Shown: piece by piece, positions 1-64,000 of the stretch
Position numbering within the stretch: position 1 is the first letter of the stretch
Layout of the letters: each line of letters begins with the position of its first letter
Assembly (NCBI RefSeq): GCF_008831285.2
Contig: NC_045140.1
Span: 4,505,528-4,569,527 of the forward strand
From: Nymphaea colorata
Taxonomy: Eukaryota; Streptophyta; Magnoliopsida; Nymphaeales; Nymphaeaceae
DNA: 64,000 nt
Reading direction: 5' to 3'
Position numbers and translations under genes: made by a program
The notes under the pieces: generated by a model
Seen by the model: only the letters and a program-made list of their open reading frames with translations
Databases searched by the model: none
What the model was told of the DNA's origin: nothing

Positions 1-181
1 CAAGTATTTACCATAAGCAAATCAGAGCATACAAAATTACAGAATAACCAGCAACAGTATTTTGACTAAAAAGCATGCATCTGCGATACTAATTCACTAA
101 ACATCCTCTGGAAAAGCTATACCAACAGACCTAGAATCTGGCATTGGAAGGAATAAAGAAAGGTGTCGTGCAATTACTTAC
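1..181 (-). other. SAD2 intron sequence at the left edge
   Basis: The donor GTAAGT immediately follows exon 16 on the minus strand (bases 181-176). No further exon is visible before the window ends. The remaining SAD2 exons must lie to the left. Confidence 0.7.
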
Positions 182-3100
182 ACTTGAAATTGTCATCCAA
201 AGGCTTTGCTGATAATCAGGATCCTTACATGCGAGAAAATGTCCAGTCCCACGGGAAATAAAATTGTCCAATGGAACAAGAATATCTGCAGAGAATAACT
301 CTGTAAGCATCTAAATGAAGATGGAACACCATACAAACAGTATAAAGGCAGACTTCACAAAAACTTTAAATAATGTCCAAGTTTTTTTTCAGCAGACCTT
401 TTTTATGTAATTTAAGTTCTTTTTAACAAGAAAATATCGGGAATTTAAAAAAAATATGAAAATATAAAAATAATAGAAAATTTATGTAATTATGAGTTTT
501 CCTAATTTTCTTACAAAAACGTTAATAAACTCCAAATTAGTTTTGAAAACATAGTGACTGATGTTGTTCTCACTTCTCAGCATGATTTTTTTCAGAAGTT
601 ATTTTGCAAGATGCAAATTTTTTCCGAATAAGTATTGAGAAGTGTATTAAGATATGGGTGCTGGTACAGATACGGGCACAGAGTACTTTCAAAAAACTTG
701 GGTAATGGAGACACTGTCATACATAAATATATGCATATATATGTACATATAAAATAAGATTTTAAGCAAATAAACACAAATTCGTTGTTTACATCATAAA
801 ATATACATTACTCAACAAAAGATGCTAAAATATATCAAGAACATATAAAAATACAAAATCTACCCAAAAATTACAAAATTAAGTCTGCCGTATCCAAGAA
901 ATGTCTCGTACCAGCACAGGTGTCGAGTCATGCCGACAGGGGTACTTATACCATTTAGAAATGGCCCTGTTACATAGCTTAATACTTAAACAATACAAGT
1001 ACACACTCAAACATAAAAAACAAGTACAAAGACTCTGAAAACATAAAAAACAAAAAATTACACACTCAAAAATATGAAAAGGAGCTTTTTTTGAAGTACT
1101 TCCAAAACAATATCAGCAATATGCTGAGATAATATTTATATCAAGTTATTTATACTTATAGTTTTGGTGATATTTTGGAAATATTGGAACACTAGGTATA
1201 TTTTACAGTTATCCTTGGCTGGCTTCAGAATGGCAATAATCTCCAGCTATTGTCAACATATTACAGATATTCTTTACCATACCTTAAAGGTCTAATACTG
1301 CCTTCCCACTAAAAACTCTTTTTCCTACACTAAATAACACAGATGTTCTGTTCCAAGGAAAACAACTAAAAGACCAAAGCATGATAATGATTGTATGCAT
1401 ATGAATACGGAAGTGGACTTAACATGCGCAAATGCATGGCTGCCTATGACTTGTAGAAGTAGAAAAGTATATTGTCAAAAGTGTGCCCAAGCGCTTGGCA
1501 AGGCATTGGACAGCAGCCATCCACCTAAGCTGAATCATAGGGTGTGGGGGGGGGGGCTCAAACAAAAAAGGTACATTTTATAAATAATGCCAAGAATCTA
1601 ACAGTTTTTTTTTGCTTGTTAAATCTTCTAGTCTAAGTCACACTACCGGTATGGTAATACACCAATTCTGGTACAGCGGTGTGTTGATGGTGTGCTTGGA
1701 CCAGTTCTGGGTTGGAACTGATCCAAACCACAATTTTTCATTTTTTCTTATATTTTAACCATATTTTTGTCAGTTTATTTATGTTGTATGAGATTATATG
1801 TAGAAATTATGAAAGGAACTATTATAAATTGTCTTACTGATGTGTTGTGTGTGTATATACACACACGTACGTGCATGCACACACACTTGCCCATACCTGC
1901 TTCCCCCTATCCATACCGGAACCTGTACCTATGTGACATAGCTTCTAGTATATTGCCTAAGGTGGACTGTGGAGAAATTTCAAACCCCTCAATTTTTCCC
2001 CTCTTCTTTTTCATGTTTGCCTTTTTCCCTGTATTTTGTCAAATAAATCTGCAAGACCCCAGTGTAGGGTACCTTTTGGAGTCAGGCTATTTTTGGAGTT
2101 AGCCGCATACTCCTGGCTAGAGCTTTCAACAACATACGCAGACAACCATATCATGTATGACAAAAGATTACAGAGAATAAGATGAAAAAAGGAATTGAAG
2201 TCTGCTAGGCCCCAGAATAGGCTATCTTTTGGAGTCAGGCTATTTTTTGGAGTCAGCCGCATAATCCTGCCTAACGCTTTTAACTGCCTTGTCAGACAAC
2301 CATATCATGTATGACAAAAGATTTCAGAACATTAGATGAAAAAAGGAACAAAACGAAAAAAGGAACAAAACACATACATGGCCTTTTCAAAGTCATAAAA
2401 ACACCAGGATCCACTATTAGAACAACTTCAATACCCAACAATCACAATTTTTCTCCATCTATCCGAATGAAAGAAATATCAAATATGACTAAATACAACT
2501 TAAAGAAGGAAACCATTAAGTGCAATTCATTCAATTCCCAGGCAAATTGAAACCCCTATAGCCTTATTTCGTGTTGCACAGAAAAATCAACCCAAAACAT
2601 CCATGCATGAGCATCCTGAAAATATAAAGAAATGAAACAACTGAGTGACATACTCTCAAAGAAATCGATAGCCCAATCATGCAAAGCTTCCATCATCAAA
2701 GGCCAAAGGCTCCACATTTCTAATGAAATTGTTGGCGAGAAGAATGTCATATATGACACGATCTCCAAAACTTCCTCAAAGACATCTGAAAGGAGACATA
2801 AAAACCAATAGTGCTTAAAACAAGTATCTCCCAATGTGAAGAGACAATACGGACCTCAAAGACATCTGCAAGGAGAAATAAAAACCAATAATGCTTAAAA
2901 CAAGTATCTCCCAATGTGAAGAGACAATTCTCAGTAGCACGTAAACACAAATGCACCATGCAGACCACGAGAATGAATGCTCAATTGCCACAAATTCAAG
3001 AAAATGTAGAAATTGTCGAACATGACAGGACAGAATCAAGTATTTCAAGAATTATCAGCACCCCATCATATATAGGTACCTTGCCCATCTGTTGTCAGCA

Positions 3101-6100
3101 TCCTCTTCATTATAGGCAATAGAATAGGTTCAACCTGAGGAAAAAGGTCAGGCAACCTGCTCACAGATTCTAGTATTGTGCTTATGGCACGCAAACAGCC
3201 AACAGCAGCAAGTGCACCTGACTCATCTGCATCTTCATCTGCCTCAGCAGATTGCATGCATTTCCAGAATGCAGCAGCCTAAAACCAACAGGGAAACAAG
3301 TCACAAAAATGAACAAAAAGAATCCAATATGGGACCACAAAATGTAAGCTACCAGATTCTGGCATAAGCCAAGAGCGTATGGAGCCATCTCTTCTCCAAA
3401 CTTGTCCACAATAGTCTCTAAAGTGAAAACAAGGTCTTCATTCTCAACCTCATTCATAAGCTTAAAGAATTCTGTGACAAATGATACGAATACAAACATT
3501 AGACATATAACTGATTCTAAATAGCTACAGCAGGGAAATCCAGCAAATTAGCCATATCTACATACCATCAAGCAATTGGGGAAGAATTTGCCGTATCTCA
3601 TTTAGATCTGCCAAAGACAGAAAGTTCCCAATTACATTGTGGGTCAATTGCGGAAAGGATAAAATGAAACATAGGAAATTTTCTCAGGGAAACAATAGCC
3701 TACCTTTACAAGCTTCTACAAAAGAACGCAGAGCAAACACTGAATCCACACGTACTGGGAGTTCTGGATCACGCAACCCAGAGACCACGCTATGCAAAGC
3801 ATTTCGAAAATTGTTTTCATCAGAGAAGTTGATATTAGCATATTGGCCAGCAACCCATGCAGCCTACAACAACATTGAAGAATTGTATTAGTAAGTATGA
3901 TTCTACAAGAAAGCATACTACAATATCTCAGGCAACTCAAAAAAACAAAAAAAACAAAAAAACAGAAAACTGGAACATGAAACTTGATGAAAGCACTGGC
4001 CTAGCATAAATAATCTAAAAGGTATGGGACTATCTTATTATTCACTTAAAAGCCTGGCCTGCCCATCCACATGCGCGCACACACACACAAGACTACCACT
4101 TCTTTCTCTTTACAATTATCTCTTCTGACTGCAATTCTCATTTTCCCCTCCAACATAAAATCAAAAATACTTTCAAGTACCAGGACAGCAAAATATATCC
4201 CAGAGGAGAAACTGAAAGGAGAATTCTTAATTCATACTTTTTCTTGCAGGTACCAGGAACATCCCAATTGTATTGGATGAAGGAATATTTTTTGCTTTAG
4301 ATTTGTAAAGAATCATAAAAGAAACTCCTTGCAATATCAAAACCTACTGAAGTTTCTGTTAGGGACATATCCTTCCATTAGGTCCCCCAATTTATTCATG
4401 AACACAACGGAAAGCAAGTTCCTGTTCCTTTTTCTGCACCCAGTCTCCCACTGAAACTGCATATTATTCTATACAATAGGTAACCAAGCTGCCCATAATG
4501 TTGATTGTAGAAACAAAGATCTCGTCATATTTTGAAAGAGTAGATACACTGACATACACAATTTAACATCTAAGTGTAATCATTTGCCTAACATACTGCA
4601 CATGTTTCCCTTTTCCCTCCATGCTAACAAAATAAATACAGGAAGATATTTACGCCATCTGGACCAATGTGGGTAGAATCATAGTCACAAATATCATTGA
4701 CAGTTTTAAACAACAAAGTTTTTCTTGGGTATTTGGCTAAGCTGAATATCTCAGAAAAAAACTTGGGAAAAAATCGGCAATTTTTAGAATAGAAAATCCT
4801 AAAAAGTAGGAAAAAGTAAAATAAATTAAAAACAAACAAGAAAATACAAATTAACTTGATAAATGATAAAAAAACGATATTTTAGTAATGAAAGAAATGT
4901 AGATAAATAATTTAACTTAAGTTTTACACCTTAAAGCAAAATAATATAAAAATAATAAGGAAAAAACACGATAAAAACACAAAAAATAATGAGAAAAATA
5001 CAATAAAACACAAAAAAAAACACTTTATTTTTTTTAAAAAAAGGAAAATGACAGGTTTTTTTTTTTTGTTTTCATTGGTTTTAAACTTTTAACATTGTTA
5101 TGGGGTCTTTTTCGAAAAAGACAGGTTTTCTGTGACTATGGTCAGAATCAAATACTGTTTGCAACTAAATTACCTTGACCATCCTTTAATATAAACAAGC
5201 CCATTAAATGAGTTGATATATTATTGTTCTTCACAAGACAAATTTATCCTCCAAAGCATCTACACTTTTTCATGGAAGCCTCCATCTAGAAAGAATCTAC
5301 TTTCTCGTGTGAGAGCTTTTCTTTCTTCCATTCCTCCACTCTGGAACCAGCAAGCGAGCATCTCACTTAGTATTTGATGCTGGGGACTGTGATTCAATAG
5401 CTTCAACATTGTCTTGCGCCAGTATGGAACTTGAAGATGATGGACATCACCAAATTAGCTGAAACTCGGGTATGATTTACTCAATCCACCTCTTCTACTT
5501 AAATTTGTGGAGAGCAACTTTGTTTCATGAGTTAGAGCTTTTCTATGGATAAACATTTACTGTTCTTTGATACAATGAGTATATCACAAGATAATGGTCC
5601 CATTAAACACTGAATGCCAAGATTGAAGATGTAAAGGATGATAAAAAGACAAGAAGAACAACCTTGGCTCTAAGATGACCAACTGGACTTCTAAACTCTG
5701 GAAACACATGTTGAACAAGCATGCGCTCCAAATCAGACCTGTAAGGCTCAGTTTGCTTCAACTTATCACACAATGCTCCAACAGCAAGAAGAGCACCATC
5801 TTTCTGACGGTAAGGTTTATAACCTTCTGCGGCCTCATTGTACCTGATTGAAGTAAAATTTGTCAAAAGTGAAATGTGTCAAACATCAAGTGCACAATAA
5901 CAGGAGAAGCAAGGAACTTTGTCACAAATATGAAGGGAAATGATCCAACCTCTGGAAGACCTGCACAATAAAAAGAAGAAATTTTTCAAGATTATCCTTC
6001 CCACGCTTCCTGACCAACTCACTCACAAAGTCCATAGCAGCAGTACGAGGACTATATAGGTCTTCAATTATATCTGCATTATATTGTCGGATATACATCA

Positions 6101-9100
6101 ACAACTCAATGTAAGGACACATTTACTAATCCTGGTATCATTTGTATAGAAACTTACCATAGCCCTTTCGAATATATTCATGGGGATCCTCATGCCATAA
6201 CTTGTCATCAGTGTCATTGAAGCACATGAGTGGAAATATTATCTCAAAAAGAAGAACATCAAGTTGTGGTTGGAGCAACTGGTACATGCTATTCTTTGAG
6301 ATACTACAAGATAAAAAAAATGTTCAGATAAGACAAAGACGTAGGACGTTCTCATCATCAAACTTCAAATAACCTAGGCATTCAAGATTTCAAACCTAGA
6401 CGCCAATGTAATAAAGCATCACAAAATCCACTTTAGTATTAAATCATTTTAAGATTAGGAAGAAAAATCATTTCCAAATAATAAAACCACAATACCCAAT
6501 GTTATTTGTATCGTAAGCATATCGCCCGTATCGTACGATATGGGTGTCGTATCGTACGATACAGGCGATACACCCTCATCTCGTACGACACGGGGAAAAC
6601 GAAAAAAGGGGCCTGATGGCCCCTTTTTGATTTATGTTTTAAAGTTTAAACACTTCTCTCTCTGCTTATTTCTAAGGACTCCAAGAGACGTGGGAGGGAG
6701 AGATTTTGCTCATTTTCACCAAAAATCACTAAGGATTCATCGAGTTGGGAGAGACTACTAGCCGGTGAAGAAGCTTTCTCGTAGTGGAAATGGTTGGAAG
6801 CTTGGAGAAAGAGGGTTTTTTGGTTTCTAACACTAAGAAGGTAAAAAATTACTCATTTTCACTGTTCAATCATACATTTCTCTTATTTCCTACAATTAAT
6901 CATAGGTTTTTACTTGTTTTGTGAAGATATAATGTCGGACCCTACATGGCAATGGTGTACAAGGGTGAATCCCAAAGATAGGTTAAAGGTTACATGTAAT
7001 TTTTGTAAGCAAATCATATCAGGAGGGATCTCTCACTTTAAACACCATATAGCTGGCACACACAACGATGTGGCTCAACGCACTGGCTCCCAAGAGAACC
7101 CATTGCCACCCTATGTCAAGCACCAATGTTTGGAGTTCATTAATGTCATGAAAGCAAATAGGATTGAAAAAGAAAGGCATGAGACAGATGTACGATATGA
7201 AAACCCATACGAAGAACAAGGAAGCAAAGGTGAAGATGTTGAGCTCGAAGAAGAATATGATGGTGTAAGTTTGGGAACAGATAAAGGGAAAGGCATCATG
7301 CATAGAGGTGGTTCTTCAGCTGCAACCAAAAAGAGAAGAGGTGCAAGTACAATTTCACGAGGACGTGGAGGAGTCATGGCCGTACTATTGGAACTGGTGG
7401 TGGTAGAGTGCCTACTATGAGGTCGAGTATTAGATCCGGTTCGTTCAAGAATTTTTTCCCCATTTATATTGTTGCAAGTGCTCAGCTTGAGATTCGTACA
7501 ACCATATGTTCAAAGGAGATTATTGCCACAGAAGATGATACCATAGGGAGGTGGTTCTATGACACATCCATTTCCTTCAATGAAGCAAACTCTGTTCAAT
7601 TTCAGCCTATAACAGATGTGATTGCTTCTGCAGGCCGAAGAAATAAAATGCGCTCTTATCATAAATTGCGAGGTAAAATTCTAAATAATGCAGTTAAAGA
7701 TGTCAAGGCATATTGTGATGAACTGAAATTGAGCTGGAAAGACAAAGGGTGCAGTGTAATGGCAGACGGGTGGACGGACATCAAGAACAGAACATTGATA
7801 TAACTTCCTTGTATATTTCCCCTTATGTACAATGTTCTTAAAATTTATTGATTTGTTTGATACTCCTAAGACTGTTGATGTTTTATGTTTTATGTGAGAT
7901 TTTTTATAAAGTTATACAAGAAGTTGGGCCTGAGAATGCCATGCAATTTATCACAGATAATGTAGCGAATTATAAAGCTGCAAATGAAATGTTAGCAGCA
8001 CGATATAGGACATTTTATTGGAGCCCATGTGCTACTCACTGTTTAAATCTAACGATTCAGGATCTTGGTGAAAGAGATAATATGAAGTGGACATTTCAAG
8101 ATGCCAAGAAATCAAGTTTATTTGTAATCATGCTTATGTCTTGAACTTGAGAAAATTGACAAATGGGGCTGAATTTATTCAACCTGCACAAACACGGTTT
8201 GCCACAAATGTTTTGATTGTGCAGGGTATAGTCAAACAAAGAAATCCTTTCAAGCAGATGTTTTGAAGTGATGATTGGCTGCATGCCTATAAAAGAAAGG
8301 CCACGACAGTCGTGGATACTATATTCAACAATGAATTTTGAGAATCATGTGTGAACTGATGTAAGGTTTGTGTACCTCTAGAGAAAGTCCTCATATTGGT
8401 TGAAAGTGAAGATAGATCTTCTATTGGATACTTATAAGAGGCTATGGACATAGCCAAAGAGGTCATTAAAGATAATCTGAAGGGAAAAAAGAAGTTGTAC
8501 ATGCCTATATGAAAGATTATAGATGAAAGGTGGTCTGGACAACTTCATCGGCCACTTCATGTCCGACCTAAATCCTACTATTAGATATCTTCCCACTTTT
8601 AAGAAGGAAAGAGAGGTCGAGTATGGCAAGTTGGATTGTATTGAGATATTGATAAATGATTATAGAGAACAAGAAGTTGTCCAAGTGTAGATCAAATATG
8701 ATACTTGTTATGGTAACATGGGGAGAGACACAACAATTCGATGCAGGACATCCTTGTGTCCAGGTATTAGAAAAAGGGGCTTTATCTTATCTACTTTTTA
8801 TTGTTATTTTATTTGTTGTTTCCACCTTCTCATATATTTACTATTTTGTATTTACTTTCCATCTATTATTAGATTTGTGGTGGAGCAGGTTTGGGCTTAA
8901 CTGCCCAGGAGTTAAAACAGCTTGCAATTAGAATCTCAGCCAAACATGTAGTGCAACTGGATGTAAAGAAATTGGAGTGTATTTTAAGTTCATATATACA
9001 TAAATACACATACACATATATGTGCACGTAACTATCATATTACATAAAATATTATATCATATACAAAATACTTTAATTAACATATTATACTTTACATGAG

Positions 9101-12100
9101 AATATATTTACTTATCATAGAATATATAAATACATAAATATTTGTATTTATCATATGTTAGATAAAGAAAATCATGTGAATGAATTATTGAAGGATTAAT
9201 CTTGTATGCATCAAAGGCAAAGCTTCATATGCATTACAGAAAAAACACAACTGCTGTTTCATGAAAAAGGAAACCAAAGGCAATTAATGAAAAACGAACT
9301 GATAATTCCTGGTGCCGCATGTGTCATGTTTCTCAAATTATGAAGATGAAATTTGATGTAAAATTTGCTTTAACTCTTTTCCTTATGCTGTAACTTTTAT
9401 CTTTTATTGTTACTCTTGGTTTGTGTATACTTTGTATATTCTATAATGGAAAAATATGAAATTGTATTCTTTCCCTTGACTGTCAAAATTTCACACAAAT
9501 TGAACTAACCAGGTCAATAACAAAAGCCACATTATTTGGCTGCTTCTTGACAGACTCGGCAAAGTCAAACTATTGACTTGAATAAATTGGGTTCCCAACA
9601 TATTGTCCCTAATTCCTGACTTGGATAGTAGCTGATCCAAGAAAAATTAAAGAAATCGATAGATAAGTTACTGAAATTGCAATGTTGCAAGAAGAATGAG
9701 ACCCAAGCTCTAAATTGCAAATGATTGACTGCACTGAACGCTACATTCCAGAGATGCAGTGTTCCCAGTTCCCACAAACAGTGGTGAAAGATGGTGATGC
9801 AAACAAGGGATGCCATGTATTTATGCTTGTGCCTCAGGAACATGTAAAACACATTTTACAAGTTTCACCAAATCGGCAGGAAGCATAGAACAGAACATCC
9901 ATTATGTGATTAGTCTTTAATTTTTGTGCAATCAAATATCCTCTTCCTTATATTACAACCAACTAATTAGAACTTTTTTTTCCAAAATATAAATGGCACT
10001 TATGAATTGTATATTGGCTCTACATGAGCTCATAAGAGATGGCCCAAGAAGAAAACTCCCTCCCAGTGCATAACTCTTTAAGTTGAATAAGCTGCTCAGG
10101 GCTGCAATGGATCATACTTGTGTGTGAACCTTGCTAGTAACTAACGAAAACTTTAACCAGGCAGAGCCCAGCAAATTAGTTGAACCACCTAGAAGTGGTG
10201 ACTTCCCTTATTCTGCTAGCTAAATATAATACAACTGCTTAATCATTGTTCAAAGGTAAGTCTAATGCCCTGCAATTACATGGTGTATGTTTTTTCGAAA
10301 AGATAAATCAGAAATACCAAAGCATAAATTACGTATAATTTGCAATTTTCCTTATGATGAAAGAAAATAAATGCTTAAGCCCACTAAGTGAAGCAACCAA
10401 CAAATTATAGATCTTCTGGTATGGTCCATGGGAATTAAGCATAAGCATCTGAATAAAGTCCACTATAGAATAAAACTACTCCAACATGATAAAAAGGTGC
10501 AAATGAGTTTGACCAATCCAACATATAGCATACTGGCCTAGACAGGATAACCCATGAGCAAATGAATTACAAGATCTACCTGCTACTAAGATACTGGAGA
10601 ATCAGATTAATAACTCTTTCAGGCAAATATCCACCCTGCCGTATTACATTCAATAATTTTAAGTGGCATTCCAAGATCTTCCCAGCATAATGTTTTTGAA
10701 ACATCTGAGCAAAGGCCTTGTTTTCTGGTTTTAAAAGCTTCAAATCACCAAACCTGCATGGAAAAAATAATCATTATACTGATGAAGGAACAATGCTTTC
10801 CTGGAACTCATGAGTAAAATAAGACTAAATGTACCTTGTGTACAAACGATTCATTATATGGACTGCCCATTTCTTAACTTTCCACCAGCCCCATGACTTT
10901 CTTTGCTCCGGATCAGTTGGCTGACCCTCCAGAGGGACAGGCCTTTCAAGAATGTTCAAGAATAGTAGCATCCATGCATTGAATATATTAGGATCGAACA
11001 ATTGCTTAGGAATCTCCAACTGGAAAAATTAGAATAATGAGTACAGAGAAATTAATCAAGAATAATTTATTAACGAAAAGATCTAGATACCACATGAGCC
11101 AACAGCATGATAGACATACATAGATTGAAGACCAAAATATTTTGCAGATAAGTTTTAGCAGGTCAGCTACTTCCAGAGGCGGGTTTACAAACTGAACTAG
11201 TCTCGTGAATATGCTCAGTAAAGCAGGAAATGTCTCCTCAATAATAAGATGTACTGGTATCCTCTCTTCATCTGTTTTAAACCTACAGAAGATGCCAGCA
11301 GTAAGCAAGCACTGCACTTTTAAAATAAACAAGTCAGAAATATGTGAAATAGCAAAATTTTTTCAAACTATGGGAAATTAACCATGCAAAACTACAACAT
11401 GAAAATTATTTGTATGATGTCGATACACAGATCAGACCATGATGGAGTAACAAAAAGAAAAGATTTCCGAGAATAGCTTATATAGACATTATTCAACAAA
11501 AGAGATAGAATGAAAACAAGAAAGTGCTTACTCATATTTCCTTGAAAGAATTCTAAGCACATATAAGGGCCCATAAACTTGTTGAGCTTGCAAATTGTGT
11601 TTCACCCATGGAAGTAGGGTAGGCCACTGTTCAGGATAATCAGCATGAACAATAGTTTTCATGCACTCCCCGAGCTGGACTCTGTAAAATTACATAAACA
11701 CATGAAGAGATCTTATCTTCAACTTTCAGCTATAGTCACTATTGAATGTAGTAATGACTACATGTTTATATCTACTATATAATCTTAACCGTAGTAAAGG
11801 CTCAAAATTCAATAGGAATTCAGAAGGGCAATGGCATCATAAAATGGCAAAAAAAAGAACATAATAAATTACAATATGTAAACATAAATTCTTGTTAGTA
11901 GTTAAATAAGAACAGTAAATGAAAAATTTATCATCAGAATTTTCCTTTTTATCTGTTAATTCCAAAGCCATCATAAGATTGTGCAAGATAGTATCAATTT
12001 TCTGACGGTTCATCTACTTTTTAATCAGCAAATGTGAAACCAGACAAGCTAACAATCACTAAACAGGGCGGAATAAACACTGAATGAAGAGCTATCTTCT

Positions 12101-15100
12101 AGAAATATATGCTACTGTTTACGGTCAGAAGTTAAATTGAGTGGCTAGCTAGTGAGATGGCTGAAGAACAATAACGCTCAGAGATGCACTCAATTATTTA
12201 CAATCCTAAAATGGGAATTAAGAGCACTTTTGAGTATTTGATAATTTTGAGTTCCTGCCACCAAATTTATCCCCAGTTATAGAGAAGTATGGTTCTTGAA
12301 ATTGAAACTGTGAGTGAACTGAATGCTTTTTAACTACATCCTGTGGACGATGCTGCTAACAAATGCATTCTCATCTCCATATCAACTCCATCTCCAAGAC
12401 AGCCTAAGCTTCTTGCAGCATCCCAGTTGCTCGGTCTTGCATTCATATTACTTCATATTCAGTAGCAAGTTATAACCTATGTCGCATGGACTCACCAAAA
12501 CAGCAGCCGCAGTCAAGTCGGCACAACTTGACTGTGCATGTGGCTCCGACACGGCACCAGGTGCAGACAACACGAATCTGGTGTAGTCAAACCGCATCAA
12601 GATCATTTTTGTCCTCTTTTCAATCCTTTTTTTCTGGAAACGATGCTTTCGTTTTTCAGTTTTTTTCTGTATTATTGCATCTGTTAGACTTTTTTTAGTA
12701 TTTCTGCATACTTTTGCAGTTCAATACTGGATATCATATGGTGCATATAAGTTCTAACTTTATATAGTGAATATGCCATATGGTCATATATGTTGTTGCT
12801 GTTTATAAGTGTTCTAAATCTGTGAACAAGATTTCTTATTTGAATAATGTGCATAAGTTTCGCTAATCTTATATATATATATATATATATAAGTTCTATA
12901 TATGTATTACCAGTTTTATTAATCAGTCATATGTAATATATGGAGTATATTTATACAATATACAGTTATAAATTTATAATACTAGGTATACAACAGCTAC
13001 TTGTTTAACGCCTACTTATGTTATGAATAAGATTGTAAAATCCGAAACTTTGTATCATACATATATGCACACCCTCACTGCACCCACACCCATGTTTTTT
13101 TTGAAATTTGCCGCATGCTGCTCCACACTCGCACCCCGCACCTATGTGACATAGGTTATAACTTAACTTCATCCAAAGAACACTACTGGACACACACTGC
13201 AAGCCCTATAGATCTAATCATATAAACTTGTATCTGCTTTCATCGCAATATTGCAAACTGCAACCATGAGGAACAGCATTGGCCAATTAGTATACAAAGC
13301 ATAGGCATTCAAAAGAAAAAAAAATATTCTCCAATAGAAGCTGCTAGGAACTCCTTTTCTTCATTGTGATAGAAGGGAAAATTAATTGTCAAAGATCCAC
13401 AAATCAAAACATAAGACAATGTGTCTTTCATGATATCATCAGTTGTTTCCTAGAATGCCGCTCTTCATCCAATATTCAAATTTGGACATCTTTTGACAGC
13501 CTCTAAACATTATGCCAAAGAGCAAAAAACCCAAGGTAGCTCTACAATAATTTGCATGTTAGGAAAGCATCACTGCCATAAAATGCAAAAGTGATGAGCT
13601 ATCTAGTCAAAAGTGTGTTGATGCAGCCACTTAGGCGTACCTAGCCCCTAGAGAGGCAACCTTTTCAAGTAGGCTGTAGCACCTAGGTGCCAAGTTAGAG
13701 GTCATAAAAAGGCTTTTTTCTCCTTTTTTTTCCTTCTTCTTCTACCTTTTTCTTTCTTCCTTTCACAGTTTTTGACCTTCCAAGGCACCACTTAATCCTC
13801 TTTGAATATCCCACAGCTAGGTGCATCTAGTAAACTCAATAGCTCGCAAGGACTGAACCTCAGATTGTCAAAGCCAAAAAAAAAAAAACCAAAAAAAAAA
13901 GGTAAATGGAACAAAGAATATGAAAATTATTTTTTAGGAGAAACAATTTAAATAGTTAAAGACATCTCAAAATGCATCAAGTTATTCAAGCTCAGAATGC
14001 AGAAATAGCGCTATCAGACTACAGCCACCACAATACTACTTCTCTCCATGAAGCCATTAGTATATAATGTCTCCAAACATGCAAATTCGACATAAGCTCC
14101 ACAGACAGTGAGATAGTCTGAATCTGAATCATAAAAGTTCATATGCAAATCAAATTGAAGGGTGGTATGAAACTTAAATATGTTACGTCTTTTTTACATT
14201 GATGGAAAAGGAAAATAAATTCAATTTATGATTCAGCTCAACAGTCGGAAAGTTTAACATGTTCAAATAAGTACAATTCAAAGTTAGGTTGCCACCTAAG
14301 CAAAGGAGGAACTTGCGCAACAAAAGCCGGTAGGTTTTGTCTGACCATGGTTTTATCAGCTACTGATATCTTCTGCTGATTACCTGAAAAACAAGAAGGA
14401 ACAATGAATATTGGGGAAGACTTCAAAACTAGGAAAGAATGAATATGGAACAAATAACAAACCAGGCTCTTGAGGCAACCAGTTCTTAGCAATAAAGTTC
14501 TTGAAATGAATGCTGGCAACTTGACGGACAGCTAGATCACAATTAACATCAACAATGATCTGTAACAACCGGACTAGATGTTGTGGAGTATACTGGAACT
14601 GCACCACACAATACCAGAGAAAAGTTAAGACATTTTTTCCAGAGTAAATCCAATCTCTGTCATCACAGGTTTGCATATGTTTGCTAGCCAGGACATTCGT
14701 GTAACATATAGTACATGCAAATTGTATCGAGCATAGATTGCTATGATCAACTTCTTAGTTCAGAAAATGCATTAAAACATATGATCGTTTTCTTTGGGTT
14801 TAACTCAACAGAGGAAACATACAATCAACAAGTCAGACAACAGCAAACGAAAGTTAGAGATGGAGACTAGCATCTAAGCCCTTGGAAGCACCACGTCTCC
14901 AGGCTGAACCATAGAATAAAACCCAACTACTAATACCAACGAAGAGCTCATCCTGAAACGATTATTCAAATACTGGACTAATGAAGTGATATAATTCGTG
15001 CTCTGAACATTCAGCACTACTCAAAATATATATGCGCATCAAATGGTAGACTGCTAAATCAATCATGGAAGAGAAGACAACAATTGATTTTTCAAGTACT

Positions 15101-15581
15101 CAAGGGAATGCACAATTGCAAAATAGAGCGACGACACCTAATAGCGTATTACTACAATTCCGTCAGTCAGGAAAAAAACAATCCAGAGATAAGACTGAAT
15201 TGATCAGTGAAGAGCATCACGAAGTAGCAGCCACAGCCACAAACTCCACCAAACAAGGAACATTAAAAACAATCACTATCAACGAACTAATTCAAATGAT
15301 TACAACACTAGCAAGCCGCAAGACCCTGATCCGGTAACTAAAAAAATGGCCTAGAAATTCAGTTAACCAACAAAAACAACATCTACAGTGAATCGGAATA
15401 AGCACGACAAATCGACAAAAACTCAGAATTCAAATCCAGGACAACAAATTCCGACCAACCACTGGAAACAGAGCTAATAATATCTTTTCACCTGATTGAG
15501 ACTCTCCTCAGCCGCTAATCGCTCTTTGGGATTCGGGCTAAGCGCCCCACGGAGAATGAGCGTCAGGTTAGGGAGATCCAT
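182..15581 (-). CDS. SAD2: Importin beta-like SAD2 (importin-7/8 type), 3' part beyond window
   Basis: Nuclear transport receptor that would carry cargo through the nuclear pore with Ran. Sixteen exons were resolved from splice sites and similarity to plant SAD2/importin-7: 15492-15581, 14463-14598, 14296-14383, 11532-11681, 11120-11282, 10835-11019, 10580-10753, 6158-6303, 5950-6073, 5663-5843, 3704-3863, 3566-3607, 3353-3471, 3080-3278, 2654-2785 and 182-285. Every intron is GT-AG and all phases agree, giving 731 codons (2193 nt). The family is usually about 1030-1050 residues, so roughly the last 300, including the acidic C-terminal region, lie left of base 1. The start encodes [14 protein letters not shown], the usual family N-terminus. 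The importin-N domain lies at about residues 22-105 and HEAT-type repeats follow. Recognisable family motifs include KSWGWWK (exon 6), DLYSPRTA (exon 9), LEMWSLWP (exon 15) and PDYQQSLW (exon 16). No stop or frameshift was found inside the exons. The gene looks functional as far as it can be seen. Confidence 0.93.
286..2653 (-). other. SAD2 intron 15 (2.4 kb)
   Basis: AT-rich intron between exons 15 and 16. It contains a G9 run near 1546-1554, an alternating CA/GT stretch near 1843-1885 and a degenerate tandem duplication at 2050-2357. No convincing coding sequence was found. Confidence 0.75.
2050..2357. repeat. Tandem duplication, about 154-bp unit, two copies
   Basis: Two diverged direct copies start at about 2051 (GCAAGACCCCAG) and 2204 (GCTAGGCCCCAG). 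Both contain TTTTGGAGTCAGGCTATTTTT and later CAGACAACCATATCATG at matching offsets (2139 and 2293). It lies in SAD2 intron 15. No function is evident. Confidence 0.85.
2774..2930. repeat. 80-bp tandem duplication covering the exon 15 splice acceptor
   Basis: Copies at 2774-2853 and 2854-2930 differ at only a few bases. The left copy holds the real acceptor and first bases of SAD2 exon 15. The right copy, 80 nt upstream on the minus strand, repeats the polypyrimidine tract, the AG and the first dozen exon bases (encoding DVFE). Use of the upstream AG would add 80 nt and break the frame. Confidence 0.9.
3864..5662 (-). other. SAD2 intron 10 (1.8 kb)
   Basis: Separates the exon ending in HLRAK from the exon starting AAWVAGQYA. 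It contains an AT-rich stretch at about 4700-5150 with A- and T-homopolymers and no recognisable coding sequence. Confidence 0.75.
6490..8995 (+). mobile_element. Decayed hAT transposon
   Basis: The left end (about 6490-6600) carries repeated and inverted copies of GTATCGTACGATAC, typical of hAT subterminal repeats. It is followed by a broken transposase gene. A matching right end was not found: beyond about 8995 the sequence becomes TA-rich, so the 3' terminus seems lost. The element is antisense to SAD2. Confidence 0.75.
6932..8990 (+). pseudogene. hAT transposase pseudogene (BED finger, DUF659, dimerisation remnant)
   Basis: The likely start at 6932 gives [12 protein letters not shown], the beginning of a BED zinc finger whose CNFC and HHIAGTH motifs supply the C2 and H ligands. 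The frame shifts near 7370-7385. It continues in another frame to 7803 through a DUF659 region with MADGWTD. After an interruption it resumes at about 7905-8090 with [20 protein letters not shown] and [11 protein letters not shown], which fit the hAT catalytic core. A remnant resembling the C-terminal dimerisation domain (ELKQLAIRI) lies near 8900-8945 in a further frame. Several stops and shifts show that it is inactive. Confidence 0.85.
11682..14295 (-). other. SAD2 intron 3 (2.6 kb)
   Basis: AT-rich. It includes a TA microsatellite at about 12870-12891, a fragment near 13070-13150 ending CACCTATGTGACATAG that resembles one at about 1925-1940 in intron 15, and a stretch with CACCTAGGTGCC-type motifs (13620-13850). 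These look like dispersed repeat scraps. No exon was found. Confidence 0.7.
14599..15491 (-). other. SAD2 intron 1 (0.9 kb)
   Basis: First intron, with donor GTGAAA after the codons for SLNQ and acceptor GTGCAG before FQYTPQH. No other feature was recognised in it. Confidence 0.8.
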
Positions 15582-15900
15582 CAATCACACCCTAACCCGA
15601 ACACCAAATTATCGAAGAAAACCGACAAACCCCAAGAAGCAAGAAAGAGAAAAGCTGAAACCCAATAGCCAAAGAACTAAAGAAATAAGAAGAAGAAAAC
15701 GAAGAAAAGCAGCCTCGAAGAAGACGCTTAATCAAGGAAGACTGTCGTCTGTTGTCTTCTAGGGTCTGACGACGAAATCGGAACCAGAGGAAGACAAAGA
15801 AGACGAAAATGAGAAGGCACCGGGAGAAGGGTTGTAGGAAGAAAGAGAGAGAGATTCTAGAGAGAGAAAGCAGAGTGTTCGTATTTAACCCTAGGGTTGT
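15582..15900 (-). promoter_or_regulatory. SAD2 5' UTR and core promoter region
   Basis: Upstream of the SAD2 start codon the minus strand shows a TATA-like TTAAATAC (15881-15888). A palindromic telo-box-like AACCCTAGGGTT (15887-15898) partly overlaps it. A CT-rich tract (about 15840-15870) follows and could hold the initiation site. Telo-box plus CT-rich leader is common in plant housekeeping promoters. The transcription start is inferred, not seen. Confidence 0.45.
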
Positions 15901-18900
15901 GTTGAGAGAGCCCTAAATGACCTTCTCGACTGGGTTTTTGACTCCGACCACAGCAGTTGAAAGTTAATTAGTGAAAAATAGGAGGAAAATTGACGAGGCA
16001 ATGGACGACTCTTCCTTTCTCTCTCTACTTTCTCTCTCTTATCCTGATTTTCAAGAGAGCTCAAAAAGCAAGTTATGATAATTAATAAATATTTTCATTT
16101 CAGCTCACCATTCGGATTTGGAAAAAAAAAAATCAGTAATTATTTTATATTCTACACAAGGCGAGTGTTTTTTTTATAAGTCAATTTATTTGTTTTAAAA
16201 ATGCCAATAACTTTAAATTCAATGTATTTATTAGCAGTATCATACAAATATATGTTCGAACTACGAAACATAGAAAGAATGCTTACATCACATTAATAAC
16301 GGAATAATAAAGAAGCTATATTTTGAATGGCATATGAGGCTTGATTTTCAAATGTTTTAAGGAGATGAGGAGAAAAACTATAATTCTTGAACAAATGGTA
16401 ATTTTGAACACTTAATTTTTGATACATAACTTCTTGGAAATTTAGATATTGTTAACTTTTTATTTAGAAGAAAGTTAATTTGATGAATATAACGGATCGA
16501 ATTAGATATAACATATCATTTACAACATCCAACTTACCAGACATTCACATGTTTGGGTTCCAATGCAAGTGAAGAGAAATTATATACAATATATGAATCT
16601 GATTTTTAGATTAACAGTCCCATTTGATTATGACAAAATTTTCATATATGAATTGACTTTTAAATATACAACGGAATTAATTGTGATAAGTTAATAACCG
16701 ACTTTCAAAATTTATAAGCATTGGATATAGGATATACTTATTTAACATTGAGTATACATCCTAATTTGATAGTACAATCAAATGCCATCGTCTCTTAAAA
16801 TTGAATCCAATCTAATTTTTTAATGGGTTATTTTTTTTTTCATGTCCGATATTTTTGAAGCATTTGAATTAAATATTTGATTTGAATCCAATCAGTCGAC
16901 ATTAATAGTATTTTCCAATAAAAATTAAGACTATTGACCAACTTCTACAAGTTTGTATGAGTCTACTCGGTTCGAATCTCATATTTATTTATTTTGAGTT
17001 GAAGAAGGACAAGAGTCCAACAATGAAGGTGTGTCTCCCTTTGGTGAAGCTATAGTTTTCCCCATGTATGTTCATTTAATGTCGAAAAATGCAAAGAAAA
17101 AAACAAAATAAATTGAAATAAAAAATCTAATAATTCCCTGAAATTACATTTGTCTCAAGAGGTATAATGCAATTGAACAATTTGAAGTTTGCATCTCACT
17201 ATTGTTGTTGTATTCTGGTGTGTTATTTTTCGAAGTTGCAAATGATGATAAGCACGACACTTGGGAGTTGAATGTTGTACTGTATGTTTATTTAGGCTTG
17301 AAACAAGGTAAAACCTTATGGATCTTTAAGGCTTTACGCTAAAAAAAAGTAAAAAAGTTTTTTTTCACAAGCAGACATAAAAAAAAATAAAACAAAAAAC
17401 AAAACCACAATAACAAAAAAATATAAAAGTAAAAAAAAAATCATTTTAATTTTTCCTTTTATTTGCAAGAAAAACCGTTGCTTCATCCTTTTAGTAACCA
17501 AAACAAAATTCCAAACTCTTTCATTGGAAAATTAACCTCCCACCTTTGGTAAAACGTTTTCCCTCAGAATTTGCGATGGGGAGAAGATCAACCAAAAGCT
17601 AGACAAAGATATCGTCATTATTGCTGTTTGGGATTGGTAGGAAAAACATTTCCTCGTTATTGCTGCTTGCGTTTTGTAGGAAACTTCAGCACAACACATG
17701 ACCTTTGTAGTTGGATGGTTATTTTTTTATTTTATGTGTGACGTTTGACTATGTTTTTAATATTAAAATGCACCTTTCGCCATAGTTTTCAATGACAAAA
17801 AAAAAATCTAATTTTTTATTTCAATTTTCTATATATGACATTTATTGGGAGCCATATTCTTTTGATATTCTAAAATGAAATATTATAAATTAATTGAAAA
17901 ACAAATAAACTTACATGAATTATAAACGGGACACTAATTTCACCAACCGCAAATTAGCTGGTCTCCGCGCTCATGGGAGTCGTTGTCCCTATTAAACAAG
18001 CAAAGTCGATGTAGCACACAACTTTGATTAGACAAGTTTGGTACGAAAGCCTACTAATAATTAAATTTTGACTAAATCAAAAGCTTTATTCGGGTGCATA
18101 AGCTCATTAATCACATTTCTTGACAATCCGGGCATGAGCTCGAATCGCCACCTTTTGCCCTGAATTGGAAGGGTTTAGGTCAGAATGAGAGGCGGCCAAG
18201 AACCAAAGTGTTGTCCTCATTAAGAGGGTGTTTGATTGATTGCTTCAATCTTGCGTTCAAGGTGATATGAGTTCTTAAGAATTTAGGATTCGAAGTTCAA
18301 ATCAATGGTATGTATGATCTTAAGTCCGCGATTACTTGAACGTCGTCTCTCAGCAGTAATCTATCATATGGTTTGGATTTGGCTTAAAATTCGGATTCCG
18401 ATTCAGATGTTAATCTAAAAATTAAACTTCGATCAGATTCAAATTATGAATTTGGATTTTGGATTCAGATATGATATATATTTTTTTTCTTTATATATAT
18501 CTGATTGAAATCCAATTTGTTGACATTTCCTATATTTTATACATACAATACAACACTGATTTGAAATCTCCCCAAAACATGCCCTGAAGCCTTTTGTTTG
18601 AAAGACAACGTGGTTTTGCAATGCTTGTGTGTTTGAACTTAGACCAAATATTTAACGAGCACTTGTTTATCTCGGATCTGAAATCCAAAGTGATATGATA
18701 CTACTAAGGATCTAGTATCCAAGAATTTGAGCTCAGACTCCCTCCAATCAAACATCAAATCCAAGATTTTGGCCACATAGTGACATCAAAGCCTTTGGTA
18801 CGCGCAAAAGTGCTATGAGTTTGCTATTGCTATAGGAGTTTTGAACCCAAATTAAGTCTAAACTAAGGTCTAATTCTTGTTCAACATCATGTTGACAAAA

Positions 18901-21400
18901 CGTCAATGGACTCCCCTCATCTCCTAAATTTGCAACCCTAAGATCAGAAAACACATGACGGAACACCCCACCTTTTGCAGCCCAGAAGAGTAGAACCTAC
19001 GAGAATCAAAACAAGGACACACGCCATCAACGTATACCACGTCCCGACCAGTTCTATTACGCCCCTTGGGCATGACGTTTCAAGTGACTTAAGATCTTAA
19101 TAATCCACAAATTTTTTCGAAAGGACATAAGATATATTGACTGAAATATACATTGATGCAAGGTTGGAGTTGGTGGACAATTGATTTCTAGATGGTATCT
19201 TTAAAATAGTTTAGGGTTTGGTTTACCTTGGGTCCCACATCAAATTCAACCTTGGATCCTATGTCTAGAGTAATCAAACGCTTCGAATTTTGGATTTCCT
19301 ACTTTGGAAAGGTTCACTATTATGTTTATTAGTATGCCCTGTTGGTGCATTCTTTGCAAAAAATAACATGAGAGTAACCATTATACCCATTGAATTGATC
19401 TCATGGCAAAATTTTCTTGCAAAGTTTATAATGTGGGGCAAAGCAAAAATATGTCAAACTTGGTTAACGTATATGATGAAGTATAAATATCCATGCAGAT
19501 AATGATAGCGGCCACGTAAACTTTATCATCATTAGTAATTTTGTCTCGAACTCTTGGAAGAATGCTTGTCTGGGCCATACAATGAGATGAAGAATCAAGG
19601 TAGCTGGTGCAGATATGGTCACGCATAGTCCATGTGCCTCATTTGCTCCAAAAGCAAGTAGACAATGAAAGTTCAGTTCATACTGTGTCAAGAATGATGA
19701 TGACCTGTAATATAATGGTGGCTTTTTTTTTTAAATAAGGGTGAGTGATTCATTCTGCCACTCTTAAGAGAAGGCATTGGCCCTTTTGTGCCCGCCCCCC
19801 TGAGTTACCATTGGGTTCACAGAGCATGCTTCGAGACCTTTTATAGTCCCTAAGTAAAGCGCATTGGGATGTGATAGTGACCACTCCAATATTCGAACAT
19901 GAGTCCTTAGATAAGACAGACCACCTTGCCGCCCAATACGATACCACCCTTTGGGGTATAATGGCAGCCTTTACGCCACGTTTGAATACATGGTATTCCA
20001 CTGTAGAAGTGGAGCCGAGACTTAGAAATCTAGGAAAGTTTCACGGCAAAACAAACATAGAACTTTAAACCAAGTGTTTTTGCTTGGTCTCGGTATTTTT
20101 ATCCCAGCATTAGAGTTCCACCTAAACATGTTGAACTTTTGAGAGAGACATAGAGGCAGAGACATTAGGGTTTTACTTAAAATGGAAGAACAAAAGTTCC
20201 AGGTCATCAGACAAGATGTGGTAGGTAGAAGGTAGATTGATGATGATTGTAACGATACAAAAAGAGGCAAAGCTAAAAAATTTTATATCATTTTAAACTT
20301 TTAAGATGCACCTACATGTAAGTGAGATCTGCCATAGAGTTTCGATATGAAAATAAACACTCTTGTGGGCCGATGCCGGTAATTGTCCACATCTGCATAC
20401 GCCCCAGGGTACAAAACGACAAATAATATATGTTTGGTTAGTTAAATACACTTTCACTATTGTGCAGGAACTATACATAATTTCGTATATGAGAGAGGAG
20501 CGACTGTGTTGGTGTTGGCTGGGGATGTACTTTTTTGTAATGCTCTTTTCTATTCATCTCGTATCGTTTGCTTCTATCGTATTTTGATAATAATACGGTC
20601 GGGACCCAACTCCCAACATTTTTTTTTTTGAGTTTTTTAAATGTGTTGAGTTGTCTGCTAGCATGATTAATGGGATGCTCAATAATTATTGATTGTTCTT
20701 GAAACCAGGGGCTGGACAATTGTCCATACAATTCAATAAAAATTTCTTATTTATATATTGGTCCGCCTTAAATTCTTGCTTACTTACATATAAAATGTCT
20801 CTCATTATGTGGTAAGTGTCTTTCAACAAAAGGCGGAGTCAAGGGGGATTGGAAGGTGCCTTAGCCTCAACTTTCAATTCTTTTTTTTTTTTTTAATTTA
20901 TATGCAAGTTTAAAAAATTTCATTTACTTTATATAAAATTTGTATTTAGCCATTGTCCAAATTTTGAAAATATATTCGGCCTGCCTCATAAAAAAATTTT
21001 GTGGTTTTGTCATTGCCGTCAGTGAAGTATGTATACTTCTGCTTGAAACTCATTTTTCCTTGTCTACACCTGGTTTCTTTTTGCGTTTGTTTTTATTTTT
21101 TTTTATGAATTTTTAAATTTCTAGATATTTTTCACCTTTAGTTTCATTTTTTTTTTAATGTGAGGTCAAGAATTACATAAAACCTTAAGCACTTATTTGT
21201 TGTGCATGAAAAGTCAGACTTGACTGTCGTTTCTTATTGGCTCACGAGTTGGGCGGGCTTCTTATTATCACAACAAAATCTGCTGTCTTATTTGTTTATA
21301 CGAAAATCATTTTCTCTTTGGTCGTTTTGTGTAGGAAAAACTTGTCTGAAGGGTAAGTAAAGTCCCCTTCCTGGCCAGCCGTGATATAAATAGCCCCCGT
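15900..21400. other. Intergenic AT-rich DNA, no gene recognised
   Basis: Upstream side of SAD2. It consists of A/T-rich sequence with homopolymer runs and a weak short duplication near 17610-17680 (two versions of TCGT-ATTGCTGCTT followed by TAGGAAA). Only short, composition-driven reading frames are present. The stretch 19745-19995 is less AT-rich and may be an old transposon scrap, but its family was not identified. Confidence 0.6.
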
Positions 21401-21407
21401 TTTCATG

Positions 21408-21430
21408 TATATATATATATATATATATAA
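21408..21430. repeat. TA microsatellite
   Basis: Alternating AT run of about 23 bp. Confidence 0.9.
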
Positions 21431-21570
21431 CAGTCAATGTTGTCATATGCTACATAAATTGGACCATAAATCATCATTAAAACCACCTTATACCATACAT
21501 AGACTGTAGTAAATATACTAATTTAATGATTGTTCTTTAGTACTAAATTCCAGCAGACAGCAGAGTTGAA

Positions 21571-21575
21571 CTCTT

Positions 21576-21607
<32 letters not shown>

Positions 21608-21681
21608 AGTAAATAAATAAAAAGGTACACACACCTTATATATATATATATATATAATGAGAGAGAGAGAGAGAGAGAGAT
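21571..21681. repeat. Inverted CT-TA / TA-GA microsatellite palindrome
   Basis: A CT run joined to a TA run (about 21571-21608) is followed by a 27-bp spacer. A TA run joined to a GA run (about 21635-21680) comes next, the reverse complement of the first arm. The two arms could pair over about 40 bp. Confidence 0.85.
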
Positions 21682-22253
21682 GAAAACAAATACTATTAAA
21701 GGGTACTCATCCAAGAGAAAGGGATGCCAAAGAGCAGAAGAATCAACATTGAAATTAATATTTGGTTAAGCGCTAGCAGGTTACTCTGATTGAATCTGAC
21801 ATTTCACAATCTTTTTGAGTTTGAAAAGATGTTCTATGCCATCATATATTCAGAGTCAGATTCATTAATCACAATCCACATGTAGGAACTTGATTTCAAC
21901 CTTTTTCATACGGATCAAGTATCATCACGAACACCGATTTTATCCAATCTTACGCCATCATACCGTACTCCTTGAAGTGAAATCAAAATCTTTATATTAG
22001 ATTTGGATCAATTCCCTTTGTGACATTTGAGTCGTTGTTTGACTCGAGCAAGCACCAGTATTAATTATTCAATCAATTCTGGACATTCAATGACATTTCC
22101 GTGGCTCCACGTGACGGTGCTTGAAAATCAATGGCTCCTTAATTAAAGGTGTACGTGAACAGTTAGTTTCAGATTTTTTCTGACCAGGAGTGGATTCTGT
22201 CAAGCGTTAAATGCTCCCCATCCATGTTTGAAAGAAAACAAAAGCCTCTCGCT

Positions 22254-22332
22254 GAGAATAAATGTTATTCCACATAAAAATATAAACACAGTGAGAATAA
22301 ATGTTATTCCACATAAAAATATAAAACACAGT
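22254..22332. repeat. Tandem duplication, 39-40 bp unit
   Basis: Two nearly identical copies beginning GAGAATAAATGTTATTCC at 22254 and 22293. They differ by one A in the second copy. Confidence 0.95.
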
Positions 22333-22739
22333 GAATCATTGAACAAAAGAGAGAGAGAGAGAAGATGAAGGGAAGAGGAAGAGACAAGAATAGGTCCACT
22401 TAGCATCCACAATTGCACCCTCAAGCTAAACATTAATCGATATAATCAAAATAGCACCTTCCCAGATTTGAATTGAGGACATGACTGTAACACGCCGCCT
22501 AACTCAACCAATTGTTCTACCCATCACTTGGTAGAGAGAGAAAGCTGAGACCTATCCGAAGAAAACTCAGTATTATTTGGAAATGATTTCATCGGAAAAG
22601 TTTTTAGATACTTGGGGAAAGGTGGTTGTGGAATTCTCAAGAGCCATTCCCCAATCATATTTAGATTTAGATTTAGTTAGAAAAATGTGGTACCAAAATC
22701 GGATCTGATTGGTGGTCCACTTAGGATTTCTTTTGCTGA

Positions 22740-23140
22740 TTAAGTTCGGCTTGTGAACGAGTTCGAGCCGAGTCATTTTCTTAATGAGTCGATCTTGAGT
22801 TCATGAGTCGACTCATTCAAATAATCGAGTTGAGTTCGAGCTCAACACGTAACTGCCGAGTTGAGCTCGAGCCTTAATCAAGTCGATATATTCAAACGAG
22901 TTTACGAGTTTGTCGAGCCTTAATCGAGTCGAGTTCAGCACGTAACAATGAATATCAATTTTATTCAAACGAGTTTGTCGAGCCTTAATCGACTTGAACT
23001 CGAACTCAACACATAACTGCCGAGTTGAGCTCTACTTGCTTCGGTTGAGCTATTATCGGGCTTGAGCCGAGTCAAGCTCGAGACTCGAGCCAAGCTCAAG
23101 CTCAATGAACTCGGGCTCTACTTGGCTCGTGTAACTAGGC
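22740..23140. repeat. TCGAG-rich degenerate repeat cluster
   Basis: About 400 bp of imperfect repeats of GAGTCGAG / GAGTTGAGCTCGAG. Two larger copies share AACTGCCGAGTTGAGCTC (about 22851 and 23015). The same vocabulary recurs at 23630-23860, 24770-24880, 39650-39760, 45000-45200, 48310-48640 and 61410-61720. It is probably a dispersed repeat-derived sequence, with no known coding role. Confidence 0.8.
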
Positions 23141-23149
23141 CTTTTGAAA

Positions 23150-25360
23150 ATGGATCACAATTTGTGTAGGATGCCATTCAAATAAATGAAGTAGAAAACG
23201 ACGGAGTTTCATGCATCAGGCCCAGATGCAATCCTCATACCATTCACTAGGCCCATATTTAAATCCAGATCCGGATTTCATAACTGCAAAATTCATAAGG
23301 CTGCCAACGGGTCAGATCTGAAATGGGGGTTTAGTCGCTTTTTTTTTTTCACCTCTCCGCTGACCGAACCGGATCTGACTTAATCAGATCCGGATCCAGA
23401 CTCAGGACGAACAAGCATCAAGTCCTCTAAAACCATACCCAGGTTCGGGTAGTTTCCGAGTTGGACCTGTAATTCATGCAGAAACGCCTAACACAGATCC
23501 AATTAGTACTAGATCTATTTAAACGGATCTAGAAAAGGGAAGATTCTAATTAGGGATGTACAACTCTCTAGTTCTACCTTGCCTCCAGCTTAACTGGAAA
23601 CACAAGCTTATAAATGAGTCAAGTTCGAGTTACATTAATTGAACTCAAGTAAGCTAATCTAATCTAGGATTTTGGTTTTGCAATTTTCAAAATTAAATCA
23701 AAGGAAAGAGATCAAGTCAAATGAGGAATTGATACAAACAGCTTAAAACGAGTTGAGCTCGAGTTGGGGCTCAAGTCGAACATGAGCTGACCTTGTACAA
23801 TTGACTCGATCTCAAGCCATTTAAGTCGAGTCAAGTTCAGCCCTCGAGCTTGTCTCGGCTCGTGTCCGATGGTGATATATAGTAAATAGGATAAACCATG
23901 TATTGGCGAGAAGAGAACCGTTTGAGAAGTGTCACCAAAATAAAATTCCGAATCGAATCTGTAGATTCAATGACTCGGCCAAGCGGGAAATTAATCCACA
24001 AAAACTGTTGTGTTGTTTATTGTTAAAAAATAAATATAAGCAAAGAAAAAGATTAAAGCCCCTTTAAAACACATATTTTAAAAATAACTAAAAAAAAAAA
24101 AAGCAACTGCCCCGCCGTATCGGCCACCGTCGCCGTTCGATTATGAATCGGCCGATTCAGGCGGATCACTTTTTACAGCGCAGGGGTTGCAGTAGGAAAA
24201 GGAGGGGACAGCCTTCTGTTGCACAAAAGAGAATCAGGCAAAAAAAAAAAAAAAAAAAGTTGGAAGACGAAGAGATCAAAGCTTTTGGAGTGGGGAAGGT
24301 ATCCTCTCCTTCCCACTTCACTTTTTCCCTTTAGTGCTGTCAACGGGACCAAGCGGGCCCATATCCAACTAAGAACTGCTACTTCTTGGCAAATATTAAC
24401 TAATTTTTTTAAGTATATAAAATAATAAAAAGATGAATAGTATATGATGTGCGATACTTTGTAGTAGTCCGTAGACTTCGCATCGGGTCGAGTATCTAAC
24501 TAGTATATGGTACCCGACTTAATCGGGCTCGGACCCGAACAAACTAATATAATCGTTATCAAACTCCCTCTTAAAGATTGATTGGGGGTCAAAGTATGCC
24601 TCGAGGGACTTAGCATAGCTAGAACCAATCACGGTGCAAGATCAGGAGTTTTATGTTGTCGGAGTCTCGTACATTGTTTCAAACTTTTTTCTGCCCTTGC
24701 GTCTCTAGTCATAATAAGAAAGGGTTTGTGGATATTCAGGCCAGAACACGCACCCAGTGTTCAACCCTTCAACCTCGAGTCGAGCTATGCTCAAGCTTGA
24801 ATTCAGCTGTACAAGGTCACCTCAAGCTCGACTCTATAGACCAAGTCCCGGCTTGAGCTTGACTTGTTTAAGCTAGTTTGCCAACTCTCCATTTGACTTA
24901 ATCTCTTAATTCTTTGATTCACTGAGTGGCTCTTCTTGCATGTGTAAGAGGACACAAAATGCAATTTTCCCTTGTCTCATGGTTTAAGCTTAGATGACCA
25001 CAGAGTAATAGCTTATTTAATACATTTGAAAGTCTACAATACCAAATTAGCTATGTGTTGGAAACAATTACAACATAAGAAATTACTTGAAAAGAAATGA
25101 TAAGGAAAGTTGGAAGCAAGAAAACAGAGATGCCATACAATGCTCTCAAAAAGGAATAAAATTAAAGAGCTTCCCATAAAAGATGAAGCCAGTTCAAATC
25201 TTGATATTAATCGAAAAGTTTGCTCCGGCCTGCAGAGCTGTCAAGAGCACCAAATAGGTATGTAGAACCAAACATAAATAACATGACGATTTGAGCTTCT
25301 GAATGATCAAGCTAGCAAACAGTAAATCTTTAAACAAAGACAGAAATTTGTTTAAGTTGT
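23150..25360. other. Intergenic DNA with scattered TCGAG repeats, no gene recognised
   Basis: Contains T- and A-runs, two further TCGAG-type patches (23630-23860 and 24770-24880) and short open frames without recognisable domains. Nothing here can be supported as a gene. Confidence 0.55.
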
Positions 25361-25364
25361 TCTG

Positions 25365-25520
25365 ACAGTTCGGGACAAACGAGTGGTGCCAGCCGATGCC
25401 TTGGACGCCGTCGTCAACTGACAGGAGAACTTCCTCTCTGCTTCCCCTTTTGATGAACGGCTGAAAGGGGAAGGAGGAACCCTCCCCGCTGCCGGATTAT
25501 GGTGCCCATGTCATCATGCG
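25365..25520. other. GC-rich island with an unassigned open stretch on the minus strand
   Basis: Noticeably richer in G+C than its surroundings. On the minus strand one frame stays open for about 48 codons from the CCGGCAGCG near 25495. It passes through the peptide SCQLTTASKASAGTTRLS and ends at a TAA near 25350. No upstream start or exon was identified. It may be an exon of an unknown gene, a gene relic or chance. Confidence 0.25.
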
Positions 25521-25742
25521 ACACCAGGGACAGAACTAGAAATTTTTTATGAGGAGGCCGAATTAAAGTTTCTAAATTTTGACTATGATCGAAATATCAT
25601 TTTTCAAAAATTTTTATATAGGGTAAATAAAATTTTCTAAAACTTACATGTAATTTTTTTTTCATGTAGCCTATGCGGGTGTGTCAACAAAACTAAAACA
25701 TAAAAATTGGTGTTCATACATATTTAAAATTTCAAGTGGCAG

Positions 25743-25758
25743 TCTCTCTCTCTCTATC

Positions 25759-25785
<27 letters not shown>
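25743..25785. repeat. TC then TA compound microsatellite
   Basis: A TC run followed by a TA run of about 25 bp. Confidence 0.9.
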
Positions 25786-25789
<4 letters not shown>

Positions 25790-26381
25790 TTCTATCAGGC
25801 AGGTTGGATAAAGAGAAGAATCTGATATGATGAGCGAGGTTAGGAAGATGCCACATTTTTAGCCTACCGTGTCACTGTGGCATAATCTGGAATTGCAGCT
25901 ACTTTCTACAGTATCTTTGGGAAAAAGAAAGGGAAAAGGTAACGAGTAAAACAGCTTTACAAAAAAGCCAGATGCTCAAATCTCCAAACAATCGTAAAGG
26001 ACCCAAAAAAGATAACTGCACCTCCAATTCCATGACATCCCTAGACTTGAAAAAGGCAAAAAAGAGAAAAATTTATCAATCATTGCCTTTGGTGTAATAA
26101 AGCGGTTATTTGATGTTGACGGCCGCTAGTGCACACTCCCAAAATGTTCTTAACGTCTTCAAAACCCTCAAAAGTTCAGTTCCCAACCCAACGTTGGATT
26201 GGATGGTAGCCCCAGTTTTGGATCTGATCCGGATCTGTGGTTTGAGATTTGGATCTTCTCAAGAAATAGGAGAAGTGAACGGGATGGGTCTATTCCAACC
26301 CTAATGTGGACCTCGCCACTCCTGTATCCGATTCCAGACTTGCATCATTGCATGGACCGGAGTAGTGGCATGCCACATGGT

Positions 26382-26411
26382 GGTTGGTGCGGGCAGTTGC
26401 CCGCACCAACC
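26382..26411. repeat. 30-bp near-perfect palindrome (hairpin)
   Basis: GGTTGGTGCGGGCA and its exact reverse complement TGCCCGCACCAACC are separated by two bases (GT). A weaker relative, CTGGTGTGGGCAATTGCCCA, lies inside the hAT MITE at 37092-37269, so this may mark a decayed related element. Confidence 0.85.
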
Positions 26412-27940
26412 TCATAAAATTAGTTTAATATATATGTTAACGTTTTGATGTATTTGATTGTTAGTTTGTTATGCATGTAAGTGCCCCAAAAAAATTAAAG
26501 GTATTGAATAAGTGCTCCCATAAAAAAAAATTTCTCCAGGTTTTCTTCAAGTTTCAAATTGGAAAAGGATGGTATGGATAAGTTGACATGGCACATAAGG
26601 AATGCATGCATGAACCCACACGCGGATACAAACTCAAATACATGCTGGTATATGCTCTTAAGATTAAAGTGGTTTTATGCTTAATATGATAATTTCCATA
26701 ACATGAAAATTATATATATATATTTAATATGTAATTGAAACAAATGTATATGCTACGGATGAGCAGAAGCGACCCGAAGAAGGGCCAAAGCTCTCTTACA
26801 TTTTTTTTTGTTCTTGAGGTTTAGAATTGTTTTCAGGACTTGGGTGAGATACAAAACATTCTTCACCTACATTGTTGCAGTTCAGTGGTTGGCATTTCAG
26901 TGGAATTGCAACACATAAGAATCACATTGACGATTAAATTGCCAGAACAACCAGCTACACTACAACCTAAAGACAAACACAATTCCATGGTTGTATGGAT
27001 CATAATTTATGTGTTTACGCTAGAAGCAATGTGTAAAAAATACCTTCATAAACCAGGGCCGCCAGTTCCATGAATCGGCCTATTAACTGATTCAGCAGAA
27101 TTGGTTGTGATTCTTGTGAATTGGCCAAAAATAATTAAAAAATGATATTAAAAAATATAAATAAAAAATCATACAGAAACTAATTTCAGTACAAAACACT
27201 AAATAATTAACTTGCCACTTCGGCCGATCTGGACAACATTGCTTGGAAGCTTAAACGCTGCCACAATGTCTATGACAGGACAGCTGTTTGATGCCAACAT
27301 CAAGATAGACGATTTCAGTCAATAACGAGTCCCACTCATGATGATTAATCAGAAGAAACATCAGTGGGGGCTTTATTAGTGCATTCCTCACCACCAACGT
27401 CAAATAATCAGTCTCCCCACTTGCCCAAAAAATCTTAGAGGCAGATTACGAATCGTACCTAATTTGGCTATGTGGGGGTCATAGAGCGATTAGATTCTGA
27501 TTCGATAAATATACGTATAGCCGTCATACATGAAGAAGTTAGGCTTCATAAATGCAATTCATACATCGCCGAATCACACAGTTTCCATGCAGCCCTGAAC
27601 CCCATGATAGATGTACACCTTTGAGCGACTGTCTATATTAGGAGGAGGGCGTGTTCAATTTTTAGAAAGGTCCTTCTACAAAGTCCTTTCTAAGAAGAAC
27701 TTATTCCCCACTGATCAAACGACTCGTGTCTTCAGACCCTAATGCCGGACCCAGTAAACCCGGAATATGTTTACATGTAAAAGTCGGCCCTAACGTCAGA
27801 TAGTTCCACGCTCTTCAAGTCCTAGCCTGACTATAAGGCTGGGCTTGCCTAGCTGACCTGAACAGCTATTACGATAACCAATCATACGTTAGGAATAAAT
27901 GGGATCAAGAGCAAAGAGCAAAGAAGGATAGCTTTGCGTC
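26412..27940. other. Intergenic DNA, no feature recognised
   Basis: No gene, RNA or intact element was recognised here. Confidence 0.5.
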
Positions 27941-27989
27941 TTGTGAAGGGTCAGGTGAATGAAGGACAGGCTCAGGGATGAAGCTGTTG

Positions 27990-28110
27990 GGAAATGCTGG
28001 CCCTCATCCGTTTCCATGGTTTTGTGGAGCCTCTGGACAGCAAGGAATGATGTAAAAGATGGTAGGAAAACGCCTCCAGCTGCCTTGCTGTTTGGATATA
28101 GAAGCTAAGA
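27990..28110 (+). mobile_element. LINE retrotransposon scrap (reverse-transcriptase C-terminal side)
   Basis: One frame reads SMVLWSLWTARNDVKDGRKT, then PPAALLFGYRS and a stop. The LWSLWTARND motif resembles the region behind the zinc-binding reverse-transcriptase domain of plant LINEs. Only about 40 codons are recognisable. Confidence 0.4.
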
Positions 28111-29860
28111 AAATGTAACAACGGTAGAGATGTGTTAATGATTCAGGCTCGGATCATCTAAATGCATAAAAAATCATATTCAATCAAACACAATACAGCA
28201 AAAAACGATCAGATCCCCAGAACTTATTCTGACCATCGCCAGCCCGAATCAATGACCAGCTAGCTTGAAACTGCGAGCAATTGATGAACCACTGAAGCAC
28301 CGATGTTTTCTGGTCAGATGTTTCTAGAACCTTCCATTGATGCTTAAGAACGTCTTGTCGCCCTCTTGCCGTTTTTACAAACCAACATCTTTCTTCAACC
28401 CAGACGAGGTTAACGCAATCAGTGAAGCCTAGATTTTCGAGGTTCAAATCCTACGGGCATCGGATAAGAAACTTGTTCAAGCGCTAACCAACGCTGTTCA
28501 ATGACAAGCAGCTATTGGCGCCGTTCTGCTTTGTCTCATGACAAGCTGTTGGCGTTCAGTTACAAAAACTTGGCTCTAGCCTACCCAGATCATGCCTTGG
28601 GGCACAGTTGGAGAAGAGATTCCTCTTGCAGCCAGGTAATGCCATTGCCACGCAGACAGGAAAATGACTTTTCCTCTTCCTAAAATGTCATCACACTATG
28701 TTAGAAGATGATCCGTGTGCACAAAGAAGCAAACCTTGAGGTCGTAACAATGGATCATCATACACATTCCACACAGAAATCGGCAATTAACAACTGAAAG
28801 TCTGTCTGCAAGAGAACAGAAGATGCATATAATAGACTTCAATAGTTGCTTTCCTATGGTGAAAATATCTAGACAAATGGTATACAAAATACTTAGAACT
28901 GGGAACCCGATTCTTGGTCATAAATATGCAGCTTCTACAAGCTCGAAATCAAGAGTAAAAATCTCGCAAGGCGAGTAGCTAGCACAATGATTAAGGTAAG
29001 CAGCCAACAGTAAAAAAAAAAAACAAAAAAATGATCCAGGAATCTCTCACACCGATAGAGAAGATTCACATTGGATTAGTCCTGAGTGGAGATTGTATGG
29101 CACATCACGGAAAGAAGATTGTGATGAACTGGACAGATATCTCAACCGAGAGCAAAAGCCAAAAAGTGTTCGGGAATCCAGAAATTTTAATGGACTGTCA
29201 AAACCAACTGTGAGAGGTAACATTCCTTCACAGAGAAATGCAGATCCTAACCAGGGAGAAAAAGTTTTCCTAGAAACTTGCCGGACATTGCCGGGATAAT
29301 AAACAAGATGAAAAGGCTTTCACGAAAACCCAAACCAATGCAACTGACTGAGGCCAAACCTAAAAAGAAAAGTTCTGACAAAATGCAATCCTGAAAGGGT
29401 TACCCGGGATCTGTTCCCCCAAACTCTAAATCCGTCATAAGCGTATTGCCTCCATTCATTGAAGAAGCCTGCAGATAATCTTCTCATGAATACTGACATT
29501 CCTTTCTAATTCTTGATCTACTCACTCTTCATATCACCGCAGAGAAGACATAACAAGGAAGTACATCAACCGAGAGCATTAGTAACTATTCTTTCTCTCT
29601 CTCTCCCTCTCTCTAAGAAATATAAAATTGGTGCAAAGCAAGAGCTAATCTGCAGTGCCTATAAAGAGGCCAGGAATAAGGAATCATTTTATCAATCATG
29701 TAGAAGCCATTAATACACGTACGAAAATCCCACTCGAGGAGCCTACCATATTTCTGATCACCAGATTTTAGCCCACTTAGAAAAGCACGCAAACATATGT
29801 GTGCTATTCCAATTATATCATCAGATTACTGAGAATATGGAAGTTACACAAACTTAAGAC
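28111..29860. other. Intergenic DNA 3' of LENG1-like gene, no gene recognised
   Basis: Moderate base composition and several open frames of 60-90 codons on both strands, but no recognisable domain or splice structure. No coding gene can be supported. Confidence 0.5.
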
Positions 29861-29865
29861 ATTAT

Positions 29866-30680
29866 CATTCAGAACTCTGTCAGTTGATGGATGCGTGCTA
29901 TAGAAACTCAAAAAGAATAAGCACTATCACAGTCTCAAGCCCACTCAACCAGCCACAAAAAGAACTACACTAAAATATCAAACAAGATATTTAACAGAAG
30001 ATCCATTTCCTTTTTATATTTTTTTAAATAGTCTGATGATATTTTCCACAACATACAACTTCCCAATCAAAAGAGTATGCACACAGCCAGAAATTAACGA
30101 ACAAAGAAAAGAAGCACAAAAACTGTTTCATCTTGAAGTAACTTTCCCAAGCACAGCTGAAGTGTACCTTCAACTCAGTACCGCACCCCACCCTGTTGAC
30201 CCAGAAGCATTACACCCATGGAAATCAAACTGATGGCCAGCCTCTCATCAGCCTGCCAGCCTAACCAGCTAAACTATGCCCCATATGATGCACTAACAGA
30301 AGAACATTGAAGCTTAAGAAAACTGTCTCTATATTTTGGAAGATGCAGAACCATTGTAAAATCTAAATTTGTAGAAACAGAATTCTGTCAGTTGATATAT
30401 GCGCATTACAGAAACTCAAAAGGAAAAAGCTGCATCACCAACATAGAAATTCAACAAGAAAAAGCAGCACCACCAACCTCAAGCCCAAATGAACCAGCTG
30501 CAAGAAGAATCACTGTAAAATATCGGACAAGATTTTAACAGAAGACCAATTTTCTCTTTCATTTTTTTTTTCAACTGCTGGACTGATATTTTTCACGATA
30601 TACAAATTGCACAATCAAAATAGTATACACACAGTCAAAACTTAGCGAACAAAGAAGAGAAACACAAAAGAGTGTTTCAT
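29866..30680. repeat. Direct duplication of the LENG1 3' flank (two copies about 0.5 kb apart)
   Basis: The copy at about 29868-30140 and the copy at about 30378-30684 share a series of matches. These include GAATTCTGTCAGTTGAT (one mismatch), CAAGCCCA...CCAGC, TTTAACAGAAGA, CAATCAAAA and GTTTCATCTTGAA, in the same order. The right copy reaches the LENG1 stop codon, so the duplicated piece contains the gene's 3' end. Confidence 0.8.
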
Positions 30681-31777
30681 CTTGAATATCTCCTACTCTG
30701 TCTATCAAATTTTCCATTAACCTTAGACAGCAACAGTCGAGCCCTTTCCTTCTCTTGCTTCTCCCTCTTCATCCTTTCCTCCCTCAGTTCTGCAATTGAT
30801 TTCTTCCCGCTCTTCTTCACAGATTCTGAAACACCAACCACTATGGATATTAATACCGCACCAACAAAGCAAACATGAAAAACGGAAGAATCAGTTAGAC
30901 AACAGTCACGAAACCGCCAAAACAAACATAGAGAAGAAACGGAATCACTTTCCCCAATATCTATATGAACCGTTCGCAATTCTCAAACCCTAGAAACCCA
31001 TTCAGGTCCAATAAAGATGGTATCAAAGATCTCAAGAAACCAGCGGCAGAAAGGAGGAACGTTAAACAGAAAATTGCAACTACAGAACACTAACAATCCA
31101 TTCAATCAAAGGAAGTTGAAATGCTCATCCACAAACCAACAGATTTTTTTTCAAAAGAAGATCGCCAGCAAGAACCAAAGACAAGGAACATAAAAACAAT
31201 ACAACCGAAAAAAAAAGGAATAAAACATTTTACAAACCGCTCGATCGCCGTTCAGAGACGCTCTCAGCTTCGTCAGTCTCCGCCACAACGCCGATCGTCC
31301 GCGAGAGGTACCAGGGCTTCTTCACGCCTGGTCCGGCGACCCCATACCCCATCCGGTACTTCTCGTCCTCCGCCGTCACAACCCTAGGGGGGGCTCCTCC
31401 CTCTTCCGCTTCACCTGCCCCTTCTTCCGGTCATCCGACCGTTCCTTCTCGCCTTTGTCTTCTCCTTCACCGCCGAAGGGGAAGACCTTGAGGCCCTCAA
31501 AGAGGTTGATGTGCCCGGAATCCGAAGTCGCCTGTTCATCCTGAACGGAAGATGGGCCAGAATCGGGAGCCTCTTCGTTGGTTCGAGAGGGAAGGCCGCG
31601 GAGGGCTCTGAGGCGCTCAAGGCGGAACTCAGCGTCCCGCCGCCTGGCCTGCTCCTGCTTCAACTGCTCCTCCTTGGCCGCCGCCTCTTCGTCTCGCCGG
31701 ACCTTCTCCCGATTCTCATAGTTGTAGACGTTCCACCTCTTCTGCGGGAGGATGTTGAGCCCTCCGTGTCCTCCCAT
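30677..31777 (-). CDS. LENG1: LENG1-like protein with N-terminal Cir_N domain (frame broken at a C-run)
   Basis: Homologue of leukocyte receptor cluster member 1, a small nuclear-type protein of the Cir_N family (N-terminal domain of the CBF1-interacting corepressor CIR); its exact role in plants is unclear. Exon 1 (31238-31777) starts MGGHGGLNILPQKRWNVYN, the Cir_N signature, and continues through a charged coiled-coil-like stretch. Exon 2 (30677-30825) encodes GKKSIAELREERMKREKQ and ends at TGA. The 412-bp intron is GT-AG, in phase 1. Inside exon 1 the frame breaks at seven C on the coding strand (31388-31394). Upstream reads KRKREEPP; downstream the family-like RVVTAEDEKYRMGYGVAGPG appears one frame over. 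Adding one base or removing two would give about 228-229 residues, close to the family size. This is either a real lesion or a homopolymer sequence error. No other defect was seen. Confidence 0.85.
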
Positions 31778-32013
31778 CTCACCCTTCACGGTGCACAGAA
31801 GTCCACAGAACGCAGAGAGATGGCCTTTATGAAACAATTTCTCAGCTATCCCCGTCAGATAAATTTAATAAACTCTGAACTAGTTTCCTGTAATTACAGG
31901 AAAAGTTAAACCCCTTTACTTATATTCATTACTTTGCATTGGGCTGGATGATTTTGGTATCCGGATCGTCAATACGTTGATTTGAGATGAATATCCCATC
32001 GAACCGATTAAAA

Positions 32014-32096
32014 AAAATTGGATATAAAAAAAATTTTAATATCTCATTCAAAAATTGGATATAAAAAAAATTTTAATATCTCATTCAAAAATTGGA
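32014..32096. repeat. Tandem duplication, about 38-bp unit
   Basis: The segment containing ATTGGATATAAAAAAAATTT and ATATCTCATTCAAAA occurs twice in a row, followed by a third partial start. AT-rich, no function evident. Confidence 0.9.
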
Positions 32097-33684
32097 TTGA
32101 ATGACATCCACCAGGATTCCAATATATATAAATATCCGATGAAATTTGGATACGAATTAGAATCAGATTCATAAAAATATTTTTTATCTAATACAATTAA
32201 ATTTAAAAATTGACAAAATCCGATTCAAAATTATCGGACTCGGATTCGAATATAAATTTTTATTTAAATTTGAATTCAAATCTAAATCTAAACATATAAA
32301 TATATAAAAAATAAATATTATTAAGAATATATCCAAGAAAACTTCCAACCTCTCACAACAGATTGTTGGAGACATTGCATCGATAAGTGTGTTTAAGCTG
32401 GACAGAGAGTTTGGATACGTCAAAAGAATTTCACCTCCTTCATGTAGCTTCACAAATTATTACGAGAATTACTAAACGCGAACTTGACTTTCTTTTTGCA
32501 GCTAAAATGTCGTTCATTAAAACCTATGAGCAGCTACAACATAATCAAAAGCGGACTCGAAACTTTCAAAATATAAATATCATATCACAAAAATATAGGA
32601 AAAGACTTAACATCAACATAACATAAGGTAGCTTACACACCAAATTACGTTCCTCTACTCCTTCATGAAGGAATCAAAATCAACCGTTGGATAATCTATT
32701 TCAATATTAACATTGTAATGAAAGTCCTTTGACCAGTTTATAGAACTTCAACCATAGCCTATTACCTTCATAATATTGCAGAATCTTTTAGACGAGGGCT
32801 TTCACCTTGGCACAGATAGATATACAACCGCCATACTCCTTAAAATACATGTACATCTTTTCCAGCACCTCTAACTCGCCTGCAAGTACCTTACCCCTTG
32901 AATTCAATAGTATAAACATACCATTAGTTACGTCACGTTTTGATCTATGTGACCTCAAAGGAAAACATATTTGAAGGTTTTTTATGCTTTACAAAGCATA
33001 TTAAGTTAGAAATAACTCAAATGCGCATTGTGTCTTCCGTCCCCTTTGGCCATTTGATACCCAAGAAGGTGTCCATACATCTAAACCAAATGTCTTCTTT
33101 AATTTAATGGCTGCACCTAGTTTTTCTTCATGAGTCATCTTATTTCTATGCCATCAGATTGGTCAACAACAACAAAAAAAGGTGATTCTCCAGCCACATT
33201 CTAATGTAAAAATAAACTCAATGTTGCAGATATGGAGATTGAATTTAAAGGGCATATTAAAGAATACAACAAAGTTAGACACAAAAATAGAAAGTGGTGT
33301 TGATAGAATCCAAGTAATGTATAGTTTTGGGTGAACAGAAAGGACATTTCATTCTGTCTCTCCACTCAAAACCAAAGCCCTCAACCCTTTCTCCTATCCT
33401 CTAAAGATAACATACCTATTTTTGGTGTCTCATGGTGATGACCATGCTATCTTGCATATTAGTGCTGATTTTTGCAGCATATGAAAATCTTCTCGATGAA
33501 GAAATGAAAATCACGAACAACATCATCCAAATAAAAAAATTCAATTGATAAAAACAAGCATACACAAGGATATCTATTATCACCTCAAATGGCATAGCAT
33601 ATGTGCTAATACCAACTACAGCAAAAGGCGACTTGATTCATATTTTCAGAACTTTTCTAGTGATGATAAAAGTTTGGTTTCTAT

Positions 33685-33688
<4 letters not shown>

Positions 33689-33721
<33 letters not shown>
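33689..33721. repeat. GA microsatellite
   Basis: About 16 uninterrupted GA units, located 0.34 kb upstream of the RGP start codon. GA/CT tracts are frequent in plant core promoters, but the role here is unknown. Confidence 0.95.
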
Positions 33722-33728
<7 letters not shown>

Positions 33729-34060
33729 TAGTGTTTCTCAAATCATCTTGACTTGATGATTATTGTCAAAAGAATTCGTTGAAGAAAGAAGATCAGAAAA
33801 AGATCTGACCACACTTTTCTTCTATTCTATAGGAATGGGTGCCAGAATTTCTAAAAAAGACCACAAAAGAATCGCCTGAGGGATCGGGTCGTCGTTCTCC
33901 TTGACATGCTTTCCAAGAACATCTCTTCACTCAGTCGCTTCACTCTTCTTAATATATGGGGGCAAGCACTTCCTGTTACAGATCTAACCTTTGTTCCAAA
34001 GAACAGCAAAAGCAGGAAGAAAGAGTTGAGATCAGAGGGAAGGAAGGAAGAATGTTTAAG

Positions 34061-35101
34061 ATGGTGGAAGACGACGAGGTGGATATCGTGATCGCAGCAC
34101 TCAACCAGGACCTCGGATTCTTGGAAGAATGGCGATCCTTGATTTCGCGATTTCATATCATAATCGTCAAAGATCCTGAACTTGATTCTGGTCTCCAGAT
34201 TCCCCCAGATTTCCCGAGTCTGTCTGTCTACACCCGATCCGACATGGAGGCGCGAATAGGCCCCGAATCACTCTCCTTGCTTCGGTTCACTGGCTTCTCT
34301 ACTCGGTACTATGGGTACCTCCTGTCTAAGCGGCGGTACGTCGTATCCATAGATGCTGATTGCGTACCGCTCAAGGACAATCTTGGCCGTCCGATCGATA
34401 TCGTGAGACAACACTTGGCAAATCTGACGACACCTGCCACTCCTCTCTTTTTCAATACTCTCTACGACCCATATGCCAAGGGGTCGGATTTCGTTCGTGG
34501 GTATCCTTTCGGTCTACGGTGCGGTGTGAATTGTGCGGTATCTTGCGGGCTTTGGCTCAACATACCAGACTTTGATGCATCTATTTTGAAGTCCGGGAAG
34601 CGCAATGATAGACTTGTAGATGCGGTGCTGACGGTACCCAAGGGTACCATGCTTCCATTGAGCGGTGTGAATGTTGCATTTGACCGGGAATTGATCGGAC
34701 CGGCTTTGTTCTCCGGGTTGATATTGGCTGGAGAAGGGAAGGTCCGACATGAGACGGTTGAAGATCTATGGTGTGGGATGTGTGTGAAGGTGGTATGCGA
34801 TCACTTGGGGTATGGTATCAAGAGCGGTATGCCATACGTACAAAGAGGTGGCGATGGCGAAACTGAGCAGGAGATCCAGATGGAGCGTACCATGGAAGGT
34901 ACCAGCCTCCTTGAGGTGGCGGTTCCATTCTTCCAAACCATGAGGTTGCCTCAGTCCGCGGTGACCGCAGAAGAATGCATTGTGGAGATGGCAAAACTGG
35001 TCAGAGAGGAGCTCGGACGCGCTGACCCGAGCTTTGCTCGAGCCGCGGATGCCATGGAGGAGTGGGTGCGCCTGTGGAGGTCTATGCATACCAAGCAGTG
35101 A
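34061..35101 (+). CDS. RGP5: Reversibly glycosylated polypeptide / UDP-arabinopyranose mutase-like protein (RGP5 type)
   Basis: GT75-family protein. Family enzymes interconvert UDP-arabinopyranose and UDP-arabinofuranose at the cytosol/Golgi surface for wall polysaccharides. The start at 34061 has a good context (AAGATGG) and gives 346 residues, the usual family length. In-frame ATGs at 34052 and 33956 would add 3 or 35 residues. Family blocks occur in order: VDIVIAALN (8-16), the metal-binding region VSIDADC (95-101), [20 protein letters not shown] (127-146), RGYPFGLR (146-153), [11 protein letters not shown] (162-172), AGEGKVRHETVEDLWCGMC and DHLGYG. The arginine-containing FVRGYPFGLR segment corresponds to the family's glycosylation site region. 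The acidic triad is DAD (98-100) instead of DDD. The gene is uninterrupted, with no introns, and ends EEWVRLWRSMHTKQ. It is the only full-length RGP in the array. Confidence 0.92.
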   Translation: MVEDDEVDIVIAALNQDLGFLEEWRSLISRFHIIIVKDPELDSGLQIPPDFPSLSVYTRSDMEARIGPESLSLLRFTGFSTRYYGYLLSKRRYVVSIDADCVPLKDNLGRPIDIVRQHLANLTTPATPLFFNTLYDPYAKGSDFVRGYPFGLRCGVNCAVSCGLWLNIPDFDASILKSGKRNDRLVDAVLTVPKGTMLPLSGVNVAFDRELIGPALFSGLILAGEGKVRHETVEDLWCGMCVKVVCDHLGYGIKSGMPYVQRGGDGETEQEIQMERTMEGTSLLEVAVPFFQTMRLPQSAVTAEECIVEMAKLVREELGRADPSFARAADAMEEWVRLWRSMHTKQ

Positions 35102-35700
35102 AGTTGGGTACTATTTGGTACCAATTCTTTTGATTAGTATAGTTGCTTAGATGATAATGGTGCATATAGTTGAAGGGGCCTTACTTCTATCGCAATTTTA
35201 TGGATCGGACCGGACATTTGGTCCTGCCGTGCAATTCAAGAATGTAACAAGTCTTTTTTGGTGTTTCTGTTAGGGATTTAAAAGAGTCGGGCTTAGATCT
35301 GATCCAGAAATTGCTAAGTCAAGTTAAATTTATTCCCAATTTTGCAATGTCATTGTATTCAGATTTTATTCAGTTCCACATTTGATTCAGATAAGAACCT
35401 AAATTTGAAAGAAATTTGTAGGCCAAACACTTCATTTCAATGAATCATATTTTCTTTTGCAAACTTGAAGTTGTGAATTTAAAGTTAGATTCGAATCAGA
35501 TTTGGATGGAGAGTTCGGATTCAAATTCAAATATGTTAACATCCGATAAATTGGATAATCCAATTCATTGACATCCGAAGTAAATTGTCAACTAAGTGTG
35601 ATAAATGCTCAACGTGACGAGATCCAAAAAAAGAGCATGCTTCCCCTGTTCCTGGCATCTCAAGAACAGGATGAACAAAGAGGACTTTGGGACACAGGCT
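35102..35700 (+). repeat. RGP 3' flank block, copy 1
   Basis: Sequence following the RGP stop (AGTTGGGTACTATTTGGTAC, then GGATCGGACCGGACATTTGG and TAGGGATTTAAA) recurs behind three truncated RGP copies at 40597, 49513 and 62632. It shows that duplication included non-coding downstream DNA. Confidence 0.85.
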
Positions 35701-36300
35701 GGAATTGGCGATTAGCCCTGCAAATACCCCTTTGGGATGTGAGCAGGGCTAATGCCCACCCAAAAAATATCAAAATCACCCTCAAAGGGGTGTTTTTTTT
35801 TGTAAGAAAAGGGGGCCTGCGTCGTTGTAGGCCCCAGCTGGGTGCTGGGACTACCCGTGTGGTAGTGCGCTAAAGCTATTGCGTAGCACGACTTGCGATC
35901 ACACGACTTTGCATCACGCGTCTGCGTGTCGCGGGACATGTGAACTATTTTTTTAAGCATATAATGTTAGTTTTTTTTGAAAGCATAAAAATTCATTTTG
36001 TTTGTTACAAATGGGTGGTCGACTCCATTTTGAGCTACTCCGAACTCGCTCCAAATCCGATTTTGGTTCAGTCGATTGTCGACTTGTTCGAGCGTGTGAC
36101 TTGGGTTTAAAAACCCATTTTGGAGTGAGAAATAAGTTTTTAAAACAAAGGGACGGTCATGTTGTCGTTTTGAACTCGAGTCGAATTTCAGGTTTGAAAC
36201 ACTTGATTTGGATCTGGACTACGGCTTTGGACTAATTTAAGTCCAAAAATTGGGTTTTGTGTTTTGATAAAAGAGCTTATCATTTCAGAAAAATTTAGGG

Positions 36301-36346
<46 letters not shown>

Positions 36347-36700
36347 GTCATAGAAACAACATATTATAGTAATAGGATCAGAATTTTGGTTTATACCTTA
36401 CACCCAACTAAGGCTGGGCACCGAGGTGGGCTGCCGGCAAGTACCTGGTACCCAGCCCGACTTGGGCCCGGACCCCAAAAAAAGGCACCAGGCAGACCCG
36501 ATAAATGTTTTTAATATTTATTTAATTAATTAAATATATAAATATAATATTTTATTGCAATTAATTATATTTTATACATTATTTTATATTAAAAATATAT
36601 TTTTAATTTAATCGGGCTATGCCCGGGTTTCATGTGTCGGCCCGGCCTGACGCCTGGGATGACAGCCAAGGTCCAAGGCTGTACCAGTGTTTAGTGTGAT
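35700..36700. repeat. Dispersed 1-kb repeat E, copy 1
   Basis: Collinear with 43146-44230. The left part has an 11-bp inverted repeat ATTAGCCCTGC (35711-35721) / GCAGGGCTAAT (35743-35753). Next come GGGGGCCTGCGTCGTTG and a CG-rich patch. A TA microsatellite (36308-36343) and a CCCGACTTGGGCCC-type patch (about 36457-36470) follow. No coding sequence. It may be a non-autonomous transposon. Confidence 0.8.
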
Positions 36701-37091
36701 TTCAATATATGTCAGCTACTACAACACACTCCTATGAAGATATTAAGCGCAGCTAACAGTCACCATGTAGAAGAACTGACATATAGAATGAGGTAAGGGA
36801 TCCTTAGCCAACAGTCCATCTCAGGGAACCTAAACTAACAGTCCACCCCAAGATGAGGGATCAGCACCATCTCTCCCTCATCTCCACCCAGAACCAGCCT
36901 TTCCACCACCATTACTGTTACCAATATCAGGATCTAAGGTCCATGCTATCACTTTAAAACTAAGAATTTGGGGTCCAATGGAAACTGTAGGAGGAGGGGT
37001 TCCACTTCAAAGCCATGGATCAGAAAAATCGTCGGTTATCTCAAACCACCATGGATCTCAGATGCATAGTAAACAAGCATTGGCTTACGGG

Positions 37092-37269
37092 CAGTGGCGA
37101 AGCTAGAAATTTCTTATTAAGGGGCGCTCTAAGTATAAATTTCAAACTTGAATGGGCATTCACATGTAAAAAATGAAAAATTAATGAGGCTTTTATACAT
37201 AAATAATGTAAGCTTATTGGTCTGGTGTGGGCAATTGCCCACTCCAGCCACAATGTGGCTCCGCCACTG
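37092..37269. mobile_element. hAT-type MITE, 178 bp, with 8-bp target site duplication
   Basis: Begins CAGTGGCGAAGC and ends GCTCCGCCACTG, an inverted terminal repeat with one mismatch. It is flanked on both sides by CTTACGGG (37084-37091 and 37270-37277). An 8-bp duplication with CAG-starting termini is the hallmark of hAT insertion. The inside holds a palindromic GTGGGCAATTGCCCAC and no coding sequence. Confidence 0.9.
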
Positions 37270-37379
37270 CTTACGGGAGCTGATTGAGTCCCTAAAACGT
37301 CTTTGTATCGTCAACGCATTCATAAAATTAACTATGTATACTATTTCGACATGTGCCGGTTAAAATTATACTATCGTCT

Positions 37380-38047
37380 TTGTACTGGTGTTTGGTGTTG
37401 ATGTCAAGCTGAAATGTACAAATCTCGTGAAGTCTATCCCAAATTTGCCTACAAGTTGACGATAGAAGGACATAGTTGTGTTCATTTGCCTACATATGGG
37501 TGTTCCTAAATGGCTGCCACTCCCGTGCTATACCCATGTTGTGCTGGTGCTAGTACTGATACTAGTGCTTCTCTGACATAAGCAAGTTCGTTGTGGTCAG
37601 TTGAATTGGGACAAAGCTGATCACTCAAAATGTGCACCAAACTAAACTAGCACTGGTAGAACAAGTTTATATGTAAATAAAAATAAATAAGACTGCTAAA
37701 TGTATAAATAACTATATAATATTCACTCCCCCACACCACTTTTTTTTGAAAAACTTTTTTGCATATCCACCTCTATTAGCATCCGTGCTACACCCTGTGC
37801 CCGTGTGATATAGCTACAAATTTAGCTTAATTGGCTTTATCATGCCAATCCATGATCATGTCAAAATTGTGTTGTGAATTGAAACATATGATAACCACAC
37901 AAGAAAGATATCAAATCACATGATCACCACAATTCACTGAAGTTGTCCATAGAACAACATGGAGACTACCTAAACAAGTGAAAATAAAAAGGATGAAAGA
38001 GAGCATTATGTTTAACAACATACATTAGGTTTGACATATAAGTACTC
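37380..38047. repeat. BAHD 3' flank block, copy 1
   Basis: Matches 58690-59600 behind BAHD copy 3: shared TGATACTAGTGCTTCTCTGAC-like, AATTGGGACAAAGCTGATC and CAAACTAAACTAGCAC segments. Its last 170 bp also match 46330-46501 behind copy 2. This supports segmental duplication of whole BAHD neighbourhoods. Confidence 0.75.
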
Positions 38048-39355
38048 CTAATCTAAATAATAAAGTCCATCTATGAATATGAAGGATCCCATGTCCTTGT
38101 CCAAGAGAGAAATAAAGACATCAACATCTCCAATGCTAGTGAAGGAAGGCAGGATATGCAAGAACCCTTCTACTCTCGAATACAAAGGTACAAAGAGGTG
38201 AGGAGGGTTTGTACCAAAGTCCATGTCATAGAAGGGGATTCTCAACCAGGAGGACACTTCCAAGTCGGGGCTCAACACCACCACTTCCTCATACGCACTC
38301 GGCACCAGCCCTTCCATCTTTTCCTTGGAGCTTGAGAAGTCGACGAATGACTTGAAGTAGTCGTCATCGACTCGAGCCACTGCATCATGTATGAGCCTAG
38401 CTGCATGCCCCACTGGCTTGGACAAGAGGTCTTTCACCGTAGAGCGAGGCCAAGCCCACAACACCACATTCCCCAAGTAGCTCATGGGCACAGTAGGTTT
38501 CCTCATTCTAAAGCGACCGTTCACTGAAATTCTTACTTTTGTAGTCAACTCCCCTTCTAGATTCCTGACACGGGTGATATTTCTCCAAAGGTGGGCAGTA
38601 AGGCACTCAAACGTAGTATAAGGCTTATCACAAGGATTGTCACCAGAGACCTTGGACTTGAGTTTCTCTAAAAATGCAGAAGGTATGTGTGCCCTTTCCA
38701 TCACGATAGTGTGTTGTAGCTCTGGGTGCTTGGCCTTTCCTAGACAGGCCGTATACTCAATCTCGCTATGTTCAAACTGAAAGAAAGGAGGGTTGCGAGG
38801 GATAAAGATGGAGCGGTCATGCAGTGGGAGACTTTGAACAGGGAGGCCGTCTGGCACCGTTTGGCCCCATGCTACGAAGAATTGGCTGACTGCAAGCCCA
38901 TCTGCGACTGCGTGGTGTGCAGTGAAGCCCACCACCATGGAACCACAAGTAAACCTGGTGATCTGCACCTGAGCCAACTCCTCTATGCCCGTGGTATCTG
39001 GCTGCATGTCAAGGTAATATGGAGATGGATTGTCGATCGAGCTACCGAGAGGGGAGTCAGAGTTGGCTTCGATGAAGCGCATTCCCTCGTCATTGAGAAG
39101 GATGCACTGGTGGCCATTGTCATTGAAAATAAGGCGGCCGGCGAACTCTCTGTACTCAGCAAGGACCCGACGGAGCCCTTGCTCGATGACTTCATTTGAT
39201 GGGTTGGGTGGTCTGTAGGCAAACAAGATGCCAACATGAATCTGAAATGTGACCGTATCGAAGGGGCTTAGAGGCATCAAGACGTCGGTAGGAGGCTGGA
39301 TTGGGGTCTGATAGCTTGGCTTGAGGAGCCTTGAGCTGTTTCTATTGATCTTCAT
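38048..39355 (-). CDS. BAHD acyltransferase, agmatine coumaroyltransferase-like (intact copy)
   Basis: Single-exon enzyme of 435 residues from the start encoding MKINRNSSRLLKP. An in-frame ATG three codons upstream (39364) exists, but the MKIN start is the one conserved in the sister copies. BAHD enzymes move acyl groups from CoA thioesters to alcohols or amines. Overall similarity is to the agmatine/putrescine/tryptamine hydroxycinnamoyltransferase group, cytosolic enzymes that make phenolamides. The catalytic HxxxD is present as HHAVAD (H148, D152). The family DFGWG motif appears as DFGTN (379-383) in PFYDMDFGTNPPHLF. Other group features are ILLNDEG, SYLGNVVLWAWP, SSWLRIPFYDMD and a C-terminal GLYYLD. 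No stops or shifts were found. Acceptor specificity cannot be read from sequence. It is the only intact BAHD in the array. Confidence 0.92.
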   Translation of the reverse strand: MKINRNSSRLLKPSYQTPIQPPTDVLMPLSPFDTVTFQIHVGILFAYRPPNPSNEVIEQGLRRVLAEYREFAGRLIFNDNGHQCILLNDEGMRFIEANSDSPLGSSIDNPSPYYLDMQPDTTGIEELAQVQITRFTCGSMVVGFTAHHAVADGLAVSQFFVAWGQTVPDGLPVQSLPLHDRSIFIPRNPPFFQFEHSEIEYTACLGKAKHPELQHTIVMERAHIPSAFLEKLKSKVSGDNPCDKPYTTFECLTAHLWRNITRVRNLEGELTTKVRISVNGRFRMRKPTVPMSYLGNVVLWAWPRSTVKDLLSKPVGHAARLIHDAVARVDDDYFKSFVDFSSSKEKMEGLVPSAYEEVVVLSPDLEVSSWLRIPFYDMDFGTNPPHLFVPLYSRVEGFLHILPSFTSIGDVDVFISLLDKDMGSFIFIDGLYYLD

Positions 39356-39364
39356 TTTCTGCAA

Positions 39365-39943
39365 CTTTTCCTTTTTCTTTAGTATGTTGCCTCCGACCTA
39401 ATGATGGCAGGGAGGAAGACGTGTTATATATAAACTACGCGAATGGGCCCTTGCATCAGTCCACCTAATAAATATAAATGGAGAGTGAGTTGTTGAGCTG
39501 CTTGTGCACACGAGGCAAGCTGGAGCTCGCCTGGTGAAGTTCAAATGAAAGCCACAAAAAGGATATTAAAGTTCATAAAAATATTACAAAAACATGCCAC
39601 TGATGATTAAGAAATAGGAAAGACACATTTCGAGTCAAATTTAAATGATTCGAGCTAGCTCATGTATCTCGAACTCCACATTTTTGACTCGAGCATCAAC
39701 TCAACCTCATGCTTGACTCTTTTAAACAAGTCAAGGTTGCATTAGAGTCGAGCCCGAGTTAACTTATTGTACATACTTATTTAAGGCTGATTACATGTCT
39801 GCGAGGACCTACAGTTTGGTGTGAGCTCAATATATGTCAGCCAGTCACCATTTAGAAGAACCGATATACATAGAAGAGGTAGGTGAATAGTACTATTGGA
39901 AATTCCAAGCCATGGAAAGAGAACCTCAGCTAACAGTCCATCT
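39365..39943. repeat. Head-to-head spacer between BAHD and truncated RGP, copy 1
   Basis: Shared with 47791-48864 and 60901-61992. It comprises the BAHD promoter, a TCGAG-rich patch, GTGTGAGCTCAATA..TGTCAG, and GGAAATTCCAAG..ATG immediately before the RGP homology. It could act as a bidirectional promoter, but only for the BAHD side is there an intact gene. Confidence 0.75.
39424..39435 (-). promoter_or_regulatory. TATA box of the intact BAHD gene
   Basis: The minus strand reads GTTTATATATAACAC about 70-80 bp before the start codon. The sister copies have shorter versions, TTTATAAC near 47860 and TTTATAAAAC near 60970, at the matching place. Confidence 0.6.
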
Positions 39944-40596
39944 TGCACCCACTCCTCTATTTTTCAATACCCTCTACAACCCATATGCCAAGAGGTCGGA
40001 TTTCGTTCGTGGGTATCCTTTGGGTCTACGGTGCAGTATCTTGTGGACTTTGGCTCAACATACCGGACTTTGATGCATCTATTTTGAAGTCCGGGAAGCA
40101 CAATGATAGACTTGTAGATGCGGTAGAGACGGTACCCAAGGGTACCAATGCTTCCTTTGAGCAGTGTGAATGTTGCATTTGACCGGGAATTGATCGGACC
40201 GGCTTTGTTCTTTGGGTTGGTATTGGCTGGAGAAGAGAAGGTCCGACATGAGACAGTCGAAGATCTATGCTGTCGGATGTGTGTGAAAGTGGTAAGCGAT
40301 CACTTGGGGTACGGTATCAAGAGCGGTATTACGTACGAAGGGGTGGCGATGGTAAAACTGAGCAGGAGATCCAGATGGAGCGTACCATGGAAGGTACCAG
40401 CCTCCTTGAGGTGGCGGTTCCATTCTTCCAATCAGTGAGGTTGCCTCAGTCTGCGGTGACCGCAGAAGAATGCTTTGTGGAGATGGCAAAACTGGTCAGA
40501 GAGGAGCTCGGACGTGCTGACCCGAGCTTTGCTCGAGCCGCAGAGGACATGGAGGAGTGGGTACGGGTGTGGAGGTCTATGCATACCAAGCAGTGA
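39944..40596 (+). pseudogene. Truncated RGP pseudogene, copy 2
   Basis: Homologous to the 3' two thirds of the intact RGP, starting at the codons for ATPLFFNT. The first about 125 residues, including the metal-binding motif, are missing. A 14-nt deletion near 40031-40034 removes the codons between LRC and AVSCGLW and shifts the frame. An extra A near 40147 shifts it again, and there is a further small deletion near 40335. The end EEWVRVWRSMHTKQ and the stop are kept. Confidence 0.9.
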
Positions 40597-41400
40597 AGTT
40601 GGGTACTATTTGGTACCGATTCTTTTGATTAATATAGTTGCAAAGATGATAATAGCACGTATAGTTAAAGAGGCCTTACGTGTATTGCAATTGTATGGAT
40701 CGGACCAGACATTTGGCCCTGTAGTGCAATTCAAGAATGTAACAATTATTTTTTTCGGTGTTTCTGTTAGGGATTTAAAGGAGTCGGGCTTAGATCTGAT
40801 CCAGGAATTGCTAAGTCCAACCAAATCTCATTATACATGCTTGGGTTTCGACCCAGATTAAGATTTTGACGCAGTTTTTTCAAGTTAAATTTATTCCTGA
40901 TTTTGCATTGTCATTGTGTTCAGACTTTATTCTTTTTCACATTTGATAAAGATATCAAATCAAATTTTAATGAAATTTGCATGCCAAACCCTTTAACTTG
41001 CAATGAATCTTATTTTCCTTTGCAAACCGGAAGTTGTGAATTTAAAGTTAGATTCGAATCAGATTTGGATGGAGAGTTCGGATTCAAATTTGTGAACATC
41101 CGATAAATTGGATAACTGCTCAACGTCGGGAGATCCAAAAATAGATTATGCTCCCCCTGTACCTGGCATCTCAAGAACCGGATGAACAAAGACGACTTTG
41201 GGACAGGCTGTGTTTGCATCGACCAGTGGAACAAATATGTCCGTTGTTTGATTAATTTCCCGTGTGCGCGGAATGTGCACTTTTCTGGACCGTGAATCAA
41301 ACTTCCTCTTAATACAAATTGAACAAGGTATTCTCTTATCATTGTGCCTTATAATGAATGGACAGTTTCACTTGCCGTGCTATTGAAATCACTGATGGCA
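40597..41400 (+). repeat. RGP 3' flank block, copy 2
   Basis: Same order of segments as behind the intact RGP, then GACGACTTTGGGACAGGCTG and GTGTTTGCATCGACC shared with 50170 and 63290. No coding role seen. Confidence 0.85.
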
Positions 41401-43140
41401 CACTCTTGGTGCAAGCATGGTCATGGAATGGAGAAAGTACCCCACTAACATTCCACACTGATTTCAATATACATTTTTCTAAAACTAAAAGAAAAGGAAC
41501 ATAAACAAATAAAAAAGAAGAAAAACTTTAAAATTACTTACACCATAAAACAAATTTTTGAAACAGAACTGAAACTGTTATATATATATCCTTTCACTTT
41601 TCAAAACATACTGTTTCATGCATTATATCAAGTGGTGCGCTTAATCATTTCACCCAATGCAATGCATCAATGGCCATGGTTAGATGGAACTCAGATGTAT
41701 AGAGGATTTCAGGTCCTTACACACGCACACACATATTCATAGACTAACTAATATGCACAAACCATTTCATGATCAAACAACCTCTATAAAAGATACATGC
41801 AGTAATTCAAAAAATTTGCAATGGGCTGCCTAAGAAATGGGTGATTCGCAAACCACAGCTCAACTTTTAATTTTATCAGTTAGCCACTCAACTTTTCAAG
41901 CAAAGTGTCCAACAGCAGTCTTTTAAAATGAATTAGTGAATTACATAAATGCCCTTTAATCAAATTATTTCAAGAAAAAAATTAAATAAAAATAACAAAT
42001 CATCTCCTTCATCCGATGTCAGTATCAATGTTGTCCTAATTTTATGGGATGTCCTAGAAGAGATGGTATCAATGTGGTGAATGTCTTTTTGTCTACGTTA
42101 ATGTAACCACTCAACCAAAACAACAAGGGCAAGAGTTTCTTTCCCCTCATAGGGGATCTAAAATCTGTGCTATAAGAATGTTTAAATAAAAAATAGATTT
42201 CTGTAGCAACCAACAGGGTGGATGTAAAGTCCACGCTGCTTCTTTAACCATGGGATTCAATCTAGAAAAACCAAATAAATTTACTTATACATTAACAAGA
42301 TAAGTAGGTTTTCTTAACCTTTAAATCTTTGAAATGTGACGAAAAATAAAAAAAAATATGTAGAGATCTTATACATATACCAAGTTATTTCAAATTTATG
42401 CCAACAGCAGATTCCTTTGTCCGATGGGTTTAAGTGCTTCACTTGGAGGCAGTCTAATGTTCCATACTCATCATAGGGATGTCAATATCTCCAATTCAGA
42501 TTAGATACCTGACGGAACCATTCTAAGAAGATTTGATATGAAAAAAATTAATATCTGATTAAGAAATCGATAGGATTCAAATCTAAGAAATGACATCAGA
42601 CTGGACTCGGATTAAGAAATGACATCTAATCGGATTCAGATATATATAAATATCTGATTGAATTTGGATATAGATCAAATTTAGTTTTTAAAAAAAATAT
42701 CCTATACCCAATGCTCTTATATTTTGAAAATCAACCAGATTTGGTTCAAACTTCAAATTGACATTCAGATTTGGCACCGATTTGAATTGTGAAATCCAAT
42801 TTCATAATTCAGATTCATAGATGTTTTCCTTTGTTTACATTCAAATCCGAATTGGAATGGAATATGTTTCATATATGTTTTTCTTTGTTTACATTCAAAT
42901 CCGAATTGGAATGGAATATGTGATTGTGAATATTTGAAAAAGTGGATACCGTTAAGGGTATCTCCAAATCAAAGATGATCCATGGACAACCCTATTCATA
43001 GGGGTGCACCAAGAATGAGTTCAGTTTTCGATGATCTTGAAAAATACGTTGTAAGCTTCATATATGTGGTCTTGCAAATTGGGTAGTTGTTAGCATCCCC
43101 ATAATTTTTTCCATTTTTTTTTAAAAAAAATAGGTTTTGA
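41401..43140. other. Array spacer DNA, no gene recognised
   Basis: AT-rich. It holds a 54-bp tandem duplication at 42814-42921 and stretches with GGATTCAAAT-type motifs seen elsewhere in the array. No coding sequence was recognised. Confidence 0.55.
42814..42921. repeat. Tandem duplication, 54-bp unit
   Basis: Two copies starting TTCATAGATG (42814) and TTCATATATG (42868), both containing CAAATCCGAATTGGAATGG. Confidence 0.95.
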
Positions 43141-43145
43141 CTAAA

Positions 43146-43851
43146 TGGGATTGGCCATTAGTCCTACAAATACCTCGGAGTGTGGGCAGGGCTAATGTCC
43201 ACACAAAAAATACCAAAACCGCCCCTTAAGGGGCAGTTTTCTTGCAAGAAAAGGGGGCCTGCGTCGTTGCATGCCCCAGCTGGGTGCTGTTGCGTGCCAG
43301 GTGCAACAGCGGCCGATGCTAGGAAAATGCATGCGGTAGCGCGCTACAACTATCACGTAGCGCGACTCGTGATCACGCGACTTTGCGTCACATGACTGCG
43401 CGTAGCGGGACATGCAAACTATTTTTTTTTTAAATCTAATTTTTGTTTAATTTATTTAAAAAGCATATAAAATTAGTTTTTTTTGAAAGCATAAAAATTC
43501 ATTTTTTTTGTTACAAATGGGTGGTTGACTCCATTTTGAGCGACTCCGAACTCGCTTTAAATCCGATTTTGGTTCAGTCAGTTGTCGACCCGTTCAAACG
43601 TGCGACTTGAGTTTAAGAACATGTTTTGGCATGAGAAATGAGTTTTTAAAACGAAGAGAAATTTCTGTACACGCACAACACTCAAATTCCGCACAACACT
43701 CAAATTCCGTCATTTTGTACTAGAGTCAAATTTCAGGTTTGAAACGCTTGCTTTGGATCTGGAGTCAAATTTCAGGTTTGAAACGCTTGCTTTGGATCTG
43801 GCCTGCAGCTTTAGACTAATTTAGATAAAAAAATTTAGGGTGATTACTGTA

Positions 43852-43893
<42 letters not shown>

Positions 43894-44230
43894 GTCATAA
43901 AAAGAACATATTATAGTAATAGGATCAAAATTTTGGTTTATACCTTACACCCAACTAAGGATGGGCATTGGTCGGGCCGCCGGCGAGTACCGGTACCCAG
44001 CCCGACTCGAGCCCGGGCCACAAAAAAAGGCACCGGGCAGACCTGATAAATGTTTTTAATTTTTATTATATTAATTATATATAAATATAATATTTTATTA
44101 CAATTAATTATATTTATATATTATTTTATATTAAAAAATATATTCTTTAATTTAATCAAGTTGTGCCCGGGTTTCAGGTGTCGGCCCGGCCCGATACCTA
44201 GGCTTACAACCAAGGTCCAAGGCTGTACGG
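43146..44230. repeat. Dispersed 1-kb repeat E, copy 2
   Basis: Collinear with 35700-36700. It includes its own internal tandem duplications: 39 bp at 43723-43800 (GAGTCAAATTTCAGGTTTG) and a short one around 43675-43710. A TA microsatellite lies at 43857-43890. Confidence 0.8.
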
Positions 44231-44447
44231 GTGTTTGGTGTGATTTCATATAGAATGAGGTAAGAGCCTACTCATGCAGGTTGCAAGTCATGGAACCTAA
44301 ACTAACAGTCCATCTCAAGATGAGAGATCAGCACCATCTCTCCCTCATCTCCACGCAGAACCAGCCCTTCCACTACCATTAATGTTATCAATATTAGTAT
44401 GTTTTGGATACACATTACATAGCCAGTAAACCAACACAATAAGGATC

Positions 44448-44744
44448 TATGGTCCATGCTCTGGTCGATGAAGTGCATGCCCTCGTCATTGAGAATGATG
44501 CACTGGTGGCCGTTGTCATTGAAAATAAGGCGGCCGGCGAAATCTCTGCACTCGGCAAGAAGTCCCCTTGTTCAATGACTACATTTGATGGGTTGGGTGG
44601 TTTGAAGGCATACAAGAAGCTAACATGGGTCTGAAATATGACAGTATCAAAGGGGCTCAGAGGGATCAAGGCATCAGTAGGAGGGTGGGTTGGGGTATTA
44701 TAGGTTGGCTTGAGCAGCCTTGAGCTCCTTCTATTTATCTTCAT
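44448..44744 (-). pseudogene. BAHD 5' fragment pseudogene
   Basis: Begins MKINRRSSRLLKPTYNTP, like the BAHD genes, and follows the family to VVIEQG. A deletion then shifts the frame. Similarity in shifted frame continues to about the codons for LLNDEG and stops. About 300 bp in total remain; no catalytic motif is present. Confidence 0.88.
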
Positions 44745-46330
44745 TTTTTGCTATTTCTTTTCCTTGTTCTTCTTATGCTGCCTCCGACCGAGTGACCGCC
44801 TCTCACCTCCCGGATCGTCCACTTTTTCTCATCTAAGATTGAGGGACAGAGTAAGTATGTAGGATCCAAAATCCCAGATTGTCATGTCCAAAATAACGAT
44901 GGTGACTTGTCATTTAGGTATGAGATATCAGTGGTCACCATCACTTGCCTATTACCTACTCTTCAAAGCTAGGAATGTACAACTGGGAAGCCGAGGTCGG
45001 CTCGACTCTGAATTTATGAGGCACATTCAAGCTCAACTTATTAAACCAAGTTTGTAATCTAGCTCGACAATTGGACTTGAGTTTTAACTCAATCTCGAGC
45101 TCGACTTTTTTATTAGATGAGCGAGCTCAAGTCGAGTTTACATTGGTGAGTTAGAGTCGAGCTGGAGTGGGCTCAACTCATTGTACATCTCTATTCAAAG
45201 CTAATTAAATGTCTGAGCTAAGAGTCCATCTCAAGATAAAGACAACACCATCTCTCCTTCATCTCCACCCTGCACCAGCCTTTCCAGTTCCTAAAAATGT
45301 GGTCCTCCACATCATTAATGTTATCATTAATATCATTTTGTTTCTGATGCACATTATATAGAAACTAAACAAACACAATAAGGGCATGCCTGTTTGCTTA
45401 ATTCCCCTTGTAAGAGATCTAAAAGCAGTACCATATGAATTATATTGTTTAAATAAGTGATGAATATCAACAGTGAACAGCAGTGTAGGTGGATCCAAAG
45501 GTCCAATGGAGAAGGAAGGAGGAGGGGTTCCATTTCAAAGCCATGGATCAGATAAATCCTTAGTTATCTTGATTCTCATATCAACATAGATTTCATATCC
45601 ATCGTAAACAAGCTTGGCCTATGGGAGCAGATGAAGTCCCTATATACATTATGGGTCCACAGCAAGGGGCTAAGTCGTCTTTGTATCGTCAACATATTAA
45701 TATATATATATATATAAGGACAATTGGATGGTGACTCCAGCTTTTTAAAATGTCCCAGCCATCTAATCTGAAATGTTTGATCGCCATGATGGGGAGTTAA
45801 GGCAAAAAAAAAAAAAGTAACAGACATTTTTGTCATCTATTATTAGTTCAAACATTTTTTCTTTCCTTTCCTTTCAATTGGATGGTGCTTGTTAGTTAGT
45901 TGGAGGACTCTCAAGAGTCAGAGTTATCATTCACTGTATATCCCTTCCCAAATGGTTGACTAACCAATGGTACTGGTTTGAATTAACGTACGTGGTTGAA
46001 GGTTTCGGTAGGATGCCATTGTAGATGTTGATAGGGTTCACTTTCGTATTAAAAAGACCATTCTGCAAAATCTTTATCTACAAACATATATATCTATGGG
46101 GAGAGAATAAGAGAAAATGCTGGCTTTGTATGTGCAGTTGTGAAGTGGATTGCCCATCGGACCCATTGGTTATTTGATCCGATGGTTGTCCATTTCCCAC
46201 ACACAATCCCTTCCATTCTCTCTCATACTAAAAGGAAAAATCGTGTTTGGATTGTCAGCATGCATGGCATCTTCAAAAATTGTTAGCAGAAACAAAAGGT
46301 TTAGTTGGGGACATTGTTTTCTTAGAACCA
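44745..46330. other. Array spacer DNA, no gene recognised
   Basis: Contains a TCGAG-rich patch (45000-45200) and a block at 45200-45560 resembling 36810-37030 and 44280-44400 (ACACCATCTCTCC..CATCTCCACC). A TA run follows near 45701-45715. No coding sequence was recognised. Confidence 0.5.
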
Positions 46331-46501
46331 CACAGGAAATCATATGATCACCACAATTCACTGACATTGTCCATAAAAAAACAACATGGGGACTACCTAA
46401 ACAAGTGAAAGTAGAAAGGATGAAAGAGAACATGATGTTTAACAACATGCACTAGGTATGACATATAAGTACTCCTAATCTAAATAATACAGTCCATCTA
46501 T

Positions 46502-47790
46502 GAAGGATCCCATGTCCTTGTCTAAAGAGAAACAAAGACATCAACATCTCCAATGCCAGTGAAGGAAGACACAATATGCAAGAACCCTTCTACTCTCGAA
46601 TACGAAGGTACAAAGAGGTGAGGGGGGTTTGTACCAAAGTCCATGAGATAGAAGGGGATTCTCAACCAGGAGGACACTTCCAAGTCGGGGCTCAACACCA
46701 CGTCTCCTGCATATGCGCTTGGCACCAGCCCTTCCATCTTTTCCTCTGAGCTTGAGAAGTCGATGAATGACCTGAAGTAGTCGTCATCGACTCGAGCAAC
46801 TGCATCATGTATGAGCCTAGCTGCATTGCCCACTGGCTTGGACAAGAGGTCTTTCACCTTAGAGTGAGGCCAAGCCCACAACACCACATTGCCCAAGTAG
46901 CTCATGGGCACAATAGGATTCCTCATTCTAAAGCGACCGTTCAATGGAATCCTTACTGTTGTAGTCAACTCCTCTTCTAGTTTCCTGACACGGGTGACCT
47001 TTCTCCAAAGGTGGGCAGTAAGGCACTCAAACTTAGTGTAAGGCTTATCACAAGGATTGTCACCAGAGGCCTTGGACTTGAGGTTGGTTAAAAATTCAGA
47101 AGAGAAGTGTGCCCTTTCCATGACAATAGTGTGTTGTAGCTCTGGGTGTTTGGCAGTTCGATGATGGCTTGTATACTCAATCTCACTGTGTTCAAACTGA
47201 AAGTGAACTGAAAGTGAGGAGGGTTGCGAGGGACGAAGATGGAGCGGTCATGCAGGGGGAGTGGTAGAACAGGGATGCTGTTGCGCACAGTTTGGCCCCA
47301 TGCTATGAGGAAATGGCTGAAAGACAGCGCATCCACAACTGCATGGTGGACGGTGCAGCCCACCACCATGGAACCACAAGCAAACCTGGTGAGCTGCACC
47401 TGAAACAACTCCTCCTCTCTTCCTGTAATGTGTGGGTGCAAGTCGTGGTAGCATGGAGATGGCTTGTCCATCAAGCTACCGAGAGGGGAGCCGGAGGTAG
47501 CTTCGATCAAGCGAATGCCCTCATCATTGAGAAGGATGCTTTGGCAGCCATTGCCATCGAAAATGAGGCGGCCAGCATACTCTCTGTACTCGGCAAGAAG
47601 CCGGCGGAGCCCTTGTTCAATGACTTCATTTGATGGGTTGGGAGGTCTGTAGGCATACAATAATCCAACATGGATCTGATATGTGACGGTATCCAAGGGG
47701 CTTAGAGGGATCAGGGCATCTGTACCATGGTGGGTTGGGGGTATGATAGGTTGGCTTGAGCAGCCTTGAGCTCCCTCTATTGATCTTCAT
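46502..47790 (-). pseudogene. BAHD acyltransferase pseudogene, copy 2
   Basis: Nearly full length, starting MKINRGSSRLLKPTY. Three lesions were found. One extra C in a C-run near 47745 shifts the frame about 15 codons in. An 11-bp tandem duplication (ACTGAAAGTGA, 47196-47217) shifts it around residue 195. A 1-nt loss near 46522 creates a TAG that removes the last about 17 residues. The HxxxD motif reads HHAVVD and the DFGTN region (YLMDFGTNPPHLF) is preserved. The pattern fits recent loss of function. Confidence 0.92.
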
Positions 47791-48864
47791 TTTTCTTGTT
47801 TATTTTCCTTGTTCTTCTTATGCTGCCTCCGACCTAGTGATGGCAGGGAGGAAGATGTGTTATAAACTACGTGAATTGGCCCTTGTATCAGTACACCTAG
47901 TAAATGTGAATGGACAGTGAGTTGTGTGAGCTGCTTGGTGCACGCAAGACATATAAGTAACAAAAAAAAGTGGGAGTTGGTGTAATCTAAAAATTTAAGA
48001 GAAATTTTCTCGTTAGCCTTTTATTATTTTTTTTTGTTTTCTTTCTTATCTCTACAAAGTTCTTTTTTTCTATTAACTTGAGGCATTTTGATCATTAAGC
48101 ATATTGGCACACAAAAAAATTGTGCACCAGACACGGCATGTAACCAGATTCAATGTGAATGAGTGTATGTAGAATCTAATATCCCAGAAAGTCATGTCTA
48201 AAATAATGATGATGACTATCATATACCTATCATATGTGCATGACATATTAGTGGTGACGCCTATTTTCTGCTGTTCAAAGCAAGGAATGTACAACAAGCC
48301 AGCTGAGCTCAAGCTCGACTCGAGTCACGTATTGTTCAGCTCGTGCACAAATCTCACTCGACTCGAGCTTTATGAGGCAAGTTTGAGCTTGTCTCTTTCG
48401 CTATATATATATATAGGTTAAAATGAAAGCCACAAAAAGGATATTAAATTTATAAAGATATTACCAAAACATGCCACTAATGATTAAGAAATAGAAAAGA
48501 CACATTTCAAGTCAAATTTAAATGAGTCGAGCTCATGTTTCTCGAACTCCACATGTTTAACTCGACCATCAACTCAACCTCAAGTTTCAACTCTTTTGAA
48601 CAAGTCATGCTTACATAGGCAAGTTCGAGTCGAGCCCGAATTAACTTATTGTACATCCTTATTTAAAGCTGATTATATGTCCGGAAGGCCATACAGCTTG
48701 GTGTGAGCTCAATACATATCAGCCAGTACAACACACTCCTATGACATTAATGGGCAGCTAACAGTCACCATTTAGAAGAACAGTTATACATAGAAAGAGG
48801 TAGGTGAATAATACTCTTGGAAATTCCAAGTCATGGAAAGAGAACCTCACCTAACAGTCCATCT
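47791..48864. repeat. Head-to-head spacer between BAHD and truncated RGP, copy 2
   Basis: Longer version of the 39365-39943 spacer, matching 60901-61992 (shared AAAAAAGTGGGAGTTGGTGT, GCATATTGGCACACAAAAAA and TCGAG-rich patches). The intact unit lacks the middle part, so copies 2 and 3 are closer relatives here. Confidence 0.75.
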
Positions 48865-49512
48865 TGCACCTACTCCCCTCTTTTTCAATACCCCTATGAC
48901 CCATATGCCAAGGGGTCGGATTTCGTTCGTGGGTATCCTTTCGGTCTACGGTGCGGTATCTTGTGGGCTTTGGCTCTACAAACCGAACTTTGATGCATCT
49001 ATTTTGAAGTCCGGGAAGTGCAACAATAGACTTGTAGATGCAGTAGTGATGGTACCCAAGGGTACCATGCTTCCTTTGAGCAGTGTGAATGTTGAGTTTG
49101 ACTGGGAATTGATCAGACCAGCTTTGTTCTCCGGGTTGGTATTGGCTGGAGATGGGAAGGTGAGAATGAGACGGTTGAAGATCTATGGTGTGGGATGTGT
49201 GTGAAAATGGTATGTGATCACTTGGGGTAAGGTATCAAGAGCGGTACGCCATATGTACAAAAGACATGGCAACGGTGAAACTGAGCAGGAGATCCAGATG
49301 GAGTGTACCATGGAAGGTACCAGCCTCCTCCAGGTGGCAGTTCCATTCTTCCAATCAGTGAGGTTGCCTCAGTCACCGCAGAAGAATGCTTTGTGGAGAT
49401 GGCAAAACTGGTGAGGGAGGAGCTCGGACGTGCTGACCCAAGCTTTGCTCGAGCCATGAATGCCATGGAGGAATGGGTGCGGGGGTGAAGGTTTATGCAT
49501 ACCAAGCAGTGA
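48865..49512 (+). pseudogene. Truncated RGP pseudogene, copy 3
   Basis: Starts at the same point of the RGP gene as copy 2 and shares its 14-nt deletion (near 48955). Further damage includes a small deletion near 48892, a shift near 49160-49165 (GGTGAGAATGAG for GGTCCGACATGAG), a lost Gly codon region near 49230 and a shift near 49375. The C-terminal REELGRADPSFARA is readable. Confidence 0.9.
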
Positions 49513-50400
49513 AGTTGGGTACTATTTGGTACCAACTCTTGATTAATATAGTTGCTAAGTTGATAATGGTGCATATAGTTGAAGGGGCCTTACTTCTATT
49601 GCAAATGTATGGATCGGACCGGACATTTGGTCTTGCCGTTCAATTCAAGAATGTAGGTGTTTCAGTTAGGGATTTAAAGGAGTCGGGCTTAGATCTGATC
49701 CAGGAATTGCTAATTCCAACCAAATGGCATTATACATACTTGGGTTTGGACCAGATTAAGAGTTTGATGCACTTTTTTCAAGTTAAATTTATTTCCAATT
49801 TTGCAATGTCATTGTGTTCAGATTTTATTCAGTTTCACATTTGATTCAGATATAAACCCAAATTTTAATTAAATGTGTATGCCAAACACTTTAACTTGCA
49901 ATGAATCTTATTTTCTTTTGCAAACTCGAAGTTGTGAACTTAAAGTTAGAGTCGAATCAGATTTTGATGGAGAGTTCGGATTCAAATTCAAATATAGTAT
50001 ACTTTTCTTCATTTAAATTTGAACTCAAATATGTGAATATCCGATAAATTGGATAGTCCAATTCATTGACTTAATTGTCAACTACGTGCGATAACTGCTC
50101 AACGTCACGAGATCCAAAAGTAGAGCATGCTTCCCCTGTTCCTGGCATCTCAAGAACAGAAGAACAAATACGACTTTGGGACAGGCTGTGTTTGCATCGA
50201 CCTGTGGAACAAATATGTCCACTGTTTGACTAATTTCCCATCCGCGGAATGTGCACTTTTCCTGGACTGTGAATCAAACAACCTCTTAGCACCAATTGAA
50301 AAAGCTATTCTCTTATCATTCTTGCCTTATGACGAAAGGACAGTTTTACGTGCTCAACAACATGACTCACAAATAAGAGTGAGTAGCCTTTGGTGGTGTC
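49513..50400 (+). repeat. RGP 3' flank block, copy 3
   Basis: Follows the same order as the blocks at 35102, 40597 and 62632. It includes ACTTTGGGACAGGCTGTGTT and GTGCACTTTTCCTGGAC. It is most similar to the 62632 copy. Confidence 0.85.
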
Positions 50401-50519
50401 TAGGAGTTGGACAGGGCCTGAGCCGTAAAAAAAACCTCAGGCTGGCCGGGACCCAAGTAGAAATCTGGCCAGGCCAGGCCGCCAAAATGGGACATGGGCT
50501 GTCCCGGCCCAATGCCCAC

Positions 50520-51098
50520 CCTTAGTGGCATCACATGTCACACAAGAAGATGCAAGAGCGAGTGAACAAGTGTCTGTGTGCGGAACAGACACATTACCAT
50601 GGAACAGTTTATTCGCACTTTGGAATGCTGTGATGTGGATCCCACCTCAAATTGACAGACTTGTTGAAGGAGCAAGCCTCATAAAAAATGGATGGCCATT
50701 GCGATGAAGCCTTCAGTAGGCAGAAGAGTGCTCTTATTGAGGAAGATGGTGCTTTCCAAGTCATTCACGGCCAAAAGAGATGCTTCAGACACACCCTTAG
50801 TGGACTGCTACTGGAGAATGATCACCTCATTGCCCTCGAGCGATGAAAACTAAGCAACATCGGACAACATTACTCAGTGCATGAGAAGGAGATGAATGCC
50901 ATAATACGCACCTATTCCAAGGATTAAACAGACATTGGTTTCTTGGTGTTCCATGGAACAGTTAGCAAACACCCTCTAAAGGTATTCGAAGTCCTGTGGG
51001 CTGTGGGAGAAAAACATATGACAGACACCATGACAATGTAGATCGACCATGTCATGCAAAGGGCATGCCATCAGACCACCACTGCTATGTGAAGGGCA
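50520..51098 (+). mobile_element. Ty3/gypsy RNase H scrap, copy 1
   Basis: At 50806-50910 the plus strand reads LLLENDHLIALER, a stop, then KLSNIGQHYSVHEKEMNAII, which matches the gypsy RNase H region (family pattern: HPIA-ESRKL, then YS-HEKEM-A). The flanks show weaker open stretches. A second copy ends the window at 63680-64000. Confidence 0.75.
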
Positions 51099-51344
51099 TG
51101 TTGTGAGAGAATGGAAAGCAGTAGAAACAAACTTAAAAGAAGCTTAGAATTGTAACCAATGTAAAAGAAAAGAGGTAGTCAGTAATAATTCAATAGTTAT
51201 TGCTGTGTAGCCGATCTCTACACATTGAACTTGCTGAAGAGAAAAGAAAATAAATCCCTTCTTCTCATGGATGTAGACATAAAGCTGAACCACATTAACT
51301 CTCTCTAGCTTTTATTCCTTGTCTTTGTTCCCTTCTCATTTTCA
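51099..51344 (+). repeat. Copia 5' LTR
   Basis: Starts TGTTGTGAGAGAATGG and ends CTCATTTTCA, five bases before the primer binding site. The right part is repeated at about 54005-54105. Confidence 0.8.
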
Positions 51345-51378
51345 CTTTATGGTATCAGAGTTCCTTCTTGAACCTCAC

Positions 51379-54010
51379 ATGGCTGACTCAAGCTCTGCAT
51401 CATCACATCAAACCAAAATTTCCTATCCTTCGACTCAACATCATCAAGTTCATCTCTATCAAGTTGACTCATTTAAACAATCATTTATGGTGGTTTGATT
51501 GAAAACCATAACTTGCAATTATTTATTGATGGCAACAGCAACGCTCCTTCACCAAATATAACCACCAAAACTAGTGAATGAGACCTGCTTGACCAGAACT
51601 CTATCCAATGAGGTAGTAAAATTTGTTCTGTTGGACTTGAAACAATACATCAAGTATGGTCCACACTTAAAGAGAGCTTCCTCGACTATCAATAACAAGA
51701 GTGCTTTCTTTTGCAACAACTTTTAAAGGAAGGAGGATCTCAGAAACTTGCACAATATATAGGCAATTTTAAGAATATTTGTGATGATCCGGCTCCCAAT
51801 GACAAGCCGGCTGGTTTTAGAAATATGGTCTTCTTTCCTCTTAATGGCCTTGGTTCTAGTTACGAGGCCTTTAATACTACCATGATGAAGCCACCTAATC
51901 CATCTCACAAGCAGGTTGTAGCCCTTAAGTAGACTCATGTTCAAATTGCTTCAAGAAAATGAGATAGTCTATAGTGGAGAATCAAATTCTCACATCATCT
52001 ATTATGGTCAATGTAGAAACAACGAGCAGAGCAAATACAACAATAGAAGAGGCAGTCAGTCATTCTAACCAGCTTTCATCTAGTGCCATGGTTTTGGACC
52101 CCATGGTCAAAAATATACTCGATAGAACCAACAATCAAATCAACAAAATGCCAATACTTCATAGACAAGGAAAAAGTTATTTGTCAAATTTGCTCAAAAC
52201 CTAGTCACACTGCTACAAAATGCTCTCACATATTCAATCAAGCTTTTAAATCCAATCATTCCCTTCAGGCATTAGCAGCCATGAAACTATCTGGCAACCA
52301 CAACCAGGACAATGCTTGGTTCCTGGACACCAGTGCGAGTTTCTACGCTACCAATGACCCAAGTATTCTTTCACATGCCTTTCCTTGTAAAAGATCTGAA
52401 CGTATAACGATAGGTGATGGTAGTAAGCTAAATATATTACATGTTGGTGAGACTAGTCTTCATGTTGATACGGTATACTGCAGCTCCATGAGGTGCTTGT
52501 TGTTGCTAACATTAGGAAAAAAATTAATATCTATTGGTCAACTTACATAAGACCAGAATTTTTATACTTTAATTTTATGAAGAAAAGCTTATTATAAGGG
52601 ACATGAGTAGTAAGCAAGTGATTGCCAAGTGGAAGAGGAACACTAATTTGTACGAGCTCCCAACAAAACAGCTAGTAGACTTTTTCTCCATAAGGACATG
52701 TCCAGTCAATTTTGAGGTTTGGCACCAGTGGCTTGGTGATCCACATCCCAACATAGTTTCTTTCTTACAAAAAACATGGTCATATCATGGTTTTGAAGTC
52801 CAACAGTAGTGTCCGCATGTGTCCCGGATGTGCTGTGGCAAAGTCTTGCACCAAGCCTTTTTTTGTTTCACCTAACGCTTATGAGGAATATTAGATAAAA
52901 GTGCATTGTGACCTTTGGGGTCCCTCACCTGAAATTTCAGTTCAAGGATTTCTTCACTATGCTTTGCTAGTTGATGTTCGTTCACACTTCATTTGGATAT
53001 ATTTAATTAAAAGAAAGGCGGATTTCTTTGATTGCTTCTGTGAATTCTAGACATCAAACATTCTTTAGGGGACATGAGACCCAACATATCATGTCTTACC
53101 CTAAAACATCCAAACAAAATCGACGGCACTGTATTTACCATTGAGCACCGTTTGTCTACGATGTTCCATGCTAATATGCCTCTAAAACACTGGGTCGAGG
53201 CTTTTAAACTGCGGTTTGGATTTTAAACAGATTAACATCAACAACCTTATCCGTAGAGACACCATATAAAAAAAATTATTTTACCAAGACCTTGGTTATT
53301 CATATCTAAGAATTTTTGGAATCAGGTGTTACTACATTTACAAAACTACGCAAAAGATAAATTTGATTACAGATTCATGCAATGCGCTTTCTTAGGGTAC
53401 AACGAATCACGCAAAAGCTACCGATGTCTCCATGGTCCATCATGACACATGTACATAGTCAAAACATTGTTTTTGATGAATGTTGTCTTCCTTTTAAAGC
53501 TATGGGAAACACTACTGCTGCTCGGACATTAAGCAACAGTTCTTTTCTAGTTGGATGAACCTAAGACATCAATAATATCAAGAACAAGGAGGCACACCAG
53601 AGTAAGACTGGGCATCAGGCCAGGTACCCGAGCTTAATTAGGATCAAGTGGGACTGATAATATTTTTTAACATATATTTTATTGACTTTATATACAATCG
53701 ACCCCTTGCAATACCTATAGTTGGATGATTGAAACCAACAATGTCATTCCCACCTTTTTCAAACATTAAATTCTTCAAGGCATCGTTGGCAGCCTTCAAT
53801 ATTTAACATTTACAAGGACTTAATTATCATATAGTGTGAATTAAACTTGTCATTACGTGCATAAACTAACTCAAAATCATTTCCAACTTGTCAAGAGAAT
53901 ACTATAATACATTAAAGGCACTCTGCATTTTAGACTTAGGATGCTACAATATGGCTCATTAAATGTGTATGCCTTTTCAGATGCCCATTGGACCGACTTT
54001 TCAGATGAAG
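51379..54010 (+). pseudogene. Copia gag-pol pseudogene
   Basis: The gag start at 51379 gives MADSSSASSHQTKISYPS and soon meets a stop. The gag core is at 51711-51932 (LAQYIGNFKNICDD). The zinc knuckle CQICSKPSHTATKC is near 52180, with perfect CX2CX4HX4C spacing. The protease reads WFLDTSASFYATND near 52320, where the usual D-S/T-G is altered to DTS. Pre-integrase and integrase remnants run from about 52600 to 53500 with many stops. The stretch GSLQYLTFTR...AFSDAHWTDFSDEE (53780-54010) is the RT/RNase H junction. The core RT is absent. Confidence 0.85.
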
Positions 54011-54109
54011 AAATAAAATAAATCCTTTCTTCTCATGGACGTAGGCACAAAGGCAGAACCACATTAACTTTCTCTAGCCTTTATTCGTTGTCTTCGTTCA
54101 CTTTTCGTC

Positions 54110-55040
54110 TTGTCGTTTTGACTTGACAAGCAATGACATGAAAATTGGTGAAGAATCATGAAAAAAACCATCTGCAACAACCATAGATGCTGTTGTCCTA
54201 ATTTTGAATGAAAATCAACTGAAATCCGGTCAAATTGGCAGCTGAAAATCCACAAGAAAAGCTCTCCTTAAGTCCTGAATCTATCCAAGTTATGTTTAGA
54301 TGACGAAAATAACAAAAAAAGAAAGAGAAAAGAAAAAAATAAAAACTGATTGAAAATGATCAAAACTAAAGAAAAAATAAAAACTGATTGAAAATGATCA
54401 AAATCAATTACAAAATAAAAAATAACAGCCGACGAACATTCCACAATTTAAAGTTGCCAAAGTTGGCCGGAATCTGGCCACCATGAGGCATTTTAGTAGT
54501 TTATAGGCATTCTGTATATGGTTTGGGGAATTTTCATAATTTTGCGATGCTTCACCATAATGTCATGTCCTAGCAGTGTCTTAGGTGTGTCCCTATCGTG
54601 TCTCTCACACGTGTCATAGGTATAAGTGTCCCCTTTTAGTGTTTTAAGTGATTTTTCTCATGAGTTAGACCAATTTGTCATTCACTTTGCTTTTGGTTGA
54701 TTTTTCTGACTTTAATTTACAATTTAGTGTTTTTTCTAGGGTCATGCTAAGTATAGTGTTGGTTTGCCTTTTCTTGGATTAGAAATGAGCTTGTTTTCCT
54801 TCTCCTTTAGGTATACTTAGGGTTTTTATTCCCAGCGCTTGAATGACATAAAGTTGAAGATTTAATTCTTGATTTGGTAGAACTTCTCTTGAAGCAAGGC
54901 TTATGATTTATTTTCTTACTTTATTTTGTTTTCTTTTTATAGGTAGGCATCATATCTTTGGCATTTGTTATTGGTGCAACAATAAAAGCACAACTTCTTT
55001 GTTTAGGTTTCTTGTCAGCAATATGCTCCTTCCATTCGAC
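54110..55040. other. Spacer between copia remnant and RGP copy 4
   Basis: AT-rich, with a roughly 39-bp tandem duplication at 54330-54410 (AAAAACTGATTGAAAATGAT twice). No gene recognised except the open N-terminal extension of the RGP copy 4 reading frame. Confidence 0.55.
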
Positions 55041-55703
55041 CCGACACCTGCCACTCCTCTCTTTTTCAATACTCTCTACCACCCATATGCCAAGGGGTCT
55101 GATTTCGTTCGTGGGTATCCTTTCGGTCTACGTTCCGGTGTGAATTGTGCGGTATCTTGCGGGCTTTGGCTCAACATACCAGACTTTGATGCATCCATTT
55201 TGAAGTCCAGGAAGCGCAATGATAGACTTGTAGATGCGGTGGTGACGGTACCCAAGGGTACCATGCTTACATTGAGCGGTGTGAATGTTGCATTTGACTG
55301 GGAATTGATCGGACCGGCTTTGTTCTCCGGGTTGATATTGGCTGGAGAAGGGAAGGTCCGACATGAGACGGTTGAAGATCTATGGTGTGGGATGTGTGTG
55401 AAGGTGGTATGCGATCACTTGGGGTATGGTATCAAGAGTGGTATGCCATACTTACAAAGAGGTGGTGATGGCGAAACTGAGCAGGAGATCCAGATGGAGC
55501 GTACCATGGTAGGTACCAGCCTCCTCGAGGTGGTGGTTCCATTCTTCCAATCAGTGAGGTTGCCTCAGTTCGCGGTGACTGCAGAAGAATGCTTTGTGGA
55601 GATGGCAAAACTGGTCAGAGAGGAGCTCGGACGCGCTGACCCGAGCTTTGCTCGAGCCGCGGATGCCATGGAGGAGTGGGTGCGGGTGTGGTGGTCAACA
55701 TGA
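55041..55703 (+). pseudogene. Truncated RGP, copy 4, still open
   Basis: Corresponds to the intact RGP from the codons for TPATPLFFNT onward and has no stop or frameshift. It ends after EEWVRVWWST because homology breaks off near 55695. The frame is open upstream to an ATG at 54903, giving a 266-residue chimera with an unrelated hydrophobic N-terminus (MIYFLTLFCFLFIG). It lacks the metal-binding motif and first third of the family, so UDP-arabinose mutase activity is not expected. It is closer to the intact RGP than the other truncated copies (no 14-nt deletion, fewer changes). It is not followed by the usual RGP 3' flank. Confidence 0.85.
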
Positions 55704-56894
55704 TGGTGTTACCTTCATGTAATATCGAAACTCAATTGCTCAAGGTGATATGTACAAATCTCATGTAGTCTGTCCCAAAGTTCTTTTATCATGGCTTGGA
55801 ATAAGAGCCTGTCAGCTATGTTTGCGTCCATTTATTAAGTTCAAAAGTCAACACATAACTAAGTAGCTCTTGGATTTCCACTCCTCAAATGTAAGGACTT
55901 CTCTTAATGCTCTTTTCTAAATAACGTAAGCCAGCTATGATTTGCAGCTTTCAAGTAGGCCAGTTGCCTTGTACTAGCATATTGATTTTATCCCATATAA
56001 TGGAGTCTGTGGTCATTTAAGCTTGGGTTTTAAACATGAGAGCAAAATTCAACATGTAAAAGGACAAAGTGCGTTCATTTGCATACAACCTGTCACATGG
56101 GTGTTTTTAAATGGCTGTCACATATGTGTTATACCCATGTTGATGTTGGTGCTGGTGCTTCAACTCGAAAAAAACCTGTCACGAATATGAATATGTACAA
56201 GTTAAAATAGATCTTCATGACATTCTTATGTTTAGCCTTTCTCTTAACTACCTGATTAGGGATACCAATGAGAGCTTTCTTATGTTATTCTCCATTTCAT
56301 GTGGGGTTGATTTTCTTTCATACCCAATGGTAGAAAAACTATATTTCCTTGTAATAGGTGAAATGATTATTGTTTTTTGCTCACATATAAAAATATTTGG
56401 AATCATGTTTTCAAAATAATTTCTAAAATAATAACCCTCTTCAATGAGGCCTGAGAGATTTAGCCTAGGCCTCTGCATGACATTCCTTTGTTTGTAGCCT
56501 TGTAGACTCGCCCTCCATTCACTTTTTTTTCCTTTATTGTCCGCCCCCCAACTGCCACTTTCTTGGGGTCGTGTTTGGAGGCTGTGACTTATATTCTCTT
56601 GGTGGTGCATTTGAGAGGAGCACAACAACAATGTCTTTAGGATCACCTCCTCATCGTCGAATTCTGTGGTAGAGTGATGTCTACTTTGCTATTTGACTAC
56701 GGTAACATCCTTTGCTTGATACTGTGTGACTCTGTCACTCCATCTATCTACTCTCTTCCCACCCCACTTATTCCACTTTATTGTGCTGATGTCTTGCATA
56801 TTTCATTTTTCTATTTCATTTTTGCGGGTTGTTCTTGCATCTAGGGGACTTCTTATCCTCAAATTTTGTTATGCATTCTCTTATTATCGGCTCT

Positions 56895-57005
56895 CTCTAT
56901 CTCTCTCTAAAATCTTCTTTTCTCTTTCTAAAATCTTTTTCTCTCCCTAAAATCTTCTTCTTTCTCTCCCTAAAATCTTCTTCTTCTTCTCTCTCTCTCT
57001 CTTTC
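56895..57005. repeat. CT-rich minisatellite
   Basis: About five imperfect copies of CTCTCTCTAAAATCTTCTT, ending in a CT run. Confidence 0.85.
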
Positions 57006-57029
57006 AGTTAATACCTTCCTATCACGAGC

Positions 57030-57033
<4 letters not shown>

Positions 57034-57094
<61 letters not shown>

Positions 57095-57095
57095 A
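57034..57095. repeat. TA microsatellite
   Basis: The longest TA run of the window, about 60 bp, with one TT interruption near its right end. Confidence 0.95.
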
Positions 57096-58680
57096 CACGT
57101 TTATTGATACATATTTCTCTCTTTTTAAAATTTTTTTCTTTAGTGATTTTTAAAACCTCTTTCTCTTTCTCCTCATTCCTCTTGGATTAAAATCTTTCTT
57201 TTATTTCTTCCATTCTTTTGAATATTAATTTTCCAAGGTTTAATATTTGAAATTTTCCTATATCAACTTCATCAAGACTAAAACTCAAGTAATGACTCGG
57301 TATTGAAATCATACTTGATTGTCTACAACATCATTTCACTTTCATTTTTTTCTCTCTTGATGAGAATATCTAACATAAGTGTGTAAACAAATCAAGATGT
57401 ATGTGGTATCTTTAGATGAATGATATGGTAAGAATGAATAATTTGTTTTCAATCATAAAGAGTCAATGCATTGACATTCACTTGTACAATTCACAAATGA
57501 TCACAAACACCTCTGTAAAAGAACTTAATCAAGATGAAATGAAACTCTAGTTATGAGTAATCAAATTAGAGTAAAATCTTAAATCTATTTAAATTCTTAA
57601 GAGAACATTAAATCGACTTCGAAAAGTGATCTTTAAAATACCCATATTATCTTCCAAAGGTTTTCAAATAATATTTGTAAAGATTTCTTAATTCAAAATC
57701 TCCCAAATCAAAATTGTTTATACTCTCAAATATTTCTTCAAAACTTTCTCAAAAATTTGAAACATCAAATATTCAACATTTTTTTTTCAAACACCATACT
57801 GTATTTAGAAAGAAAAAGAGGTTTAACTGAAAATAAAATGCATAAAAAAAAAGCATAACCCTTAGATTGGTTGCCCCCGATAAAGGCGACTGGAACGATC
57901 GATTCTCGTATTGTTGGGCGAGTCCCTTTCACTCTCATTTAAAAAAATAAAATTTTATATTTATGAAGAACTCCAAAAATCAAAGTAAATTTTGGGAATG
58001 CAAACAAGGGGTCAGCGCCATCTCTTCCTTATCTCCATCATTAATGTTATTAATTTCAATATCTTTCCCATATACATTATATAACAACTAAACCAACACA
58101 ATAAGGACATGCATGCTTGCTTCCCTGTTTGGAGATGTAAAATCGGTACTATACGAAATCAGTACTATATGAAATCTAGTGTTTAAACAAGTAATGAATA
58201 TCAACACTAGACAGAAGTACTCATATCTAGAGGGGCACCTATGTATATAAAATTAAATTTTTAAAGATGCCTGTATAAAAATAAAAAAACTTAAGAAGCT
58301 GCACATACCATACTAGATCTGGCTGTGCCTGGTCCAATGGAGATGGATTGAGGAGGGGCCAAATGGTGCGCTCCGGCGTAGATGTCGTGGACCCCTCATC
58401 GCTTTTCTGTCATTGTCTTGTGAACGGCAAGGGCCATGACATTGTTTTTTCAAATTTTTATCTTTTTAGGTATAATTTTGATTAAAAGGGCAGTATAGCA
58501 TTTTAATAGTCCATTTTAATGTTCTTTGTAAAGTGATGGCTGTTTGAGGGTTAATCGCACATTTTTAGGCAGTTTTTTGTATGTTTTTCAAGTAATTCCC
58601 ATTTTAATGTTTATGAACTGCCTTCAGGGTAAAGCCCACATATGACAATACCCTTATGTGTCCAAGGTTCTTACTCATTT

Positions 58681-59600
58681 CATGCCATGGAATAAGAACC
58701 TTTCAGCCATGTTAGCATCCAATAATTGAGTTCAAAAGTCAAGACATAACTAAGTAGGTCCTGGATTTCTACTTCTCAAACTTAACAACTTCTCGTTATG
58801 CACTTTTTTTAACAACATATATAAGCGTGGGTGATTTGCTGATTTCAAGGAGGCTAGTTGCCTTGCACCAGCTTGTTGATTTTATCCCATTCAATGGTGT
58901 CGTGGTAATTTAAGCTTGGGTTTTGCTCAAGTATATACCACCATGGTGGTAGTTGATTAAGCCTCAGTGTTACATTGTATGCATAGCTCCATTGATGAGC
59001 ATAATTTAAATGCCTTTTCATAATGAGAGCAAAATTAAACAAGTAGAAGGACATAGTTGTGTTCATTTGCCTACAAATTTATGTTGATGCTAGAGCTGGT
59101 GCTAGTACTGATGCTAGTGCTTCTCTGACATAGCAGTTCGATGTGGCCAGCTGAATTGGGACAAAGCTGATCTTTTAAAATGTGCACCAAACTAAACTAG
59201 CACCAGCCAAAAAGTTTATATGTAAATACAAATAAATAAGACCACTAAACATTTAAATAACTATATAATATTCACTCACCCACACCACTTTTTTTTTGAA
59301 ACATTGTTGTATCCGCACTTGGATTAGCATCCGTGCCAATACCTGCACCCTATGCCCATGTGATACAGCTACAAATTTAGTTTAATTGGCTTTACCATGT
59401 CAATCCATGATCATGTTAAAATTTCATTCTGAATTGAAACATATGATAACCACACAAGAAAGATACCAAATCATATGATCACCACAATTCACTGACGTTG
59501 TCCATAGCAACAACATGGGGACTACCTAAACAAGTGAAAGTAGAAAGGGTGAAAGGGAGCATTAAGTTTAAAAACATACACTAGGTTTGGCATATAAGTA
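58681..59600. repeat. BAHD 3' flank block, copy 3
   Basis: Collinear with 37380-38047, including the shared GATCATGT.AAAATT and ATATGATAACCACACAAGAAAG segments next to the BAHD stop codon. Confidence 0.75.
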
Positions 59601-60900
59601 CTAATCTAAATAATACAGTCCATCTATGAAGGATCTCATGTCCTTCTCAAACAGAGAAACGAAGGCATCAACATCTCCATTGCCACTGAAGGAAGGCACG
59701 ATATGCAAGAACCCTTCTACTCTCTCATATGAAGGTACAAAGAGGCGAGGGGGGTTTGTACCAAAGTCCATGTCATAGAAGGGGATATTCAACCAGGAGG
59801 ACACTTCCAAGTCAGGGCTCAACACGTCTCCCCCATACGCGCTCGGCACCAGCCCTTCCATCTTTTCCTTTGAGCTTGAGAAGTCAATGAATGACCTGAA
59901 GTAGTCGCCATCAACTTGAGCCACTGCATCATGTATGAGCCTAGCTGCATGCCGCACTGGCTTGGACAGGAGGCCTTTCACCTTAGAGTGAGGCCAAGCC
60001 CAGCACCACATTGCCCAAGTAGCTCATGGGCACAGTAGGATTCCTCATTCTAAAGCGACCGTTCACTGCAATCCTTACTTTTGTGGTCAACTCCTCTTCT
60101 AGATTCCTGACACGGGTGATCTTCCTCCATAGGTGGGCTGTAAGGCACTCAAAGGTAGTGTAAGGCCTATGACAAGGATTGTCACCAGAGACCTTGGACT
60201 TGAGTTTCTCTAAAAATGCAGAAGGGAAGTGTGCCCTTTCCATCACAATAGTGTATTGTAGCTCTGGGTGCTTGGGCTTTGGTTGACGGGCCATATACTC
60301 AATCTAATTATGTTCAAACTGAAAGACAGAAGGGTTGCGAGGGATGAAGATGGTGCGGTCATGCAGTGGGAGTGGTAGAACAGGGATGCTGTTGCGCACA
60401 GTATGGCCCCATGCTATGAAGAAACGGCTGAGAGACTGTGGATCCAAGACTGCATGGTGGATGGTGCAGCCCACCACCAAGGAACCACAAGCAAACCTGG
60501 TGAGCTGCACCTGAAACAACTCCTCCTCTATTCCTGTAATGTGTGGGTGCAAGTCGAGGTAGTACGGAGATGGCTTGTCCATCAAGCTGCCAAGAGGAGA
60601 GCCGGAGGTAGCTTCGACAAAGCGAATGCCCTCGTCATTGAGAAGGATGCACTGGTGGCCATTGTCATCGAAAATGAGGCGGCCAGCGAACTCTCTGTAC
60701 TCGGCAAGAAGCCGGCGCAGCCCTTGTTCAATGACTTCATTTGATGGGTTGGGAGGTCTGTAGGCATACAAGAATCCAACATGGATCTGATATGTGACGG
60801 TATCAAAGGGGCTCAGAGGGATTAAGGCATCAGTAGGAGGGAGGGTTGGGGTAGGATAGGTTGGCTTGAGCAGCCTTGTGCTCCCTCTATTGATCTTCAT
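59601..60900 (-). pseudogene. BAHD acyltransferase pseudogene, copy 3
   Basis: Full-length relative starting MKINRGSTRLLKPTY at 60900. Two lesions were seen. A nonsense codon lies after FQFEHN near 60304 (GAG in the intact gene is TAG here). A 2-nt deletion near 60000 turns VVLWAWPHS into VVLGLASL and a stop. Otherwise the gene is well preserved: HHAVLD for HxxxD, FYDMDFGTNPPRLF, and an intact C-terminus SFIDGLYYLD. The few lesions suggest recent inactivation, or possible sequence errors to exclude. Confidence 0.92.
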
Positions 60901-61992
60901 TTTTCGTTGTCTCTTTTTCTTGTTCTTCTTATGCTGCCTCCGACCTAGTGATGGCAGGGAGGAAGGTGTTTTATAAACTACGTGAATGGGCCCTTGTATC
61001 AGTCCACCCAATAAATGTAAACGGAGCGTGAGCTGCTTGGTGCATGCAAGACATATAAGTAAAAAAAAAAGTGGGAGTTGGTGTACTTTGAAAATGCTTT
61101 AAGAGAAATTTTCTAGTTAGTCTTTTAATTTTTTTTTAGGTTTCATTTTTATCTCTACAAGAAGTTCTTTTCTTTTGTTAACTTGATGCCTTTTGATTAT
61201 TAAGCATATTGGCACACAAAAAAATACTGCACCAGACACGGCATGTAACCAACTTCAATGTGAATGGGTGTATGTAGGATCTAATTTCCCAGAGCGTCAT
61301 GTCTTAAATAATGATGATGACCTATCATATACCTATCATATATGGATGACATATTAGTGGTGATGCCTATTGTCTGCTGTTCAAAGCAAGGAATGTACAA
61401 TGGGCAAGCTCAGGTCAAGCTCAACTTGATCACATATTGTTGAGCTCGTGCACAACTCTAACTCACTCGAGCTTTATGAGGCAAGTTTGAGCTCGTATGT
61501 TTAACTATATTACCAAAACATTAAAATTCATAAAAATATTACCAAAACATGCCACTAATGACTAAGAAATAGGAAAGGCACATTTCGAGTCAAATTTAAA
61601 TGAGTCGAGTTCATGTATCTCGATCTCCACATTTTTAACTCGAGCATCAACTCAACCTCAAGCTCGACTCTTTTAAACAAGTCAAGCTTGCATAGGCAAG
61701 TTCAAGTTGAGCCCAAGTTAACTTATTGTACATCCTTATTTAAAGCTGAAGTTAAATTGTACATCCTTATTTAAAGCTGATTATATGTCTGGGAGGCCAT
61801 ACAGTTGGGTGTGAGCTCAATATATGTCCGCCAGTACAACATATATGTCCGCCAGTACAACACACTCCTATGACATTAACAGGCAGCTAACAGTCACCAT
61901 CTAGAAGAACTGATATACGTAGAAAGAGGTAGGTGAGTAGTACTCTTGGAAATTCCAAGTCATGAAAAGAGAACCTCCTCTAACAGTCCATC
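60901..61992. repeat. Head-to-head spacer between BAHD and truncated RGP, copy 3
   Basis: Matches 47791-48864. It also contains two small tandem duplications: 21 bp ATATATGTCCGCCAGTACAA with a final C (about 61822-61863), and GTACATCCTTATTTAAAGCT twice (61720-61780). Confidence 0.8.
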
Positions 61993-62631
61993 TTGCACCC
62001 ACTCCTCTCTTTCTCATTACCCCCTACGACCCATATGCCAAGGGGTCGGATTTTGTTCATGGGTATTCTTTAGCTCTATGGTGTGGTGTGAATTGTGAAG
62101 TATCTTGTGGGCTTTGGCTCAACATACTGGACTGTGATGCATCCATTTTGAAGTCCGGGAAGCACAATGATAGACTTGACGGTACCCAAGGATACCGTTC
62201 TTCGTTTGAGCAGTGTGAATGTTGCATTTGACCGGGAATTGATCGGACCGGCTTTGTTCTCCAAGGGAAGGTGAGACATGAGACGGTTGAAGATCTATGG
62301 TGTGGGATGTGTGTGAAAGTGGTATGTGATCACTTGGGGTATGGTATCAAGAGCGGTATGCCATACATACAAAAGACGTGCCGACGGTGAAACTGAGCAA
62401 GAGATCCAGATGGAGCGTACCATGGAAGGTACCAGCCTCCTCGAGGTGGGAGTTTTATTCTTCCAATCAGTGACGTTGCCTCAGTCCGCAGTCACTGCAG
62501 AAGAACGCTTTGAGGATATGGCAAAACTGGTGAGAGAGGAGCTCGGACGCACTGACCCGAGCTTTGCTCGAACCGCGGATGCCAAGGAGGAGTGCTTGTG
62601 GGTGCAAAGTTTTATGCATACCAAGCAGTGA
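61993..62631 (+). pseudogene. Truncated RGP pseudogene, copy 5
   Basis: Starts at the same RGP position as copies 2 and 3 but lacks their shared 14-nt deletion. It has its own lesions: 14 nt lost near 62179 (after GACTTG), about 20 nt lost near 62260 (codons for GLILAGE) and smaller changes near 62370. The C-terminal half reads LVREELGRTDPSFARTADA, and the stop position is conserved. Confidence 0.9.
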
Positions 62632-63510
62632 AGTTGGGTATGATTTGGTACCAACTTTTTTGATTAATATAGTTGCTAAAATGATAATGGTGCATATGGT
62701 TGAAGGGGCTTTACTTGTATTGCAAGTGCATGGATCGGACCGGATATTTGGTCTTGCCGTTCAATTCAAGAATGTGACAAGTCTTTTTTGGTGTTTCTGT
62801 TAGGGATTTAAAGGAGTCGGGCTTAGACCCGATCCAGGAATTGCTAATTCCAACCAAATGGCATTATACATACTTGGGTTTGGACCCAGATTAAGAGTTT
62901 GATGCACTTTTTTCGTGTTAAATTTATTTCCAATTTTGCAAATGTCATTGTGTTCAGATTTTATTCAGTTTCACATTTGATTCAGTTATAAACCCAAATT
63001 TTAATGAAATTTGTATTGCAAACCCTTTAACTTGCAATGAATCTTATTTTCTTTTGCAAACCGGAGGTTGTGAATTTAAAGTTAGAGACGAATCAGATTT
63101 GGATGGAGAATTCGGATTCAAATTCATATATAATATACTTTTCTTCATTTAAATTTGAACTCAAATATGTGAACATCCGATAAATTGGATAGTCCAATTC
63201 ATTGACATCCAAAGTAAATTGTCAGCTACGTGTGAAAACTGCTCAACGTCACGAGATCCAAAAAGAGATCAGTGGGACAAAATGAACAAAGACGACTTTG
63301 GGACAGGTTGTGTTTGCATCGACCAGTGGAACAAATATGTCCGCTGTTTGATTAATTTCCCATCTGTGGAATGTGCACTTTTCCTGGACCGTGAATCAAA
63401 CATCCTCTTAGTACCAATTGAAGAAGGGATTCTCTTATCTTTGTGCCTTATGACGAAAGGACAGTTTTACGTGCTCAACAATATGACTCACAAATAAAAG
63501 TGAGTAGCCT
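62632..63510 (+). repeat. RGP 3' flank block, copy 5
   Basis: Collinear with 49513-50400, including GACTTTGGGACAGGTTGTGT and ATGTGCACTTTTCCTGGACC. Confidence 0.85.
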
Positions 63511-63679
63511 TTCGTGGTGTCTAGAAGTTGGACAGAGCCTGAGCCATGAAAAAGACCTCGGGCTGGCCCCGGCCCAAGTCCAAATCTGGCAGGCCCTGGG
63601 GTATATTTTTAATTAAAATTTGTCCAGGCCAGCCTGCCAAAATGGGACATGGGCTGTCCGGGCCCAATGCCCACCCTTA

Positions 63680-64000
63680 GTGGTGTCACACGTAACACAA
63701 GAAGATGCAAGAGCAAGTGAACAAGTGTCTCTGTGCGGAACAAACACCACCACGGAACAGTCTATTCCCAGTTTGGAATGCTGTGAAGTGGATTCCACCT
63801 CAAATTGACAGACTTGTTGAAGGAACCAGTACTCCGGCTCCCTAATTACCAAGTCATTGAAGGCCAAAAGAGATGCTTCAGACACAACCCTTATAGTGGA
63901 ATGCTACTAGAGAATGACCATCCCATTGCCTACGAGCGATGAAAACTAAGCAACATCGAACAACATTACTCAGTGCATGAGAAGGAGATGAATGCCATAA
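63680..64000 (+). mobile_element. Ty3/gypsy RNase H scrap, copy 2 (cut by window edge)
   Basis: Collinear with 50520-50905, reading ENDHPIAYER, a stop, then KLSNIEQHYSVHEKEMNAI up to the last base. It was carried along by the segmental duplication. Confidence 0.75.

What the first reader, a model, noticed from the sequence alone, without database searches (positions are those of the whole stretch)
33900..64000. Tandem array interleaving RGP and BAHD acyltransferase genes
Five RGP copies and four BAHD copies alternate over 30 kb. Only one of each is intact. Three times a minus-strand BAHD faces a plus-strand truncated RGP across a related spacer. Flanking non-coding blocks are shared, so whole segments were duplicated. 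This is a compact record of gene birth and death in two unrelated families moving together.
Basis: seen in the sequence. Interest (0 to 1): 0.7.

Follow-up and report, generated by a model that had tools for sequence, protein, structure and literature searches.

The report
Tandem duplicate array carrying gene fragments
A plant chromosome segment holding the end of one gene and the whole of its neighbour was copied in tandem several times; most of the extra copies are dead, so this is a clear but ordinary record of local DNA duplication rather than a new system.

Summary
In detail: five RGP (GT75) and four BAHD copies lie in 33956-62631, one intact copy of each inside the window. The cause is simpler than 'two families moving together'. 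One segment, [RGP 3' part - flank - ... - BAHD - upstream spacer], was tandemly duplicated to four units. R2, R3 and R5 share one junction (spacer fused to RGP at about codon 161) that a genome-wide pattern search finds three times, all in this array. They lack the RGP head from birth; R1 is whole because it is the left-edge copy. The last BAHD, B4, is intact, lies just outside the window and has no RGP upstream. R4 is a separate event: 655 bp of RGP coding sequence replaced 135 bp of spacer, with microhomology at both ends; a partial inverted duplicate of the array 3.5 Mb away keeps the empty site. BAHD relatives also cluster on C1, where no RGP match was listed, so RGP looks like a passenger. 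Part of the shared 'flank' is dispersed repeat. R2's substitution pattern and the BAHD root do not fit cleanly. New example of a known kind.

The parts
33956..35101 (+). R1: intact intronless RGP (GT75), 381 aa; left-edge copy of the array
   Evidence: R1-R0 dN/dS 0.06 (3' part) and 0.12 (full), dS near saturation
35102..35701 (+). F: RGP 3' flank, shared in order with units 2, 3 and 4
   Evidence: found only in this array among 40 scored of 1901 candidates
35700..36709 (+). X: block shared with 43146-44252; its 35961-36310 part is a dispersed genomic repeat
38048..39364 (-). B1: open BAHD acyltransferase (agmatine-coumaroyltransferase-like); mosaic relation to B4 and B2/B3
39365..39948 (.). 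U1/S2 spacer between B1 and R2, ending at the S2|R junction
39949..40596 (+). R2: 5'-truncated RGP pseudogene
44465..44795 (-). Bf: N-terminal BAHD fragment
46475..47800 (-). B2: BAHD pseudogene (frameshifts, stop)
47801..48871 (.). U2/S2 spacer between B2 and R3
48872..49512 (+). R3: 5'-truncated RGP pseudogene
55042..55697 (+). R4: internal 655-bp piece of RGP coding sequence (R1 34428-35082, 96.3%) inserted in spacer; replaces 135 bp, microhomology at both ends
59601..60911 (-). B3: BAHD pseudogene (stop, frameshift)
60912..61998 (.). U3/S2 spacer between B3 and R5
61999..62631 (+). R5: 5'-truncated RGP pseudogene; its unit continues past the window to intact BAHD B4 (69903-71204 in extended window coordinates)

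Best explanation
This is a four-unit tandem segmental duplication in a plant genome: [R1..B1][R2..B2][R3..B3][R5..B4]. An ancestral stretch held an intronless RGP(+), its 3' flank, spacer, a convergent BAHD(-) and the BAHD's upstream region. A first duplication had one breakpoint inside the RGP coding sequence (about codon 161) and the other upstream of the BAHD, creating the junction 'BAHD-upstream|headless RGP'. Later rounds copied that junction with its neighbours. So the whole RGP (R1) is at the left edge, the last BAHD (B4) has no RGP upstream, and R2, R3 and R5 share one truncation. Exchange between copies blurred the history (mosaic B1, probably R2). An 8-kb piece is shared, inverted, with C3:8.06 Mb, next to rearranged further array DNA; which locus is older was not tested. 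After those loci separated, 655 bp copied from RGP filled a break in the spacer of unit 3, replacing 135 bp (R4). Shown: collinearity, the shared junction, the left edge, the empty site, the mosaic pattern. Inferred: order of rounds, and unequal exchange or break repair as the engine. Only R1, B1, B4 and Lb2 (at 8.06 Mb) look usable as genes, with R0 outside the array.
For: Collinear blocks R-F-...-B-U-S2. One S2|R junction: 3 genome hits with 0 mismatches when up to 3 were allowed, all in the array, control pattern 0; a fourth copy with a 1-bp deletion at 8.06 Mb. R1 is full length like its paralogue R0. Upstream of B4, U pieces and S2 (72451-72617) run on into YZ (72844) with no RGP. The RGP tree pairs R5 with Rfrag (91) as the BAHD tree pairs B3 with Lb2 (100). 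dN/dS between R3, R5 and Rfrag is 0.78-0.82, near neutral. Locus 2 is collinear with window 53310-62320 and lacks R4. R4 shares 6 bp (CGACAC) and 3 bp (GTC) with the target at its ends. Locus1-locus2 K2P beside R4 is 0.042-0.044; R1-R4 is 0.038.
Against: R2 does not look like a freely drifting copy: dN/dS is 0.26 to R1, 0.36 to R3 and 0.41 to R5, and R1-R2 K2P (0.068) is half of F1-F2 (0.132); overwriting by R1 would explain it but was not tested. R2 and R3 share a 14-bp deletion that R5 lacks, R3 and R5 a 1-bp insertion that R2 lacks. The rooted BAHD ML tree prefers ((B1,B4),(B2,(B3,Lb2))) (90%) over the edge-copy order (B4,(B1...)), which is not rejected (AU p = 0.09). RGP tree supports are 42-92. 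B4's upstream region is interrupted by about 0.95 kb between U and S2. Spacer and R5 are 0.079-0.089 from locus 2, B3 and flanks 0.038-0.051. Two RGP breakpoints lie within about 10 bp (34428 and ~34437), unexplained.
Confidence: 0.85

Rival explanations
1. Assembly artefact: repeated or mis-joined contigs created the copies.
For: No reads are available here; tandem arrays are error-prone in assemblies (general knowledge).
Against: Copies differ by 4-15% K2P and carry their own indels; no N in 144 kb; the same S2|R junction occurs at a second locus 3.5 Mb away.
Confidence: 0.03
2. Transposon-mediated spread: the RGP/BAHD blocks were carried by mobile elements rather than by tandem duplication.
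For: X (35961-36310), 37092-37271 and the last ~250 bp of 54486-56400 match many genomic sites; BED/DUF659 and Pol_BBD remnants lie in the window.
Against: RGP fragments, F and the spacer ends were found only on C3, in the array or at its 8.06-Mb relative; the shared junction and the whole left-edge copy fit tandem duplication; R4's ends lie inside the coding sequence with microhomology. Element ends were not searched for systematically; only the flanks printed were read.
Confidence: 0.07
3. Independent insertions of RGP fragments beside each BAHD.
For: R4 is such an insertion.
Against: R2, R3 and R5 share one junction and the F flank downstream.
Confidence: 0.02
4. The pairing is a functional metabolic cluster: RGP/UAM makes UDP-Araf and the BAHD acylates it or its product.
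For: UDP-Araf made by UAM has been suggested as acceptor for BAHD feruloyl transfer in grasses (PMC5873385, passages); R1 is under constraint.
Against: R1 has DAD for the DDD motif and Arg where the C7 RGP has His; AtRGP5, OsUAM2 and HvUAM4 are reported without UAM or RGP activity (PMC9937993, passages), though that R1 belongs with them is recalled, not tested. B1's nearest solved structures are agmatine coumaroyltransferases. No B1-like match near the C7 and C8 RGP genes.
Confidence: 0.03

Closest known systems
Tandem/segmental duplication arrays with partial gene copies (unequal exchange or break-induced duplication)
   Same: Collinear units, one shared breakpoint junction, whole gene at the edge, pseudogenes inside, exchange between copies
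   Different: Two families in one unit, so they look interleaved; RGP is cut by the breakpoint
Templated insertion at a repaired double-strand break (microhomology-mediated end joining or template switching)
   Same: R4: ectopic copy of nearby sequence, deletion of target, short microhomology at both ends
   Different: 655 bp is long for such insertions (recalled; papers on the subject seen only as a listing)
BAHD agmatine coumaroyltransferase (PDB 7dtp, 7cys)
   Same: Full-length similarity of B1, E = 1.9e-114 and 2.8e-109
   Different: Substrate untested; B1 has DFGTN, 7dtp and 7cys DFGGG, HCT 4g22 DFGWG (alignments)
GT75 RGP / UDP-arabinopyranose mutase (PDB 8cid)
   Same: R1 full-length match, E = 2.7e-122
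   Different: R1 has DAD where 8cid has DDN and the C7/C8 genes DDD; intronless, while the C7/C8 genes match in four pieces

Membership tests
Tandem segmental duplication | Collinear coding and non-coding blocks in the same order and orientation | tested here: met
Tandem segmental duplication | Shared novel junction between units | tested here: met
   3 genome hits, all in the array; alignment
Tandem segmental duplication | Edge copies without the junction | tested here: met
   R1 full length; B4 upstream runs U-S2-YZ without RGP, but with ~0.95 kb extra between U and S2
Tandem segmental duplication | Gene trees of linked parts agree | tested here: inconclusive
   one split agrees (R5+Rfrag, B3+Lb2); position of B4 and R2 unresolved
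Templated insertion (R4) | Empty site in a related copy, target deletion, microhomology | tested here: met
GT75 RGP/UAM | Full-length PF03214 domain | tested here: met
   R1 504 bits, profile 2-341 of 342
GT75 RGP/UAM with mutase activity | DDD motif, metal-binding His, conserved Arg | tested here: not met
   Arg181 present; motif is D133-A134-D135 and the His position is Arg297 (roles from PMC9937993 passages)
BAHD acyltransferase | HXXXD motif and full-length PF02458 | tested here: met
   HAVAD in B1; 230 bits, profile 3-427 of 434
BAHD acyltransferase | DFGWG motif | tested here: not met
   B1 reads DFGTN; the ACTs 7dtp and 7cys also depart from it (DFGGG)
Plant biosynthetic gene cluster | Co-expression and a shared pathway | not testable with these tools
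   no expression data

The most novel reading that the evidence does not exclude
R1 and the retained BAHDs form a nascent functional cluster in which an RGP without the usual mutase residues and an ACT-like BAHD act in one arabinose- or amine-acylation route. Repeated breakage at one short site in the RGP gene (both the founding junction and R4 begin at about 34428-34438) multiplied the cluster.
Probability: 0.04. Interest if true: 0.55.

Novelty: new member of a known kind. Interest (0 to 1): 0.28.

Why it matters
It is a legible example of how a duplication breakpoint inside one gene turns it into a headless passenger while its neighbour is amplified, with an internal empty-site control for a later break-repair insertion. 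Gene counts in such arrays overstate gene birth: four of the five RGP copies in the window lack the gene's first 157-160 of 381 codons.

Tried and rejected
Intron hypothesis for the shared RGP truncation: rejected. The C7/C8 RGPs break at profile positions ~101, ~184 and ~242, not at ~121 where the copies start, and R1 and R0 are intronless. R4 as a relic of a truncated unit: rejected; it carries 9 bp of R1-type sequence left of the common junction and lies in a different spacer. All shared flank as unique duplicated DNA: rejected for X. An 8-bp microhomology (CACCTGCC) at the S2|R junction was considered, but an S copy that resembles the array spacers (loc2 42909) lacks it, so the exact joining base stays open. 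NCBIfam gave no match for R1 or B1. Withdrawn on checking: a dN/dS of 1.0 for B2-B3 was read in B2's broken frame; in B1's frame it is 0.62. The new R2 result made me lower the confidence of the best explanation from 0.88 to 0.85 and raise the transposon rival from 0.06 to 0.07.

Papers: RGP+BAHD+tandem+acyltransferase gave 1 paper (listing); agmatine coumaroyltransferase+tandem duplication+gene cluster gave 2 (listing); templated insertion in plants 20, 15 listed; UAM+BAHD+feruloyl 12, 11 listed; UAM+crystal structure 3; partial duplication and hitchhiking 0. Passages only were read of PMC9937993 and PMC5873385. No report of this array was seen in those listings, but the species is unknown. 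Dating: with a recalled rate of 6.5e-9 per site per year, K2P 0.04-0.15 would mean roughly 3-11 million years. One search ended with an error after most BAHD pairs had been printed; the missing pairs were not recomputed as K2P.
Full report
WHAT WAS CHECKED. The window is C3:4505528-4569527 of a 407.8-Mb genome in 783 contigs; that it is a plant is inferred from gene families and genome size, and the species is unknown. R1 (33956-35101) is a complete GT75 protein (PF03214, 504 bits; PDB 8cid, E = 2.7e-122). B1 (38048-39364) is a complete BAHD enzyme nearest to agmatine coumaroyltransferases 7dtp and 7cys.

BEYOND THE WINDOW. Reading 40 kb on each side shows that the window's right edge cuts the array. 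A second intact BAHD, B4 (69903-71204 in extended window coordinates), and remnants B5-B8 (to 80472) follow, and no RGP in those 40 kb. A full-length RGP, R0, lies 13.6-14.7 kb left of the window on the opposite strand (68% amino-acid identity). At C3:8.05-8.07 Mb (70 kb read) an inverted stretch matches window 53310-62320 over about 8 kb, with BAHD Lb2, the spacer and an RGP fragment; beyond it lie further BAHD and spacer blocks in another order. Lb2 has an open frame whose last residues differ from B1's.

ARCHITECTURE. Block painting gives units [R1-F-X-S-YZ-W-B1-U-S2] [R2-F-V-X2-X-..Bf..-B2-U-S2] [R3-F-..T..-W2-R4-W3-..-B3-U-S2] [R5-F-..V-T..-B4-U..]. The joint S2|R is the same in R2, R3 and R5. 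A 26-base pattern across it, with up to 3 mismatches allowed, hits the genome three times, all in the array, and the control pattern 0 times; the copy at 8.06 Mb differs by a 1-bp deletion. The left-edge RGP is whole. Upstream of B4, pieces of U and then S2 run on into YZ without RGP, with about 0.95 kb extra between U and S2; upstream of B5 U-S-YZ also runs on without RGP. This is what tandem duplication with one breakpoint inside RGP predicts. R2, R3 and R5 therefore lack codons 1 to ~160 from birth, including the DXD region; later indels and stops add to that.

HISTORY. K2P among R1-R5 and Rfrag is 0.038-0.129; B2-B3 0.099; B1-B4 0.090; B1-B2 0.144; F 0.070-0.132; spacers 0.114-0.138. RGP tree rooted on R0: (R5,Rfrag) 91, with R3 92, with R2 74, with R4 42, R1 outside; BAHD clade {B2,B3,B6,B8,Bf,Lb1,Lb2} 100. 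With a C1 BAHD as outgroup, ((B1,B4) 90,(B2,(B3,Lb2)) 100) is best; the edge-copy order (B4,(B1,(B2,(B3,Lb2)))) is not rejected (AU p = 0.090), (B2,((B1,B4),(B3,Lb2))) is (p = 0.0005). Mosaic: sites with B1=B4 against B2=B3=Lb2 number 44 in the first ~550 columns and 3 after; sites where B4 alone differs number 13 and 25 (max chi-square permutation p = 2e-4); 42 sites where B1 alone differs were not in that test. Half trees differ (B1+B4 83; B1+B2 84). Whether B1 or the B2/B3 lineage took the foreign part is open. Site patterns over the B-U-R stretch join locus 2 with unit 3 at 49 sites, against 5 and 4. Conflicts: R2/R3 share a 14-bp deletion, R3/R5 a 1-bp insertion, R5/Rfrag another 14-bp deletion.

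SELECTION. R1-R0 dN/dS is 0.06 over the 3' part and 0.12 over the full length (dS 1.6-2.1, near saturation). In R1's frame R3-R5, R3-Rfrag and R5-Rfrag give 0.81, 0.82 and 0.78, close to neutral. R2 gives 0.26 (to R1), 0.36 (R3), 0.41 (R5), 0.52 (Rfrag) and 0.24 (R4), lower than for free drift; R4 gives 0.44 to R1. Overwriting of R2 by R1 would explain this and R1-R2 K2P 0.068 against F1-F2 0.132, but was not tested. BAHD: B1-B4 0.36, B1-Lb2 0.35, B4-Lb2 0.34 among open copies; B2-B3 0.62, B3-Lb2 0.76.

R4. R4 is R1 34428-35082 at 96.3% without a gap, with no RGP flank. Locus 2 has the surrounding spacer at K2P 0.042-0.044 without R4; another RGP-free copy lies at 76277-77246. R4 replaced 135 bp of the locus-2-type sequence; CGACAC at the left and GTC at the right are common to donor and target. 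The simplest reading is a templated insertion during break repair after the two loci separated. Its left end lies within about 10 bp of the founding junction; no cause for that was found.

WHOLE GENOME. The RGP search gave 21 matches (19 of 19 candidates scored): R0, R1 and fragments on C3, and two genes matching in four pieces each on C7 and C8. The BAHD search gave 99 matches (96 of 119 scored); apart from C3 the closest are seven open copies on C1:16.297-16.392 Mb (57-64% identity), where no RGP match was listed. No B1-like match (E <= 1e-3) was found in the 40 kb read around each of the C7 and C8 genes. F occurs only in the array among scored candidates (40 of 1901); X 35961-36310 has 27 listed places on other contigs and 37092-37271 has copies at 95-98% on C7, C14, C2 and C10. 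The ends of the spacer were found only at the two C3 loci; its middle has weak matches on other contigs (19 of 19 scored).

FUNCTION. R1 keeps the Arg of VRGYPF (R181) but has DAD for DDD, and Arg297 where the C7 RGP has His; the PDB chains named transglycosylase, taken to be MtdL, also align a His there. Passages of PMC9937993 describe DDD, His287 and the Arg as functional elements and report no activity for AtRGP5, OsUAM2 and HvUAM4. A mutase role for R1 is doubtful. A joint RGP-BAHD pathway, suggested in principle for grass feruloylation (passages of PMC5873385), is not supported here.

VERDICT. Real, largely explained, a new example of a known kind.

Noticed in passing
6914-7803 (+): BED zinc finger followed by a DUF659 stretch in a second frame: remnant of a hAT-like transposase (label hAT recalled; Pfam hits).
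   Followed up: no
52083-52550 (+): Pol_BBD match just under its cut-off (26.1 v 27 bits), a copia-like retrotransposon remnant inside unit 3 ('copia' recalled).
   Followed up: no
37092-37271: About 180-bp dispersed repeat 95-98% identical to copies on C7, C14, C2 and C10, so probably a recent insertion beside B1.
   Followed up: partly
38048-39364 (-): B1 stands in a mosaic relation to its relatives: the 5' ~550 bp groups with B4, the rest with B2/B3.
   Followed up: yes
34428-34438: Both the founding junction of the array and the left end of R4 fall within about 10 bp of the RGP gene; coincidence or a breakage-prone site.
   Followed up: partly
39949-40596 (+): R2 has too few amino-acid changes for a free-drifting pseudogene and is closer to R1 than its 3' flank is; possible conversion by R1.
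   Followed up: partly
C1:16.297-16.392 Mb (L032-L034 are three pieces of it): Seven open ACT-like BAHD genes in a cluster on C1, 57-64% identical to B1.
   Followed up: partly
44465-45625: BAHD N-terminal fragment followed by pieces of spacer and YZ blocks: a shrunken extra BAHD unit inside unit 2.
   Followed up: partly
extended window 68407-68830 and 72422-72844 (L013): Two S-YZ blocks on either side of B4 are 96% identical.
   Followed up: no
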